This document shows positions 1 to 64,000 of a stretch of 64,000 nucleotides of DNA, piece after piece. The stretch lies in contig NZ_JYNS01000003.1 in NCBI RefSeq assembly GCF_000934725.1, forward strand, positions 1-64,000. Direction: 5' to 3'. Origin of the DNA: Methyloterricola oryzae (GTDB lineage Bacteria > Pseudomonadota > Gammaproteobacteria > Methylococcales > Methylococcaceae). Under the pieces are notes generated by a model. That model saw nothing but the letters and a program-made list of their open reading frames with translations. It did not search any database and was not told the origin of the DNA. The first letter of the stretch is position 1. Every line of letters begins with the position of its first letter. Position numbers and translations under genes: made by a program.

Positions 1-215
1 CGGATCGGCACGAAATCGATCGTTTCGACCGCCGGATATCTGGAGGCACTTACGCTGCCCGATTCGCGCAGCCAACGCCGCGCCAGGTTGGCGTTGATGC
101 CGTGTGCCAGCGCGACCGCGGCAATTGAGGCACCGGGCTGTCGGCAGGCGTCCACCACCTGCCGCTTGAAAGCAACGCTATGGAAGCGCCGGGTACGCTT
201 GGGAGATGAGTCCAT
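1..215 (-). CDS. tnpA: IS66-family accessory protein TnpA (OrfA), 3' part beyond window
   Basis: Reading the minus strand from an ATG at 215 gives MDSSPKRTRRFHSVAFKRQV followed by a helix-turn-helix that reads VDACRQPGASIAAVALAHGI, then NANLARRWLRESG. This basic N-terminus plus HTH is typical of the small IS66 OrfA protein (also called transposase accessory protein), which accompanies TnpB and the TnpC transposase. The frame is open to base 1, so the gene is cut by the window edge and the rest of the element lies to the left. Whether the element is complete or a remnant cannot be seen here. Confidence 0.8.
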   Translation of the reverse strand, partial: MDSSPKRTRRFHSVAFKRQVVDACRQPGASIAAVALAHGINANLARRWLRESGSVSASRYPAVETIDFVPI

Positions 216-218
216 GAA

Positions 219-247
219 AGTGTCCACTAAAAACTGAAGTGGACACT
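219..247. repeat. 10-bp inverted repeat beside the IS66 gene
   Basis: AGTGTCCACT (219-228) and AGTGGACACT (238-247) are perfect inverted copies separated by 9 bases, immediately upstream of the tnpA start. It may be the promoter/operator or an end structure of the element. I saw no second copy to define a terminal repeat. Confidence 0.6.
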
Positions 248-328
248 ATCTTGCGCAATCCATCGGGCGCCTTACAGATGGGATTACCGGACGGATACAG
301 CGGGACGACAATGAGTGAGCCGTTCTGA

Positions 329-1462
329 CTATCCCGCCGGCATCGCGACGGGGGCCGGATTCAGCAGTGACTGGGTCATGGCATCCAGACCTTGCCCATC
401 CACGAAGGCACGTCCATAGGCGCGCAGATCGGCGTAACTCAACTGCAGGATACCGGCCTGGTTCAAGCGCTCCAGTTGGCGGCGCTCACGCCAGGAAACG
501 CTGCCATCCAGCAGGAAACCCAGCACGATGACCAGCCGGCAGATGTCCGCCACCTCGCGCCGCGCGATCTTCAGCTTGTCCAGGTAATCATCCGGCAGCC
601 GGTGCGCCTCTTCCAAGGGGATTCCGTAACGGTCGATGATGGCCTTGCTGAGGTGGTAGTGATTGGCGTGGTAATCCCGCTTGTTCACCGCGATGTACTG
701 CAGGGTGTCGTAGATCAGGGAACGCTCGTCCTGGGAAAGCTGGAGGTCCGGCAACTGGCGGCACACCATTTCCACGGAGGTCTGCCCCATGATCACCACG
801 CGGGCGTTGCGCAGGATGGCCCGGCAGGTCAGGACGTTGATCAGCATATAGAGCGGCATCCCGGAAAAATCCAGGTAGACCCGCAGGATCTCGCGCCCGA
901 ACAGGTTCACCAGCACGGCGCGGATGATGGCGCCTCCGATCAGGCCCTTCAGACGGTTCACCGCCAGGTAGAGGAACAGCACCCAGGGATGCATGCGCTC
1001 GAACGGATCGATGCCAAAGCGTTGCTGGTCCGCGAAACGGCTTTCCACGGCGATGCGCACCAGTTCGGTCGCGCGGGCCGCCTCCCGGCGGCGGTGAATA
1101 TAGCCGGTGGCCACGGCAATGCCATGCACGGCGGCCAGGTTCACCAGCAGCAGCAGGTACAGTTCCCCCACCGTCACCACCAGCATCCAGGCGTTGCGCA
1201 GCAGGGGCAGCCCGTCGGTGGCGTGCACGAAGGGCCCCCCCAGATGCACGACGCTGGCCTCGAAAAACGCGGGGAAGCTGTAGATGGGAAGAAAGATCGT
1301 GAGGTAGGCGATCAGTTCCATCAGCACGGCGGCGGCCATGGCGTAGCGCTCGGTGCGCAGGACCAGGCGAAGCTCCTCGGGATTGAGCAGGCGCAGGTCA
1401 TCGTCACCCGCGACCACTCGGATGGGCAATGCCTGAAAGATGCGCAGGTACAGTCGCTCCAT
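329..1462 (-). CDS. Multi-pass membrane protein of unknown function
   Basis: The 377-residue product has about four or five hydrophobic stretches (roughly residues 40-63, 90-122, 160-188 and 200-225) and a soluble, helix-rich C-terminus that includes a WRERRQLERL segment. The start is an ATG at 1462 without a strong ribosome site. It lies 67 bp downstream of the KgtP-like gene on the same strand and could be co-transcribed with it. I do not recognise the family. The long antisense frame over the same bases has no sensible composition, which supports the minus strand as the coding one. Confidence 0.7.
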   Translation of the reverse strand: MERLYLRIFQALPIRVVAGDDDLRLLNPEELRLVLRTERYAMAAAVLMELIAYLTIFLPIYSFPAFFEASVVHLGGPFVHATDGLPLLRNAWMLVVTVGELYLLLLVNLAAVHGIAVATGYIHRRREAARATELVRIAVESRFADQQRFGIDPFERMHPWVLFLYLAVNRLKGLIGGAIIRAVLVNLFGREILRVYLDFSGMPLYMLINVLTCRAILRNARVVIMGQTSVEMVCRQLPDLQLSQDERSLIYDTLQYIAVNKRDYHANHYHLSKAIIDRYGIPLEEAHRLPDDYLDKLKIARREVADICRLVIVLGFLLDGSVSWRERRQLERLNQAGILQLSYADLRAYGRAFVDGQGLDAMTQSLLNPAPVAMPAG

Positions 1463-1529
1463 GGGAGCTTGATTGTGCCGCCTTGCCGGCGGCGCGGCAA
1501 GACATCCCGGCGGCCTTCGGCCCTGTGGC

Positions 1530-2852
1530 TTAGTCCTCGCGGATCAAGCTGTGCCGGGCGGTGTCGCGCATGCGCACATAGACCAGCAGGGACAGGCCGA
1601 TCATGGCGGTGACATACCAGTAAAAGCCACTCTCCAGCCCTTGCTGCTTCAGCCAAAGCGCCAAATATTCGGCCGTGCCGCCGAATAGCGCATTGGCCAG
1701 CGCGTAGGGCAAGGCAACGCCCAGCGCCCGGATGTGCGCGGGGAACAACTCCGCTTTCACCACCGCGTTGATGGCGGTGTAGCCGCTGACGATGGCCAGC
1801 GCCGCCAACACCAGAAAAAAGGCCACGAGCGGCTCGCGCACAGCGGCAAGGGTGCTGAAGATGGGATAGGTGAAGATCAGCCCCAGCACCCCGAAGGCCA
1901 CCATCACCGGCTTGCGGCCGATGCGGTCGGACAGCGCGCCCACCCCCGGCTGAAGCAGCATGTAGACGAACAGCGCGGCTGCGGTGATGCGGGTGGCAGA
2001 CTCGCGGCTGAAGCCCGAGGTGTTCACCAGAAACTTCTGCATGTAGGTGGTGTAAGCGTAGAACGCCAAGGTGCCGCCGGCGGTCAGCGCCATCACCAGC
2101 AAGGCCTGGCGCGGATGATGGCGCAGCAGCCGCCAACCGCTGGATTTCGGCCCGCCGCTGGACTGGGCCATGCGAAAGCTCTCGGTTTCCGCCAGTCGCC
2201 GGCGCAGCCGGAACACGAACAAGGCCAGCCCCCCGCCAATGGCGAAGGGCACGCGCCAGCCCCAGGCTTCCAGATCCGCTTCTGGCAAGCCCGCTTGCAA
2301 GGCCAAAAGCACGCCCAGCGCCAGTAACTGGCCCAGGATCAGGGTCACGTATTGGAAGCTGGAATAGAAGCCGCGCGCCTGACGCCCCGCCATCTCGCTG
2401 AGATAGGTCGCGCTGGCGCCGTATTCGCCGCCGACGCTGAGCCCCTGCATCAGCCTGGCCAGAACCAGCAACGCGGGCGCCAGGTCGCCGATCATGGCGT
2501 GGCCGGGCGTGACGGCAATCAACAGCGAGCCGCCGCACATGAGGGAGACCGAGAGGGTCAAGCCGGCCTTGCGGCCCTGCCGGTCGGCGTACATGCCCAT
2601 CAGCCAGGCGCCGAAGGGGCGCATTACGAAACCCACGGCGAACACCGCCGCCGCGTTCAGGAGTTGGGCGGTCGGGTCATCCTGGGGAAAGAAAACCGGC
2701 GCGAAATACAGCGAAAAAGCGGAATAGACATACCAGTCATACCATTCCACCAGATTGCCGGCCGCGCCGCCGAAGATGTGCCGAAGGCGCTCGCCGCGGC
2801 TCGCACCCTGATTCAGAGCCCGAGCCACCGCCAACTCCGGCGGCTCTCTCAA
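1530..2852 (-). CDS. MFS metabolite:H+ symporter, KgtP (alpha-ketoglutarate permease)-like
   Basis: The 440-residue inner-membrane protein closely follows the E. coli KgtP pattern: GNLVEWYDWYVYS in the first helix, MRPFGAWLMG with ADRQGRK in the loop between helices 2 and 3, and RLMQGLSVGGEYG with ATYLSE in helices 4-5. It belongs to the metabolite:H+ symporter group of the major facilitator superfamily and probably imports a carboxylate such as 2-oxoglutarate. The substrate is inferred from resemblance only. The predicted start is a TTG at 2852 that overlaps the TGA of the upstream exported-protein gene (TTGA). About 31 residues then precede the GNLVEWYD motif, much as in KgtP, so translational coupling is plausible. 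Confidence 0.88.
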   Translation of the reverse strand: MREPPELAVARALNQGASRGERLRHIFGGAAGNLVEWYDWYVYSAFSLYFAPVFFPQDDPTAQLLNAAAVFAVGFVMRPFGAWLMGMYADRQGRKAGLTLSVSLMCGGSLLIAVTPGHAMIGDLAPALLVLARLMQGLSVGGEYGASATYLSEMAGRQARGFYSSFQYVTLILGQLLALGVLLALQAGLPEADLEAWGWRVPFAIGGGLALFVFRLRRRLAETESFRMAQSSGGPKSSGWRLLRHHPRQALLVMALTAGGTLAFYAYTTYMQKFLVNTSGFSRESATRITAAALFVYMLLQPGVGALSDRIGRKPVMVAFGVLGLIFTYPIFSTLAAVREPLVAFFLVLAALAIVSGYTAINAVVKAELFPAHIRALGVALPYALANALFGGTAEYLALWLKQQGLESGFYWYVTAMIGLSLLVYVRMRDTARHSLIRED

Positions 2853-3673
2853 GGGGATTTCTCCACCAGCAGCCTGCTGATATCGGTCTGGGCGTGGTAT
2901 AGCACCAGGGCCGTGACATCCCGCCGCTCCACCGTCGCCACCATGCCAACGCCCTTGGCGAAAAAACGGTACTGGGTGTCGGCCACCGTCGCCGGCCCGA
3001 TCCGCCCCTTGAAAATGGATCTGACCAGCACCGCATCGAAGCTGCCCGCCGGCACCGCGACCTTGACGACCCCCAGGTAGCGATACGTCACGTCGATCCG
3101 CCCCTCATGCTTGAGCGTGTCGGGCTGATCGAGTTCGTAGACCTTCACCTTCATGCGCACCCTATGCTCCTGCCCCGCCGTTACTCCCTTAATCAATACT
3201 GGTTCCGGTGGGTCGTAGCGGGTGACCACGCCCTCGTTCAGATCTTCGATCCCCGCCATGACCAAGCTGCCGTCCCCGGTCTTCTTCAACACTCCCACCT
3301 CGGGACTGCCGATCCCCACGCGCCAGACGCTGCCCCCCGAGGCATCCTTCTCGACACGGGAGCGGTGGCTCTCATGCCGCTCGCCTTCAGGGCGCAGAAT
3401 GACCCGATAGCGGCGGTTGCTGACACCCAGGCCTAGATAAGGCTCCGGATCGTCCATGGCCGGCGCGCCCACGAACGGGCCGAGCACGCCTTCGCCCAAG
3501 CCATGTACGATGGCTTTGCGGTCTTCATCGGCCAGACCCTGCGGAGCGGCCTCGCCGGCAGCCTGAGCCAAGGCGGGCAAGGCTGCCAGCAGGGCCGCGC
3601 GGAGCAGGCTCAGACCGGTAGTTGCCCTGCCATCTTGGACCCGCTTCTGAACTATCGAAAATTCAGGCCTCAT
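2849..3673 (-). CDS. Exported protein of unknown function
   Basis: The 274-residue product starts at an ATG (3673). After a basic N-terminus it has a hydrophobic stretch (LLRAALLAALPALAQA) that looks like a cleavable signal peptide with an AQA-A cleavage site near residue 38. The mature part is beta-rich with no cysteines that suggest haem or metal. Its stop overlaps the start of the KgtP-like gene by four bases, so the two are probably one operon. A role in the periplasm linked to that symporter is only an inference. I do not recognise the family. Confidence 0.7.
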   Translation of the reverse strand: MRPEFSIVQKRVQDGRATTGLSLLRAALLAALPALAQAAGEAAPQGLADEDRKAIVHGLGEGVLGPFVGAPAMDDPEPYLGLGVSNRRYRVILRPEGERHESHRSRVEKDASGGSVWRVGIGSPEVGVLKKTGDGSLVMAGIEDLNEGVVTRYDPPEPVLIKGVTAGQEHRVRMKVKVYELDQPDTLKHEGRIDVTYRYLGVVKVAVPAGSFDAVLVRSIFKGRIGPATVADTQYRFFAKGVGMVATVERRDVTALVLYHAQTDISRLLVEKSP

Positions 3674-3872
3674 CGCGTCGAAAGAGTGTTCCCATGTTCA
3701 GTCAGTTCAGGCCGCAAGCCGTATCACCCACCTCAAAACCCGCCGCACAGCGTCGGGTTAACAGTGTCTCCTCTGGGCGCAGCCTTGTCCAACCCACGAC
3801 AGCCTGTCTATCAGTGCTGTGCCTGCCGCCGCCGATGGGCGACAATGCCTTTTTGGGCACAGGAAAGCCTCC

Positions 3873-4814
3873 ATGATGCAGCCTGCGATTACAGTCGATC
3901 GACTGGTCTTCGAATACCCAGGAGTCCGAGCTCTCGACGACGTCAGCTTCTCCATCGAGCGGGGCAGCATCACGGCGCTGGTAGGGCCCAATGGCGCGGG
4001 CAAGACCACCCTGCTGCGCTGCATAGCCGGCCTGGACCTACCCTTGTCGGGCGACGTCCGTGTCGATGGCATCGATGTGCAGCGGGAACCCCGCGCCTGC
4101 CACCGCCACCTGGGCTATCTCTCCGACAGCTTCGGCCTGTACGAGAACCTGAGCGTCCGGCGCTGCCTGCGTTATTCCGCCGAGGCCAATGGCCTTGCAC
4201 CTGCCAGCGTGGAGCCGGCGGTGAAACAAACGGCCGAAAGGCTGGGCCTCGCCGACCGCCTGGAACAAAAGGCGGGCGAACTTTCGCGCGGCTTACAGCA
4301 GCGGGTAGCCATCGGCCAGGCTATCATTCACGGCCCCCTGATGGTACTGCTGGACGAGCCCGCCGCCGGCCTGGACCCGGAGGCGCGTCACGAGCTCAGT
4401 AGCCTGTTCCGCCACTTGCGGGCGGATGGGTTGACCTTGCTGGTGTCCTCGCACATCCTGGCGGAACTGGCCGAGTATTCCACCCACATGCTGGTACTGC
4501 AGGCCGGCCGGCTGGTGGACCATCGAACGGTCATTGGGCAGGCCAGCGCTTCAACGACACTGGAGCTTCAGTTAAGTGCGGCGGTAGCCGACGCGAGACG
4601 CCGTTTGGAAGTTCTGCCAGGGGTCTCGAATGTCCGGGCGGATACCGAAAATCGGGTCTGCTTTGACTTTGCGGGCAATCTCGATGCCCGCCACCAGCTC
4701 CTGCGTACCCTGATCGATGCCGGCCTGCCCATCTGCGGCCTGCAGGAGGTGGCGCCAGACATGCAATCCGCCTATCTGGACAGTATTTGCGCAGCGCGCA
4801 GGAACGAATCATGA
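3873..4814 (+). CDS. ABC transporter ATP-binding protein
   Basis: The 313-residue product carries all ABC ATPase motifs: Walker A GPNGAGKT (about residues 38-45), signature LSRGLQQR, Walker B LMVLLDEP followed by the D-loop AAGLDPEA, and the switch histidine in VSSH. The C-terminal third is a CcmA/NatA-like extension. Two consecutive ATG codons (3873, 3876) follow an AGGAAAG ribosome site at 3861. An earlier in-frame ATG at 3819 would add 18 atypical residues. The stop overlaps the next start (ATGA), so it forms an operon with the permease. It powers an exporter or an ABC-2-type membrane remodelling system; the substrate is unknown. Confidence 0.92.
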   Translation: MMQPAITVDRLVFEYPGVRALDDVSFSIERGSITALVGPNGAGKTTLLRCIAGLDLPLSGDVRVDGIDVQREPRACHRHLGYLSDSFGLYENLSVRRCLRYSAEANGLAPASVEPAVKQTAERLGLADRLEQKAGELSRGLQQRVAIGQAIIHGPLMVLLDEPAAGLDPEARHELSSLFRHLRADGLTLLVSSHILAELAEYSTHMLVLQAGRLVDHRTVIGQASASTTLELQLSAAVADARRRLEVLPGVSNVRADTENRVCFDFAGNLDARHQLLRTLIDAGLPICGLQEVAPDMQSAYLDSICAARRNES

Positions 4815-6178
4815 TCCGCAATCCCGAATTGCTGCGCAACGCCTGGCTGGAACTGACGGCCCACCGCCTCATAGCCACGCCGCTGGTGATACTGCTCCTG
4901 ATCGCACTACTGGCCAGTTCGGACGCTGAGGATTGGAAGCGCACGGCAGCGCCCATCGCGATCGCGGGATTTGTGCTGGCATCGGTGCTATGGGGCGGAC
5001 GCCGGGCTTACGACACCATCGTCGAGGAAGTGCGGGCGCATACCTGGGACATCCAGCGCATGTCGGCCGTGTCGCCCTGGTCCATGACCTGGGGGAAGAT
5101 TCTGGGCGGCAACCTCTACACCTGGTACGTAGGGACCTGCTGCCTTGCGACCTTCATGTTCACTTACGACGCCTCGGCGGGTGGCGGGTACGCCAACTGG
5201 CCAGCTCCCAGCCTGTGCCTGTTGCTGGTTCTGAGTGCGCTGTTCGCCCACGGCGCAGGGCTACTGTCGGGGCTCAACGCGGTGCGCTCGGGCCGCCTCG
5301 TGAAGCCCGCCCGCAATCTGCCCATCACCGTCCTCGGCCTTCTGCTGCTGTTCTGGTTAGGACAGGTACTGCTGCATCAGGCGGATAGTCCGGTGTTGTG
5401 GTATGGCATCCCGTGGCCGGCGCATGACTTCGTGCTCGGCAGTGTGGGTGTGTTCGCGGCCTGGTCCTGGTTCGGGGCTTACCGGCTGATGTCGCAGGCG
5501 CTGGCCGTACGCCTGCTACCCTGGGGTAGCCTGGCCTTCGTCCTGTTCCTGACCTTCTACCTGTGCGGTTTCGTGGATTCGGCCACATGGAGCTATCCGA
5601 GCCGCTTCGCGGCCCTCGGTGCCCTGATCGGGAGCGCCGCCACCTATGTGGAAGCATGGAAGGAGCGCCGCGACTGGATCGCCGTCAGGCGTTTCCTGCG
5701 CAGCTGGCGCGCCGGCTCGATCGACGAGGCCCTGTTGGATACGCCTTCCTGGTTGGTCGTGGCGGCTTTTACCCTGCTGATGTCCGCGCTGACGGGGCTG
5801 CTTCCAGACAACCAGCCGCCATCATCACTGCCTGGCATGTCGCAGGAATTGTTCACGACGCTGGCGCTGTCGCCCACCGTTTTCGCCCTGCTGATGCTGC
5901 GCGACATTGGCCTGCTTTACTTTTTCAGCCTGGGCCGGCGCCCGGAGCGCGCTGCCTCGACGACCCTGGTCTACCTGCTCCTGCTGTACATCGTGCTGCC
6001 TGGCCTGCTGAACCTGATCGGGCTCGGCTTTCTGGCTTTTCCTGCCGCCTTTCCGCTGCAGCCCGGTGCAACATGGCTAGCCCCGATGATCGCAGCCGGC
6101 CATCTAGCGGCGGTAGGCTGGCTGCTAAAAATTCGTCTGCAAGAGCTGGGTCGCCATGGCACCCCGGCACCTTCGTGA
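4811..6178 (+). CDS. ABC-type transporter permease subunit
   Basis: The 455-residue protein is almost entirely hydrophobic, with about ten to twelve candidate membrane segments (for example LIATPLVILLLIALLA near residue 20 and ITVLGLLLLFWLG near 175). Its ATG at 4811 overlaps the ATPase stop, which fixes the start better than the upstream ATG at 4787. It lacks a periplasmic-binding partner in the neighbourhood, as usual for ABC-2-type exporters. Function of the pair, whether export of a lipid, antibiotic or protein, is not visible from sequence. Confidence 0.82.
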   Translation: MIRNPELLRNAWLELTAHRLIATPLVILLLIALLASSDAEDWKRTAAPIAIAGFVLASVLWGGRRAYDTIVEEVRAHTWDIQRMSAVSPWSMTWGKILGGNLYTWYVGTCCLATFMFTYDASAGGGYANWPAPSLCLLLVLSALFAHGAGLLSGLNAVRSGRLVKPARNLPITVLGLLLLFWLGQVLLHQADSPVLWYGIPWPAHDFVLGSVGVFAAWSWFGAYRLMSQALAVRLLPWGSLAFVLFLTFYLCGFVDSATWSYPSRFAALGALIGSAATYVEAWKERRDWIAVRRFLRSWRAGSIDEALLDTPSWLVVAAFTLLMSALTGLLPDNQPPSSLPGMSQELFTTLALSPTVFALLMLRDIGLLYFFSLGRRPERAASTTLVYLLLLYIVLPGLLNLIGLGFLAFPAAFPLQPGATWLAPMIAAGHLAAVGWLLKIRLQELGRHGTPAPS

Positions 6179-6218
6179 GACAATGACCGCGGGGCATGAT
6201 CGCAAGCAGGACATAGAC

Positions 6219-8210
6219 CTAGAACTCGTCTCTTCCCAGGACTCGCCGTAGCGCCCTGACTACAGTATCCCGAAGTATCCAGGCCACGATGTGCGGTTTC
6301 CTGACAGCCTGGGACAGCGCGTAGGGCAGATAGGCCTCCCCATACGGGACATAGAGCCTGACACCGACGCCCATTTCCCGGGCAACGGCGCGCGCGGCCG
6401 CCGTGGGAAGACCGTACAACAGCTCCAACTCACAGGACGTGCCGGCCGCTTGCAGTCGGCGCAGCGCCTCGCGCACGAGCCACGCATCATGCGTTGCAAC
6501 CGCCACATGCTGCGCACCGCCCGCTAAGCGGTCAATGACTGCAAGGTAACCCTGCCGCAGGTCAATGTCGGGAGCATCAGGATCCTTCCATTGGCCCTTC
6601 ACGACTCGCACGTTCAGGCCCAATTCCACCGCCCGCTGCGCGTCGTCGAGGCTCCGCCGCCATCGGCCTGGCAGCGTACATCCAATCCGGGGAAAACGCT
6701 GGACGGCGGAAGAGATCATCTCGAAAGTCGCATCCGCCGCTTCCGGCCCAAGGGAATCGAAGTGGATACCGACATTGGCCTCGCGCGCCTGCTCGACCAC
6801 CTCGGTCATCAAAGCGAACGAAAATGCCACGGTGGGGGCTTTTACCGACACGTAGGAATCCAGTCCTTCCGCACTGACCGCAGTCACGGTGGCAAGATAG
6901 GCGTCGGTGACTGACCGGGAATCTTCGTCTGCCTCGTTCCAGTAACCCACCGTGCTGGCAATTCCCTGCCCAGAGAACTTATGACAGGCAGCAATCGCAT
7001 CCTCGAGCTTCGGACCCGCTATATAGGCCTGCCGCACACGCTCAGGCAACCGACGGTCGATGAAACGAGCCGCCCGACGTCTGATGGGCCTGGAGCGCCG
7101 CAGAATCGACTGCTTTAGACGCGGCAGGAAATTGGTAAGGCCGCTGCGATTGAATGGATAAACCCGGACCTCGACGCAGTCCCGCTTGAGCGGTGTCCAC
7201 ACGTTCGTCCAACTTTCGGCGTAGCCGAGAAACTCATAGGATAGGCAGCCCCTTTCGGCAGCATAACGCAAGGTATGCAGCATCAGCAGATGGCCGGCGG
7301 AGCAGCTTGCGTAGCTTTCGTCGTAGCCGACCTTGAGGAGCCAGAATCGGCCCCCGTGCTCTGCGGCAATCTGCGTTGCAACCGCCGTGCCGGCGATGCG
7401 CATGAAGCCGATGCGGAGAATTCCCTGCTCACAGGCCATGCGCGCATAATGCCGATAAAATTCACCGAGGGGCTCATCCCGTTGGAGTGAAGTACCCCGA
7501 ATTCCCTTCCAGCCCAGTCCCTCAACCCGAAATGCCTCAGCCAGCAAGGGATCCAACTGGCTGGGCGTCGGCGCGTGAATTTCGAACGTAACCGTACCCA
7601 AGGCTTCAGCGCGGCGCCGGGCCCTTCGAAAATCAGAACGTCGACCGGCATTAAACCGCTGCTCAGGCTCCAGCCAACCCTCGTCGAGCGGAATGTAAGG
7701 ACACGCCCCTTGAGGGACAAGGTGCACCCAGCCCCGCCCCTTGAAAGCCTGCGTCAAGGCGGCAATGACAGGAGAATCTGCGAAGACCCTTTCAAGGGCG
7801 ATGGCACAGCCCTCTCGGCAGAGCTTGTTAGCCAGCCCGGCAAGCGCCGAAGCATCCGTGTAGAGGAAATCCATGGGCTCACCCAGCCGCCTCACCCCCA
7901 GCATATTCAGCAGCCGCGGAGACTCAGGACTATGGGTCAGGGGTGCGATGGCAAAGGAACCGTCCGGCTCACGGTGGACAAAAATGCGCAGTTGATCGCC
8001 AGCACTGATGGTCTCCAAGGCGGCCTTTGACCAGATCAGATCCTGAATGGGACTGTCCAACTGACAGGCGGAAGACTTCCAGATGTCGACCAACCCATGC
8101 ACTGATTCGAGACCATCGACCGCATCGGCCTTGCTGCAGCCCCCATCAGGCCCGCCATCAGACGCTGAGCGGATCGTCCCGCGTGTCGTTTTCCAATCGT
8201 TCACTGTCAT
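6219..8210 (-). CDS. FemAB/GNAT-like acyltransferase fused to a proline dehydrogenase domain
   Basis: The 663-residue product has two parts. The N-terminal ~380 residues resemble the FemAB/BioF2-like GNAT group (FNAGRRSDFRRARRRAE, then FRVEGLGWKG, GTAVATQIAAEHGGRFWLLK and YESYASCSAGHLL). The C-terminal ~270 residues carry the proline dehydrogenase barrel signature: VRVVKGQWKDP, VAVATHD, then ELLYGLP followed by VRLYVPYGEAYLPYAL. The barrel would oxidise proline or a related imino acid with FAD. The start is the ATG at 8210 behind AAGG (a TTG three bases earlier is less likely). No frameshift separates the two halves, and no second PutA domain (aldehyde dehydrogenase) is present. Roles and a shared substrate are inferred. 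Confidence 0.85.
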   Translation of the reverse strand: MTVNDWKTTRGTIRSASDGGPDGGCSKADAVDGLESVHGLVDIWKSSACQLDSPIQDLIWSKAALETISAGDQLRIFVHREPDGSFAIAPLTHSPESPRLLNMLGVRRLGEPMDFLYTDASALAGLANKLCREGCAIALERVFADSPVIAALTQAFKGRGWVHLVPQGACPYIPLDEGWLEPEQRFNAGRRSDFRRARRRAEALGTVTFEIHAPTPSQLDPLLAEAFRVEGLGWKGIRGTSLQRDEPLGEFYRHYARMACEQGILRIGFMRIAGTAVATQIAAEHGGRFWLLKVGYDESYASCSAGHLLMLHTLRYAAERGCLSYEFLGYAESWTNVWTPLKRDCVEVRVYPFNRSGLTNFLPRLKQSILRRSRPIRRRAARFIDRRLPERVRQAYIAGPKLEDAIAACHKFSGQGIASTVGYWNEADEDSRSVTDAYLATVTAVSAEGLDSYVSVKAPTVAFSFALMTEVVEQAREANVGIHFDSLGPEAADATFEMISSAVQRFPRIGCTLPGRWRRSLDDAQRAVELGLNVRVVKGQWKDPDAPDIDLRQGYLAVIDRLAGGAQHVAVATHDAWLVREALRRLQAAGTSCELELLYGLPTAAARAVAREMGVGVRLYVPYGEAYLPYALSQAVRKPHIVAWILRDTVVRALRRVLGRDEF

Positions 8211-8660
8211 CAAATACCTTATCAGTCTGCTGCTGCGATAAGCCCGCGGAGTAAGATCTTGGGCCTCACTCGCTGCGCTATCGAATTCACTCGGGGGCTT
8301 ACGCCTTTGTCCGAGATCAACAGGGATTCCCCAAGCTGCCGATCACATCTCTCTGACACCGGTATCGTCATTGGCGCCCAATTCACAGCGCCAAACCATA
8401 CGACCTTGACCTACAGAAAGCGCCTTAACGATCTCTAAAATGGCCCAGCTTGATAAGCTTTATAGTTATTTCAGCGAAAAGCCAATTAATATTAAGTTAA
8501 TGATTTTATTAAATAAAATAGTCATTAATAATCTGTAGTTTTACTTAATGTGCGCCAATGATGCTAGACAGCACCTAAATTTGATAAGGCAATTAGCCTT
8601 GCACGGGAGAGAAGTTGAGAGCTATTATCAAAAACACATCTTTCGTGACCGCTCCTCTCA
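8211..8660. other. Intergenic region, AT-rich, divergent promoters
   Basis: This 450-bp region separates two divergent genes. The right half (about 8440-8570) is strikingly AT-rich compared with its GC-rich surroundings and contains the palindrome listed separately. I see no convincing gene in it; a short minus-strand open frame that crosses the peroxidase start has no recognisable features. Confidence 0.6.
8497..8528. promoter_or_regulatory. AT-rich palindrome upstream of the di-haem peroxidase
   Basis: TTAATGA-TTTTATT (8497-8510) is mirrored by AATAAAA-TAG-TCATTAA (8512-8528) around a central A at 8511, with a three-base bulge (TAG). It lies about 130 bp before the peroxidase ATG. Size and symmetry fit a repressor or activator site, but I cannot assign it to a known regulator. 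Confidence 0.4.
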
Positions 8661-9833
8661 ATGCAAAAAGCAGTATTCAAGGCCCTAATGGCCGCCGTTC
8701 TCGGACTCACCCTGGCCACACCTTCGCATGCACAGCGCTTCTTGCGGAATTTCGGACTCACGGCCAAGGAGGATCTGGGCAGGCGCATCTTCTTCGACAC
8801 TAGCCTGTCCTCACCGCCGGGCCAGGCCTGCTCCAGTTGCCACGACCCGGCGTTTGCCTTTTCGGACCCCAACGCCGCCTCGCCCACCTCAAAAGGTGCC
8901 AATCCGGAAATTAGAGGCAGCCGCAACGCGCCTTCGATCATGTACGCCAGTTTCAGCCCGCGATTTCACTTCGATCGTGACGAAGGCTTATTCATCGGCG
9001 GGCAGTTTCTCGACGGCCGCTCGCCTACCGTCAATGACCAGGCCAAACAGCCGTTCCTGAACCCCATCGAGATGGGCAACGCCAGCGGCGACGAAGTCGT
9101 CGAGAAAATCCGCCAGGCAGACTACGCCCACCTGTTCGAGCGGGTATTTGGAGCCGGCGCCCTCGCCAATCCGAAGTCCGCCTACAACAAGGTGGGCGAC
9201 GCCCTGGCCGCTTTCGAGCGCAGTCCGGCCCTGCGTCGCTTCACCTCAAAGTACGATTACGCCCTAAAGGGACGCGCCAGACTGACGGCTCAGGAGACCC
9301 GCGGTCGCAAGCTCTACGAAGCGGCCGACAAGGGCAATTGCGCCGCCTGCCATCCGAATCGGCCCGGCGCGGACAGCTCGCCGCCCTTGTTCACCGATTT
9401 CACCTACGACAACCTGGGCGTTCCGAGCAACCCGGACAACCCGTTTTACTCGCAACCCGGCGCGGTCAATCCGCTCGGAAAGCAATTCGTGGACAAGGGG
9501 CTAGGCGGCAGGCTGGACGTATTCGCCGAAAACGGCAAGTTCAAGGTACCGACCCTGCGCAATATCGCCGTAACCGGCCCTTACATGCACAACGGCTATT
9601 TCACCAACTTGCGCAGCGTCGTCGAGTTCTACAGCAACCGCGATGTCAAACCGGTTTGCCCCAACCGATTTACCCGGACAGGAGAGGCGCAAAAGCTCAA
9701 CTGCTGGCCGGAACCCGAGGTGAAGGAGAACCTCAATCGCGACGAGTTGGGCGCCTTGAATCTGAGCAATCAGGAAATCGACGATCTGGTCGCATTTCTG
9801 AAAACCCTGACCGACGGCTACAAACCTAAGTGA
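8661..9833 (+). CDS. Di-haem cytochrome c peroxidase (MauG/CcpA family)
   Basis: The 390-residue product begins with a signal peptide (MQKAVFKALMAAVLGLTLAT, cleavage after SHA) and has two haem-binding motifs, CSSCH near residue 55 and CAACH near 223. The spacing, the LGRRIFFDTSLS start and the C-terminal KVPTLRNIAVTGPYMHNGYF segment are typical of periplasmic bacterial di-haem peroxidases, which reduce hydrogen peroxide with electrons from cytochrome c, or modify protein residues in the MauG branch. No strong ribosome site precedes the ATG at 8661. An ATG at 8688 has a better AAGG but would remove the basic part of the signal. Confidence 0.92.
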   Translation: MQKAVFKALMAAVLGLTLATPSHAQRFLRNFGLTAKEDLGRRIFFDTSLSSPPGQACSSCHDPAFAFSDPNAASPTSKGANPEIRGSRNAPSIMYASFSPRFHFDRDEGLFIGGQFLDGRSPTVNDQAKQPFLNPIEMGNASGDEVVEKIRQADYAHLFERVFGAGALANPKSAYNKVGDALAAFERSPALRRFTSKYDYALKGRARLTAQETRGRKLYEAADKGNCAACHPNRPGADSSPPLFTDFTYDNLGVPSNPDNPFYSQPGAVNPLGKQFVDKGLGGRLDVFAENGKFKVPTLRNIAVTGPYMHNGYFTNLRSVVEFYSNRDVKPVCPNRFTRTGEAQKLNCWPEPEVKENLNRDELGALNLSNQEIDDLVAFLKTLTDGYKPK

Positions 9834-9873
9834 CGGTTCTCCTTTTGACGGACCGTCACGGATCGACCCGCAA

Positions 9874-10560
9874 TCATGGCCCGCCCAAAGTCTCGGGCTT
9901 AGCGAAGGGATGCTGTCCCGTGAGCGGCACGAAAGCGACTCCGAGAATTTTCCGACTCGCATAGGAGCCATCCTCGGCCTTTTCTATCAGCCGCAATTCC
10001 TGATATTGATAGGGCGGTCCAATCGGGATCACCAAGCGTCCGCCAGGCTTCAGCTGTTCGAGCAGCGGCTCCGGCACCTCCGGCGCCGCCGCCGTCACGA
10101 TGATGCCGTCATAGGGCGCATGCTCCGGCCATCCGTAATAGCCGTCACCCAGACAGGCGGAAACATTGCGGTAACCCAGCCCGTCCAGACGCTCCCGCGC
10201 TTGCCGCGCCAGTTCGGGAATGATCTCGACCGAATACACCTGCCTAACTAGGAGCGAGAGAACAGCGGCTTGGTAACAAGACCCGGTGCCGATTTCGAGC
10301 ACGCTGTGCTCGGGCTCGGGCTGCAACAAGTCCGTCATCAGCGCCACGATGAATGGTTGCGAAATGGTTTGGCCGAAGCCAATGGGGACCGGTCCATCAT
10401 AGAAGGCGTAGGCGCGGGTTTCCTCCGGCAGAAACTGATCCCGCGGCACCTGCCGAATGGCTTGTATCACCCGTGGCGCCAACGCCTCCATGCCCGTATA
10501 GGGCCGCGTCAATTTCATTTCGGCATCGATGTCGAGCATCATGCGGGTCATGTCATTCAT
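9874..10560 (-). CDS. pcm: Protein-L-isoaspartate O-methyltransferase
   Basis: The 228-residue product has the PCMT fold: an N-terminal YAFYDGPVPIGFGQTISQPF segment, SAM-binding motif I in VLEIGTGSCYQAAVL, then GDGYYGWPEHAPYDGIIV and LLEQLKPGGRLVIPIG. It methylates L-isoaspartyl residues in damaged proteins with S-adenosylmethionine to start their repair. The ATG at 10560 follows GAGG at the right distance. An in-frame extension toward 10791 runs into the alcohol dehydrogenase gene and looks like low-complexity antisense, so it is rejected. No surE or nlpD neighbour, unlike E. coli. Confidence 0.93.
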   Translation of the reverse strand: MNDMTRMMLDIDAEMKLTRPYTGMEALAPRVIQAIRQVPRDQFLPEETRAYAFYDGPVPIGFGQTISQPFIVALMTDLLQPEPEHSVLEIGTGSCYQAAVLSLLVRQVYSVEIIPELARQARERLDGLGYRNVSACLGDGYYGWPEHAPYDGIIVTAAAPEVPEPLLEQLKPGGRLVIPIGPPYQYQELRLIEKAEDGSYASRKILGVAFVPLTGQHPFAKPETLGGP

Positions 10561-10601
10561 CGCCACCTCGCCGCTCAGGGAGGGCCTGTAAGGGCAGACA
10601 T

Positions 10602-11630
10602 TCAGCCTATTCTTAGCACCTTGGCGCCACGGACCTCGCGCTGCTTCAACTCCACCAAAGCGCGATTCGCCTCCTCCAGCGGAAATTCCTCCACATCCGG
10701 GCGAATCGGGATCTGCGCCGCCAGGACCAGAAACTCCCGCACGTCGGCCCGCGTCACGTTGGCGACGCTCTTGATCTCCTTCTCCAGCCACAGATGGGCC
10801 GGGTAATCGAGGCGCAACAAGGCGTTCTTATCGGAATCTTCCTTGCGGATCGCGTTGATCACCAGCCGGCCCCCGGGTTCCAGATGCCCCAAGGCGGAAA
10901 CCACCGTGTTCCAAACCGGCGTGGTGTCGATGATACTCGCCAGTTTCTGCGGCGGTGCGTCATCGCTGCCACCGGCCCAACTTGCGCCCAATTCTAGCGC
11001 GAAGGCGCGCTCCTTCGGATTACGCGCGAACACGTATACCTTCAGATCCGGGTGAAGATGGCGCAGCACTTTCAAGACTAGATGGGCCGAGGCACCGAAG
11101 CCGGTCAGCCCGATCGCCTTCCCCGCCACCGGTGCAGCCAGCCGGATCGAACGGTAGCCGATGGCTCCCGCGCACAGCAGCGGTGCCGCTTCCACGTCGC
11201 TGAAGACATCGGGCACCGGGTGGGCGAAAGCGGCGGGAACTGTCATGTATTCCGCATAACCGCCGTTGACGTCCCGTCCCGTGGCGCGGAACCGGCTGCA
11301 GAGGTTTTCGTTACCGCCCAGACAGTGATGGCAGACACCGCAAGCCGAATGAATCCAGGCCACGCCCACGCGCTGTCCACACGCGAAGCCAACCGTACCG
11401 GCGCCCAGCGCGGCCACGCGGCCCACCACCTGATGCCCTGGCACCGTCGGCAAATTGGGCGGTGGGGTTCTGCCCTCGATTTCGTCCAGTTCGGTGTGGC
11501 ACACGCCGCAGGTGACGACGCGAACCAACAGTTCACCGGGCCCCGGCTCCGGAATCGGAAGATCAGCTAAGGTCAGTGGCTCGCGGCATTGTTCCAGACT
11601 GACGATCTGCTTCATCACCATGGCTCGCAT
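10602..11630 (-). CDS. Zinc-dependent alcohol dehydrogenase family protein
   Basis: The 342-residue product shows the medium-chain dehydrogenase pattern: catalytic-zinc ligands in CGVCHTEL and PGHQVVG, four structural-zinc cysteines in CGVCHHCLGGNENLC, and a Rossmann segment TGFGASAHLVLKV. It oxidises an alcohol or reduces an aldehyde with NAD(P); the substrate is not visible. The ATG at 11630 follows GGGAG. It is on the same strand as pcm with a 41-bp gap, so they may be co-transcribed. Confidence 0.9.
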   Translation of the reverse strand: MRAMVMKQIVSLEQCREPLTLADLPIPEPGPGELLVRVVTCGVCHTELDEIEGRTPPPNLPTVPGHQVVGRVAALGAGTVGFACGQRVGVAWIHSACGVCHHCLGGNENLCSRFRATGRDVNGGYAEYMTVPAAFAHPVPDVFSDVEAAPLLCAGAIGYRSIRLAAPVAGKAIGLTGFGASAHLVLKVLRHLHPDLKVYVFARNPKERAFALELGASWAGGSDDAPPQKLASIIDTTPVWNTVVSALGHLEPGGRLVINAIRKEDSDKNALLRLDYPAHLWLEKEIKSVANVTRADVREFLVLAAQIPIRPDVEEFPLEEANRALVELKQREVRGAKVLRIG

Positions 11631-11969
11631 GAAAGCTCCCCTCCTATGTTGTTGTTCGTTGTCGTCTCGGACAAAAGAACGATCGATTCAATCATCCACA
11701 ATCGATGTCTGAGAAACAATTTGTAGGACTACGCTTACGAAGCAGCGTCAATGGCTTATCTATGTTTCTGAAATGTCAAGACTAATTTCGGGTCAAAAAT
11801 TAACCGATCTAAGGTTTGTACCCGAAAAATCAATAATTAGCCTGATCAAGCCGCAGCTTATGCACGGAGTTATCCACAGCTTCTGTGAATTTCCGCGGAG
11901 GTGTGGACCGCAGTAAGGGCGGCCACGAATCGAATGGTGGGTTGCGGCGTCGAACGCCGCCATTTTGGG
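11631..11969. other. Intergenic region before the alcohol dehydrogenase
   Basis: This stretch of about 340 bp is AT-richer than its flanks, which suits a promoter for the alcohol dehydrogenase on the minus strand. It contains one perfect DnaA-box consensus, TTATCCACA, at 11870-11878. I see no coding frame worth calling. Confidence 0.5.
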
Positions 11970-12911
11970 TCAGACCGAGGTCATTGGCTCTGTAAATGCG
12001 CGCGACACATCAGCCAGTTCATCACTGACCGCATGAGCGAACTCGAGCGACTGCAGTATCTGTCCAATTTCTGCCTGAACGCGCCCGTTGGTGCGCTGCA
12101 GCGTTTGCCCGTAGACACTCAACCGCTGGGTCACCGCCTTGAATTCCTCGATCATGCGGTCGATGGAAGCAGCAATGGTGCTGATCGCCTCGGCGTCGCG
12201 CCGCATCAGTTCCGAGGACAGTTCCACGGTGGTCTTGATCGCCTCGTTGATGGTGGAAGCAATCTGCCCCATCTTGCTGCTGGTCTCGGCAGAATAGACC
12301 GCGAGCAGATGTATCTCTCCGGCGATAACCGCCAGGGCTAATCCATGCCGGCCCGCGTGGGCAGCCTTGATAGCCGAATTCAGGGCCAGCATCTTAGTCT
12401 GCCACGCGATCGCATGCATCTGCGTGGCCATGGTGTCCAGATCCCCGGTAAACCGCATCAGTCCATTGAGCTGCTCGACGATGACTGCCTGTCCGGCACG
12501 AGCACCGCGCAGCGTCTCCACCACCTCGCCCAGTTCACGCTGACTCTCGGCGACGACGGCCAAGGGGTTGCCCCAGCCATGGGCCCGGGCCAGATCGGAT
12601 GCCGCGACGCCCTGGTTCAGGTCAGCCAGAATGCGCTGAAATTCCCCGGCTATGGCGGCCACCGCCTCGTCCATCTGGCTGCGCACGGTATCGATCTGAC
12701 GGGACCAGATGGGCAAGGCCTCGCGGCAGATAGCTTGGCGCACCTGCTCGGCATCGTTCGCGAAGGCATCGGAATCCGCCGCCATCACTGCGTCAGCAAG
12801 CGAGGCTGCCTCGCCTTGAGCCACGACGGTCAGGCCCAATTTTCCGGCTGCAGCGGTAATCGCATCCTGGGATAGTGACGGTGAAGTGATCAGGAGACAG
12901 GTTCGGGACAT
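11970..12911 (-). CDS. Soluble MCP-like protein with degenerate signalling tip
   Basis: The 313-residue product has no membrane segment. An N-terminal alpha/beta region (MSRTCLLITSPSLSQD...) is followed by long helices that align with the receptor signalling hairpin, but the tip reads QTKMLALNSAIKAAHAGRHG with GLALAVIAGEIHLLA instead of the canonical E-R-rich core, so it may not bind CheA/CheW normally. The ATG at 12911 follows GAGAGG and lies 14 bp after the preceding paralogue. It is the last gene of the chemosensory operon and looks like a diverged duplicate of its neighbour. Function unknown; a decoy or accessory subunit is one possibility. Confidence 0.75.
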   Translation of the reverse strand: MSRTCLLITSPSLSQDAITAAAGKLGLTVVAQGEAASLADAVMAADSDAFANDAEQVRQAICREALPIWSRQIDTVRSQMDEAVAAIAGEFQRILADLNQGVAASDLARAHGWGNPLAVVAESQRELGEVVETLRGARAGQAVIVEQLNGLMRFTGDLDTMATQMHAIAWQTKMLALNSAIKAAHAGRHGLALAVIAGEIHLLAVYSAETSSKMGQIASTINEAIKTTVELSSELMRRDAEAISTIAASIDRMIEEFKAVTQRLSVYGQTLQRTNGRVQAEIGQILQSLEFAHAVSDELADVSRAFTEPMTSV

Positions 12912-12925
12912 GCTTGCATTCCCTC

Positions 12926-14047
12926 TCAAAAGAACGTTATGTCGGAATCTGCAGGTGACTCCTGGGAAGCACCCACGTGGTCGTAGTGCTGCTCCTGGGT
13001 GGTGTAACTCTGCTTCATCCGATCCAGCCAGGCGGAGGCGTCCAGCGACGCCAATTCGGAGGCTGCGGTTTCGTCACCCAGCAGGCGTTGCAGTTCCTGC
13101 ATGTGTTCCATCACGTGCTCGAGGATCTGGGCGATCCGGTCCTCGAACTGGAGCGAGACCAGCACCTCGCTTATATCGTCGCCCACCCGCGCGTGCGCCT
13201 CATGCAGGATTTGCGACGCCATGTGCAGGCCTTTGGAGATCTCGCTGAAATTGCCTAGCACCTTGGACACAGCGGTCTCGGTCTCGCTCACCACGGCCGC
13301 GTCCCGCCGGGTCCACTCTGCCGAAACCTGCGAGGTATTCTTCAATGCATCGGCGACGAGGCGCACATCGTGGTTCATCTTCTGACTGGTTTCTGCCGTG
13401 TGCGCCGACAGCTTGCGCACTTCCTCGATCACCACGGCGAAGCCCTTGCCCGACTCGGCCGCGTGCGCCACCTCGATGGCGGCATTCATGGCCAGCAGAT
13501 TAGTCTGCATCGCGATATTGGCCATCTGCGCGGACATGTCGGTCAATTCCGCGATGTAGCGGCGCATGCCCGCGATATCCTCGGCAATCCCCAGTCGCCC
13601 CTTACGTATCTGCTCCAAGGTGTCCATCAGGGCTTCCAACTCCCTGCTGCTGCGCTCCATTGCATCCGCGGCGCTGTCCTGGGCGCCGTCTTCGCCGCCG
13701 CCAGGCAGATGCGCTGCCTGCAGCAAATTGATCAAAGAACTGAAGCGAGCGGCGAGGGCCGTCACCTTCTCGCGGGTTTCGGTCCGGGCGGACTGCAGTT
13801 GTTCGCGACAGGCGCCAAGCTTCTCCACAGGACAGGTAGGCACCGGCCCACCCGATTCAACCCGGGCCCGCATCCAGGCGGCCGGCTGCCTCGCTTCCGG
13901 CAGGGCTTCAAGCATGGGCTCTGTGATCTCCTGAACCTCCCAGCCTACAGTCTGCATTCGAGCGCATAGGCCCCTGGCATCTACCCCGTCAGTGTCTTCG
14001 AGGATCAGCAGAATTTGATGCATGCCTTCGCTGGCTGTTGTATGCAT
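12926..14047 (-). CDS. Soluble MCP-like chemosensory protein with CheZ-like C-terminal motif
   Basis: The 373-residue protein has no transmembrane segment. A ~45-residue alpha/beta N-terminus is followed by helices with the receptor hairpin tip ([20 protein letters not shown] then [20 protein letters not shown]). Near residues 297-310 it reads [14 protein letters not shown], where D303 and Q307 have the D-x3-Q spacing of the CheZ phosphatase motif, and the protein ends in an acidic tail SDITFF resembling CheY-binding tails. The ATG at 14047 follows AAGGAT; a TTG at 14086 next to the cheB stop is an alternative. The operon has no separate cheZ. A CheY~P phosphatase role is inference. Confidence 0.8.
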
Positions 14048-14086
14048 CTTGGGTATCCTTATCGAACCGGGTTCGATCGCTATCAA

Positions 14087-15178
14087 TCAGACGAGACCCG
14101 GCGAGTGCGCCGACTGCCGGGCAAACGTAACGATTTCCGTGGGAATCTGGCTCAGGCTGACGATCCTGTCCACCGCGCCGAGCTTCACCGCTTCCTTGGG
14201 CATGCCGTAGACCACGCAGCTCTCCTCGTCCTGCGCCAAGGTCTTCGCCCCCATGTCGTGCATTTCCTTCATGCCTTTGGCACCGTCATCGCCCATCCCG
14301 GTCATGATGATGCCCAAGGCATTGCGGCCGGCGTATTTGGCCACGGAACGAAACAGCACATCCACCGAGGGACGGTGCCGGCTCACTAGCGGGCCATCCA
14401 CTACCTCCACGTAATACTGCGCGCCACTGCGCTTGACCAGGACATGCCGGCCGCCTGGCGCAATCAGGGCCAATCCCGGCACCACGGTATCGCCATTTTT
14501 CGCTTCCCGCACCGAAATCTGACAAAGGCTGTCAAGGCGTTTGGCGAAGGCCTCGGTGAAACGCTCCGGCATGTGCTGCACGATGACGATGCCAGGGCAT
14601 AGCCGTGGCAAGGCGGTCAGCACCGCCTCCAGCGCCTGGGTGCCCCCGGTCGAAGTGCCGATGGCGACGACGGAATGGGTGGTCTGTGCCAATGCCGCGG
14701 TGGGCGCCGACAGGATGGCGTCGGCCGAAAGCTTGGGCGCGGGCGTGGCAGCGGACGCAGGCGCCAGGCGTCTGACGTTGGCCCGGGCCGCCGCGCGGAC
14801 AGCGCTTACCAGATCCTCGGAGGCTTCCTCGAGGAACCGCTTGAGCGCGTTCTTCGGTTTGGTGATGATGCTGACGGCGCCGGCGGCGAGAGCCTGCATG
14901 GTGGTTTCGGCGCCGCGCTCCGTGAGAGTCGAACAGATCACGACCGGGGTGGGATGTTCCGCCATGATCTTGCGCAGGAAAGTCAGCCCGTCCATGCGCG
15001 GCATTTCCACGTCCAGCACGATCACGTCCGGCCACTGCAGTTTCATCTTTTCTAGCGCGAACACGGGATCAGCCGCCACGCCGATCACCTCGATGCCCAC
15101 TTCGTCGGCAAACTTGGCACTCAGTACCTGCCGGACGACCGCCGAATCATCGATGATCAAAACCTTGATCTTGGACAT
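14087..15178 (-). CDS. cheB: Chemotaxis protein-glutamate methylesterase/deamidase CheB
   Basis: The 363-residue product has a receiver domain ([12 protein letters not shown], phospho-acceptor Asp in [12 protein letters not shown], Lys in ITKPKN), a linker of about 50 residues, and the methylesterase domain with the catalytic Ser in [10 protein letters not shown], His in VIVQHMP and Asp in MTGMGDDGA. It removes methyl groups from receptor glutamates and is activated through phosphorylation by CheA. It lies 21 bp after cheD on the same strand. Confidence 0.96.
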
Positions 15179-15199
15179 GCAGACAGCCTTTTCCGAATG

Positions 15200-15703
15200 C
15201 TAGGAGTCACACGGTTCCTGATGCTTGAGCCAGACGTGCCCGCTCCAGACATCGAATATCACATTGCGGTGACCGATACCCTCCAGGTGCTCGCCCACGC
15301 AATTCAGGTTATAGCGCTTGATCAGATCCCGGGCGGCTTCCACATTGCGGCGTCCCACCTGGGTCGCGGGAATCTTGGGCGATTTGGGAAACATGTCGCC
15401 GCCACCGAACAGCTTCACCTGATATTCGCCTGGCAGGGTTCCACAACGGCGGATCTCCCTGAGCAGCAATTCCAAGGCCTCATCAGCATAACGCCCGTCA
15501 AGCTCGCCGGACTTGGCATTGCCATTGCGCGAGGGCAGCAAGTAGTGACACATTCCGCCCACATGGCGATCCGGATGCCAGAACACCAGGGAAACGCAGG
15601 AGCCGAGCACCGTGCGAATGCGTTTGTCCGGACCACCGAAATGGAACTCACCGGGCTTCAGGAAAATTTCGACGAGATCGTCGGGCTTGGGCGCAGACTT
15701 CAT
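15200..15703 (-). CDS. cheD: Chemoreceptor glutamine deamidase CheD
   Basis: The 167-residue product has the CheD pattern: the catalytic cysteine in VLGSCVSLVFW, the histidine in GGMCHYLLP, and the threonine/asparagine-rich C-terminal half with LFGGGDMF and RRNVEAARDLI. It deamidates receptor glutamines to glutamates. Its ATG overlaps the cheR stop (ATGA, 15700-15703), so the two are translationally coupled. Confidence 0.95.
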   Translation of the reverse strand: MKSAPKPDDLVEIFLKPGEFHFGGPDKRIRTVLGSCVSLVFWHPDRHVGGMCHYLLPSRNGNAKSGELDGRYADEALELLLREIRRCGTLPGEYQVKLFGGGDMFPKSPKIPATQVGRRNVEAARDLIKRYNLNCVGEHLEGIGHRNVIFDVWSGHVWLKHQEPCDS

Positions 15704-16512
15704 GGCTTTCGGTAGATGGACGGGGAAATGAACTCGAAGGCATCGCTGACGCCATTGAGACTTTCCGAATGACTGATGATGAAATAGCCTCCTTTCCTTA
15801 GTAGCGGCAGCATTCTGGAAATTACGCGGCGCTTGGTCGCGATGTCGAAATAAATCATCACATTCCGCAGGAAGATCGTATCGAATTGCCCGAGTTCCGG
15901 CAGGTCTTCAATCAGGTTCACATAGAGGAATCGGACCCTCTCGCGCAAACCGCGTTCAATCAGAAATTGGCCCGACTGGCTGCCCACGCCCCTGAGGCAA
16001 AACCTGCGGAGGTAATCCTTGGGAATCTCCGCCGCGCGCTGCATCGCATACAAGCCGCCGCGCGCCTTTTCCAGGCAGCGCATGCTGATGTCCGAACCCG
16101 TAATTTCCCAGGGCCCATTACCGAGCGTATCCGCCAGCACCATGGCCAGGGTGTAGGGTTCCTCGCCGGTGGAACTGGCCGCGCACCAGAGACGGAAGGA
16201 CTGGCTCGGCCTCCAGCCGCTCAACACATGGTCACGCAGAAACTCCATGTGCTTGGGCTCGCGGAAGAAGTGCGTTTCGTTGGTGGTCAGCAGGTCGATC
16301 GCCGTCTGCAACTCGTCAGCGTACTCGCCGCCCGAGATCAAACGGAAGTAATCGCCGTAGCTCTCCAGTTGGTAGTGCTGAATTCGCTTTGCCAGCCGGC
16401 CGCTGACCAGCGCCATCTTGGAGTCCGGCATGTGAATGCCGGCACGGTCGTAAATGAGCTTGCTGAACTGCGAGAATTCACGCTCGGTGATCGAGGCAGG
16501 CTTCGGGCTCAC
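15700..16512 (-). CDS. cheR: Chemotaxis protein methyltransferase CheR
   Basis: The 270-residue protein has the helical N-terminal CheR domain (residues ~1-75, including GIHMPDSKMALVSGRL) and the SAM-dependent methyltransferase domain (FRLWCAASSTGEEPYTLAM, then ITGSDISMRCLEKA and FDTIFLRNVMIYFD). It methylates receptor glutamates. The start is a GTG at 16512 behind AAGGAG with good spacing. Confidence 0.96.
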   Translation of the reverse strand: MSPKPASITEREFSQFSKLIYDRAGIHMPDSKMALVSGRLAKRIQHYQLESYGDYFRLISGGEYADELQTAIDLLTTNETHFFREPKHMEFLRDHVLSGWRPSQSFRLWCAASSTGEEPYTLAMVLADTLGNGPWEITGSDISMRCLEKARGGLYAMQRAAEIPKDYLRRFCLRGVGSQSGQFLIERGLRERVRFLYVNLIEDLPELGQFDTIFLRNVMIYFDIATKRRVISRMLPLLRKGGYFIISHSESLNGVSDAFEFISPSIYRKP

Positions 16513-16548
16513 GACGGTCTCTCCTTGGCGCGGCGAAGCCTGCGGTGA

Positions 16549-17091
16549 TCAGTCGACAGTAGCCGGAACCGTCGGTTCTCCACCCAGGCCGGCCAGCAAG
16601 GCCATCTCGTCCAGAGACAGCACCGCTTCGATGTTGAGGATGATCACAAAGCCGTCATCCACCTTGCCCATGCCGCGTATGTAATCGGCACGGATCTTCG
16701 CTCCGAAGGCAGGCGCGGGTTCCACCGAATCCTCCGGAATTTCCAGGACCTCGTAGACCGCATCCACCATCACGCCAATATCGTGCTTTTCGTCCTCGAT
16801 GGCTATCTCCACAATGATGATGCAGGTGCGGCGCGTGATTTCCCGGGTAGGCTTGCCGAAACAGGCGCCCAGGTCGATGACCGGCACCACGGCGCCGCGC
16901 AGGTTGATCACGCCGCGGATGAACTGCGGCATGCGCGGCACTTCGGTCACTTGGCCGTACTCGATGATCTCCTTGATGTTCAGTATGCCAATGGCGAAGG
17001 TTTCCTTGCCGACCAGGAAGGACAAGTACTGCTGCTGCCCCTCCATGGCCGGCTTCGCCGTTTTGGTCTCCACGCTGGCGATGGCTTTCAT
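16549..17091 (-). CDS. cheW: Chemotaxis adaptor CheW
   Basis: The 180-residue single-domain CheW carries LSFLVGKETFAIGILNIKEI, the receptor/CheA contact region RGVINLRGAVVPVIDL and the IGVMVDAVYEVLEIP segment. It couples the long MCP directly upstream (13 bp gap) to CheA. The ATG at 17091 follows a GGAGG ribosome site. Confidence 0.95.
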   Translation of the reverse strand: MKAIASVETKTAKPAMEGQQQYLSFLVGKETFAIGILNIKEIIEYGQVTEVPRMPQFIRGVINLRGAVVPVIDLGACFGKPTREITRRTCIIIVEIAIEDEKHDIGVMVDAVYEVLEIPEDSVEPAPAFGAKIRADYIRGMGKVDDGFVIILNIEAVLSLDEMALLAGLGGEPTVPATVD

Positions 17092-17103
17092 GTCGCCGCC
17101 TCC

Positions 17104-20064
17104 CTAGAACCTGACGAATTCGGACTCATCGGGATGGGACGTTAGTTCCACCTCGCGATGCGCCGGCTTTTTCGCCTTCCCCGGTTTATTGCCGGCCACC
17201 GAGACGCGGGTCGGGCGCGGAGCGGCGCTGTCGAACTCGGTCGCCACCTTGAAGAAGGCCATGAGGTTCTGCAGCTTCTCCGCCTGACCACTCATCTCCT
17301 CTGCCGTTGCCGCCAACTCTTCCGATGCCGAGGCGTTCTGCTGGGTGATCTGGTTGAGTTGGGACATGGCATTGTTGATCTGGCCAACCCCGGAGGATTG
17401 TTCCTCGGACGCGGAGGAGATTTCCTGGACCAGATCGGAGGTCTTGCCGATGCTGGGTACGATCTCGTCCAGCAGCTTGCCGGCCTTTTCCGCCATGCCA
17501 ACGCTGCTCCCCGCCAGTTCGCCGATCTCCTGGGCCGCGACCTGGCTGCGCTCCGCCAGCTTGCGCACTTCCGCGGCAACCACGGCGAAACCCTTGCCGT
17601 GTTCGCCGGCGCGGGCCGCCTCGATGGCCGCGTTCAAAGCCAGCAGGTTGGTCTGATAGGCAATGTCGTCGATGATGCCGATCTTGCCGGCGATCTGCTT
17701 CATGGCGTCCACCGTCTGGGTCACCGCCTGACCGCCTTCCTTCGCCTCCTTCGAAGCCTTGCTGGCCATGTCATCGGTGATCTTGGCATTCTCGGTGTTC
17801 TGCGAGATGGAGGCGCTCATCTCCTCCAGGGATGCGCTGGTTTCCTCCACGCTGGCCGCCTGTTCGGTGGAAGACTGCGATAGCGACTGCGCCGTAGCGC
17901 TCACTTCAGAGGTTGCCTCCGCAAGGGAATTGGCCGTATTGCGAACCTCCGTCATGGTCTGCGCCAGCTTGGCGACGGTGTTGTTGACCGTATCCCGCAA
18001 CTGACCGAGGGTACCGCGATACTCGGCGTCGATGCGCTGACGCATGTCGCCATTTTCCAGCGCCACCAGGATCTTCATCACCTCGTTGACCGGCCCGATG
18101 ATGGCGTCCAGGGTGCCGTTGATGCCCTGGATGATCTTGTGGAACTCGCCGTGGTGGCGGGCTGCCTCTGCGCGGATATCCAGTTTGCCGTCCTGCGCCG
18201 AGCGAGCGAGCATGTCAGTGTCGTCCACCAGCGCCTTGATGTTGTTCTTCATCAACACCAGCCACTCGTGAATCTGATCCTCGTCCGAGGCCTTGGCCAT
18301 CTCCGCCGTCATGTCGCCGTTGGCAATCTTGGTGACATAGGCAATCAGATCCGACAGCCACGCATGCACGCCATTGATGGCGTTCTTCATCTGCTCGTGG
18401 TCGCCTTTGCAGGCGATATCCACCCGCTCGCGCAAATTTCCGCCGCGGATCAGGCGCAGAACGCGGTTGCCCTCGCCGATGGGCAGCAGGATGGCATCCA
18501 GCATATCGTTGGTGCCCCGCACGATGTCCGCGTAAGCCCCCTTGAATTGCTCCGGCTTGCCGCGCTCCGACAACTGGCCGTCCCGCGAGGCCGCCGTCAG
18601 TCGCTGTAATTCCTTCTGCAGGCCCTGCACCACGACCGCGACATTGTTCACCGCCTGCTTCATCTTCTCGTGGTCGCCCTTGTAGGTAGCGGCGATCAAC
18701 TCGTCGATCTTGCCGTCGGAAATCTGCGCCAGGATGCGGTTGCCCTCGCCGATGGGCAGCAGGATGGCATCCAGCATCTCGTTGTTGCCCCTCACGATGT
18801 CCGCGTAAGCACCCTTGAATTGTTCCGGCTTGCCGCGCTCCGACAGCTGGCCGTCCTTGGAAGCCACGGTCAGGCGTTGCATCTCCGTTTGCAGGCCTTT
18901 CAGGGCATCGACCACCTGAATCAGGCTCTTGGCCACCACGTCCTTGTCGGAACGGACTTCGATCCTGGTGGAGAAATCACCGGCGGCAATGGCCTGCGCC
19001 GCCAGGCCCTGTTGCGCAATGCCATCGATGGCCAGGTTGAAATTGTTCTTCAGTATGTTGAAGTCGCCGTTGTAACTGTCGGTGATCTTGGGCGGCGTAT
19101 CGCCCTTGGCGATCTGGCTGATGTAGTCAGCCGCCAGGTTCAAGGGAGCGACAAAGGTGTCCACGGTCTTGTTGATGCCCTCGACGATGGCCTTGTAGTC
19201 GCCCTGATGCTTGCTGGTGTCGGCGCGCACGTTCAGCTTGCCTTCCAGTCCCGCCTTGGTCAGCGTCGCCGTGTCATCGATCAATGCGCGCAGCGCTTGT
19301 GACATTTGCTTCATCCTGGCCAGCACGCTGGTGGCGTCGCCAGCGCGCAGATCGATCTGGCTGGAGAGGTCGCCCACAGCAATGCGGTCGGCGATGGCCG
19401 CCGCCAGGGCCGGCTCGCCGCCCAATTGCGCCATGATGCTGCGGATCATGAAATAGGCCACCGCGACCGCGATCAAAGCAGCCAGGACACTCAGGACGAT
19501 GATCTGCTGCCGCGCGGCCTGATAATTCGCCGTGGCGACCTTGAGACCCTCATCCTTCAGCTCGATCTGGTAATCGCTGAGCGCCTTGAGCGCCTCGATG
19601 AAGCGGGTGTTGGCCGGCCCCCAGGTGTTCAGGAGCAGATCCTGCGCCTTGGTGCGATCGGTCTTGAGGGTGGTGATCACGGCGTCGTAGTCGAGCTGGT
19701 TGCGCTTCTGATTGATGTTCTCCAGCAGGCGCTTGCCTTTGTCGCTGACGACTTGATCTTCCAGGAGCTTGAGCGCCTCCGAGTTTTTGTCGCGGTTTTC
19801 CTGGATCGTCCGCCGCGCGGCCTCGACGTCATCGTTGTCGGTCGCCAGGAACAACTGGCGCATCCAGCGTCCGTTGTCGACCGAGCGGGTCGTCATGTCC
19901 GCCAGGGCCAACACCTTGGGGAAGCGGTCATTGGCGATCTTCTCGCTGGCTTCGTCCTGCTCGGACATGGTCGTGATGCCCTTCCATGAAATTATGCACA
20001 ACAGGACGACCATCACGCCAAAGCTCAGCGCGAGGCGCACTTTCAAAGACATATTACCTAACAT
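17104..20064 (-). CDS. Methyl-accepting chemotaxis protein with a long tandem HAMP array
   Basis: The 986-residue receptor has a first membrane helix at about residues 9-30, a periplasmic four-helix-bundle sensor, a second membrane helix at about 188-211, then roughly 500 residues of successive HAMP-like units before the signalling hairpin ([20 protein letters not shown], then [17 protein letters not shown]). Two 91-residue units near residues 405 and 496 share [18 protein letters not shown] almost exactly. The tail ends EFVRF, an aromatic-x-x-aromatic end that could tether CheR/CheB. The ATG at 20064 follows GGGAG. The ligand is unknown. Confidence 0.93.
18478..18870. repeat. Tandem 273-bp repeat inside the MCP gene
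   Basis: The DNA from about 18481 (GGGCAGCAGGATGGCATCCA) recurs at 18754 with few differences, an offset of 273 bp or 91 codons. The high nucleotide identity, not just protein similarity, suggests recent duplication or gene conversion of HAMP units. Confidence 0.75.
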
Positions 20065-20158
20065 GTTTGCTCTCCCTCACCAAAGTTGCTCACCACGCGA
20101 GGACTTTCTCTTGTCTTCGGCCCGACGTGGTACCGAATCGCTTCCGCGACGCCGCGAC

Positions 20159-22342
20159 CTAAGCCCGGCTCGTCGCATGATTCAAATGGGCATTGTCGTG
20201 CTCTTCGATCCGGACGATCTGCCGTATCAAGCCCGGCACATCCAGGATCAGCCCGACCTGCCCGCTGCCCAGTATCGTGAACCCGCCCAGCCCCTGGGTC
20301 TGGCTGAACAGCCGGCCCAATGGCTTGATGACTGTCTGGAACTCGCCCAGCAGGCGGTCCACCACCAGGCCCGCTCGCTGCGCGCCGTGGCGCACGACCA
20401 CCACGTTCTCGCGCCGGGGCACCGGCCCTTTCACGTCGAACAGGTCGCGCAAGCGAATGCACGGCAGCACTTCTCCGCGCAGGTTGATGTAGTCCGTCTC
20501 CGAATCCTGCGCCAGTTCGATGCACTCCATGACCATGTCCAGCGGCACCACGTAGGTGGCGTCGCCCACCGCCACCATGAAGCCGTCAATGATGGCCAGG
20601 GTCAGGGGTAGCCGGATGCGGACCGTCGCTCCGTAGCCTTCTTCGCTTTCCAGCTCGATGCCGCCTCTCAGGGCCTGGATATTGCGGCGCACCACATCCA
20701 TGCCGACGCCGCGGCCGGACAGGTTGCTGACCTTCTCGACGGTGGAAAAGCCCGGCTCGAAAATCAGCTGGTAGATCTCCTGATCCGTCAGTGCCTGATC
20801 CGGCTTGACCAGATCCTTTTCCAAGGCCTTTTCCAGAATGCGTTGCTTGTTGAAACCGGCGCCATCGTCCGCCACCTCGATGACGATGCTTCCGGCATCG
20901 TGAAAGGCATTGAGCTTGAGGCTGCCGCGCTCCGGCTTCCCGCGCGAGCGGCGCACATCGGCCGGCTCGATGCCATGATCCATGGCATTGCGCACCAGAT
21001 GCGTCAGCGGGTCGCCGATTTTTTCCACCACGGTCTTGTCCAGTTCGGTCTCCGCGCCGCTGATGGTCAGCTCGATGTCCTTGCCCAGTTCCTTGCTGAC
21101 ATCGTGAACCACCCGTTGGAACCGGTTGAAGGTGGCGCCGATGGGAACCATGCGCAAGGTCAACGCGGAATCGCGCACTTCTTCCACGAGCCGCGACAGG
21201 GTAGCCGTCGCTTCGAACAGCTCCGCCGCCCCGACGCTCTTGGCAATCAGGTTGACGCCGGCACCGGCGATGATCAGTTCGCCAATGAGGTTGATCAGGC
21301 CGTCAAGCCGCTCCGCATCCACCCGGATCAAGCGGCTTTCGCTGCTCCTGCTTTCCCGTACCTGCTCCTGCCGTTCCAGGGCCGTGGCCACCACGGAAGG
21401 GCGAACCAGGCCTTGCTCCACCACCACTTCGCCGATGGGCGACGGCGGCACCTTGTCGTCGGCGGCCTGGAGCTGCAAGGCGACCTTGAGTTCCTCTTCC
21501 GTCAAAGTCCCGCAGCGGACCAGGATCTCTCCCAGCCGCATGTCTTCTTCCGGCAGGTTCTGGATCAGTTCCTGATACTCGGCGATCTTGCTGTGCGGGG
21601 GCAGTATGCGCACCACGCTGTCGTCGCGGACGAACTCGAAGGCATTTTCGATGGTGGCCTTGTCGGCATCGGTCTGATAATCCAGTTCGAAGCCGAGATA
21701 GCACGATTCCGGGTCCATCTCGTCCGCAGGCGGCATGTCGTCCGTCAGTGTCACGATGCGCACAATGCGGCCGAAGGTGTTCAAAAAGCGTAGGAACGAC
21801 ATGGGATCCATGCCGTTGCGCAGAACGTCCGGACCGAAGCGCAAGGAAATGTGCCAATGATTGCTTTCCACCGCGTCATGAGCGACTTCGCGCTCGACCC
21901 TGGCTTCTTGCACGGTGGGCAAGCCTTGCGTGCCTGCTCGCTCCGAAGCGGGAGCGCCCAGATACGCCTTGAGACTGGCCGCCAGGCCATCGCTGCATGC
22001 CTGGATCGCGGTGTCGGGCTGTTCCCCCTTGGCGATCAGATCGATCAGCACGCCAAGCTGATCACACACCTTGAGCAGCAGGGCGACCAGGTCGGGAGTC
22101 ACGGAGAGCTGGCCACCGCGCACCCGGTCCAGCACGCTTTCCCCTGCATGGGTAAAGCGCACCACGTGGTCGAACCCGAACAGACCGGCAGTACCCTTGA
22201 TGGTATGCGCGGCGCGAAAGATGGCGTTGATCAGGTCAGTGTCGTCGGGCCGCTCCTCGATCAGCAGCAGGGAATCTTCCATGTCCCGCAGCAGTTCTTT
22301 GGATTCGGCGACGAATGTGGGTAATGCTTCTTCCAGTTCCAT
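20159..22342 (-). CDS. cheA: Chemotaxis histidine kinase CheA
   Basis: The 727-residue kinase has an HPt domain with the phospho-histidine in FRAAHTIKGTAGLFGF (about residue 47), then a ferredoxin-like region (HWHISLRFGPDVLRNG), then two copies of a short motif like the N-terminus of GspE/MshE ATPases (RLGEILVRCGTLTEEEL and PIGEVVVEQGLVRPSVV), the dimerisation helices, the ATPase with DPLTHLVRNAMDHGIE, GAGFNKQRI and SGRGVGMDVVRRNI, and a C-terminal CheW-like domain. No classical P2 domain is visible. The ATG at 22342 follows GAGGAC. Confidence 0.96.
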   Translation of the reverse strand: MELEEALPTFVAESKELLRDMEDSLLLIEERPDDTDLINAIFRAAHTIKGTAGLFGFDHVVRFTHAGESVLDRVRGGQLSVTPDLVALLLKVCDQLGVLIDLIAKGEQPDTAIQACSDGLAASLKAYLGAPASERAGTQGLPTVQEARVEREVAHDAVESNHWHISLRFGPDVLRNGMDPMSFLRFLNTFGRIVRIVTLTDDMPPADEMDPESCYLGFELDYQTDADKATIENAFEFVRDDSVVRILPPHSKIAEYQELIQNLPEEDMRLGEILVRCGTLTEEELKVALQLQAADDKVPPSPIGEVVVEQGLVRPSVVATALERQEQVRESRSSESRLIRVDAERLDGLINLIGELIIAGAGVNLIAKSVGAAELFEATATLSRLVEEVRDSALTLRMVPIGATFNRFQRVVHDVSKELGKDIELTISGAETELDKTVVEKIGDPLTHLVRNAMDHGIEPADVRRSRGKPERGSLKLNAFHDAGSIVIEVADDGAGFNKQRILEKALEKDLVKPDQALTDQEIYQLIFEPGFSTVEKVSNLSGRGVGMDVVRRNIQALRGGIELESEEGYGATVRIRLPLTLAIIDGFMVAVGDATYVVPLDMVMECIELAQDSETDYINLRGEVLPCIRLRDLFDVKGPVPRRENVVVVRHGAQRAGLVVDRLLGEFQTVIKPLGRLFSQTQGLGGFTILGSGQVGLILDVPGLIRQIVRIEEHDNAHLNHATSRA

Positions 22343-22353
22343 GGCAGTCCTCG

Positions 22354-22683
22354 CTAGACGGTCGTGCCGCCGGAGCGGATTACGACGGGGTCGCCAAGCC
22401 GGCCGCTCAATTCGAACAGTTCCAGGGCATCCACCACTGCCTGGCTGTGTTCCACGAAGCGGAAGGTTTTAGCCCGCGCGGCCGCCTCGCGCTTGGCCAG
22501 CACCATGAGTTGAAGCCCTGAGGTATCGATTTCCTCGACCTGGGACAGATTGACTTCCAACTCGGCGTTTTGCTCGAGGGCGTTCAACAGCACGCCCTTC
22601 AACTCCATCGCGCGGTAGATGGTCATCTCTCCTTCGATGTCCAGCCGCGCTGGCTTTTGCGGCGGTCCATGATGCTTGGCCAT
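22354..22683 (-). CDS. STAS-domain (anti-sigma antagonist-like) protein
   Basis: The 109-residue product is a single STAS domain: LDIEGEMTIYRAMELKG, then LSQVEEIDTSGLQLMVLAKR with the conserved D-T-S-G turn whose serine/threonine is usually the phosphorylation site, then a C-terminal helix FVEHSQAVVDALELFELS. Such proteins often sit in chemosensory operons between cheY and cheA; their partner is unclear. The ATG at 22683 follows AAGGGGG. A longer frame upstream of it lies over the receiver gene and is a shadow. Confidence 0.88.
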   Translation of the reverse strand: MAKHHGPPQKPARLDIEGEMTIYRAMELKGVLLNALEQNAELEVNLSQVEEIDTSGLQLMVLAKREAAARAKTFRFVEHSQAVVDALELFELSGRLGDPVVIRSGGTTV

Positions 22684-22715
22684 GCACGCCCCCTTATTGT
22701 TTTTGGACAGAATCG

Positions 22716-23084
22716 CTACGGCAGGATCAGCTTCGATACCGCCATGAGCATCTGTGCAGGTTGAAATGGCTTGACGACCCAGGCTTTGGCGCCGGCAGCC
22801 TGGCCGGCACGCTTCTTTTCTTCCTGGCTCTCCGTGGTCAACATGATGACCGGGGTGAACTTGTAGGCAGGTAGTTGCTTCATCTCCTTGACAAAAGTAA
22901 TGCCGTCCATCCTGGGCATGTTGACATCGCAGATGATGAGATGGATCTTCGTGCCGTTCAGCTTGGCCAATGCATCCACGCCGTCGCAAGCCTCCATGAC
23001 GGCATAGCCGGCGCCCCTGAGTGCGATGCTGACGACTTGCCTCAGGGAAGCCGAGTCATCCACAATCAGGATTGTCTTCGCCAT
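22716..23084 (-). CDS. CheY-like response regulator
   Basis: The 122-residue single receiver domain has the acidic pair in LIVDDSASLRQ, the phospho-acceptor Asp in LIICDVNMPRMDG, Thr in IMLTTES and Lys in VVKPFQPAQM. It is the first gene of the chemosensory operon and the likely CheA output. The ATG at 23084 follows GAGG; a GTG at 23099 is an alternative. Confidence 0.93.
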   Translation of the reverse strand: MAKTILIVDDSASLRQVVSIALRGAGYAVMEACDGVDALAKLNGTKIHLIICDVNMPRMDGITFVKEMKQLPAYKFTPVIMLTTESQEEKKRAGQAAGAKAWVVKPFQPAQMLMAVSKLILP

Positions 23085-23333
23085 CACGACCTCGGGCACC
23101 TGGTTTTGATAGGCAAAGTGTAGACAAAGCCACCAGAAAATTTGTCGCAGCAGAAGCTTTGAGGCCTGAGCGCAGACTTCTTCCTGAAGCGAAACAGAAG
23201 CTTACTCAGGCAAAAATACTTATATTCCGATGAACACTGAAGATCGCCGGATCAAGGACAAGCAGTCCTATTTCGTTGCTTGCATAAGGTACAGATGGGG
23301 CACGAACATCTGCTTGTGGCGGGCGTCAAAGCG

Positions 23334-23368
23334 AAAAAAAGCCCCGGCGCGGACAGCGAAACCGGGGC
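23334..23368 (-). terminator. Rho-independent terminator
   Basis: On the minus strand a GCCCCGG/CCGGGGC stem (23362-23368 with 23341-23347, 14-base loop) is followed directly by seven T residues (23340-23334). This is the clearest intrinsic terminator in the window. Confidence 0.8.
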
Positions 23369-23505
23369 GTCATTGACCCCTGAAACTGAAAAGCAGGGGT
23401 ACACACACTCAACTCACTCACCAGTCACTCTAGACCCGGCCGGGAGAATCGGACTCTCGTGGGTGCCGGCGCTAGCCAGTGATCCGCCCCGGGGTAGGGA
23501 GCGGA
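23334..23505 (-). ncRNA. Candidate structured small RNA ending in an intrinsic terminator
   Basis: Read on the minus strand this region has a row of hairpins: CCGCUCC with GGGGCGG (23498-23504 / 23484-23490), UCACU with AGUGA plus an adjacent CUAG/CUAG stem (23425-23433 / 23472-23482), a nested ACCC/GGGU with an inner 6-bp stem, ACCCCUG with CAGGGGU (23376-23382 / 23394-23400), and a terminator. A TATATT-like -10 lies just upstream (about 23513-23518) but no good -35 is seen. It may instead be the 3' UTR of the EamA gene, which ends at 23620. I do not match it to a known RNA family. Confidence 0.4.
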
Positions 23506-23619
23506 CGGGATAAATATAGCGGGAAAGACAAGCGTGACTGAACCGTAGTTATACGTATGTGGCAAGCATGGGAAGGAGGCCGCATTCGGCTTGCCGCGGG
23601 GAATGGCGCCTGAACCTGG

Positions 23620-24060
23620 CTAAGCTCGGTTGGCCAGGTAAACCACTGCGACGCCACTTAGGATCAACGCGGCGCCAAGAACGGTCATCGCGTTGAATTG
23701 CACTTCACGAAAAAAGGCCCAGGCGAAGAAGGCGACGAACAACGGATAGGAAATTTCGATGAGCGACGCCAGCGTCGCGTTCTTTTCGCCGATGGCCAGG
23801 TAGATCAGCAAGGCCCCAACGCCGGAGGTAACGACGGCGACAACCAGCCAGACCCAATCATCGCCGATAACACCCCTGATGCGAAACAACATGCCCAACC
23901 TGCCGGTGGCCAGCAAGGCCGCGAGGCCCATGACGGTAGCAACCGCTGCGTAAAGCGTGAAGAAGAGTACCGGCGGTATGCCGCGCTCGATCGCCCGGCC
24001 ACTTGCGGCATAGCTGACGCCCCAGATCACGGCTGCGGACAAGGCATAGACAAACCACAT
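23620..24060 (-). CDS. EamA-family small membrane transporter
   Basis: The 146-residue product has about five membrane segments: MWFVYALSAAVIWGVSYA, PPVLFFTLYAAVATVMGLAALLA, WVWLVVAVVTSGVGALLIYLA, SYPLFVAFFAWAFF and MTVLGAALILSGVAVVYLA. This is one EamA unit, half the usual two-unit drug/metabolite transporter, so it probably works as a dimer. The start is placed at the ATG 24060 from the hydropathy; an upstream ATG at 24144 adds a charged, atypical leader. The substrate is unknown. Confidence 0.75.
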   Translation of the reverse strand: MWFVYALSAAVIWGVSYAASGRAIERGIPPVLFFTLYAAVATVMGLAALLATGRLGMLFRIRGVIGDDWVWLVVAVVTSGVGALLIYLAIGEKNATLASLIEISYPLFVAFFAWAFFREVQFNAMTVLGAALILSGVAVVYLANRA

Positions 24061-24260
24061 GACTGATTTCGCAAACTTGATGCGTTGAGTTGATTGGCCC
24101 CTTTGCGCCCGGTCGAAGCAGATAGGATACCTTTTCCGAACCATGCCGGCCCTGGCTGGCGACGCGACTTCCGTTCGAACATCCTAAGCTTAATTGCGCG
24201 GCCGATGGGCCGCCGAACGCGGTTCGCCCCATTTTGAGTGCATGTGCCAAGGAGCTTCCC

Positions 24261-25316
24261 ATGCCCCCACCCATCGATTTCGACCGTATCCCGCGCGACC
24301 AGCTGCCTTGGCTGCTGCGCAAGATGCCCAAGGCCGAGTTGCACATCCACATCGAGGGCACCCTGGAACCGGAGTTGATCTTTACACTCGCGCAGCGTAA
24401 TGGCGTCAACCTGGCCTATCCCGGCGTCGAGGCACTGCGCGAGGCCTATGCTTTCACCAACCTGCAGAGCTTCCTCGACATTTACTATGCCGGGACCAGC
24501 GTGTTGCGGCAAGAGCAAGACTTCTGCGACATGGCCTGGGACTACCTGGAGAAGGCCGCTGCCGACCATGTGGTACGCGCCGAAATCTTCTTCGATCCGC
24601 AGACGCACACTGAACGCGGTGTCTCCATCGGAACCGTGATCCGCGGTCTTCGCCGCGCCTGTCAGCGAGCCAATTCCGAGTTGGGCGTCAGCGCGGACCT
24701 CATCCTGTGCTTCCTGCGTCATCTCAGCGAAGACGCAGCTTTCGAGACGCTGGGGCAGGCGTTGCCGTACCGGGAGCACATCATCGGCGTCGGGCTCGAC
24801 AGCTCCGAGATCGGCCACCCGCCCGAGAAATTCGCGCGCGTGTACGCCAGATGCCGCGAATTGGGCCTGAACGCGGTGGCGCATGCCGGCGAGGAAGGCC
24901 CTCCGGCCTACATCAGCGGCGCATTGGACATGCTTGAGGTCCAACGCATCGACCACGGCGTGCGCAGCGCCGATGACCCGGAACTGCTGCAGCGCTTGGC
25001 GGCAAGCCGCCTGCCGCTGACCGTCTGCCCGCTATCCAACGTCAAGCTGCGCGTCTGTCGAACCCTGGCGGAGCATCCACTGCCTGCGCTGCTTTCGGCC
25101 GGCCTGTGCGCGACGGTCAACTCGGACGACCCGGCCTATTTCGGCGGCTACATCAACGACAACTTCCTTGCTCTCTTCGAAGCCCTGCCGCAATGGGGTG
25201 CGCGGGAAGCCTGGCAGCTGGCTTCCAACAGCTTCGAGGCCAGCTTTGTGCCGCCGGCGCAGAAGGCGATCTGGCAGGCCGAGCTCGACCGCCTATTCGC
25301 TGCAGCGGTGGTCTGA
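24261..25316 (+). CDS. Adenine deaminase (adenosine deaminase family)
   Basis: The 351-residue product has the metal-binding HIHIEG (His28, His30), the catalytic VAHAGEEG, IDHGVR, TVCPLSN and NSDDPAYFGGYI. The last motif and the EGTLEPELIF start match the adenine deaminase branch typified in Pseudomonas, more than adenosine deaminases. It converts adenine to hypoxanthine for purine salvage. The ATG at 24261 follows AAGGAG; an upstream ATG at 24234 lacks a site. Confidence 0.93.
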   Translation: MPPPIDFDRIPRDQLPWLLRKMPKAELHIHIEGTLEPELIFTLAQRNGVNLAYPGVEALREAYAFTNLQSFLDIYYAGTSVLRQEQDFCDMAWDYLEKAAADHVVRAEIFFDPQTHTERGVSIGTVIRGLRRACQRANSELGVSADLILCFLRHLSEDAAFETLGQALPYREHIIGVGLDSSEIGHPPEKFARVYARCRELGLNAVAHAGEEGPPAYISGALDMLEVQRIDHGVRSADDPELLQRLAASRLPLTVCPLSNVKLRVCRTLAEHPLPALLSAGLCATVNSDDPAYFGGYINDNFLALFEALPQWGAREAWQLASNSFEASFVPPAQKAIWQAELDRLFAAAVV

Positions 25317-25627
25317 GCAGGGGTTCCGAGGGCCGGATGGCGCTAAGGATTCAGCCGCGCCCTGGCATTGAGGGCTTGCATGCCCCACGTGCCGTTTGTC
25401 CGATTTGTCGCCTCCCGGACAATTGACGTCCCGATCAAGCCCATAACCTTCAATGCCTTACAAAGCCAGAGCGACTGGCACGTTTCTCGCGTGATAGCTC
25501 AGGAGCAACGTCATTCGTGGCCTGCTTTCGCGTGGGAGCCCGGTTGACTACAGGACGCGCCGCGCCGGCTGAAACGATCAGGCGAGCCACGTAAACAGAC
25601 TGCATGAATCAACGATGGGAGTCTTCC
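25317..25627. other. Intergenic region
   Basis: About 310 bp without a supported gene. TTGTCCG (25396-25402) and CGGACAA (25416-25422) form a 7-bp hairpin about 80 bp after the deaminase stop, but no T-run follows it, so it is not called as a terminator. Confidence 0.45.
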
Positions 25628-25936
25628 ATGGCATTTGATATGAAACAGGCCTGGTCAGAGGCCGAGGTTGCTGAACTTCTGGCATCGGTGGAGGACGACC
25701 GGGACTGGCGCCTGGAAGTGGATAAGCAGGGGATCGTTGACCTGTTCGACAAGACCAGCCACCCCACCGACGCCGCATACGACGAGGAACTGCACTGCTA
25801 CTTCGAACTGTGGCAACAGGGCACCGATTTCGTCGGCTCTTCCGCGGCATCCGATAAACAGTTGGTGGCCACCCTTTCGAGTGCCTTGCGCAGAAATTAT
25901 CCCGAACTGCAGCAAGGCGCGTTCATCTACGTCTGA
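25628..25936 (+). CDS. Small hypothetical protein
   Basis: The 102-residue product is acidic and mostly helical (SEAEVAELLASVEDDRDWRL, then YDEELHCYFELWQQGTDF). The ATG at 25628 follows GGGAG; another ATG at 25604 has none. No transmembrane segment, no motif I recognise. It heads a short plus-strand run with the J-domain gene downstream. Confidence 0.6.
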   Translation: MAFDMKQAWSEAEVAELLASVEDDRDWRLEVDKQGIVDLFDKTSHPTDAAYDEELHCYFELWQQGTDFVGSSAASDKQLVATLSSALRRNYPELQQGAFIYV

Positions 25937-25952
25937 AACCCTTGGTGCCCGA

Positions 25953-26090
25953 ATGGCTCCCGCCTTACCTGCCCCCTTTATCAAGCGCTGCGGCGCCCGC
26001 AAGGCGTTGTACGAAACATTACGCGTCCAGGCCGCTGGGAAACCGGGAGACTGCTTGATCCTGCAAAAACTGATGAACGCGGATGCGTGA
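25953..26090 (+). CDS. Possible 45-residue small protein
   Basis: An ATG at 25953 opens a 45-codon frame (MAPALPAPFIKRCGARKALY...) that ends with a TGA overlapping the start of the J-domain gene by eight bases. The tight fit between two likely genes is the only support; there is no clear ribosome site or recognised motif. Confidence 0.3.
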   Translation: MAPALPAPFIKRCGARKALYETLRVQAAGKPGDCLILQKLMNADA

Positions 26091-26601
26091 CGACAGGCCC
26101 TGGTTTTCGGAGAAAGAACCCTGGGTGGTCTGGAACGGCTCCTACGGAATCGCCACCACGGCCGCAACCGGCCGGGTGGAAATTGGCCCGGAGGGCAGGC
26201 GCGCCTGGCTCGAGCAACCCTTCGACATGGTGGGACCGTTCGACCTCGATGAACTCGAGACGCGCGGCCGCATCGACTTTGCCGCGTGTATCGTCATGTC
26301 ACGGCAGAAATGGCAGGACGATCAGGTGGAACTGCGCCGGGAAGCCCACGCGAAACGCCGTGCAGAACAGGAACGCGCCCATCGAGGCCGCGGCAGGCAC
26401 CGGAACCATGGCCAGCCATTCAACGAGCGGCAATACCGCGAAACGCTCAACCTGCCGGTCGACGGCAAGCTCAAGCCCTCGCAGATCAAAGCGGCTTTCC
26501 GGCGTCTGGCCCAGAAGGCGCATCCCGACGTCGGCGGCAGCCACGAACAATTCATTCGCATAACGGATGCGCGCAACGCGCTGCTCGATAGCATTCGGTA
26601 A
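26083..26601 (+). CDS. J-domain (DnaJ-like) protein
   Basis: The 172-residue product ends in a J domain (about residues 118-170: YRETLNLPVDGKLKPSQIKA, RRLAQKAHPDVGGSHEQF). The HPD triad required to stimulate Hsp70 ATPase is intact. The N-terminal ~75 residues are of unknown type, followed by a basic helix (REAHAKRRAEQERAHRGRGR). A specialised DnaK co-chaperone is the likely role; the client is unknown. The ATG at 26083 is the first reasonable start. Confidence 0.8.
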   Translation: MRDDRPWFSEKEPWVVWNGSYGIATTAATGRVEIGPEGRRAWLEQPFDMVGPFDLDELETRGRIDFAACIVMSRQKWQDDQVELRREAHAKRRAEQERAHRGRGRHRNHGQPFNERQYRETLNLPVDGKLKPSQIKAAFRRLAQKAHPDVGGSHEQFIRITDARNALLDSIR

Positions 26602-26724
26602 ACACCACCGGTGACGCTGGCCTGCCAGGGACTCGGCATGCGCCAGGCTGCGCCTGCCACTTCTGACTTCGCGAAGTACCCTGATTCATAGCCCCAAAAA
26701 GCCACACCAACCGGGAGATAGCCC

Positions 26725-27114
26725 ATGATCGATGGCCTGATGCTGAACCTGATTCGAGAAGCCTGCATGAACATCGTCATCCTCGCGGAGAACACCGAGG
26801 AAGCGGGTTTCGCCCGATCGATCATCACCCGCGAGGAAATCCGCAAGCAGCTGCACACCATCACCCAGACCGCGGCCAATCTGGCGCCGGAAACCCGCCA
26901 GGCATTGCCGAAGATCGACTGGGCGGGCTGGTCCGAGACCTGGCGACGCATGCAGATCGGCGGCAACGATGAGCACCATGCCATGTGGAATGCGGTGTGT
27001 ATGCTCGCGCCCGCAACCCTGACATGGCTGCGGGTGTACCCTAAATACCAGCCTGATCTTTTTGTATTCAAACCCAACACCACCGCCTGCGGCGATGAAC
27101 CGGACAAGGTGTGA
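26725..27114 (+). CDS. HepT/DUF86-like protein with degenerate active site
   Basis: The 129-residue all-helical product resembles the HepT/DUF86 pattern: an N-terminal helix LIREACMNIVILAENT, a middle segment RKQLHTITQTAANLAPETRQ and PKIDWAGWSETWRRM, where HepT proteins have an IGEAA..L and P.I.W..I..MR. The RNase/target motif R-x4-6-H-x-Y is not intact here (RRMQIGGNDEHH, no Tyr). There is no adjacent MntA-type nucleotidyltransferase. It may be a non-toxic relative; family assignment is by eye. Confidence 0.45.
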   Translation: MIDGLMLNLIREACMNIVILAENTEEAGFARSIITREEIRKQLHTITQTAANLAPETRQALPKIDWAGWSETWRRMQIGGNDEHHAMWNAVCMLAPATLTWLRVYPKYQPDLFVFKPNTTACGDEPDKV

Positions 27115-27554
27115 ACGGCAAGCGCTGTGGACAGGGTACGCGACGGAAGCGGCCGGCGCTGCATCCGACGGGACCGGCTTCGCGCATGCACGCGCGGTTG
27201 CAGGGCGGACCCTCAATGTCTCGCCTGTTACAAAGCGCGGTAATGCCCCACCGCAATCGTCAACATAATTACACGCATTCGGGTGTGGAATTTGGTGCCC
27301 GCGCCCGAACTCAATCTGCGAAACGGCCTCATCGCTGCCTCCAGGGTACGGCCTGCCTGAGCGCGGGCGGATCTTGAGCAACCCAACCAGGAACCGCCTT
27401 CCTGAATCCAGGCTTGGCACCATTTCTGCGTTACCAAGAGCAGCATCGAGACGGCGCCTCTAGCCTGGATCGCCCAGCGCAGACTGCCCGGTGTCGGCGG
27501 AATCCCGCCTTTCCTGCTTTTCGAACCCCTTGGACCAACACGATGAGGTGCGCG
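27115..27554. other. Intergenic region
   Basis: About 440 bp with only short, arginine-rich or low-complexity frames on either strand. No convincing gene, terminator or repeat is visible; it probably carries the promoter of the next gene. Confidence 0.45.
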
Positions 27555-28313
27555 ATGGATATCACAGCCGGCGACGGTCATAACTTTACCGCTTATCGAG
27601 CCGAACCGGCCGAAGCTCCCACGGCTGCCGTGATCGTTCTTCACGAGATTTTCGGCATCAACGCCAATATACGGCAGACCGCGGATGCCCTGGCCGAACT
27701 CGGCTATCTGGCCGTGGTGCCCAGCCTGTTTGATCGGGTACAAAAGGATGTGTCCCTGGGCTATGCGGCCGAAGCTGTACAGGAAGGATTGGACATCGTG
27801 AAGCAAATTCCGCTGGAAAAGAGCCTGGCGGATCTGCAGGCGACCGCCGAAGCGGTGGCATCCGCGGGCAAGGTAGGCGTGCTGGGCTTCGACTGGGGCG
27901 CGTTCGTGGCTTTCCATGCCGCCAACCGGGTCAGCGGCCTCGCGTGCGCCGTTGCCTATTACGGAGCCGGCATTCCCCATCAGACAGGCACCAAGCGGCG
28001 TATCCCCACCATGCTGCATTTCGGACGACTCGACCCTTACATCCCCATGGACTCGGTCGTCAATTTCCGCTTGGCCAGACCCGATGTCACGGTTTACGAC
28101 TACCCGGCCGGGCACGGCTTCGCCTGTGCTGACCGGGACAGCTACGATGCCGATGCTGCCGCCAGAGCCTGGGCGCTCACGACCACCCTGTTCTCCCATC
28201 GCCTGGTGGCGCTTCCGGTGGTAACCCTGATCAATCAGGGCGCCTACGCTTCCAGCGGCGGTAAGGACAAAAAGAAGAAAAAGCTGGATCTGGAGGAACC
28301 CGTCGGCATATGA
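27555..28313 (+). CDS. Dienelactone hydrolase family protein, Asp at nucleophile position
   Basis: The 252-residue alpha/beta hydrolase follows the dienelactone hydrolase pattern (VIVLHEIFGINANIRQTADA near residue 25, HFGRLDPYIP with the acid residue, and AGHGFAC with the histidine). The usual nucleophile cysteine in G-x-C-x-G is Asp here, GFDWGA (D113, codon GAC at 27891), a motif more like that of haloalkane dehalogenases and epoxide hydrolases. The C-terminus is an unusual lysine-rich tail (KDKKKKKLDLEEPVGI). The ATG at 27555 follows GAGG. The substrate is unknown. Confidence 0.85.
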   Translation: MDITAGDGHNFTAYRAEPAEAPTAAVIVLHEIFGINANIRQTADALAELGYLAVVPSLFDRVQKDVSLGYAAEAVQEGLDIVKQIPLEKSLADLQATAEAVASAGKVGVLGFDWGAFVAFHAANRVSGLACAVAYYGAGIPHQTGTKRRIPTMLHFGRLDPYIPMDSVVNFRLARPDVTVYDYPAGHGFACADRDSYDADAAARAWALTTTLFSHRLVALPVVTLINQGAYASSGGKDKKKKKLDLEEPVGI

Positions 28314-28960
28314 GGGTCATGGCTCTCGCAGAATGGTGGAGACGTGAATCAATATCTCGCACCGGGTTCCAGCCTTCGCACCGGCCGCAGGGCCAGGCTT
28401 GAAGCGTAAAGGGAGGTAGCTGAGGAAAAAGTCGCGGCCAGCGGAGCGCTGTTTTGGGATAAATGGCCAGCCGCGCAAAATAATGACAGGGAAGGAGGAG
28501 GAGACCCTGCCACGATCCCAGTTTATATCGCTTTTGCGTCTTGCATAGGCTTTCGCCATGGACAGTGTATTTCGATCTGCCGAGCCGAAATTGGCAGTCG
28601 GCACTTACATGGCCGCTGAGAACGCTCATTTCGACATTCTGGCCACCCACTTCGGCGAGGTGCGCGTGGCACGCCCGATCAAAATCGCATAAACCGCCAG
28701 CCCGGACCTGAGCGCTCACCAGTCAGTTGGCGACATGAACACAGTGCGGCCCCTATCCGGATGCTCCACGCGGTTTCGGCACCATGCACTATTGCCCGGC
28801 ACGGTGCGATTTATCACTTCACCGGCTTTTCGGTAATTTTTCGCATCGCGGTGCTCGGAAATCCGCCTTACTATGTCCACCCGGTAGCGGCCTTCCCGTC
28901 CATTGCGGCGGTGAAAGCCCCTTGCGGGGCAGCCTTTCAATGCGATCAGGGAGAAGAGGC
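28314..28960. other. Intergenic region before the six-gene operon
   Basis: About 650 bp without a supported gene. A 44-codon frame at 28558-28692 (MDSVFRSAEPKLAVGT...) exists but has no ribosome site or homologue I know. The operon promoter is probably here; TACTAT (about 28870) could be a -10, with no clear -35. Confidence 0.4.
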
Positions 28961-31900
28961 ATGGATTTACCACTCATCCTGGCAGGACCGATTCTGCGGC
29001 GGACGGAACCGAATCTGGTATCGGTCTGGCTGGCCCTGCGGGAATCAGCGGACATCACGCTGTCCATCTGGGATGGCCTGCAGAGCCACAGCGAATCCAT
29101 GCCGACTGCCCTCGCGAGCAGCGCGCCGCAGCGCAGCACCCGCCTGGGCAAGGCGCTGCATCTGGCGGTGGTCACGCTGGTTACGCCAGCACCCGGGCTG
29201 CAGCCGGGCCGCAATTACGCCTACGATCTCGCCATCAAGACCCAGGGCAACCCCCAGCCACAGACCTTGAACTCGTTGGGGCTGCTGGAGGACAAGCCGT
29301 TCAACTGGGACGATCCCGCCAGCTTTGCCAGCGCCCATCTGGCCCTGGGCTATGGCCAGGGGCAGTTGCCCAGCTTCGCCCTCCCGCCCAAGGATCTGGA
29401 TCAACTGCGCCTGGTTTATGGCTCCTGCCGGTTGCCCTGCAATGATCATCTGGACGCCATGACCTGGATCGATGATCTCATCAGCCGGAGCCGCCCGGAA
29501 ACTCCAGGCGCGGACGCCGATAGCCATGCCCTGAACCGCCCGCACCAACTGGTTCTGGGCGGCGATCAGATCTACGCCGATGACGTCGCGCCCGAGCAGA
29601 TCTGGATCATCAACCGTCTGGCGCACCTGCTCATCAGCGGCGCCGGGGAGCACGGCATTCCCGGCCTGTCGGCGGGCCCCGTGGAAAACCTTTCGCTCCC
29701 GGCCAACCGGGTCAAAACCTTGATCCCGGATGAGGGGCCGACTCAGCAGCGACTGGCTGACAGCCTGGAACTGGGTTACGCGGCAAGCGATGAAACCGCG
29801 ACGGGCGAAGTGCGGTTGCCCGCGGACTTGGCGCATTTTCCTCCGGGTGGCCGGCTGGACCTGCTGCAGATCGAAGCGCGCATGACGAGCAGCGACGGCC
29901 ACAGTCATCTGCTCTCCTTCGGCGAGTTCGCCGCGATGCATATCCTGGTCTGGTCCAATGCCTGTTGGCTGCCCGAGTTCTGGCCGGCAAAGGCCGATCT
30001 GCTCAGCGGGCGCGTCCAGAGTGCAAACCGCCCTGAGACGGTCGCCATCACCGCCCGCACCCTGGCCGACACCCAAGCCTGGGGAGACAACAGTTTCACC
30101 TTCCCGTCGGCGATAAGGCCCGCGGTTCCGGACAAGACCAGTAGTCCCCCGGACATCGAGTGGCAGGACTATCTCCTGCAGAAGCTGGCGGAAGCCACCG
30201 GCTTGGCGGCGCTGACCCGGCGCGGCGAGGTCATGGCGTCGGACTTGAAGGACGTCAAGGCGAAGTCGGATGCCGAATTCGACTGGCAAGACCATATTTC
30301 CAAGGTCTTGCACGATGCCGTCCAGAAGGAATTCCCGGCCTGGGCCGATGACCTGCCCGCACCGCCAGGCTTTACCCTGCGCAACCGCAAGGGCGGCGCC
30401 GACAGCCTGGCGCCCCTGGCCAAACGCCTGGAAGAGTCCACCGAGACGGGCCTCTGGATGAGCCTGGTCAATCTGGACCGGCATCATCGCCTGCTGCGCC
30501 GCTTCGTCATGGGCCTGCCCAAGGTCCGGCGCGCGCTGGCCAATGTGCCCACCTACATGATCTTCGACGATCACGATGTCACTGACGACTGGTTCCTCAA
30601 TCCGGTGTGGTGCAAGCAGGTGCTGGAAGCGCCGCTGGGAAGGCAGATCGTCCGCAATGGCATGGCCAGCTACGCGGTGTTCCAGGATTGGGGCAACAAT
30701 CCCCTGCGCTACCAGGATGACGATCCGCAGGCCGCGCCGCCGCAGCTGCTCAAACAGATCGCCGCGCTGTTCGCCGATTCCACCGGGGAATGGCCGGTCG
30801 CCGCCGCAGCCACGGAAATCGACAAGCTCCTGGGCCTGAATGAGCGCCAGCAGCTCACCCTGAATGCCACCAACCCGCCCATGCGCTGGCATTTCCGGGT
30901 CGACGGTCCGGCCCATGTGCTAGCGGCTCTGGACAATCGCACCCGCCGCAGCTACGTCACCCGCCAAGGCCCGCCCGGGAATGTGGCCAAGGAGGCCCAG
31001 GCCGAACAGATCCCGGCCGCCCCCCTGGACAACGGCCGCCTGCTGATCTTGGTTGCGCCGCTGCAGGTGCTGGCTCCGTCCGTGTTCGACGAAATCGTCG
31101 CCCCGGCCTCCTACCGGCTGTTCGATGCCTTTGGCGCCGCACCCGACAAGCCCAAGGGTCGCGGCGGTGAGTTCATGGTCGGCACCAACCCGGACGCCAT
31201 CGAAGGCTGGGCGCTGGATGTCGCCACCTTCGAGGCCCTGCTCAAGCGGCTCGCGGCCCACAAGCGGGTTCTGCTGCTGTCGGGCGATGTGCACTACAGC
31301 GCGGCCACCCAGATGAGCTACTGGCTAAAGGACCAGGCGGAACCCGCCCGACTGGTTCAGTTCACCAGCAGCGGCATCAAGAACGTAATGCCCCAGTACC
31401 TGACCGTGGTCGACCGCAGCCTGGCATTTGCCCAGGAATTGATACGCTCCGACGTGGGTGCGGACCGCATGGGCTGGAACGATGGCGCCGCCAACGCCAT
31501 CGAGTTTGCCGAGGGCAGGAAGGAAGCCGATCTGCCGTCGGTGCTGCGCAAGCGCATGCGCCGCAAGCCGGCCATGCTGCCCACCCACGGCTGGCCGGAA
31601 CAGAAAGAACCCAGCGACCCGCAGCGGCGATACAGCCGGGTACGCTCCGATCACCGGCCCGACTGGTCATGGTGCCTGAGCCCCGTGTTCGACCTGCGTC
31701 CCGACGCCGAGCGGCCGGAGGCGATGCGTCCAAAGGGCATCGACACGACGCCGGACATCGCCAAGCAGATCAAGGCCGGCGCTGATCCCGCCCAGGCCTA
31801 TCGGCGCATCGCCGCCCGCCATCAGGCGCAGTTGGACAAGCTGGGTAATGCCCGTCAGCTCCTGTTCCGCAGCAATATTGCCCTGGTGCGCTTTGAGCGG

Positions 31901-32125
31901 GTGGACGGCAAACTCTGGGCCGTCCAGGAGCTTTACAGCGTGGTCCCCGACCCCTCGGCCAATCCAGTGACGAATCCGCCCTTTAAGGAAGAGGGCGTCC
32001 TGGATTTCGGCAAACTGCCCAAACCCCAATGCCTGGTGCTGCAACGGGCATCCCTGGACCCGCTTGCTGACGAGCAGCGCCCCGAGGCCAAGCCCCTGAA
32101 AAGCGGGCTTGCCGAACCCGCCTGA
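28961..32125 (+). CDS. PhoD-like metallophosphoesterase, first gene of the giant-protein operon
   Basis: The 1054-residue product starts with an N-terminal beta domain (LILAGPILRRTEPNLVSVWL) followed by the metal sites of the PhoD family: YGSCR at about 153-157, LGGDQIYADD at 199-208, YMIFDDHDVTDDWF near 531-545 and LLLSGDVHYSAA near 770-780. About 320 residues separate the second and third sites. No signal peptide is seen, unlike secreted PhoD enzymes. It would hydrolyse a phosphoester; the substrate is unknown. The ATG at 28961 follows GAGAAGAGG; the upstream ATG at 28784 would add unlikely residues. Next gene starts 10 bp downstream. Confidence 0.85.
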   Translation: MDLPLILAGPILRRTEPNLVSVWLALRESADITLSIWDGLQSHSESMPTALASSAPQRSTRLGKALHLAVVTLVTPAPGLQPGRNYAYDLAIKTQGNPQPQTLNSLGLLEDKPFNWDDPASFASAHLALGYGQGQLPSFALPPKDLDQLRLVYGSCRLPCNDHLDAMTWIDDLISRSRPETPGADADSHALNRPHQLVLGGDQIYADDVAPEQIWIINRLAHLLISGAGEHGIPGLSAGPVENLSLPANRVKTLIPDEGPTQQRLADSLELGYAASDETATGEVRLPADLAHFPPGGRLDLLQIEARMTSSDGHSHLLSFGEFAAMHILVWSNACWLPEFWPAKADLLSGRVQSANRPETVAITARTLADTQAWGDNSFTFPSAIRPAVPDKTSSPPDIEWQDYLLQKLAEATGLAALTRRGEVMASDLKDVKAKSDAEFDWQDHISKVLHDAVQKEFPAWADDLPAPPGFTLRNRKGGADSLAPLAKRLEESTETGLWMSLVNLDRHHRLLRRFVMGLPKVRRALANVPTYMIFDDHDVTDDWFLNPVWCKQVLEAPLGRQIVRNGMASYAVFQDWGNNPLRYQDDDPQAAPPQLLKQIAALFADSTGEWPVAAAATEIDKLLGLNERQQLTLNATNPPMRWHFRVDGPAHVLAALDNRTRRSYVTRQGPPGNVAKEAQAEQIPAAPLDNGRLLILVAPLQVLAPSVFDEIVAPASYRLFDAFGAAPDKPKGRGGEFMVGTNPDAIEGWALDVATFEALLKRLAAHKRVLLLSGDVHYSAATQMSYWLKDQAEPARLVQFTSSGIKNVMPQYLTVVDRSLAFAQELIRSDVGADRMGWNDGAANAIEFAEGRKEADLPSVLRKRMRRKPAMLPTHGWPEQKEPSDPQRRYSRVRSDHRPDWSWCLSPVFDLRPDAERPEAMRPKGIDTTPDIAKQIKAGADPAQAYRRIAARHQAQLDKLGNARQLLFRSNIALVRFERVDGKLWAVQELYSVVPDPSANPVTNPPFKEEGVLDFGKLPKPQCLVLQRASLDPLADEQRPEAKPLKSGLAEPA

Positions 32126-32135
32126 GGACCTGCCC

Positions 32136-35100
32136 ATGGCCAGCGAACTGAATTTCGTGCAGGGACTGCTCAGTGGAGCAACCGACTTTACCGGCTGGGC
32201 CGAAGAGGTCCTGGCCGATGCGGAGGCCCGCGAAGCCCTGCTGAAAGACCTGGGACTGGAAGGCATCGGCAGCAGTGTGGCGCCCCATGTGCCGGACGAT
32301 CTGAAGCAGCGGCTCAAGGCCTTCGGCGAGCTCGATCATCCCCAGTTGACGGATTATCGGGAGGCCCTGCAGGACATGCACGCGGTTCTGGAGTGCTTCC
32401 GCGAGATGCTGCGGGTGGGCGAGTTGGACGACGTCGCCTTCCTGGAGGAAACCTTCGATTTCATGCTGAACGTGCTGGCCAGCAGCTATGCGCGGGACCG
32501 CGCGCCCAAGGTCTATTTCATCGCCCAGGTCATCCAGTTTGCCTTCGACAACCTGTCCCATTATGGCGAAGGCGATAATTCCTTCACCCGCGCCTTCTGG
32601 GGACTGGTCGGCCTGTTCGGCCACCTGCTGACGGGTCCTGGCGATGCCCACTGGGAACTTGTGACCGAAGAGGAAGCCGGCAACTGGTCTTTCGGGCTGC
32701 GCATCCTGGCGGGCCTGCTGGTTTTCTTCGACAAGCTCGGTCCCAAGATCGGCCTCGGCCGCGCCGGCGACCTGCCCACCATCGACGTGCTCTACGGCTG
32801 GGACAGCCTGCCTCAACTCTGGCCCAAGCCGGCAGACGCCAGCCAGCCACCGCGCAAGCCCATCGCCGACAGCGTGTCCGGCCGCATGCTCACGGTGCGG
32901 TTGTGGAACCAGTCCCGCGACGACCTGGCCAGCGCCGACGAAGCCGCCGCCGCGACCCTCAGCCTGGCCCTGGTGCCGCAAGACCAGGGGGGACGCGGCC
33001 TGTTCATCAGTCTCGGCGGCGACTACCGGACGATCTATCCCATCAACGACCGCTGGGAACTGGTGACGAAGCTGGATGGCCGCTCCAACCTGAGCGTTCT
33101 GCTCAGCGCCGACCACCCAAGCGACCTCGCCGGGCCTGACCTGAAGGACAACGCCATCGTGTTCGGCATCCGTTCGCGCCCAAAGCCGGACGGAACGCCA
33201 CTGCTGGCCTTGCCGGATGCCGAAGGCACGCACCTGGCCATCGGACAATGGCTGAGCTTCGTGTCGGTTAACGGGGGCCAGTTTGAAATCCAGACCCTGT
33301 TCCAGGATTGCAGCTTGCAATTGGATACCTCCAAGCTCGACGGTTTCCTGTCCTCTCTGATCCCCGGCGGCACGCAGAAGACGGACTTCAGCTTCGGCGC
33401 AGGCTGGTCGACCCGGCGCGGCTTTTTCACCACCGGCCAGTTGCCGTCCCTGAGTCCAAAGACGTCCCCAGCCGGGCAGCCCAAGCCGCTGGCCCTGGCG
33501 AAAAGCGCAGCGCCAGTCCCGGAAGCCGATCCCTTCGACATGGCGCAACTGGAATCCCTCGCAGCCCGCCGCGATGGCCGCGGCGTGGAAATTCCGCTGC
33601 TGACCCGCAAATCCCTGCCAGGTCTCACGATCGACGAGACCGCCATCCGCATCCGCATGCGCGGCTCGTCGGAGGAGCCCGCCATCGCGGTGGCAGCCGA
33701 ACTGTCGCTGACCGCCAGCATCGGCCCGGTCATCGTCCATGTGGAAGACCTCGGCCTCCAGTTCGACCTGGCGCGTTTCAAGGACACCTCGCGCGCCAAT
33801 CTGCATTTCGCCCATCTGGACTTGGACCTGAGCACGCCCACGGCCATCGGCCTGCTGATCGATACCCCGCAGATTCGCGGTGGCGGCTTCCTGAAACTGG
33901 ACGCGGACGCGCACCAGTACGCCGGGATGTTCGACCTCACCCTGTCGGACCTCACCACGGTCAAGGCCATCGGCCTGCTCAACACGCGCTTGCCGGACGG
34001 CTCTCGCGGTTACTCCCTGGTGGTCATCATCACGGCCCAGGGCTTCGCCCCCATTCAGCTGGGCATGGGCTTCACGCTGACCGGCATCGGCGGCCTGCTG
34101 GGCATCCATCGCAGCGCACGCACGGAACAACTGCGGGAGGGCATCCGCAACGGCACCCTGGGTTCCGTGCTGTTCCCGCAGGATCCCATCCGCCAGGCGG
34201 CACGCATCCTCAGCGACCTGGGAAGGGTCTTCCCGCCGGTGCGTGGCCGTCACGCCTTTGGCCCCATGGTGGAGATTTCCTGGGGCACGCCGCGCTTGCT
34301 GAGCCTGCAACTGGCAATCCTGCTGGAACTGCCGGAACCGGTCCGGTTGCTGGTGCTGGGTCGGCTGGCGGCGGACCTGCCCAGCGCGGATCATTCCCTG
34401 GTGCGGCTGCGCATGGACGCCATCGGCCTGGTCGATTTCCAACGGGACAGCGTCTCACTGGATGCCACCCTCTACGACTCCCGCATCCTCGATTTCGTCC
34501 TCACCGGCGACATGGCCCTGCGCGCCCAATGGGGCCGGCAGCCCACATTCCTGCTGGCGGTGGGCGGCTTCAACCCGCGCTTTCTGCCGCCGGCGGACTT
34601 CCCCAGACTGGGCAGGCTGGCACTGAGCCTGGGGGACACCGGGAGCCTGCGCCTGCGCTTCGAGGCCTACCTGGCGCTGACCTCCAACACGGTCCAGTTC
34701 GGTGCCGCGGTTGACCTGCGTTACCACGCGGGCAAACTGGAACTGGCCGGGCACCTGGGATTCGACGCCCTGTTCCAGTTCGAACCCTTCGCCTTCGTCG
34801 CCGACCTGGGCGCCATGGTGGTGGTGAAATACCGCGGCTACACCTTGCTCGGCATCAAGCTGGACATGACGGTCTCGGGTCCCGCGCCTTGGTTCGTGCG
34901 CGGCACGGCCCGCTTCAAGATCCTGTTCTTCAGCAAGTCGGTGGACTTCAGCCACCGTTTCGGCCATCAGGCTCCACCGCCTTTGCCCCCCGCCATCGAC
35001 GTGCTGCCCCTGCTCGTGCAAGCCGCCGCCGACCGGCGCAACTGGAGCACAGCTCTGCCCGCTGGCGTCGCGTCCACCGTCAGTTTCGCGGTAGCCGCAG

Positions 35101-35609
35101 GCGAGGATGCGCGGGTCCACCCCCTGGCGGCGGTCAGCCTGCATCAGCGCGTGGTTCCACTTCGAACCCATATTTCCCGCTTCGGCAACTCCCCCTTGGC
35201 GGGTGGTCCGCAGCGATTCGACCTGGAAGCCCGCAGCGGCGCCGCCGAGCTGCGCCACAGCTATCGCCAAGACGCCTTCGCCCCCGCCCAGTTCAATGCC
35301 ATGAGCGACGATGAAAAGCTCAGCAGCCCTGCCTTCGCCCAATACGACGCGGGGCTGGCCCTGGGCGATGGGGACGTGTCCTTTGGCGAGTTGTTCGCCG
35401 ATGACGCCGGCTTTGACTATGAAACCCTGATCATTGACCCGTCCCGCCCCGCGGGCACGCCCGCCCCGAAAGAAAAAGGCTATGCCCTGTTGCAAGCCAA
35501 CCTGGATGCCCTCATCGACCTGGGAGCCGCGGGACAGGCGGCGGCGAGGCGGCGTGCAGGACTATCGGCCGCGGCAGGTCCGGCCGGTCGAATGGCAGTC
35601 AGGCGCTGA
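32136..35609 (+). CDS. Large beta-rich protein, DUF6603-like
   Basis: The 1157-residue product has a helical N-terminal ~220 residues and then a long beta-rich region with the segments GMGFTLTGIGGLLGIHR, FGPMVEISWGTP, LPEPVRLLVLGRLAADLP and FAFVADLGAMVVVKYRGY. From memory this matches the uncharacterised family DUF6603; no search was run. No signal peptide or membrane helix is clear. The C-terminus is disordered, rich in Ala/Pro. The ATG at 32136 follows GAGG, 10 bp behind the PhoD-like gene. Function unknown. Confidence 0.8.
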   Translation: MASELNFVQGLLSGATDFTGWAEEVLADAEAREALLKDLGLEGIGSSVAPHVPDDLKQRLKAFGELDHPQLTDYREALQDMHAVLECFREMLRVGELDDVAFLEETFDFMLNVLASSYARDRAPKVYFIAQVIQFAFDNLSHYGEGDNSFTRAFWGLVGLFGHLLTGPGDAHWELVTEEEAGNWSFGLRILAGLLVFFDKLGPKIGLGRAGDLPTIDVLYGWDSLPQLWPKPADASQPPRKPIADSVSGRMLTVRLWNQSRDDLASADEAAAATLSLALVPQDQGGRGLFISLGGDYRTIYPINDRWELVTKLDGRSNLSVLLSADHPSDLAGPDLKDNAIVFGIRSRPKPDGTPLLALPDAEGTHLAIGQWLSFVSVNGGQFEIQTLFQDCSLQLDTSKLDGFLSSLIPGGTQKTDFSFGAGWSTRRGFFTTGQLPSLSPKTSPAGQPKPLALAKSAAPVPEADPFDMAQLESLAARRDGRGVEIPLLTRKSLPGLTIDETAIRIRMRGSSEEPAIAVAAELSLTASIGPVIVHVEDLGLQFDLARFKDTSRANLHFAHLDLDLSTPTAIGLLIDTPQIRGGGFLKLDADAHQYAGMFDLTLSDLTTVKAIGLLNTRLPDGSRGYSLVVIITAQGFAPIQLGMGFTLTGIGGLLGIHRSARTEQLREGIRNGTLGSVLFPQDPIRQAARILSDLGRVFPPVRGRHAFGPMVEISWGTPRLLSLQLAILLELPEPVRLLVLGRLAADLPSADHSLVRLRMDAIGLVDFQRDSVSLDATLYDSRILDFVLTGDMALRAQWGRQPTFLLAVGGFNPRFLPPADFPRLGRLALSLGDTGSLRLRFEAYLALTSNTVQFGAAVDLRYHAGKLELAGHLGFDALFQFEPFAFVADLGAMVVVKYRGYTLLGIKLDMTVSGPAPWFVRGTARFKILFFSKSVDFSHRFGHQAPPPLPPAIDVLPLLVQAAADRRNWSTALPAGVASTVSFAVAAGEDARVHPLAAVSLHQRVVPLRTHISRFGNSPLAGGPQRFDLEARSGAAELRHSYRQDAFAPAQFNAMSDDEKLSSPAFAQYDAGLALGDGDVSFGELFADDAGFDYETLIIDPSRPAGTPAPKEKGYALLQANLDALIDLGAAGQAAARRRAGLSAAAGPAGRMAVRR

Positions 35610-35619
35610 GGAGAACCCC

Positions 35620-38217
35620 ATGGCTGAGCAAGCAAAGGCGCGATTTCTCACCTATTCCTGGCTGCGCCAGGGTTTGTTGGCCGGTCTCGGAAACGACCAG
35701 GCCCTGGTGCTCAAGCGCGACCACCTGAGCCTGCCCCTGACGGTCTCGGTCAATGCTCAGGCCACCTCGGTCAACCTGGATCTCTATGGTCCGGGCGATG
35801 TCACCGGCATCGATCGCAGCGAGATCATCCGCATCGAGCCGGCTGTCGGGAACGGCGGCTTCGAACCCAACCTGTTTCCGCTGATCGAGTTCGACCGGCC
35901 TGATTTTCCCTGGCTGTTCACGCCCGCGGCGGCGGGGGCCGGTAGCACTCTGTCGCCCTGGCTTTGCCTGGTCGCCATACCCCAGGCGCGAGCGCGCCTC
36001 GCCGTCGGCGGCGAACAGCTCCTGCCCAGGCTCACGTGCCCGCGCGGCGAACTGCCCGATCTGCGGGAAGCCTGGGCCTGGGCCCACGCCCAGGTCACGC
36101 CGGCGGCCGCCAGTTCCGATGTGCCCGGCGCCAGCGAGCTGAGCGCCATCCTTGCCAGCCAGCCCCAGCGCAATCTGTCCCGCCTCATCTGCCCCCGGCG
36201 CCTGCAAGCGGAGACCGGGTATCTGGCCTGCCTGGTGCCCGTCTACGAATGCGGGCGCAGGAGCGGTCTGGGCCTGCCGCCGGTGGACGACCAGGCCGAT
36301 CCGCTGGCCCACGCCTGGACTTTCGACTCAAGGGACCCGAGTGAGGTGGAACTGCCGGTTTACTTCCACTGGTACTTCAACACCGGATCGAAAGGCGATT
36401 TCGAGCTATTAGCCAGCCAGCTCAAACCGCTGGATGCGTCGCCGAGCTTGGGCGTGCAGCCCATCGATGTGAGCGCGCCGGGCTGGGGCATGCCGTCCAG
36501 CACGGCGCAGCCGGTCTTGGACTTCCAGGGTCCTTTGCTGGCCGACGGCGCCATCGAAGGCCGCGGTCCCGCGCCTTCCTTGCAGGAAGCCTTGCGCGCA
36601 CTGCTCAACCTCAATGCGGACGCCGGCGCTGCGCCAACCCTCACCCCTCCCCTTTACGGCCAGCATTACCTTGGGCTGCATGCGGTGCCCGCGCTCAGCG
36701 ACCCGCCCGGCTGGTTTGCCGAGTTGAACCTGGACCCGCGCTACCGGGCCGCCGCCGGCCTGGGCGCGGATGTGATACGCCGTGAGCAGGACAGGCTGGT
36801 GGCAGAAGCCTGGGAACAGCTGGCCGCCCATTATCAGCGCACGGGCAATGCCACACTGGCGGGTTCCGGAGCACAGCCTGAATCCCTCGCGCAGACTCTC
36901 GCCCGGCCACGGCCCCTGGAGCGCATCCAACGCGCGCGCCTGGCGGCTGAGCTGAGCGAAAGCCTGAAGCACCGTCAGCTGTCCGGCGTGAACGCAGCGC
37001 GCATGTTGCAGCTGACCGGGATGCAGCCAGAGGAAAAGGGATTCGCGCCGCCCGAGACGTTCTCCCGGCTCCTGACGGACAGCCAGTCCGCGGCTTTCCG
37101 CCGGCTGACCCGGAGCGGAGGCCCTCTATCGGGGCGCTTGCGGCGCCTGGGTCAGGCATCTCCGGGGCAGGCCTATTTATACGACGGCCCGGCGAATCCG
37201 CAGGAGCCGGCGATGGCTCTGCAGGTGAGGGCGCAATTTCGTGCGCTGGATGCCCGCGGCAGCCTCCTGCGCGAGCGCATAAAGCCAGGCGACGGGGTAC
37301 GCGCGTCCCTGGAAAAAGAACACCTGGCGGCGGACAGCGTGGAGTCGCCGGGCTTCGCACCGCGTTTCGAGCGCCCCATGTACGAGACCTTGCGCACGGC
37401 CCACCGTGACCTACTCCTGCCCGGCTTTCAAAGCGTGGCCAACGAATCCGTCACTCTGCTGCAGGCCAACCAGCGCTTCATCGATGCCTATATGGCCGGA
37501 CTCAACCACGAAATGGGCCGCGAACTGCTTTGGCGCGGTTATCCTTCGCCGGCCGATGCCACCTTCTTCACCCGTTTCTGGGACCGCACGGGCTGCATGG
37601 GCGCGACGGCGGACGATATCCAGCCCTTGGCGGACTGGCATTTGGCGAGCCGCCTGGGTGATCACGGCACCGGCAGCAGTTCGGCGCCCCTGGTTCTTCT
37701 GGTTCGCGGAGAACTCATGCGGCGCTATCCGCGCGCCCTGGTCTATGCGGTCCAGGCGGGCAAGGACCCTTTAACTCAGGAGCGCAGACCCCTAGGCCCA
37801 GAAGCATGGCCCAGTTTCCGCGCCAGCCTGGATGTGGATCAACTGCTGTTCGGCTTCGACCTGAAAGCCAGCCAGGTCAGCGGCGGCGGGCCAAGCTCCG
37901 CCGATTTGGGCTGGTTCTTCATCATTCAGGAACAACCCACCGAGCCCCGCTTCGGGCTGGACGAAGCCGCCCCCGGGCCCCACGGGAAGTTCACCGCGGC
38001 CCAAGCGAGCTGGCGAAACCTGTCCTGGGCCCATCTCGACGCGGAGCCGGCCGACGGCCGTCCACGGCCTTACCTGTGGCTGGAGACGAGCTTCAAGGAC
38101 TTGCTCCTGGAGCGCGCCCAATGGGGCAAGAGCTCCGCGGCAATGGCCTTCATCGTCCGCCAGAAGCCATTTCGGGTCGCCATCCACGGCAGCGTCTGGG
38201 TGCCGCCTCCCGCTTAG
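35620..38217 (+). CDS. Hypothetical 865-residue protein, third gene of operon
   Basis: Starts with MAEQAKARFLTYSWLRQGLL after GGAGA (ATG at 35620, 10 bp after the previous stop). Recognisable landmarks are a beta-rich first 300 residues (SLPLTVSVN, IEPAVGNGGFEPNLFPLIEF, LPVYFHWYFNTG), an Arg/Gln-rich helical middle, and a C-terminal region WRGYPSPADATFFTRFW with RGELMRRYPRALVYAV. I do not recognise the family. No signal peptide or catalytic motif is evident. Its place in the tight operon suggests a partner of the neighbours. Confidence 0.75.
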   Translation: MAEQAKARFLTYSWLRQGLLAGLGNDQALVLKRDHLSLPLTVSVNAQATSVNLDLYGPGDVTGIDRSEIIRIEPAVGNGGFEPNLFPLIEFDRPDFPWLFTPAAAGAGSTLSPWLCLVAIPQARARLAVGGEQLLPRLTCPRGELPDLREAWAWAHAQVTPAAASSDVPGASELSAILASQPQRNLSRLICPRRLQAETGYLACLVPVYECGRRSGLGLPPVDDQADPLAHAWTFDSRDPSEVELPVYFHWYFNTGSKGDFELLASQLKPLDASPSLGVQPIDVSAPGWGMPSSTAQPVLDFQGPLLADGAIEGRGPAPSLQEALRALLNLNADAGAAPTLTPPLYGQHYLGLHAVPALSDPPGWFAELNLDPRYRAAAGLGADVIRREQDRLVAEAWEQLAAHYQRTGNATLAGSGAQPESLAQTLARPRPLERIQRARLAAELSESLKHRQLSGVNAARMLQLTGMQPEEKGFAPPETFSRLLTDSQSAAFRRLTRSGGPLSGRLRRLGQASPGQAYLYDGPANPQEPAMALQVRAQFRALDARGSLLRERIKPGDGVRASLEKEHLAADSVESPGFAPRFERPMYETLRTAHRDLLLPGFQSVANESVTLLQANQRFIDAYMAGLNHEMGRELLWRGYPSPADATFFTRFWDRTGCMGATADDIQPLADWHLASRLGDHGTGSSSAPLVLLVRGELMRRYPRALVYAVQAGKDPLTQERRPLGPEAWPSFRASLDVDQLLFGFDLKASQVSGGGPSSADLGWFFIIQEQPTEPRFGLDEAAPGPHGKFTAAQASWRNLSWAHLDAEPADGRPRPYLWLETSFKDLLLERAQWGKSSAAMAFIVRQKPFRVAIHGSVWVPPPA

Positions 38218-38233
38218 ACTCAGGAGCGAAAGC

Positions 38234-39049
38234 ATGTCGTACCTCAATTCCGAGCGAACTCGGTTCCAGCAGCAAAAGCAGGCAGCCGAGGCCCGCATCG
38301 CCGCCCTTCAGCCGCAATTGAGCCAATTGGAGCAATTGCGCCAGCAAAGGTCCGCCCTGAACCCTGCCTTGCAACAGGCGCAGGCGGCGGTTGCCCAGAG
38401 TCAGGGCGACTTTGACGCCAAACAGCAGCAGGTGGCGGACATCGAGCAGTCCATCCTGGATGCCCAGGAACCGGATCAGGAACTCCCCCGCCGCGGCGGC
38501 ATCCCGATACGCCGGATTTCGCCCGTCCTGCAGGAACTGAAGCGCAAGCTAGTACAGGCCAAGGCGGAAGCCAATGCGGCCAAGGTCCGGCTCGATCAGG
38601 CCCGGGCGCAACTGGCGAGCGTGCAGGCGGAAGCGCAGCGGCTCGACGGTTTGATCGCAGGGATCATCAACTCGGGCCTCGATTCGCAGCTGAAGCTGGC
38701 TCAGGACGACTCTGCCCTGGCTGGCAGCCAGTTGGCGGCACTGGAGGCCGATCTGGCCCTGTTGATGCAGGATCCCCTGGACCGCCCTGCGCTGGAGCAG
38801 ATCGCGGGGGTCTGGAGTGACAGGGCGGGAGAATTGGACCTGCGCATATTCGACCTCGAGGCACAGGTGTATGAGATGACACGCGCCCGGGCCGCCCTGG
38901 TCGCCGAAGCCACCGCCGTTCAGGCCAGCCTCGCCAGCGCCATGGAGGAGTTCAATTCGGCCAGCGCAGCGCTTGCGGATGCCGAATCGGCCTATCAGGA
39001 ACTTCAGAATGAGCTGAACAGTATCCCCGACGGAGGCGAAATTCCATGA
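38234..39049 (+). CDS. Coiled-coil protein, fourth gene of operon
   Basis: The 271-residue product is nearly all heptad-like helix (RFQQQKQAAEARIAALQPQL, QAAVAQSQGDFDAKQQQVAD, then long Ala/Gln/Glu runs), broken near residue 80 by a basic, proline-containing segment RRGGIPIRRISPVL. The ATG at 38234 follows CAGGAG. It overlaps the next gene by four bases (ATGA), so the two are translationally coupled; the next protein also has coiled coils, so a shared bundle is plausible. Function unknown. Confidence 0.8.
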   Translation: MSYLNSERTRFQQQKQAAEARIAALQPQLSQLEQLRQQRSALNPALQQAQAAVAQSQGDFDAKQQQVADIEQSILDAQEPDQELPRRGGIPIRRISPVLQELKRKLVQAKAEANAAKVRLDQARAQLASVQAEAQRLDGLIAGIINSGLDSQLKLAQDDSALAGSQLAALEADLALLMQDPLDRPALEQIAGVWSDRAGELDLRIFDLEAQVYEMTRARAALVAEATAVQASLASAMEEFNSASAALADAESAYQELQNELNSIPDGGEIP

Positions 39050-42000
39050 GAAACATCGGTGATGGCTCGATCCCGCCGAGCCGCCGTCCCGGGCTGGTCA
39101 AGCTGATCAGACGCAATGATCCGCTGGTCATGCAATTGGTCGCGGCCCGCCGGCGCCTGCAGCGCGCCACCGCGGCACGGGATCGCCTGCAGGCGCGCAG
39201 CACCGCCTTGGCTGCCGAAATCGCCAGCCTGGACCAGCGCATAAGCGCCAATAACACGGAGGCCGAACGCCTGCGCCCCGATGCCTTGGAGTTCGCCCAG
39301 GCGCGCGACGCCGCCACCGCCAGGCTGCTGGGACGGCCGGCCCAGGATGGCCCGGTATCCACCGCCCTGCCCCTGCTGCTGCTTCCGGTACGGCTGGAGA
39401 CCCGCTTCATGACCCGGGCGGAAGGCACCGAGTTGTGGCTGCGCATCTACCCCGACGATATCCACGTGACGGACCATGAGCCTCGCCTAACGGAGATGGA
39501 GCGCCAATGGGGCGAGAATTACTGGAACCAGTTGCAATCCGGTGTTGGCGGCGATCTGGCGCAACGCGCGTGGCAGCAGCTGCAAGGTCAGTTCGGACCG
39601 CGCCGCGCCGCCTGGATCGCGCGCTCGACCCGGCCCGGCAGCCCGCAGGCGGAAATACGCGGTACTCCCTGGGGACGTGCACCGCAGGCTGAAGCCCTGC
39701 CGGACCGCTTCGTGGCTGTCGGCTTCAGCGACGAACGGCCGGTGTTCACCTCCTGGGGCCGGACGATTCCCGACACCCTGGATGTGGGGCTCGATCCCGA
39801 TGCCGAGGAGGACGAATCTCCCGCAGGCATGCCGCCGGTAAGCAAGGGTCTGCGCTGGCTGGTGGATTTCGACGAGGCCGTGGCCCAGGGCATGGCCATG
39901 CGCATTCCGCTGGGCCCTGAGCTGGCCAGCCGCGGACTCGACCGCCTGCTGGTCCTGGGCCTCAAAACCAGCATCGGCGATTCCAGCACCGTCCAGCTGC
40001 AGGCGCTGCTGGAATCGCACCGCTACAGCAGCGGGCTGGACCTCCTGGCGGCGGGCACGCCCACCAATAATTCGGAAGCGGAAGCCTCCGCCTTCAACTC
40101 CCAGGCGGAATCCGATACCCCCGTCTGGATGGACGAAAGCGCCAGCTTGCCCGCGGATTCACGGGGCGGGCGGCTCGCCCGGGCGCTGGGCCTTGAGTCG
40201 GACGCGTTTGCCGCGCTGAAAGGCGCCAAAGAAGCGGAGCACGAACCTTGCCGCATGATGCAGCAACTGCTCTGGGAGGTACTGTCCGCCCCGCTGAAGA
40301 GCGATATGATTGCTTCCGGAGGCGATGGCGCCGCCCTAGGCCGCCATTTCGCCGAATTCGTCCGTGCCATGGGGCCCCTGGCGCCGCTTAGAGTCGGCAG
40401 CCAGCCCTACGGTATCCTGCCGGTCACCAGCCTCATGCGCTGGAATGTGGGCGAGCAGGACAGTGCCGGAAAGCTGGCCGCCTGGTGGCGCAGCAACCGC
40501 CTGAACTGGAGGGGCATCGCCGCCAGCACGAAGGCGTTCGACGACAGCGAAGGCGCGCTCGCGCCATTGGATCATGGGGCGGGCAGCCGGCAGGAGATCG
40601 TCAGTGGCGAACGCAAGGAGAAGCCTCCCGAGCCGACCGCTTTCCTGTCCTTCCTAAAAGGCCTAGTGCTACACGCCCTCTCCCGAGCCGATGCGCGGGC
40701 CCAAGCGGCGCTGGCGGCCCTGCCGGAGGAAACCCGGCTGCGGCTGGCCGCCGACGCGCTGGACGCGCTGGCATATCGGGCCGACGCCTGGGCCACCTCG
40801 CTGGCGACTTCCAGGCTGTCCCAGTTGCGGGAGAGTCAAGCAAACGGACTGTGCATCGGGGCCTATGGGTGGCTGGAGCAACTGCGCCCGGCGCCGCCCC
40901 TGACACCAGTGGATTCAGACGGTGCGCCGCTGTGGAAAGCTCCGGCCAATCACGGCCACTTCCAGGCGCCCTCCCTGGCCCAGGCGGCCGCGGCCTGTCT
41001 GTTGCGCAGCGGCTTCGTGGATGACGAACTGGCGCCCCGGGACGAGGCGAATGCCTTCGCCGTGGACCTGTCCTCGGCGCGGGTGCGGCGCTCCCTCTGG
41101 CTACTGGATGGCGTGCGCCAGGGTCAATCCTTGTCCACCCTGCTGGGCTACCGTTTCGAGCGCACCCTGCACGAACGAGGGCTGGACGTTTATATCGACC
41201 GATTCCGGCGTCTGCTGGCGCTGTCGGGGGGTTCCCGGCTGAGCGAACTGCTCTCCCGGCTCAGGGCCATTCAAGGGGAGTGGCAGGTTTTGCAGAGCCT
41301 GGAACTCAAGGTGGAAGCCCTGACCGCGGAGCAGACAGCGGCGCGCGGGGCGCAGGCGCAACTGCAGGCCGAGCTGGCCCTGCATCAGTCCGTCATAGAC
41401 ACCATCCAGCATCTGCCGGCACGCGCGCAGTTACTTCAAAACGAGGCTGCGCAGTTCCTGCAGCAGGCGGCGCAGCTCAATGCCCCCCGGACTCCCAGTT
41501 CGACCCAGGCCGGACAGCTGCGCATCCTCGAACCGGCGGATGTGGAAGCCCAGGAGCAGACGCGCCAGACCCTGGAAGATCAAGCCGCGAACAAGCAACT
41601 CGAAGCCAGCGCGGTAAGCGCCCAATTCAATGCCGCGGCTGCGGGCCTGACCCAGGCCCGAGGCGCGCTGGCAATGCTGCAGGACCCTGCCCGGCCCGCA
41701 TCGGTGACGGCACTGGCCGGGCGCATCGCTGCGCTGGACAACGCGCTCGTAGAATCCAAAGCGACGGTAAAAGGGCTACAAGGGCAACGGATCCCGGAAC
41801 GCAGGCAAGCCATCGTGGCGGAACTGACCGAGCAGATCCGGAAGATCTGGAATGATGCAGGCGCCGCGGCCGTTGGCAGGATCACCGATGGACTGGAACT
41901 GCGGCGTCGCTGGCAGCTGGCCCACGCCGAGGCCGGCGCGCCGCACTGGTCGGTCGCGACGATCCCCTTCGGCGCGGCCGAGCTGGGCTTCCCCGGAGTG

Positions 42001-44178
42001 GGCTCGGCCGAGTACCAGAGACTCCTGGCGGTTCTGGCGGATTTGGACGATCTGGTAGACGGGGTCAGCGACGTCTTGACAGCGGAAAGCGTCTACCAAC
42101 TGGTCCAGGGCAATCCCCTGCGCGCCGGAGCCAGCCTCGAAGCCATCGCCACGGGCTCGGTGCCTCCGCCAGACCTGGAGATGGTGCGGACACCCCGCAG
42201 TGGCGTGAGCCTCTGCCACCGCTTCATCTGCCTGATGCCCCTGGGCGGAACCGGCACCAGCGCGATATGGCCGGGCAGCGAGAACCCCCGTGTGCTGGCG
42301 GAACCCCGCCTGAATGCCTGGCTCGCGCAGCAACTGCCGGACCCCGCCAAGATCGCCTGCCGGGTGGTGTACCGACGGGATCAGACCGCATTCGCGGCCC
42401 GGGAGGTGACGCTTCTGGAACTTGGGCTTTCGCCGCTGGATTACCTGTACTTGACGGAGGGAGACGAGAAGCCGCAGCAATCAGAGCTGGAGCAGCGGGT
42501 GGCCGAGGCGGCGCTGCGCCAGCTTCCAGCCGGGGTTCCCGCGGATGCCGCTTTGGAACTGGGGTTCGGCCGCGGCGAAAACTGGCCGCTGGAGCGGCGC
42601 AGCTTCGCCGAGTTCCTGGAAATGCTGCGCGCCTTACGCCAGCTTGTATTGTCGGCCCGGCCGCTTCTGACCCAGGATCTGGCTCTGCCCGGCGCGGCAG
42701 ACACGACGGATGAGCTGGACCTGGCGGAACTGCGCCAGCGCATCGCTAAAGCTGTCCAGGCTTTACAGACGCGGCGCGATGCCTTGGAAGCGCTGCTGGC
42801 CTTGCCTGAACCATCTTCCGAACAGCTGCGCTTGGCGCTGCTCGCCGCCTCTGAGCTGGGGGTCGCGGGAACGATGCCCGCCGCGGTGCTGGACCCGGAG
42901 GCAGCCCTACCCGCGCTGCGTCAACAGTCGGAATCAGCCCTGCGCACGCTGGATGAGCGCCTGCGGCAGCTGGCGGAAGCAGGGTCCGCGGAGAACGCCG
43001 ATCCGAACACCGCCTTTCAGGCGGAGGCGTCGCGGCTGGATCAGGTGTTTGGCGCCGAGTTCCGCGTTCTGCCCTTGATTCGGTTCCGTGACGCGACGCT
43101 TCAGTCCAGTTTCGACGACAGTCTCGGCCTTCAGGACGGAAAGCCCCTCGCGGCTACCGACTGGGCCCAGACCGCAGGCAAGGTGCGGGACGGCCTCTCC
43201 CGCTGGAACACGGTCCAGTTGTACGGCGAAACCCTGGGGGTAGCGGCTGACCTTCGAGTCGGTCAGCTTCCCTACAAGGCCGGTGATCGCTGGATCGCCT
43301 TGCCCTTTGCCGGCGCCCTGCCTCAGGGCCGGCTTTCCCTGGTCGTCCAAAGCCCAACGGCAGACCCGATCCGTCTGGAGACCGGCGTAGCTGGCCTGTT
43401 GGTGGAAGAATGGACCGAAATCGTCCCGCACCAGCAGGAGCAGACCGGGTTGGGATTTCATTTCGACCAACCCAACGGCGCGCCGCCAAACAGCCTGCTG
43501 CTGGCGGTGGCGGGCGATAATCGACCCGTCTGGGATCTGGACAGCCTCACCACCATCCTCAATGAGACCCTGGACCTGGCCAAGATCCGCACCGCACCAG
43601 CCGAAGGCGCGCGTGAAGAGGTCTGGATTCGCGACAGCCTGCCGGGGCGCGCGCGCCTGTTCGCCGACAACGATGCCTGGAGTTGGACCCATCGCAATCC
43701 AAGACCACCCAACAGCCGCGCGGCGCATCAATCGGCTCTGGCTGCGGGCAAACATCAGCACTTTTTCGACAACGCGGCAGATCCCCTGTATCCCGCCGCG
43801 GGCGACCGCTTGTTCGTCTATGTCTATCTGGACCCCGCGCACCCGCCCCGGACAGTCATGCTGCAATGGAATTGCAGCGACAAACCGGACCAGGCGGATT
43901 GGGAGCACCGCGCCTACTGGGGCGAAAACCTGATCGACTGGGGCCAGGACGGCACGCCCAGCCGACGGCCACAAGGACCCTTGCCACCGCTAGGACGCTG
44001 GTGCCGCCTGGAAGTGCCGGCGAACGAGGTTGGGGTGGCGGGCCGGCCAGTATCCGGGATGGCCTTTAGCTTGTTCGATGGCCGCGCCAGCTGGGGCACG
44101 GCGGGACGCCTGACAGGCCACGATGGGCCGCAGGCGGCCACATGGGTCAGTTACGAATCCGTGAATGCAGGGGGTTGA
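39046..44178 (+). CDS. Giant 1710-residue protein with coiled coils and a C-terminal lectin-like module
   Basis: Regions in order: a short coiled coil (~30-70), an N-terminal domain with LPLLLLPVRLETRF and LWLRIYPDDIHVTDHEP, a region with VGSQPYGILPVTSLMRW near 460, a long coiled coil (~745-930), further helical parts, and a C-terminal beta-sandwich (about 1580-1700) with VYVYLDPAHPPRTVMLQWN and HRAYWGENLIDWGQDGT then GRWCRLEVPANEVGV. That last module resembles, from memory, a lectin/laminin-G-like module found in planctomycete DUF1553-type proteins. No signal peptide, no catalytic motif recognised. The ATG overlaps the previous stop. Function unknown. Confidence 0.8.
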   Translation: MRNIGDGSIPPSRRPGLVKLIRRNDPLVMQLVAARRRLQRATAARDRLQARSTALAAEIASLDQRISANNTEAERLRPDALEFAQARDAATARLLGRPAQDGPVSTALPLLLLPVRLETRFMTRAEGTELWLRIYPDDIHVTDHEPRLTEMERQWGENYWNQLQSGVGGDLAQRAWQQLQGQFGPRRAAWIARSTRPGSPQAEIRGTPWGRAPQAEALPDRFVAVGFSDERPVFTSWGRTIPDTLDVGLDPDAEEDESPAGMPPVSKGLRWLVDFDEAVAQGMAMRIPLGPELASRGLDRLLVLGLKTSIGDSSTVQLQALLESHRYSSGLDLLAAGTPTNNSEAEASAFNSQAESDTPVWMDESASLPADSRGGRLARALGLESDAFAALKGAKEAEHEPCRMMQQLLWEVLSAPLKSDMIASGGDGAALGRHFAEFVRAMGPLAPLRVGSQPYGILPVTSLMRWNVGEQDSAGKLAAWWRSNRLNWRGIAASTKAFDDSEGALAPLDHGAGSRQEIVSGERKEKPPEPTAFLSFLKGLVLHALSRADARAQAALAALPEETRLRLAADALDALAYRADAWATSLATSRLSQLRESQANGLCIGAYGWLEQLRPAPPLTPVDSDGAPLWKAPANHGHFQAPSLAQAAAACLLRSGFVDDELAPRDEANAFAVDLSSARVRRSLWLLDGVRQGQSLSTLLGYRFERTLHERGLDVYIDRFRRLLALSGGSRLSELLSRLRAIQGEWQVLQSLELKVEALTAEQTAARGAQAQLQAELALHQSVIDTIQHLPARAQLLQNEAAQFLQQAAQLNAPRTPSSTQAGQLRILEPADVEAQEQTRQTLEDQAANKQLEASAVSAQFNAAAAGLTQARGALAMLQDPARPASVTALAGRIAALDNALVESKATVKGLQGQRIPERRQAIVAELTEQIRKIWNDAGAAAVGRITDGLELRRRWQLAHAEAGAPHWSVATIPFGAAELGFPGVGSAEYQRLLAVLADLDDLVDGVSDVLTAESVYQLVQGNPLRAGASLEAIATGSVPPPDLEMVRTPRSGVSLCHRFICLMPLGGTGTSAIWPGSENPRVLAEPRLNAWLAQQLPDPAKIACRVVYRRDQTAFAAREVTLLELGLSPLDYLYLTEGDEKPQQSELEQRVAEAALRQLPAGVPADAALELGFGRGENWPLERRSFAEFLEMLRALRQLVLSARPLLTQDLALPGAADTTDELDLAELRQRIAKAVQALQTRRDALEALLALPEPSSEQLRLALLAASELGVAGTMPAAVLDPEAALPALRQQSESALRTLDERLRQLAEAGSAENADPNTAFQAEASRLDQVFGAEFRVLPLIRFRDATLQSSFDDSLGLQDGKPLAATDWAQTAGKVRDGLSRWNTVQLYGETLGVAADLRVGQLPYKAGDRWIALPFAGALPQGRLSLVVQSPTADPIRLETGVAGLLVEEWTEIVPHQQEQTGLGFHFDQPNGAPPNSLLLAVAGDNRPVWDLDSLTTILNETLDLAKIRTAPAEGAREEVWIRDSLPGRARLFADNDAWSWTHRNPRPPNSRAAHQSALAAGKHQHFFDNAADPLYPAAGDRLFVYVYLDPAHPPRTVMLQWNCSDKPDQADWEHRAYWGENLIDWGQDGTPSRRPQGPLPPLGRWCRLEVPANEVGVAGRPVSGMAFSLFDGRASWGTAGRLTGHDGPQAATWVSYESVNAGG

Positions 44179-44180
44179 AC

Positions 44181-45896
44181 ATGGCAACGGTCGGTTTCGC
44201 GATTACCAATGGCACCCAAGGAACCGGCCTTGCCGGCGAACTGCAGGCGCGCTTCCATGATCCCCTGTGGACCCTGGGCAGACAGTGGCAGCTGGGTGAG
44301 TTCCGCGGCGAGGACTGCGGTTCACCGACGGCCGTCCATGTCGAAATGGAGGAAGTCGCCGTCAATGGTTACCGCCCCGGAGGCCACGGTGAACTGACGG
44401 ATTACGCGCCGGCCTCGCTGCCCCTGGAAACGATGGTGGAACGGGAAACGGCGGACCTTGAGCGAGCTGTCAGCTGGCGCGAGTCCGCGGAAACCGGGCA
44501 GCACTTGCTGCGCATCCTGAACGGCCTCGGAGCTGCTCCCGCCCACTACACGGACCCGCTGCTGCGCTCCTATGGCCTGAAAGCACCCGACCCCGCCGTT
44601 CTAGATGCCTTGGACGCGGACAGCCGTCGCATGATGGCGGTCCTGGCGGGCCGGGTCGTGGACGGCGCGCTCCTGCGGCAGGACATCCAGGCAACTTCCA
44701 TCGCAGCAGTGATCGAGAAGCTGGCCGCGGCGGGGCTGGCGACTCCTGTCACTGCGGCCGACGCCGCGCCGCTGACGCAGGGACTTATGGACTGGCTGCG
44801 CTGGTGCGAAAACCGGCTCAGCCGCTCGGCGCCAGAGCAGGACGCCTGGCAGCCGGAACGCATGGAATATCGCTTCGACCTGGCTGTGCGCACTGCCACA
44901 GACACCCTCGAGCTCAAGGCCGAGGAATACTACAGCGGCGAGTTGGACTGGTACGCGGTGGACATGGAACCGCCCACAGGGCCCCAAGCGCGGTTGAACC
45001 CCGCCCTACGGAATCTCGACCTGCTGCCCGTGCCGGTCAGCTATCACGGCATGCCCTTGGCGCGTTTCTGGGAAATGGAAGATGCCCGCATCAACTTCGC
45101 CGCAGTCGAGGCTGCCCCCAACGATCTGCCGAGACGGCTGCTGCTCAAATTCGCCCTGGAGTTCAGCAATGACTGGTTCGTGGTCCCGGTAGAGCTACCG
45201 GTAGGCTCTCTCAGCCGCGTGCGCAGGCTCGTGGTCAGCAACAGCTTCGGCGAGCGCCATCTGATTTCCCCCGCCGCCGAGACCGACCAGGCTCCGGGGC
45301 GATGGCGTGCCTTTTCCATCAGCGGCGACGGCCAGAACTGGTTCTACCTGCCCGCGGCGCTGGCCAAGGGACTGCAAGGCAAGACTCTGGAAGAAATCTG
45401 GCTGCAGCGCGACGAGGGCGCCAACCTGGGCTGGGCTGTGCAGACGCAGATGCCGAGCCTTGCGGGTGGCACTCTCAACCGAAGTGAACTCTCGGACAGC
45501 AGCGCCGAGGAGATTCTGCCCGCGCCTCTGGAAGGCACCCGCGCCTACCGCCTCGGCACCCGCGTGCCCGCCTACTGGAAACCCTTGCTGCCGGCCAGGC
45601 TGGACTCCGGCATGCGGCTGCGCCAGGCGCGCCTGCAGACCGCGGGCGATGATCTGCCGACCATCATGCGACTGGACCAGTTAATGCCCATGGGCCGCGA
45701 CCTGGATTTGTACGACGAAGAAGTCCCAGCCGAAGGCGTGCAGGTCACTCGAGCCTACCAATACGCCCGCTGGTGCGACGGATCGACCCACCTCTGGATC
45801 AGTCGCCAGAAGCGACCCGGGCGGGGCGACGCTGCGTCAGGCCTGGTATTCGATCTACTGGAGTTAGGCGGAGGAACCAATCGGCCTCGGCCCTAA
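44181..45896 (+). CDS. Hypothetical 571-residue protein, last gene of operon
   Basis: Starts at ATG 44181, two bases after the previous stop, behind GCAGGGGG. The N-terminus has a well-formed motif FHDPLWTLGRQWQLGEFRGE that I have seen only in uncharacterised proteins. The middle is helical with YYSGELDWYAVDM, followed by a beta-rich half (LLKFALEFSNDWFVVPVELP, WRAFSISGDGQNWFYLP), and the end reads YQYARWCDGSTHLWISRQKR. Family and function are unknown. Confidence 0.75.
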   Translation: MATVGFAITNGTQGTGLAGELQARFHDPLWTLGRQWQLGEFRGEDCGSPTAVHVEMEEVAVNGYRPGGHGELTDYAPASLPLETMVERETADLERAVSWRESAETGQHLLRILNGLGAAPAHYTDPLLRSYGLKAPDPAVLDALDADSRRMMAVLAGRVVDGALLRQDIQATSIAAVIEKLAAAGLATPVTAADAAPLTQGLMDWLRWCENRLSRSAPEQDAWQPERMEYRFDLAVRTATDTLELKAEEYYSGELDWYAVDMEPPTGPQARLNPALRNLDLLPVPVSYHGMPLARFWEMEDARINFAAVEAAPNDLPRRLLLKFALEFSNDWFVVPVELPVGSLSRVRRLVVSNSFGERHLISPAAETDQAPGRWRAFSISGDGQNWFYLPAALAKGLQGKTLEEIWLQRDEGANLGWAVQTQMPSLAGGTLNRSELSDSSAEEILPAPLEGTRAYRLGTRVPAYWKPLLPARLDSGMRLRQARLQTAGDDLPTIMRLDQLMPMGRDLDLYDEEVPAEGVQVTRAYQYARWCDGSTHLWISRQKRPGRGDAASGLVFDLLELGGGTNRPRP

Positions 45897-46214
45897 CCGC
45901 TAGACCGACACGATCCCGGAGACCCGGAGATGCGCTTCGCTCTCCGGCCACTCGGCTTTTAGCGGAACCCACAGCAATTGGACCGCAAAACGATCGCCTG
46001 AATTTGGATGCTTAAGGCAGCAAAAACAGTCGCACAAAGTTGCCAGGAAAAGCTTTGACAAGTCACGGTCGCTGCAAAGGCGGCTATTCAGACCAATGTC
46101 TCTGGCTATGCCGCCAATGACTCAGGGCAAACTCCAAACTCCAAAATGAATCCGACCCTGGCAAATCCGCGGCCTGGCAAGCTCCACGGCCGTCAATCCG
46201 AATGGATTCAGTGG
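45897..46214. other. Convergent intergenic region
   Basis: About 320 bp between the six-gene operon and the minus-strand glycosyltransferase. It holds the candidate terminator below and no supported gene. Confidence 0.5.
45924..45960 (+). terminator. Candidate terminator of the six-gene operon
   Basis: CCGGAGA (45924-45930) pairs with TCTCCGG (45941-45947), with an inner GCG/CGC pair and a CTT loop. A TTTT run lies 10 bases further (45957-45960), too far for a perfect intrinsic terminator. Confidence 0.35.
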
Positions 46215-47402
46215 CTAGGCACGTCCAACACGTTGCAAGCCTAGACTCAGGGCGTCGCTGATGCGACGTGCCGAAGCCGCCCAGGTCCAATTGGCCGACA
46301 CCTCCGATGCATGTTCACCCAAGGTCTGCAATTGCCGGCGCTGGTCCCAGCAGCGCGCAAGGGCTTGCAACAAAGCAGCATCATCGCTGCCGTCCGCCCA
46401 GAATACAAAGTCCTCTCCGCCCACCACGTCGGTGTGGCAGTCAATTCGGGTGGCGATGATCGGCATACCCGCGGCCATGTATTCGAACAGCTTGATGGGA
46501 CTTGAAATCCTGAACTTTTCCTCGTCCGGGAAAGGAAGCACGCCAATGCAGGCACCAGAAAGCACGCGCGGCACCTCGGCATGGGGAACTGAAGGCAGAA
46601 CGCGCACCCGGCCGCCGCTAGTTTCGGCAAATTCCCGCAGATCATCGAACTCATCGCCCCCACCGACCACAGTGAGGGAAAAATTCATGCCCTTCTCACA
46701 AGCGGCAACCACTGCACGGCAAAACGCCATCACATTGCGTTCCTTGTAAAGGGAACCGATATAAATCACCGGCAGGGGCTGGGATTCCTCCGGCCAATGC
46801 CGCCAACCGATGGCCGCACCAAAAAGCTCTCGGTTTGCGCCAGAAGGCCAGATGCCGAGCAGATCAGACGGCACGATGCCTACGTAATCGGCCAACCGGC
46901 GCGTGATCGCTGTTTGACCGTCGGCACACAAATTTGCAAAGTGGTTCATTAAACGCCTGTAAATGTCACGCAGCTTCGCTTTCGGCGTGTCGACCACCAT
47001 CTCCACCGTCCGTGTGTCCATAACCAGCAAGGGAAATCGGCCAGGAATCAGCCAGCGCAGAACACGCAGCGGCAGAATGAACAGAGCCGACTCTTGGTGA
47101 AAGTAGACCACGTCGGTGCTCTTCCAGTTTTTTGCCACATCGGCCATGACGAACAGGTGGTAGATAACTTGTCCCAACACGTAGACGCGCGGCATGGGTA
47201 GGTAACGCACGCGAAAATCCCGAGGCAGGATTTCGCCTGCACCGCCTTGTGCTAGAAGCGTGACATCCCAACCCAAGCGCGCGAGCTCGTGGGCTGGTTC
47301 ATTGAATGCGTTTATGTGAAGGGTGGGCGTCAGGGAAGCCGGAACGATCCAAATCAAACGACGGGAGATTTTGTCATCGGCGGCCGGTCTGCTGTCTGCC
47401 AT
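46215..47402 (-). CDS. Glycosyltransferase family 4-like protein
   Basis: The 395-residue product has the GT-B layout: an N-terminal acceptor domain (WIVPASLTPTLHINAFNEPA) and a C-terminal nucleotide-sugar domain with LPVIYIGSLYKERN, then FRISSPIKLFEYMAAGMPII and DVVGGEDFVFW; the E-x7-E region lies around KLFEYMAAG. It probably adds a sugar to a lipid-linked or surface polysaccharide. ATG at 47402. It lies 45 bp downstream of another GT on the same strand. Confidence 0.85.
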   Translation of the reverse strand: MADSRPAADDKISRRLIWIVPASLTPTLHINAFNEPAHELARLGWDVTLLAQGGAGEILPRDFRVRYLPMPRVYVLGQVIYHLFVMADVAKNWKSTDVVYFHQESALFILPLRVLRWLIPGRFPLLVMDTRTVEMVVDTPKAKLRDIYRRLMNHFANLCADGQTAITRRLADYVGIVPSDLLGIWPSGANRELFGAAIGWRHWPEESQPLPVIYIGSLYKERNVMAFCRAVVAACEKGMNFSLTVVGGGDEFDDLREFAETSGGRVRVLPSVPHAEVPRVLSGACIGVLPFPDEEKFRISSPIKLFEYMAAGMPIIATRIDCHTDVVGGEDFVFWADGSDDAALLQALARCWDQRRQLQTLGEHASEVSANWTWAASARRISDALSLGLQRVGRA

Positions 47403-47447
47403 TCAGTGGGCTCCTGGGTACATGTGGGGCGGAAATGCCGCGAATTT

Positions 47448-48578
47448 TCACGACGACGCGGACGTTTCGATTATCCCGCGGAACATGCTTTCGTATTGGT
47501 CAACCATATGGCCAACCCGATGGTGTGCGTGGGCATACTCCTGGGCCTTGCGTCCCATCGCCATGCGCTTCTCTGAATCCCGCATCAACTCGCCTACCCT
47601 GGCGGCAAACTCGTCCATTGATTGGGTCACAAAACCGATCCCCTCACGTTCCATGATGCCATCCACGTTGTACGACAGACATATCGTCGGAACCGCTCTA
47701 AACCACGCCTGAAGCAGAGAATTCCCAAATCCCTCCGTGTCGGGTTTACTCGTGTAGACCAGAATATCACTCTGTCCAATCTGCTTGTTGACCTCTTCAA
47801 CGGGCAAGCCGCCCAGATAGTTAAGGTTTTTTGGCGCGTCCGCGAGCATCCTACGACAGGCCTCGGCGTACCGCCCCTTGGACTGTAGGGAACCGATCAT
47901 GACGAACTGAAACTCCGGCAAGCGCCTGGCAAGCTCGACGAATTGTTCCGGCCGCTTCCATCGCTTCACGTTGTTCACCCAAATCACCTGCTTGCCAGGC
48001 AACTGATGCACCTCGTGTTCTGGTGGCAGCGGCGAGCCATTGTAGACGGTCTCGATCCGAACACCCGGAAGCCAGCGCCGGATTCGCTTCGACATGTCCT
48101 CTGAGTTACACACGTGAACGGCGGAATGGCGAATGGACCAGAATGCCTTCCAGTGTAGAAACAGGGTGCCATTAACCACACTCCGCAGCATGGTGCGCGG
48201 ATCATGACCAGTAAAAAGCGGCGAGGTTTCCATGAAACTGCTGGTCACCGAAACCAGTGGAATCTGCATTCCCCGAAAGACGTCACTGACGCCGGCCAGT
48301 TCCAGCAAATAGCGAAGATAACCAACGTCCGGCCGGAAATCGCTAATAATTTCACGAATGCGCTGATAGTGCGCAGGTCTACCAATGGCGCCCCACCCGG
48401 GAAGTTCAATAACCCTAACACCCTCATCCTGGTACTCAGCGGTCTGCCCCGCCTCCACAGCCAGATACATGACTTCATGACCGCGCATGGCAAGTTCCTT
48501 GCCCAAGAGGGAAGTCTGGTATTCCGCGCCGCCGATGCGCTTTCCTGGATAAATGGCAGTCATCAAAACTATACGCAT
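47448..48578 (-). CDS. Glycosyltransferase family 4 protein
   Basis: The 376-residue GT-B enzyme has MRIVLMTAIYPGKRIGGAEY with the glycine-rich N-terminal loop, ICNSED-like acceptor region (HVCNSEDMSKRI), KQVIWVNNVKRWKRPEQFVE as the donor-domain start, and the C-terminal SKPDTEGFGNSLLQAWFRAV. It likely works in the same polysaccharide pathway as the neighbour. The ATG at 48578 is preferred; a GTG at 48593 is possible. No strongly placed ribosome site for either. Confidence 0.85.
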   Translation of the reverse strand: MRIVLMTAIYPGKRIGGAEYQTSLLGKELAMRGHEVMYLAVEAGQTAEYQDEGVRVIELPGWGAIGRPAHYQRIREIISDFRPDVGYLRYLLELAGVSDVFRGMQIPLVSVTSSFMETSPLFTGHDPRTMLRSVVNGTLFLHWKAFWSIRHSAVHVCNSEDMSKRIRRWLPGVRIETVYNGSPLPPEHEVHQLPGKQVIWVNNVKRWKRPEQFVELARRLPEFQFVMIGSLQSKGRYAEACRRMLADAPKNLNYLGGLPVEEVNKQIGQSDILVYTSKPDTEGFGNSLLQAWFRAVPTICLSYNVDGIMEREGIGFVTQSMDEFAARVGELMRDSEKRMAMGRKAQEYAHAHHRVGHMVDQYESMFRGIIETSASS

Positions 48579-48583
48579 TGGTT

Positions 48584-48751
48584 TTACTGGCACCTTGATT
48601 CTAAAATTTCAAACTTTCTCCGTCGCAGGCGCGAGCGCTCCAAATCGATGAGGTAGGCCATGTGGTTGAACGACAAATAAACCTGCCAACAACCGCCTGA
48701 CGAATCATGAACTTTTATGACGGAAAACCTCCGGCGCTCTCTAACAACCAT
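48584..48751 (-). CDS. Possible small protein between GT and polymerase genes
   Basis: A 55-codon frame (MVVRERRRFSVIKVHDSSGG...) fills the 190-bp gap between two genes on the same strand and ends near the next start. It may extend upstream into the polymerase gene. No motif or ribosome site supports it strongly; it may be a non-coding gap. Confidence 0.2.
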   Translation of the reverse strand: MVVRERRRFSVIKVHDSSGGCWQVYLSFNHMAYLIDLERSRLRRRKFEILESRCQ

Positions 48752-48771
48752 GTTACACAGCCCGTGATTCC

Positions 48772-50127
48772 TTAAGACCGTCGCCAGTTCTTGCTCCAGT
48801 CGAGCCTGTTCTTGGCTGCGATAACCTGTCCGGAGAAAAACCAAAAAAGATAACTGATGGCGTTGAAGACGATGTTACTCTGGTAGACCATGACGACCAC
48901 AATCATCACAGTTACCGCAACCCAACCGATGGCAAATGCCCCATAGAGATCAGAACTCCGGGCTAGAGCAAAGGAATCAAAGAATATGAATGCCATCAAT
49001 ATAAAGACACAAAGAATTCCAAGAAGGCCAATCTCCCAAAGAGCGAGACTCAAATCTGTAATTCCAGCACTAAAGTAAATACTATAAAGAGCATATTTTC
49101 CAGCAAAATTTTTCCCAAGGAAAGAATCCGTGACGTTTCCTATCCCTACCCCAACCAGAAGCTTGGCCCAGTCGGCGGATAAAACCTTCCAAGCCACGAT
49201 TATGCCATCGAAGCGCTCCGCCCGCTTTGCAGCCTTCTTTTTTGCTCCAATAACTTTGGGACCTTCACGATCGATTCCTCTCACAGTCGCGCTTTCTGCA
49301 GCGCCTCCATAGACATAGGTCTCCAGCATTTTCGGATCCGTCAGAAAGCCGAATATACCCCCTTTCTGCATGTCCCCACGTGACGAGTAAAGCGTTTGAT
49401 ACATGCCAACAAAAAGCACAAATACAATTCCACCCATAACCGCGAATGGAACAAGGGACCGTAGATTTTTTTCGAGCTTCGCAACAATAAAGACCGGTAT
49501 TCCCAGCGCCAAAGGAAGAAGAATAACGGTAACCTTTGTCTCATCGAGACCAGCTGGCGCGATGAAAAATATCATGAGCAGAGCGGCATGACGGAGCGAG
49601 AGTTTCTTGCGTAGATACATGCCCATCACAATTGACAAAAAGCTAAGCATCATGATGGTGAGCACCCCGGATGTCTCCAGGGTGCCCGTAACTACGTCGC
49701 CAGTAGCCAAATCGGAGTACAAGACAAACCGCTGAAGCGCAGCCATGGGCAATTGCAATAGCCCTAGACCGGCCAACAACAATAACTGCTTCTTAAACTC
49801 TTCCTCTGAATACTCGTATACCAAAGGCATGAGAAAGAATGGAACATACTTGAAATATGTACGCGCCCCAATAAAGATAGTACCTGGCTGCACGTCATTG
49901 ATGATGAGAGACGACGTGAGCAAAAGAAAAATAAAGCCAAAAAGCAGGACGTATTTTGCACTTATCATCAACCGCTTTTCATACGCACCTCGAAGCACCA
50001 CCAGTACAAATGCGATCGCGGACAATATTTCCGGAAGCCAGGATAACTGTCTCGGAAGAAATCCTGACTCCGAATGGAACTGCAGGAGAAATGAAGCCAG
50101 GAATATTAAATAGGGTAATAGAACCAT
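48772..50127 (-). CDS. O-antigen polymerase/ligase-like membrane protein
   Basis: The 451-residue product has about ten to eleven membrane helices and one larger extracytoplasmic loop (about residues 260-310, rich in Lys/Arg, GAKKKAAKRAERFDGI), typical of Wzy/WaaL-type polysaccharide polymerases and ligases. The exact role is not decidable. The gene is visibly AT-richer than the rest of the window, which suggests acquisition. ATG at 50127. Confidence 0.75.
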   Translation of the reverse strand: MVLLPYLIFLASFLLQFHSESGFLPRQLSWLPEILSAIAFVLVVLRGAYEKRLMISAKYVLLFGFIFLLLTSSLIINDVQPGTIFIGARTYFKYVPFFLMPLVYEYSEEEFKKQLLLLAGLGLLQLPMAALQRFVLYSDLATGDVVTGTLETSGVLTIMMLSFLSIVMGMYLRKKLSLRHAALLMIFFIAPAGLDETKVTVILLPLALGIPVFIVAKLEKNLRSLVPFAVMGGIVFVLFVGMYQTLYSSRGDMQKGGIFGFLTDPKMLETYVYGGAAESATVRGIDREGPKVIGAKKKAAKRAERFDGIIVAWKVLSADWAKLLVGVGIGNVTDSFLGKNFAGKYALYSIYFSAGITDLSLALWEIGLLGILCVFILMAFIFFDSFALARSSDLYGAFAIGWVAVTVMIVVVMVYQSNIVFNAISYLFWFFSGQVIAAKNRLDWSKNWRRS

Positions 50128-50474
50128 GGCTCGAGGGAAGGTTGGACTGTACGCGTCATCGCACGACTTGACCGGCTGGATTTCGTACCACCAACCTCAA
50201 AAGAATAGCGATAGAGTTACGTAGTGTAGCAGGCATCTTGCTTTACCTTGTGTGCATGCACTTCGGCGGCCTTACCGAACAGCTTGCCGATTCACAAAGA
50301 GCACTAGTAATTTCACCTATTTGAATTAGGTGCCTAAAGGCGTTCCAGCATCAAAAGCCATCCCGCTTGAGCAAGTTTTGGCGCCTGCGCCTGGCACACA
50401 TCAACGTGGAGCGGGGCGCGCGAGGCTAGATTTAGCAAACCAATGAAAGTTCAATTGGTTCAAGCCTATGCAAT
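50128..50474. other. Intergenic region, AT-rich
   Basis: About 350 bp between the polymerase-like gene and hemY, probably with the polymerase promoter. CACCTA (50314-50319) and TAGGTG (50327-50332) form a small inverted repeat. I see no gene. Confidence 0.4.
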
Positions 50475-51740
50475 CTAAGTTTGCGCCTCGTCCTCGGCCT
50501 GTGGCTCGTTCTCCGGATTCATTTCTATCTGCGCCACCACCTCGTTGGAGGCGAACAGTAGCCCGTTGCGGAAGTACTGGCACGCGTTTACGGCATCATC
50601 CTGTCTGAGCAGCAGATCCCCCATCATGCGGAAGGCCTCGACGCTGGATTCAATACCGAGGCTTCTTTCCAGATACTCGCGCGCCTTCTCCGGCTGCCCG
50701 GCCGCCAGGGCCAGCTTGCCCAGCACCCTTAGCAAAACCGCATCCTGCGTGTGTTTGGCAAGCCAAGCTTCCGCCGTTTCGAGCTGCTGCGCCGCATCGG
50801 GTAATTGGATACAGCCGTACAGCACTAGCAAGGTGTCGTTCCACTGCTTGGACAGGGTCTGGCGCAGCAAAGGCTCAATTTCGTCCCCGGCACCCGCTTC
50901 GATCATAGCCGCAAAATACAATTCCTGGATGCCAACCATGGCCTTGATATGATCGGGAACATGCTGCCAGACTTCCCGCAGGGCGCCCGGCTTGCGAGAC
51001 TCCGAGCGTTGCTTGAGCATGGCGCTGAACGTCTCCGCTTCAAGCAACTTGATTTCGGCCTCCATCAGCACCTTGTTCTGATGCAATTGCGGAATCAACC
51101 GCGTCAGGCCTTCCCAGTCTTCCGCCTGAGCGTACGCCTGATGCATTAGCTTCAGCACTTTCGCGTGACTCGGTGCGATCTGGTTGAGATGGGTCAGTGT
51201 TTCCAAGGCCTCGGTGAACTGCTGGTTGGACATCTGCAGTTCCGCGCGGGTCAAGCCGATGGCCAGTTCGGCTTCCGGCGTTGATTCATGGGCGAGGTTG
51301 AGGTATTCATCGCGCAGGTCCACCGCGCCCCGGGAATGCGCCGCGTGGGCCGCCGTCAGATAGTTGATGAGCGGCACGCCGCTGTTGGCCGCATGCCGTA
51401 TCAGATGCTTCTCCGCCTTTTCCCAATTTCCTTCCGCCGATTCGATCAAACCGGCAATCAGGGCTTCCTGTGATTGCCGGCTCCGCTGTTCGGAACCTCG
51501 GCGCTTTATGGCTTTTGGAAGCCGCAAGGTTCCGATGACCAGACGAATCGTGAGGTAGAACGTCAGGAAAGCCAGCAGAATCAGCATGGCCATGAGAAAC
51601 AGTGATGTCTCTATGGACCAGTGGCCGATGCCGATGATGACATAGCCGGGATCGCCCTGCGCGACCAGCTGTTCATGAATGAAAAACGCGGCGCCGACCG
51701 CGATGAGCAGCGCGATGAGCAGGATGACCAGGGACTTCAC
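50475..51740 (-). CDS. hemY: HemY protein
   Basis: The 421-residue inner-membrane protein has two N-terminal membrane helices (VILLIALLIAVGAAFFI and SLFLMAMLILLAFLTFYLTI) and a C-terminal TPR-rich periplasmic domain (WEKAEKHLIRHAANSG, AYAQAEDWEGLTRLIP). It is the gammaproteobacterial HemY of unknown exact role, encoded with hemC/hemD, not the protoporphyrinogen oxidase of the same name. The start is a GTG at 51740 overlapping the upstream stop (GTGA). Confidence 0.92.
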   Translation of the reverse strand: MKSLVILLIALLIAVGAAFFIHEQLVAQGDPGYVIIGIGHWSIETSLFLMAMLILLAFLTFYLTIRLVIGTLRLPKAIKRRGSEQRSRQSQEALIAGLIESAEGNWEKAEKHLIRHAANSGVPLINYLTAAHAAHSRGAVDLRDEYLNLAHESTPEAELAIGLTRAELQMSNQQFTEALETLTHLNQIAPSHAKVLKLMHQAYAQAEDWEGLTRLIPQLHQNKVLMEAEIKLLEAETFSAMLKQRSESRKPGALREVWQHVPDHIKAMVGIQELYFAAMIEAGAGDEIEPLLRQTLSKQWNDTLLVLYGCIQLPDAAQQLETAEAWLAKHTQDAVLLRVLGKLALAAGQPEKAREYLERSLGIESSVEAFRMMGDLLLRQDDAVNACQYFRNGLLFASNEVVAQIEMNPENEPQAEDEAQT

Positions 51741-53812
51741 GGCTGTGTACCCTCGGGTGCTGCGGCAGGCTGAGGTTGAGCTTGACTCTTGCCCTTCTCC
51801 TCCGCTTCCAGGCGCAGCTTCTCGATATTGCGCAGCAGTGTCAGGGACTTGCTGATATCGGGGAACGGGACCGCGATCTGCTGCGCCTTTAAGTCGACCA
51901 ACTCCGCCACCAGATCTTTGGTCGCCGCCGCCTCCGCATCAAAATGCTCATTAAGCCAGCTGAGTACCGAATCCAGGCTTGACTTATAGAGTCCGTCGTC
52001 GCCCCGCAACAGGGCCAGCCGGGTTATTTCCATGCGCAGCAACAAGACCTGACGCAGCGCCTCCACCTCTTCCGGAACCAGCACCGCCTGTACCGGTCGG
52101 TCGGTGCGGCGCACCGTGACGAGCCCTTTGAAATCGCTCAATGCGGAATCCAGCAGCCCCGCTCCGCCATCCTCCGTAGCAGGTGGCTGCTGGGCTTTCT
52201 CATCGGGTCCAGCCTCCACTTTGGCCTTGCCTTTGTCCGTGTGGGGCAAGAACAGGGGCAGGTCTCTGACGACAGACTCAAGCGCCAGGATCTGGGCCGA
52301 CAGACCCACCACGTCCGCTATCTTCACCTCTTCCAACTGGTTGATTTCCTCGGCCAAGGCTTCACGCACCTTGAACACGCCGGGGTCACCGCTGTCATGG
52401 AGCCGCTGGTCGGCAGCCGCCAAAGCAGCGAGCACGGCCTTCACGTCACCGGTCAGGTGCAGCTTCTGGTTGGCAATACCCAGCAAATACTCCGCGTCCG
52501 CCACCATCATGTCACCGCGCGTCTTATTCATTTGCCGCTGTATGTGCTCGATGGACGCCGCAAGCTCGTTCTTGGTCGAATCCAGTCGCTCCCCAAACGT
52601 ACTGCCCTGCTCGCCGATTTGACGCTCGAACTTGGTATCCTCGGTGGTGACTTGTGACTGCAGGGTGGCGAACTGCGAATGCAGGGCCGCCAACTCCGTC
52701 TGAAATCCGGATATCTGATGGAGCAGTTCCTGCATCTGACGGTCGCCTTTGTCCAGACCGGAGCCCAAACCCTCCTGCTTGGTTCGCAATTCATTCAGGA
52801 TGAAGAAGCCACCGCCAGCTAGCGCGAACACCAGCAACAGGATCATATAGCCGACCCAAGCACCTACTCTGGATTTCTTCGGCGCGGGCGGAGCTTCTTG
52901 GGACTCACCATAAGCATCCGTTGCCGTAATTTCGTCCGGTTGATCCGCCGGCAGCGTCACTTCTTTCTCCTCGTCAACCAATGCTGTGTCCCCGTTTTCG
53001 GAATGGTTTGGAACCTCTCGCCGGTTGCCCGCCAGGGCAATCACCGCAGCCAGTAATGACTCGTCACCCGCCTCTACCGCCATCACATTCGCGTAGCCCA
53101 GACCCCGCGCCTTCTGCGCAATGCGCTCGCCAATCACGGCAAGCGGCGTGGACCGCAGCTGTCCGGAATGGTCGCCGACCACGATCTGTTCAAGAATGTC
53201 GAGGGCTTCGCCAGAGGTGACCGTGACGAGATCGATCTCGCCGGACCTCCAGCGTTCAAGCAAGGGCGCGGGATCGACCTGCGACGCGGCGCGGCGGTAG
53301 ACTTCCGCGTACGTCACTTCCGCCCCACGCGCCTTCAATGTATCCGCCAGCACTTCGCGCCCGCCCGCTCCCCGCACGATGAGGATACGCTGGCCAGTCA
53401 CATCGGCAAATTCCGGCAAGGCCAGCAGGGCTTCGCTATTAAACTGCTGTTTGGGTGCCAGGTCCACCTCCACACCCTGGCGCTCCAACTCATCCGCCGT
53501 CGCCTGACCGATCGCAGCCACCTTAGGCCAAGCGGCAGGTTCGCCAACGCTCCGGATACACGCCAGCCCGTGACGCACCGCGTTGGAACTGACGAAAACC
53601 AGCCAGTCGCAACCCGCTAGATCCGCCAGCGTACGAGGACCTTCCGCATCCAATGGCACCGGCACGATCTCAAGCAGTGGGAACCGGATCGCACGCCCGC
53701 CCGCGGCCTCGATCAATTCACTCAGGTTCTCGCCCTGGCCTTGTGGTCGCGTGACCAGAACGCCCAGGCCCGCCAAGGGCTTGAGGACGCCTTCAGCCAT
53801 GCGCCTCGCCAT
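51737..53812 (-). CDS. hemDX: Fused uroporphyrinogen-III synthase (HemD) and HemX
   Basis: The 691-residue protein joins a HemD domain (about 1-255: [35 protein letters not shown]) to a HemX part: a linker, a membrane helix ([20 protein letters not shown], near residue 330), a long coiled coil and a C-terminal helical domain. HemD closes the tetrapyrrole ring of hydroxymethylbilane; HemX is thought to act at the membrane in this pathway. No frame break separates the parts. The ATG at 53812 follows AAGGA; ATG 53800 is an alternative. It overlaps hemC by 20 bp. Confidence 0.9.
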
Positions 53813-54761
53813 AAAGTTCCTTGAGGATTGCATCGGCTCCACGTGACAGGAGATCCTCGGCCAGTGCAATGCCCAAAGCCTGGGCCTGGATTACCGGACC
53901 TGTCACCTCGCCCCGGACCAGGCAGGAACCATCGGGTGCCCCCACCAGGCCGCGCAGGCGCAACTGCTCCCCGTCCAGTTCCGCATAACCCGCTATGGGC
54001 ACCTGACATCCACCCTGTAAGCGCTCGTTCATGGATCGCTCCGCCAATACACGCCACGCCGTCTCACTGTGGTGCAGGGGCTTCACCAGATCATTGATTC
54101 GACCGTCTTCGCTGCGGGCCTCGATGCCGATAGCGCCCTGGCCGATGGCCGGCAAGCTGATCTCCGCGGGCAGAAATTCCGAAATGCGCTCCGCCATGCC
54201 AAGGCGCTTCAAGCCTGCGGAGGCCAGCACGATGGCGTCATATTCGCCGGCGTCCAGCTTGGCCAGCCGCGTGTTTACATTGCCGCGCAAATGCCGGATT
54301 TCGCAGTCCGGCAGGAGGGTCTTGATTTGACACTGTCGGCGAAGGCTGGATGTCCCGATCCTTGCCGTGGGGGGAAGCTTTTCGAATGATGCGTATTTCG
54401 TCGAAACCAGCGCGTCACGCGGGTCCTCGCGCTCCAGTATCGCTGCCAGATGGAGTCCCTCGGGGAATTCCACAGGGACGTCTTTCATGGAATGGACTGC
54501 GATATCCGCGGTTCCGGCCAGCATGCCCTGTTCCAGTTCCTTTACGAATAGCCCTTTGCCACCCACTTTGGCCAAGGGTGCGTCAAGGATTCGGTCACCC
54601 CGCGTGGTCATTTCCACCAACTCGGTTTTGAGTCCCGGATGAGCTTCCCGCAACAGGCTGGCAACATGCTCGGCCTGCCAGAGGGCCAATGGACTCCTGC
54701 GGGTAGCGATACGGATGACTTCTTGAACCACGGTCACAACCAGGCTGATAAATGGCGGCAT
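53793..54761 (-). CDS. hemC: Hydroxymethylbilane synthase (porphobilinogen deaminase)
   Basis: The product has the HemC pattern: [17 protein letters not shown], then [53 protein letters not shown] and [13 protein letters not shown], whose Cys carries the dipyrromethane cofactor. It builds the linear tetrapyrrole used for haem. The ATG at 54761 gives 322 aa but about 17 residues before IATRR; a GTG at 54731 would match E. coli better. Linked with the HemD/X fusion and the AlgZ/AlgR system. Confidence 0.94.
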
Positions 54762-54805
54762 TGTAACAGATCGCGCCTGACGACCAAGGTTTGGCGCAGG
54801 TGGAT

Positions 54806-55549
54806 TCAGCCCGTGACACCCAGGCCTTGGCGCAAGCGCGGCAGGAGACGCCGGCTGACTTCAATCCTTTCGGGGATACCTTTCAGCTTCAGCGCCACCC
54901 CGCCCGACGCGAGCCGGTCCAGCCTTTCAATGTGGGCAGGGGCGACCAGGGCGCTGCGGTGAACACGGAGAAAGCGCTCGCCGAACTCGGCCTCGAGCGA
55001 CTTGAGGGGTTCGTCCACGTGAAGCCGGCCGGTCACCGTGCGCGCCAGCGTGGATTTTCTGTCGGCCAGAAAATAAAGGATGTCCTCGATGGCCAGAAAG
55101 CACACGTTGCCCTGTTCGAAGGAACAGAGATGCTGCCTCGACACCGGCACTTCCGGGAGTTCCGCCGACAGCTTTTCCCACGCCTTGGCGCTGAAACGTC
55201 GCGCTCGTTCCAATGCGCCTGCCAAACGCTCTCGCCGCACCGGCTTGAGCAGATAGTCGCAGGCGCAGACTTCGAACGCCTTAAGGGCGTAGTCGTCGTA
55301 GGCCGTGACAAACACGATTGCCGGTGCCTGCGGCAAGCGCGCCAGCTCCCGCGCACATTGCAACCCACTCATCAGGGGCATGTGAATATCCAGAAGCATG
55401 ACGTCAGGCTGCAGGCAAATCGCGGCTTTCAGGGCCTCCTGTCCATTGGCGGCTTCCTCGATGACCAAGTCAGCCAGCGCCAGTTCCTCCAACAACCTTC
55501 GCAAGCGGGCCCTCGCCAAGGGCTCATCATCGGCGATCAGAATCTTCAC
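54806..55549 (-). CDS. algR: LytTR-family response regulator (AlgR-like)
   Basis: The 247-residue product has a receiver domain ([16 protein letters not shown], phospho-Asp in [13 protein letters not shown], Thr in FVTAYDDYA, Lys in LLKPVRRE) and a LytTR DNA-binding domain ([27 protein letters not shown]). Position between an AlgZ-like kinase and hemC is the conserved algZ-algR-hemC-hemD order of gammaproteobacteria, which supports the AlgR name. The start is a GTG at 55549; it overlaps the kinase gene by 23 bases. In Pseudomonas AlgR controls alginate and motility genes; targets here are unknown. Confidence 0.9.
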
Positions 55550-56612
55550 TCAGCGTCGTCCGATAGGGAAATACGATGCGCGCCTGGTAGCGTCCGTCCA
55601 CCACACTGGTGTGCACGGCCCCACTTCCCGGAAAACAGTTCTCCAGCCTTAGCCGCAGGTTGGCGAGAGCCACGCGATTGCCGCTGCGGTGCGGCTCCGC
55701 CTCAGCGCGGGGTGCGGGACTCCGGACTGTCAGGACCACCTCGCCCCGCCGCAAGCGTCCATCGATCTCCACCATGCCACCGCCGGGCAGAGGTTCGATA
55801 CCGTGATACAAGGCATTCTCCACCAGGGGCTGCAGACTGAGGGGTGGCAGCAGCGCATCCATCGGCGCGCCGTTCAGGTTCCAGACCACCCGCAGGCGCT
55901 CGGCCAAACGCTGTCCCTCCACATTGAGGTATTGCCGCACCAAGTGCAATTCTTCCTCCAGCTTCGCCATTCGCGCGTTTCTCTTCAACACCGCACGGAA
56001 CATTTCGGCAAAATCCAGTATCAATTCCTCCGCCTTGGCCGGATCGGTGCTGATGAGACTGGCTATGGTGTTGAGACCGTTAAACAGGAAATGCGGCCGC
56101 ATGCGCGCCTGCAAAACGTCCAGCCGAGCCAGTCCCTCGGCCCGAACATGCCGCCGCCACTGATATTGAACATAGCGGTAGCGGAGCCACAAACCCGTCA
56201 GGAGCGCCGCGACGGCGACGTCGCGCAGGCAGCGATAAGGCGTCTGGCTCAATTCCGTGCCCCCATTCAACAAGCCTTGGCCCAAGCCGTTCCATGCGAG
56301 CCACCCCACCAGCAGCACCATTGCCTCGACCACGCAAACGACGACACCCCCTGCTCTCAGCGGACTCGCGCTTTGGAGCCAACGGTTGAAGGTACTCAAA
56401 ACTGCGATGCTGAGCAGGACGACCCAGACGATGTAGAGGGAGACCAGCCCCAAGCTGTTCCAGAAAGCCTCCGCATCGGGCGCCGCGATCAGGCCGATTG
56501 CCAACGCCAGGATTTCGGCCAACAACAGCAGCACAAAGGCCGTACGCACGCGTCGGAAGTCCGGAAGAAAACTTTCGGTGTCTGCCCAGAGTGGAACTTT
56601 CGATCGGACCAC
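55527..56612 (-). CDS. algZ: LytS/AlgZ-type sensor histidine kinase
   Basis: The 361-residue product has about four N-terminal membrane helices and a His_kinase domain with the phospho-histidine in MRPHFLFNGLNTIASL and an ATPase N-box LQPLVENALYHGI. The usual G-box (NRVALANLRLRLE) is present. It is the partner of the AlgR-like regulator immediately downstream. The start is a GTG at 56612 behind GGGAG. The sensed signal is unknown. Confidence 0.88.
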   Translation of the reverse strand: MVRSKVPLWADTESFLPDFRRVRTAFVLLLLAEILALAIGLIAAPDAEAFWNSLGLVSLYIVWVVLLSIAVLSTFNRWLQSASPLRAGGVVVCVVEAMVLLVGWLAWNGLGQGLLNGGTELSQTPYRCLRDVAVAALLTGLWLRYRYVQYQWRRHVRAEGLARLDVLQARMRPHFLFNGLNTIASLISTDPAKAEELILDFAEMFRAVLKRNARMAKLEEELHLVRQYLNVEGQRLAERLRVVWNLNGAPMDALLPPLSLQPLVENALYHGIEPLPGGGMVEIDGRLRRGEVVLTVRSPAPRAEAEPHRSGNRVALANLRLRLENCFPGSGAVHTSVVDGRYQARIVFPYRTTLSEDSDRR

Positions 56613-56741
56613 TGGCTCCCTCGGGATTCCCTGTCAGGTCGATGGATACGGTTCAGTTTAGACAGACGCCGGCACTTCTCGCCCTACCTGGGGCGGGAAA
56701 AAACCGATATGATGCAAATTTGAAAATAACGAGGGACACCC

Positions 56742-57227
56742 ATGCAGATTTCCGCCGAGAAAGTGGTTCACATTCATTACACGCTGACCAATGACGAGGG
56801 GGACGTGCTGGACAGTTCAGAGGGTCAAAATCCTCTAGCCTACATCCACGGCCAGGGCAATATCATTCCGGGCCTGGAAAACGCACTGGCGGGTAAGCAG
56901 GTAGGCGACCGCCTGAGCGTAACGGTCTCTCCCGAAGAAGCTTACGGCCTGCGCGACGACGACCTGATCCAGGCCGTGCCGAAGACCGCCTTCGAAGGCG
57001 TCGAGCAGATCGAGCCCGGCATGCAATTCCATGCCGAAACACCCGAGGGCGTACAACTGGTGACTGTCATCGAGGTTCTGGATGACGAAGTAATTCTGGA
57101 TGGCAATCACCCGATGGCCGGCATGACCCTGAACTTCGCCGTCGAGGTCACGGACATTCGCGATGCCACCGCAGAAGAATTGGATCACGGCCATGTGCAT
57201 GGTCTTGGCGGGCACCATCACGACTGA
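56742..57227 (+). CDS. slyD: FKBP-type peptidyl-prolyl isomerase, SlyD-like
   Basis: The 161-residue product has the split FKBP domain with the chaperone (IF) insertion: VVHIHYTLTNDEGDVLDS, then AYIHGQGNIIPGLENAL, the insert around ADGLRDDDL-like YGLRDDDLIQAVP, and the return LNFAVEVTDIRDAT. It ends in a short His-rich tail HGHVHGLGGHHHD, shorter than in E. coli SlyD, which can bind Ni. It isomerises prolyl bonds and may serve metal delivery. ATG at 56742 follows GAGGGA. Confidence 0.92.
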   Translation: MQISAEKVVHIHYTLTNDEGDVLDSSEGQNPLAYIHGQGNIIPGLENALAGKQVGDRLSVTVSPEEAYGLRDDDLIQAVPKTAFEGVEQIEPGMQFHAETPEGVQLVTVIEVLDDEVILDGNHPMAGMTLNFAVEVTDIRDATAEELDHGHVHGLGGHHHD

Positions 57228-57306
57228 ACTAGCACTCTAGGAGCAGCCAGCCGCAGGGATGTGAAGGCCGGTTAAGCGCCTCAGTCCGTGATCTGGCCCC
57301 CGGCGT

Positions 57307-58677
57307 TCAGATCAGGTGTGCCCAGAGGTCATGTTCATCGGCCTCCTCGATCTCGACCTCGACCCACTGGCCCACTTGAAGATGGGTAGCTCCATCGATG
57401 AACACCTGACCATCGATCTCAGGGGCATCGGCTCGGCTGCGCGCTACCGCGCCTTCCTCCACCACTTCGTCGACCAGTACGGTTTCGCGACCACCTACAC
57501 GAGCCTGGAGTCTCGCAGAGCTGATTTCCTCCTGGAATGCCATGAAGCGGGCTAAGCGATCTTCCTTTACCTCCGCTGGCACCTGACCCGGAAGCGCGTT
57601 GGCCGCCGCGCCCGCCACCGGGGAGTACGCGAAGCAACCCACACGGTCCAATTGCGCCGCATCCAGGAAGTCGAGCAGATCTTCGAAATCTTCATCGGTT
57701 TCGCCTGGAAAGCCCACAATGAACGTACTGCGGATGGTCAGTTCCGGGCAGATGGACCGCCAAGTTTGTATACGCTCCAGGTTGTTCTCAGCGGAGGCGG
57801 GACGCTTCATCGACCTGAGGATACGAGGGCTGGCATGCTGGAAAGGAATGTCGAGATATGGCAGGATTTTGCCTTCGGCCATCAGTGGAATCACCTCGTC
57901 CACATGCGGGTAAGGGTAAACATAATGGAGACGGACCCAAGCCCCCATCTCACCCAAGGCCTTTGCCAGATCCAGGAATCGGGTCTTGAGCGGACGACCA
58001 CCCCAAAAACTGGTGCGATATCCCATGTCCACCCCATAGGCACTGGTATCCTGCGATACGACAAGCAATTCCCTCACGCCCGCGCCAACCAGTCTCTCCG
58101 CTTCGCCCATGACTTCGCCAATGGGGCGACTGACCAGATCACCCCGCATCGAAGGTATGATGCAAAACGTGCAGCGGTGGTTACAACCTTCCGAGATTTT
58201 CAGATACGCATAATGCTTGGGCGTCAGTTTGATCCCCTGTGGGGGCAACAGATCGGTGAATGGATCATGCGCGGGAGGGAGGTGCTCATGCACCGCCGCC
58301 ATGACATCCTCGAAAGCGTGGGCGCCCGTAACCTTGAGGACGCTGGGATGGCGGGCCCGGATCTCGCCTTCTCTTGCGCCTAGACAGCCGGTCACGATGA
58401 CTTTGCCGTTTTCAGCCAAGGCCTCGCCAATGGCGTCCAGGGATTCCTCAACTGCCGCATCGATAAAGCCGCAGGTATTCACCACCACCAGATCGGAATC
58501 CCGGTAACTCGGCGACACTTCGTAACCTTCCGAGCGCAGGCGCGTCAGGATCACTTCGCTGTCCACCAGCGCCTTGGGACAGCCGAGGCTGATAAATCCA
58601 ATTCTTGGGTTTGCCACAGTCTGACGCACACTCGGGTTATGTTTGTAAAATTCGCTACCGCACCGCAAAGGCCTCAT
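57307..58677 (-). CDS. rimO: Ribosomal protein S12 methylthiotransferase RimO
   Basis: The product has an N-terminal UPF0004 domain ([36 protein letters not shown]) whose Cys residues bind the accessory cluster, a radical-SAM core with [18 protein letters not shown], and a C-terminal TRAM domain. It methylthiolates Asp in ribosomal protein S12. Its start is unsettled: ATG 58677 gives 456 aa; a GTG at 58632 would give 441 aa, the E. coli length. A longer frame to 58758 is unlikely. Confidence 0.93.
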
Positions 58678-59190
58678 GGGCGCCCAGTCACGGGTAAAAA
58701 TTTCCACCATTGAGCCGCTAACATCCTTGCTCGGTATTTTATCGAAAGTGTGGGGCACAAACGACTACGATACATTGTGTGCAAGGATGGTTCCTACCCT
58801 GCTCGCGGCGCGAGCCGGTTCATGTTCAGCAAACATCAGGGCCTGACGGATTTCGTCCCTGGTGCTTTTGACAAGGTGATGGGTGTTTTTCAACAGCGAT
58901 TCTGACTTACCTGCAGTCGAAAGCTTGAAAATCACGGAAAGAACGTCGGTTTGCTTTACAGTCCACCGGGAAAAAACGGGCAAAAGACCATTGAACGTAC
59001 CTAAATCATTGAATATGTTGCGGCCATATTTCAGGCAAGATTATTGCTTATTTCTACTGGAATTTCCCTTTTGAGCCATGACGCCATATAGTAAAAATAT
59101 TTAAACATGTGATTGCGCCTGGCAACGAAAGCATCTGGGCATGTGGCCCCGACGCCAGCCATAAGCAACAACACGATCAGGATCAATGAC
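58678..59190. other. Divergent intergenic region
   Basis: About 510 bp with AT-rich stretches between rimO and the GT2 gene. A 72-codon minus-strand frame (58765-58983) exists but starts with TTG and shows no recognisable domain. Both promoters are probably here. Confidence 0.4.
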
Positions 59191-60429
59191 ATGCCGCGCA
59201 TAAGCATTATCATACCGACCTACAATCGGGCCGCGTACCTGGACGAAGCGATACAGAGTGTCCTTGCCCAGACCTGTGAAGACTGGGAGTTAATCGTGGT
59301 GGACGACGGATCAACCGACGCCACCGCCGACGTAGTGGCAAAATACACCGGCAGGATCACGTACAAGCGTCAGGCCAATGCGGGCGCCTGCGCCGCGCGC
59401 AACCTGGGCCTCGCCTGTGCCAGCGGCGAGTATGTTTCCTTTCTGGACAGTGACGACCGCATGCTGCCCAACAATCTGGCGGACCTGCTCGCCGTGCTGG
59501 AACAGCAACCTAGCGTGGACGTTGCCTACGGCTGGTATTACTGGATGGAGGCCGACGGAAGCCCCAGCTACCGGGCAGGACCCCATATCCGGGGTGTAAC
59601 CAGGCCGTCGCCTTGGCCAGGTGCCAATGTCAGGCCATCCGGAACCACTATGGAGGGCCAGGTCCTGCCGAAGCTGCTGCAGGAGGAAACCATGTTGCTC
59701 GGCACGGCCTTGGTCCGGCGTAGCTGCGTCGAGGCGGTTGGCGGATTTGATACCTCCGTCGATTTCAACGAGCATTGGGACTTTTTTCTAAGCCTGGCAA
59801 GAGAAGGCTACAGATTCGCTTGCTGCCGCGAGGTGGTTACGCTGTTGCGTTTGCACAAGGGAAATCGCGGACAAATCTTCGACAAAATGTTGGCTGGACG
59901 CATCGATATCCTGGACCGATATTTCAATGTACCCAGTTTGAAAGCTGATCTCGCGCGGGTCCGAGGTTCGGCCTACTATCTGGCGTACATGGAATACGCA
60001 AGAGTTTACTTCGCATCCGACAACATCGTGGCCGGCACGAAGTGCCTGAATAAAGCAATAGAATACAACGCACTGCGCAACTTCGAATTAAAGCTGTTGC
60101 CTTCCTTGATTTGTGAACGTGCGCTGCATTCATCATCTCCTGTTGATTACATTAAGCAGGTAATTGAAAGCTTGGCGCCGGGTGCCGACTCTTACCTGTT
60201 ACGACGACAACTGCTCGGCAAGCTTCACGCCTGCATTGCAAAGAAAATCCTGACAACGTCAGGTTTGCTTCCCAAGGCCTTGTGGCACTGCGTGCGCGCC
60301 CTTTGGCACGACCCCACAAAACACCGAGCAAAAGAGTTAGCACGATTGCTTCTAAATGGCTTGCGACGGCAACTTGGACGGCGAGCCAAGTCCCCCCACG
60401 CGATAGCACCATCCCATATGCATCTGTAG
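59191..60429 (+). CDS. Glycosyltransferase family 2 protein
   Basis: The 412-residue product is a GT-A enzyme: MPRISIIIPTYNRAAYLDEA at the N-terminus, LIVVDDGSTDATADVV, and the DxD in FLDSDDRM, with the aspartate base region FNEHWDFFLSL near residue 195. The C-terminal third is helical and of unknown role. It transfers a sugar from a nucleotide donor; part of a surface-polysaccharide function is likely. The ATG at 59191 follows AGGA with good spacing; an upstream ATG at 59113 lacks one. Confidence 0.9.
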   Translation: MPRISIIIPTYNRAAYLDEAIQSVLAQTCEDWELIVVDDGSTDATADVVAKYTGRITYKRQANAGACAARNLGLACASGEYVSFLDSDDRMLPNNLADLLAVLEQQPSVDVAYGWYYWMEADGSPSYRAGPHIRGVTRPSPWPGANVRPSGTTMEGQVLPKLLQEETMLLGTALVRRSCVEAVGGFDTSVDFNEHWDFFLSLAREGYRFACCREVVTLLRLHKGNRGQIFDKMLAGRIDILDRYFNVPSLKADLARVRGSAYYLAYMEYARVYFASDNIVAGTKCLNKAIEYNALRNFELKLLPSLICERALHSSSPVDYIKQVIESLAPGADSYLLRRQLLGKLHACIAKKILTTSGLLPKALWHCVRALWHDPTKHRAKELARLLLNGLRRQLGRRAKSPHAIAPSHMHL

Positions 60430-60692
60430 GCCTGTTCTGACGAAATTGCACTGAGAGGGATTGATCCGCGTGCAAGCAACTCTGCGGATCAAAAGATACG
60501 GGCTAAAATTCAACTCGCTGTCAGGTAGCATCCGCGCGGCACTGTAAGCATCAATTTACAGTTCCCGACTCCCAAGCATTACCCAGCAATTTCCCCATAG
60601 AATTCAAGTCAATTTTCAGCATAATTTCCCTCGCATCGATTTAACGCCGTCGAGGTGTCTGAGCCAAGTCAACGGCTCACGGGGGATGGAAC

Positions 60693-61295
60693 ATGCTGCA
60701 TCGATCCATACTTGTCCTCGCTGCACTCGCCAGTCTGTCGCCCTCCGCGTGGGCAGACATCACGCTCTATCTGTCACCGCCGGAGCCCAGTCTCGAGGTC
60801 GGCACCACCTTCCAGATCGAGTTCGGAGCTTCAGGACTCGAAGGCCAGGCTGCTTTATCAGGGTACGATGTCACTGTCGGCTACGATTACCGCAGGGTGA
60901 GCTTCGACGAAGTTCGCTTTGGCGATGACCAATTTGGCGATCAACTTCACCTTGATTCAGCGGCGCCGGCGCCTCAATCAGCCAGCCACTTGGACACAGG
61001 GCTGATTCAACTGCTGGAAGTCTCGCAAGACGCGGCCACCGTACTGGAACTCGCCCAGCCCGATTTCTTCCGCCTGGCAACCCTGCGTTTCCACGCCCAG
61101 AATTCAGGTACCGCTGAATTCACCCTAACTCTCAACGAATTGAGCGATGCCTCCGCGCAACCCATGCCTGCATCGGCGATTGGAACGCGCGTCGAAATCG
61201 TGCCGCTGCCAGCGACATTTCTTCCAACGGCCAGCGCAATGCTGGTTCTGCTGCTGATCTCGAAAACCGGGCACCGCCAGCGCGAGCGGCTCTAG
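60693..61295 (+). CDS. Secreted VPLPA-CTERM (PEP-CTERM-like) protein
   Basis: The 200-residue product has a signal peptide (MLHRSILVLAALASLSPSAWA), a cohesin-like beta domain (DITLYLSPPEPSLEVGTTF, VGYDYRRVSFDEVRFGDD), and at the C-terminus VPLPA (about 170) followed by a hydrophobic helix and RERL-type basic end. This is the pattern of VPLPA-CTERM sorting signals processed by exosortases, but no exosortase is in the window. The ATG at 60693 follows GGGGGATGGA. It was probably anchored or released at the outer surface together with the polysaccharide genes. Confidence 0.8.
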   Translation: MLHRSILVLAALASLSPSAWADITLYLSPPEPSLEVGTTFQIEFGASGLEGQAALSGYDVTVGYDYRRVSFDEVRFGDDQFGDQLHLDSAAPAPQSASHLDTGLIQLLEVSQDAATVLELAQPDFFRLATLRFHAQNSGTAEFTLTLNELSDASAQPMPASAIGTRVEIVPLPATFLPTASAMLVLLLISKTGHRQRERL

Positions 61296-61349
61296 CAGTT
61301 GGCCGTCATAGGGAGCATCTTGGCACGATGCTCCAGGGAGAGTTGCATC

Positions 61350-63533
61350 ATGAACTACTTTCCTCTTCCTTTCAGGTACAGGAAAACTAGAACTGAAGAC
61401 CGAGTCTGCCGCCGGCTGATGGCTACTCTATTCGGCCTGATTCTGGTGCCCGGACTGGCTCGGCCCTGTTCACTCAGTTTCACCTCGCCAGAACGGGGCA
61501 GCACCGTAACCACACAAACCGTCGGCGTCAGCAGAACCGGATCAGGTACCGCCAAGCCCAGTGATGTCGGGCAGGTCACGGCGACGGTCAATGGCCGAGT
61601 GTTCTTCCAGCAGTCCGGCGTGTTCACGACCCTGATCAACTTTTTGGGTTCGGGTGCCGCCAGCGTCGGCCTGGATGCCGGCGAAAACGTGCTGTCCGTG
61701 GAGGGCAGCGTCAGCGGCTGCAGTGCCAGCGACAGCATGACCATCCACTACCTGCCGCCACCAGGCCAGGATCAGAAAGCCGCCGGTGTTCCCGGCGACT
61801 GCAATGGAACTAATCCGATCAACGGTGCGAATGGCAACAAGTTCCAGGAGGAAATCGACTACCTCGGAGGAGGCCCCCACCCACTGGAATTCTCCCGCCA
61901 CTACAATTCGCGATTTGGCGAACGCCGCATGCTCGGCCCGCGCTGGCGACACAGCTATGACCGACAGCTGGCCTTCTCCGGCACATCCGTGGCCTATGCC
62001 ATCCGGGGCGACGGGCGCGCCTTCCGCTTCGTGCTGTCCGGAGCCGAGTGGAAGCCCGACGGTGACGTCATCGTGCGACTTGGGCAAATCTTAGGCGGCA
62101 ACGGTACTCTCCTGGGCTGGCGTCTCACCCTCGAAGATGACAGCACCGAACTTTATGACCGCAATGGACGGCTGACTTCCATCATCAGCCGTTCCAGCTG
62201 GGCGCACGCCCTGGAGTACGACTCAGCGGGCCGCACTACCACAGTGATCGATCGGGTTTCTGGGCGACGTCTCACACTGGCTTACCAAGGCGACGGCAGG
62301 CTTTCTGCCCTGATTGATCCGGCAGGAAACTCGATCCGATATGCGTATGACACCCTTGGACGCCTCAGCGCTGTCAGCTATCCCGACCCGACACGCGCCG
62401 ATACGGCTGACGACCCGACCCGGACCTACCAGTACGAGGATTCCAGATTTCCGTTGGCCTTGACCGGAATTACCGACGAAAGCGGCGTGCGCCATGCCCG
62501 CTTCGCCTATGATCCGCAAGGGCGTGGCGTATTGTCGGAGCATGCGGGAGGCGTCGACCGCCATGAGTTGATCTACAACCCTAACGGCAGCACAACCGTC
62601 TTGGACGCACTAGGCAGTGCCCGCACCTATTCCTACCAAACCGTGCAAGGCGTGCCCGTCAGCAATCGGCAAAGCCAACACGCGGGATCGGGCTGTCCGG
62701 CGTCGGCTCGTCAGACAGAGTTCGATGGGAATGGAAACGTAATCAGCCGGACCGATTTCAATGGAAACCTCACCCGCTTCGCGTTTGATCAGGTCCGCAA
62801 CCTGGAAATACGTCGCACCGAGGCCGATGGCACGCCAGAAACCAGAACCATCTCGACCGGTTGGCACTCTGCCTTTCGCCTGCCTCTGCGGATCGATGAG
62901 ACGGGCAGGCAGACCCTCTTCAGCTACGACGCCGTCGGCAACATGCTGCGGCAGGAACTGGTCGACACGGTTACAGGAAGCCTCCGAACTTGGCAATTCA
63001 CCTATGACAGTCACGGCCAAATCCTGACTGCGGACGGCCCGCGCACCGATGTGGCCGACATCACCCGCTACCGGTATTACGATGACATCGACGCGGCTCA
63101 CGCGCCTGGTGATCTGGCACAGATCACCGATGCCTTGGGGCACAGCACCACGTTTGCCGCCTTCGATGCCCACGGCCGTCCTGTCTCCATCATCGACGCC
63201 AACAGGCGGGTCTTGGCGCTTCGATATGACGAGCGCGGTCGCCTGATCGAGAGCAATGACGCGGGCGAGTTCACGGGTTATGGGTACGATAAAGCAGGCT
63301 TGCTCGTGCGCATCACCGAGCCAGACGCGAACTTCCTGTCACAAGCCTATGATGCGGCCCATCGCCTGACCGACGTCGCAGACAGCCTGGGAAATCGAAT
63401 CCACTTCAGCCTGGATGCCGCGGGCTATCGCCTGCGGGAGGACATTACCGATCCGCAGTCGAATCTTGCGCGGACCTGGGCTCGTGTCTTTGATCCTTTA
63501 AACCGTCTGCAGCGACTCATCGGCGCGCGCTAG
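61350..63533 (+). CDS. Secreted RHS/YD-repeat protein
   Basis: The 727-residue product starts at ATG 61350 behind GGGAGAG. A signal sequence (ATLFGLILVPGLARPCS) leads into a beta domain, then the DUF6531-like entry (NPINGANGNKFQEEIDYLGG, LEFSRHYNSRFGERR) and many YD repeats (for example YDSAGRTTTVID, YAYDTLGRLSAV, YDERGRLIESND). It ends DPLNRLQRLIGAR without the hyperconserved core or a C-terminal toxin domain. A second secreted RHS gene follows after 22 bp, so the two may act together or be a split RHS protein. Confidence 0.88.
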   Translation: MNYFPLPFRYRKTRTEDRVCRRLMATLFGLILVPGLARPCSLSFTSPERGSTVTTQTVGVSRTGSGTAKPSDVGQVTATVNGRVFFQQSGVFTTLINFLGSGAASVGLDAGENVLSVEGSVSGCSASDSMTIHYLPPPGQDQKAAGVPGDCNGTNPINGANGNKFQEEIDYLGGGPHPLEFSRHYNSRFGERRMLGPRWRHSYDRQLAFSGTSVAYAIRGDGRAFRFVLSGAEWKPDGDVIVRLGQILGGNGTLLGWRLTLEDDSTELYDRNGRLTSIISRSSWAHALEYDSAGRTTTVIDRVSGRRLTLAYQGDGRLSALIDPAGNSIRYAYDTLGRLSAVSYPDPTRADTADDPTRTYQYEDSRFPLALTGITDESGVRHARFAYDPQGRGVLSEHAGGVDRHELIYNPNGSTTVLDALGSARTYSYQTVQGVPVSNRQSQHAGSGCPASARQTEFDGNGNVISRTDFNGNLTRFAFDQVRNLEIRRTEADGTPETRTISTGWHSAFRLPLRIDETGRQTLFSYDAVGNMLRQELVDTVTGSLRTWQFTYDSHGQILTADGPRTDVADITRYRYYDDIDAAHAPGDLAQITDALGHSTTFAAFDAHGRPVSIIDANRRVLALRYDERGRLIESNDAGEFTGYGYDKAGLLVRITEPDANFLSQAYDAAHRLTDVADSLGNRIHFSLDAAGYRLREDITDPQSNLARTWARVFDPLNRLQRLIGAR

Positions 63534-63555
63534 CCGCTGAGGGTGGGAGTGGACC

Positions 63556-64000
63556 ATGAAAACCAAACCTCTTGTCAGACTGACCGGACTGCTGTTTCTG
63601 CTGAGCCTGTGCCTTTTGTCACTTGGCGTCCACGCGGCCGGCGAAACGGAAGTCTATGAATACTTCTACGATGCCAACGGCAACCTGACACGGACCCTCG
63701 ACCCGCTATTGAACGAGACTGTCCAACGCTTTGACGCTCTGGACCGCCCGTTTGAAGCCATCGATGCACTGGGTGCCCAAACCCGATTCGTCCACGACAG
63801 CCTCGACCACCTCATCCGAGTCACGGACCCCGTCGGTGCCGCAACAGAATTCGGATTCGACGGCCTGGACAATCCGACGCAGGTAGACAGTGCAGACACC
63901 GGCAGCGTGACCCGGGAATTCGATGCGGCCGGCAATCTGGTTGCGGCCACCGACGCCCGCGGCGTAACCCTGCACTACCGTTACGACGCCCTGAACCGCC
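63556..64000 (+). CDS. Second secreted RHS/YD-repeat protein, runs off window
   Basis: An ATG at 63556 behind GGGAGTGG opens a frame that stays open to the window end. It has a signal peptide (LLFLLSLCLLSLGVHA, cleavage after HAAG) and then YD repeats directly (YFYDANGNLTRTLDPLLNET, FDALDRPFEAIDALGA, FDGLDNPTQVDS, YDALNR). It lacks the DUF6531-like entry of the previous gene. The C-terminal part, where a toxin or core would be, lies beyond the window. Confidence 0.85.
   Translation, partial: MKTKPLVRLTGLLFLLSLCLLSLGVHAAGETEVYEYFYDANGNLTRTLDPLLNETVQRFDALDRPFEAIDALGAQTRFVHDSLDHLIRVTDPVGAATEFGFDGLDNPTQVDSADTGSVTREFDAAGNLVAATDARGVTLHYRYDALNR

What the first reader, a model, noticed from the sequence alone, without database searches (positions are those of the whole stretch)
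28961..45896. Six-gene operon of giant, mostly uncharacterised proteins
Six co-directional genes with gaps of 10, 10, 16, -4 and 2 bp encode a PhoD-like esterase (1054 aa), a DUF6603-like protein (1157 aa), unknown proteins of 865 and 571 aa, a 271-aa coiled-coil protein and a 1710-aa coiled-coil/lectin-like protein. Total about 17 kb. None has a clear signal peptide, which is odd for beta-rich, lectin-like parts. Conserved-looking motifs (LETRF, DPLWTLGRQWQLGEF, QPYGILPV) suggest constrained, ancient families. The packing implies a joint function, perhaps a large intracellular or atypically secreted assembly. Function is unknown to me.
Basis: partly seen in the sequence, partly recalled or inferred. 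Interest (0 to 1): 0.88.

Follow-up and report, generated by a model that had tools for sequence, protein, structure and literature searches.

The report
Operon with swappable hydrolase–DUF6603 cassettes
This 17-kb operon belongs to a gene system found in many bacterial phyla and in salt-loving archaea, for which I found no description: a fixed set of very large proteins of unknown function is coupled to exchangeable enzyme cassettes, so bacteria appear to swap which lipid-, protein- or cell-wall-cutting enzyme one common protein complex uses.

Summary
In detail: six co-directional genes, 28961-45896, with the gaps stated. In 80 loci drawn from 472 relatives (Nitrospirota, Actinomycetota, Acidobacteriota, Bacteroidota, Chloroflexota, Cyanobacteriota, Bacillota, Myxococcota, Pseudomonadota, haloarchaea and others), g5 is upstream of g6 in 70/70 loci where visible, g3 in 61/61, always in the order g3-g5-g6 (66/66).

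New finding: the gene before DUF6603 (g2) is an exchangeable slot. In 50 DUF6603 genes the upstream neighbour is a hydrolase in 37, from six unrelated families: PhoD-like, phospholipase D, subtilisin, M64-type metallopeptidase, NAL1-like peptidase, peptidoglycan amidase. Catalytic motifs were present where checked; none carries a signal peptide. Nitrospira stacks two hydrolase-DUF6603 pairs before one core. The DUF6603 tree follows the partner enzyme. When subtilisin is replaced by M64, DUF6603 drops to 41% identity while the core stays at 70%.

DUF6603 is a long amphipathic beta-meander with conserved hydrophobic and polar faces. g6 has no recognisable fold relative.

Most likely: a multiprotein particle exported without a signal peptide, in which DUF6603 is the cognate carrier of an interchangeable envelope- or matrix-attacking hydrolase. 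The anatomy is shown; export, targets and delivery are inferred.

The parts
28961..32125 (+). g1: PhoD-like metallophosphoesterase (1054 aa), occupant of the exchangeable hydrolase slot; motifs GSC (res 154), GGDQIYADD (200), DDHD (536) and SGDVH (774) intact
   Evidence: PF09423 31.8 bits; motifs; directly before DUF6603 as in relatives
32136..35609 (+). g2: DUF6603 protein (1157 aa), partner of the slot hydrolase
   Evidence: PF20248 426 bits; tree follows partner hydrolase
33609..35312 (+). DUF6603 domain within g2: long antiparallel beta-meander with alternating hydrophobic and polar faces
35620..38217 (+). g3: core protein, 865 aa, family without Pfam entry
   Evidence: Upstream of g5 in 61/61 loci where visible; alignment A3
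38234..39049 (+). g4: coiled-coil protein, 271 aa, lineage-limited (window, G013, Nitrospira and relatives)
   Evidence: 12 homologues among the loci, all between g3 and g5
39046..44178 (+). g5: core protein, 1710 aa; conserved blocks at residues ~105-470 (LETRF, QPYGILPV), 554-728 and 984-1517
   Evidence: Upstream of g6 in 70/70 loci; blocks
43681..44160 (+). C-terminal module of g5 (res ~1546-1705), also found in large proteins of contractile-injection-like loci and inside g3 of Nodosilinea
44181..45896 (+). g6: core protein, 571 aa, no fold match found
   Evidence: 472 relatives; model pLDDT 78.6, pTM 0.78; no PDB or viral fold match
44247..44327 (+). Near-invariant N-terminal motif of g6 (res 23-49, ARFHDPLWTLGRQWQLGEFRGEDCGSP), mostly low-confidence in the monomer model: candidate partner-binding segment
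   Evidence: Invariant columns; pLDDT < 50 for res 1-46

Best explanation
The operon encodes one modular machine. g3, g5 and g6 (with the coiled-coil g4 in this lineage) are the constant core; g1 + g2 form an exchangeable cassette of one hydrolase plus its cognate DUF6603 protein. Most likely mechanism: DUF6603, a large amphipathic beta-sheet, holds or carries its own hydrolase and docks it on the g3-g5-g6 core. The assembled particle leaves the cell by a route without a signal peptide. The core recognises a surface through variable appended modules (in this lineage the g5 C-terminal module), and the hydrolase then attacks lipid, protein, phosphoester or peptidoglycan of a neighbouring cell or matrix. 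Here the enzyme is a PhoD-like phosphodiesterase. Shown: the gene system, constant core, exchangeable cassette, co-inheritance of DUF6603 with its enzyme, present catalytic motifs, no signal peptides, amphipathic beta-meander. Inferred: physical complex, export, target and carrier role.
For: Core order: g5 70/70, g3 61/61, order 66/66. Exchangeable slot: 37 of 50 DUF6603 genes are preceded, same strand and often by a 4-bp overlap, by PhoD-like (14), PLD (7), subtilisin (7), M64-type (6), NAL1-like (2) or amidase (1) genes. Two stacked cassettes before one core in Nitrospira. DUF6603 tree labelled by partner: 7 changes (minimum 5, shuffled mean 20.5, 0 of 200 as low). Cassette swap: G500 vs G498 core 70-73% identical and PLD/DUF6603 pair 92/81%, but S8 replaced by M64 and that DUF6603 only 41%. 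Catalytic motifs. No signal peptide in 20 slot enzymes or in core orthologues. DUF6603 strands amphipathic, z = 9.3 against z = 0.5 for g6, also in monoderm and archaeal copies. Extracellular-type annotations on relatives: lamin-tail and BGTF-surface (haloarchaea), peptidoglycan-binding (Streptomyces g1). All recognised slot enzymes act on lipid, protein, phosphoester or peptidoglycan; no nuclease or NADase was seen.
Against: No complex was predicted or shown. No export gene lies in the operon, so export is by default. No immunity gene is visible, which an antagonistic toxin would usually have. 13 of 50 upstream genes have no recognised enzyme family or are on the other strand. Many slot examples are near-copies from Nitrospira, so independent events are fewer than 37. 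No docking domain is shared by all slot enzymes (only S8 and NAL1-like share a ~110-aa C-terminal domain).
Confidence: 0.45

Rival explanations
1. It is an accessory or cargo set of the extracellular contractile injection system (eCIS): the proteins are loaded on or fired by the eCIS encoded elsewhere in the genome.
For: The own genome has an eCIS (sheath, gp19 tube, eCIS_core, Pvc16_N, AAA, Baseplate_J, Tail_P2_I, DUF6519). Sheath in 27/34 operon genomes against 29/101 relatives. In Nitrospiraceae 27/33 operon genomes against 17/85 others. Operon and sheath about 23 kb apart in Citricoccus. g5 C-terminal module shared with large proteins of such loci.
Against: 7 of 34 operon genomes gave no sheath match (both Neobacillus, both haloarchaea and others). 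Among the listed operon-free Nitrospiraceae genomes of at least 3.4 Mb, 5 of 9 have a sheath, so genome size and lineage confound the association. Usually not linked. Core families show no homology to proteins of the eCIS loci.
Confidence: 0.15
2. An intracellular defence system: the core senses infection and DUF6603 releases or activates a hydrolase that damages the host's own envelope.
For: Patchy, phylum-mixed distribution and swappable effectors resemble defence systems; PLD and subtilisin-like peptidases occur as defence effectors (own knowledge).
Against: No PADLOC match beyond coiled-coil similarity of g4; no NTPase or nucleotide-signalling domain found; no nuclease or NADase among the slot enzymes; a peptidoglycan amidase and an adjacent CHAP/peptidoglycan-binding gene act outside the cytoplasm; the window neighbourhood is chemotaxis, haem and glycosyltransferase genes.
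Confidence: 0.12
3. DUF6603 is an inhibitor or immunity protein that keeps its hydrolase silent, not a carrier; the rest is a polymorphic toxin system.
For: Tight one-to-one pairing, translational overlap and co-inheritance with the enzyme also fit a cognate inhibitor.
Against: Over 1,000 aa is large for an immunity protein. The beta-meander is conserved across partners of unrelated fold, whereas inhibitors usually change fold with the toxin (own knowledge).
Confidence: 0.13
4. An extracellular nutrient-scavenging assembly: a scaffold displaying phosphatases, lipases and proteases to digest environmental polymers, without antagonism.
For: The slot enzymes are digestive in kind; hosts are mostly environmental bacteria and haloarchaea; no immunity gene was noticed.
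Against: A peptidoglycan amidase occupies the slot in one genome; no transporters or nutrient regulators recur next to the operon (downstream genes are not conserved).
Confidence: 0.15

Closest known systems
Extracellular contractile injection systems (eCIS; PMC12923769)
   Same: Multi-gene, large proteins without signal peptides, environmental bacteria and archaea, attached binding modules; shares the g5 C-terminal module with some eCIS-locus proteins in relatives
   Different: No sheath, tube, baseplate, spike, AAA ATPase or tape measure in the operon; core families have no detectable homology to proteins of those loci
Effector-adaptor cassettes of secretion systems (e.g. T6SS effectors with cognate adaptors; own knowledge)
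   Same: Exchangeable enzyme next to a cognate partner gene, before a constant apparatus; partner inherited with the enzyme
   Different: The partner (DUF6603) is over 1,000 aa and beta-rich; no known secretion apparatus in the operon; no immunity gene recognised
Tc toxin complexes (own knowledge)
   Same: Giant multi-subunit proteins without classical signal peptides that carry an enzyme
   Different: No Tc-family Pfam or NCBIfam domain in any of the six proteins
DUF6603 (Pfam PF20248)
   Same: g2 is a clear member (426 bits)
   Different: No function is recorded for the family; the operon link and hydrolase pairing were not found in the papers searched
Outer-membrane beta-barrels / ushers and ApoB beta-belt
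   Same: DUF6603 is a long antiparallel beta-meander with alternating hydrophobic and polar faces; best structural hits are PapC usher (Foldseek E 3e-4, prob 1.0), ApoB (Z 17.1, rmsd 10.4 over 320) and porins (Z about 14, rmsd about 12)
   Different: TM-scores are low (0.19/0.28 for PapC), no signal peptide, and the protein occurs in monoderms and archaea that have no outer membrane

Membership tests
eCIS / contractile injection system | Sheath, tube, baseplate and AAA genes in the locus | tested here: not met
   None of the six proteins matches such a family in Pfam, NCBIfam or PHROGs above cut-off; only chance coiled-coil hits for g4
eCIS / contractile injection system | Always found in genomes with an eCIS | tested here: not met
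   7 of 34 operon genomes have no sheath match; completeness of those genomes is not stated
eCIS / contractile injection system | Shared fold of g6 with tail proteins | tested here: inconclusive
   No match in PDB or BFVD; a missing match does not exclude it
Tc toxin complex | Sequence families of TcA, TcB and TcC | tested here: not met
   No such Pfam or NCBIfam hit in any of the six
PhoD-like metallophosphoesterase (g1) | Pfam PhoD above cut-off and metal-site motifs | tested here: met
   31.8 bits, cut-off 27; GSC, GDQIYADD, DDHD, SGDVH present
PhoD-like metallophosphoesterase (g1) | Enzymatic activity and substrate | not testable with these tools
   Needs an assay
DUF6603 (g2) | Pfam PF20248 above cut-off | tested here: met
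   426 bits, cut-off 27, nearly the full profile
Outer-membrane beta-barrel (for DUF6603) | Alternating hydrophobic/polar antiparallel strands | tested here: met
   z = 9.3 over 26 strands
Outer-membrane beta-barrel (for DUF6603) | Signal peptide and restriction to organisms with an outer membrane | tested here: not met
   No hydrophobic N-terminus; present in Neobacillus, Streptomyces and haloarchaea
Outer-membrane beta-barrel (for DUF6603) | Closed barrel geometry | tested here: inconclusive
   Model pTM 0.63; matches to ushers and porins with high rmsd
Polymorphic effector/adaptor system | Unrelated enzymes exchanging at one site with a cognate partner | tested here: met
Polymorphic effector/adaptor system | Immunity gene beside each effector | tested here: inconclusive
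   No recurrent small gene noticed between enzyme and DUF6603; gaps are mostly -4 to 20 bp
Known anti-phage defence system | PADLOC model match | tested here: not met
   Only weak coiled-coil similarity of g4

The most novel reading that the evidence does not exclude
A previously unrecognised class of modular delivery machine, spread across most bacterial phyla and haloarchaea, in which a giant constant core (g3-g5-g6) deploys interchangeable envelope- or matrix-attacking hydrolases, each carried by its own DUF6603 beta-sheet partner that moves between strains with it.
Probability: 0.4. Interest if true: 0.93.

Novelty: categorically new. Interest (0 to 1): 0.82.

Why it matters
At least 472 relatives of g6 were found in a collection of 84,980 species genomes by two short motifs alone, in at least 12 phyla, yet I found no paper on the system. 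If the reading is right, it adds a delivery or display machine with a swappable enzyme slot, assigns a role (hydrolase partner) to DUF6603, and offers a scaffold whose cargo nature already exchanges. The pairing can be tested directly: cognate against non-cognate hydrolase/DUF6603 pairs in otherwise similar Nitrospira operons.

Tried and rejected
Phage origin: no relatives of g6 in 2.9 million viral contigs, one unverified faecal 'phage' contig, no PHROG match except coiled coil, no viral fold match for g6. Homology of core proteins to proteins of the eCIS loci: tested with profiles of g2, g3, g5 and g6, none; only the g5 C-terminal module is shared. eCIS co-occurrence: first looked strong (27/34), but it shrinks when genome size is considered. 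Fold of g6: best VIA Z 4.7 to Fn3-like domains, uninformative. Sequence search of g2, g3, g5 and g6 profiles against PDB: nothing significant. A docking domain common to all slot enzymes: not found; only S8 and NAL1-like share one. A conserved downstream gene: none. g1 as a fixed member: rejected, since it is a slot. Early BLAST labels of the Nitrospira S8 enzymes as 'NAL' were corrected by Pfam. An apparent absence of g2 in G013 was an ORF-picking artefact. Literature: no paper in the held library names DUF6603; most subscription journals are not held.
Full report
OBSERVATION. Pfam recognises only g1 (PhoD-like, 31.8 bits, cut-off 27) and g2 (DUF6603, 426 bits). g3, g5 and g6 match nothing in Pfam, NCBIfam, PHROGs or PADLOC, and g4 gives only coiled-coil similarities.

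ONE SYSTEM. A second, divergent copy lies in the same genome (G000:C2 about 364-380 kb), and others lie in the same family (G013, G021 twice, G025). A scan of 84,980 species genomes with a g6 alignment gave 472 relatives; 80 were fetched. These, with plasmid records, cover Nitrospirota, Verrucomicrobiota, Acidobacteriota, Actinomycetota, Bacillota, Cyanobacteriota, Myxococcota, Chloroflexota, Bacteroidota, Pseudomonadota, Gemmatimonadota, Goldiibacteriota and haloarchaea. With profiles on six-frame translations, g5 is upstream of g6 in 70/70 loci with room to see it, g3 in 61/61, in the order g3-g5-g6 in 66/66; g2 is seen in 41 of 55 and precedes g3 in 43/43 where both are seen. Leptolyngbya has g3-g5-g6-g1-g2. 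The g6 tree mixes phyla; the window copy groups with G013 and Nitrospira, while the other copy of the same genome groups with Devosia, consistent with horizontal transfer. Viral contigs gave none.

THE SLOT. PhoD-like g1 orthologues lie 11-17 kb upstream of g6 on the same strand in 15 of 30 other genomes and adjacent downstream in one, but several genomes have none. Reading upstream of g2 there showed other enzymes: phospholipase D and an M64-type peptidase in Nitrospira defluvii, three tandem M64-type genes in Larkinella, one in Sphaerisporangium, NAL1-like peptidases in an Anaerolineaceae genome, subtilisin and amidase in other Nitrospiraceae. Over 50 DUF6603 genes the upstream neighbour was PhoD 14, PLD 7, S8 7, M64 6, NAL1-like 2, amidase 1; the rest unknown proteins or opposite-strand ORFs. 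One locus (Leptolyngbya) is counted twice, and the Nitrospira examples contain near-copies. Pairs often overlap by 4 bp. Nitrospira genomes stack two pairs before one core: PLD-DUF6603-S8-DUF6603, PhoD-DUF6603-S8-DUF6603, PLD-DUF6603-M64-DUF6603. Catalytic motifs were present where checked: PhoD (window and two relatives), PLD HxKxxxxD, M64 HExxHSFGLGDEY, S8 DSG/HGTH/GTSMA; the Streptomyces PhoD-like protein (L028) did not show the exact motifs.

COGNATE PAIRING. The DUF6603 tree needs 7 changes of partner label (minimum 5; shuffled mean 20.5; 0 of 200 shuffles as low) and groups copies by enzyme across species rather than by genome. Between G500 and N. defluvii the core is 70-73% identical and the PLD/DUF6603 pair 92/81%, but the second enzyme differs (S8 against M64) and its DUF6603 is only 41% identical; where the S8 is kept (G570), DUF6603 is 79%. 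G499 carries a PhoD-DUF6603 pair, with DUF6603 truncated, about 1 Mb from its core, which itself lacks g2. S8 and NAL1-like enzymes, unrelated in their catalytic parts, share a ~110-aa C-terminal domain (hhalign 96%, E 2.6e-9), a candidate docking domain.

STRUCTURE. g6 (pLDDT 78.6, pTM 0.78) mixes helices and beta-sheet; no PDB or viral match stands out. Its near-invariant N-terminal motif is mostly low-confidence in the monomer, which suggests (inference) that it folds on a partner. The DUF6603 region (pLDDT 80.6, pTM 0.63) is a run of long antiparallel strands. Best Foldseek hit: PapC usher pore (E 3.1e-4, prob 1.00, but TM 0.19/0.28). VIA gives ApoB Z 17.1 (rmsd 10.4, 320 aligned) and porins Z about 14 (rmsd about 12). 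So the meander topology is shared, not a superposable fold. Strand faces alternate strongly (z 9.3; g6 control 0.5), with the same face values in haloarchaeal, Bacillota, Actinomycetota and other copies, so it is not an outer-membrane protein of diderms only. Whether it is a pore, a lipid-binding belt or a soluble carrier is open.

LOCATION. No hydrophobic N-terminus in the six proteins, in 20 slot enzymes or in core orthologues. Relatives carry extracellular-type parts by record annotation: lamin-tail and BGTF-surface (haloarchaea), VCBS and peptidoglycan-binding (Streptomyces). The g5 C-terminal module is also in large proteins of contractile-injection-like loci of relatives and inside g3 of Nodosilinea. 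I infer exported particles; there is no direct evidence.

eCIS LINK. I keep it as a rival.

CONFIDENCE. Conserved gene system with exchangeable hydrolase-DUF6603 cassette: about 0.9. Physical complex: about 0.65. Export and action on other cells or matrix: about 0.45. Novelty is judged against the libraries and open papers searched here only.

Noticed in passing
G000:C2:10000-29400 (L164): The window's genome carries an eCIS (sheath, gp19 tube, eCIS_core, Pvc16_N, AAA, Baseplate_J, Tail_P2_I, DUF6519) on another contig.
   Followed up: partly
L016:7737-12275, L017:6337-11295: Large (1512-1652 aa) proteins in contractile-injection-like loci of relatives carry one or two copies of the g5 C-terminal module; they match no Pfam family.
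   Followed up: partly
L204:2242-14077, L209:3077-14974, L206:4482-12714: Distant DUF6603 loci: proteins of 1,500-3,270 aa; in L204 and L209 followed by a ~690-aa protein weakly similar to g3 (E about 1e-6). In L206 the upstream gene looks by eye like a metallo-beta-lactamase-type hydrolase (not tested). Possibly a second type of the same system.
   Followed up: partly
G500:C51:57102-57284, G614:C23:30396-30764, L046: Fragments of the g6 C-terminus downstream of intact g6 in Nitrospira, one with a stop codon; remnants of duplication or displaced tips.
   Followed up: no
L210:6085-10436 (G499): PhoD-DUF6603 pair with truncated DUF6603, far from the core and near a recombinase-like gene: possible orphan cassette.
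   Followed up: partly
L194 (G528): Amidase-DUF6603 and PhoD-DUF6603 cassettes flank a small peptidoglycan-binding/CHAP gene.
   Followed up: partly
L185:3012-5447 and L175:3124-6203: Subtilisin and NAL1-like slot enzymes share a ~110-aa C-terminal domain, a candidate docking domain.
   Followed up: partly
L032 (MT835531.1): A record labelled unverified Bacteriophage from human faeces encodes g5 and g6; as viral contigs have none, it may be a mislabelled bacterial contig.
   Followed up: no
L009/L010 (G000:C2): The second operon copy in the same genome has neighbours with a TPS secretion domain, a CHAT-TPR protein and an autotransporter.
   Followed up: no
window 12926-22342 and 46215-63533: Chemotaxis genes (MCPs, CheA-like) upstream; glycosyltransferases, probably exopolysaccharide genes, and haem genes downstream of the operon; no obvious link.
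   Followed up: no
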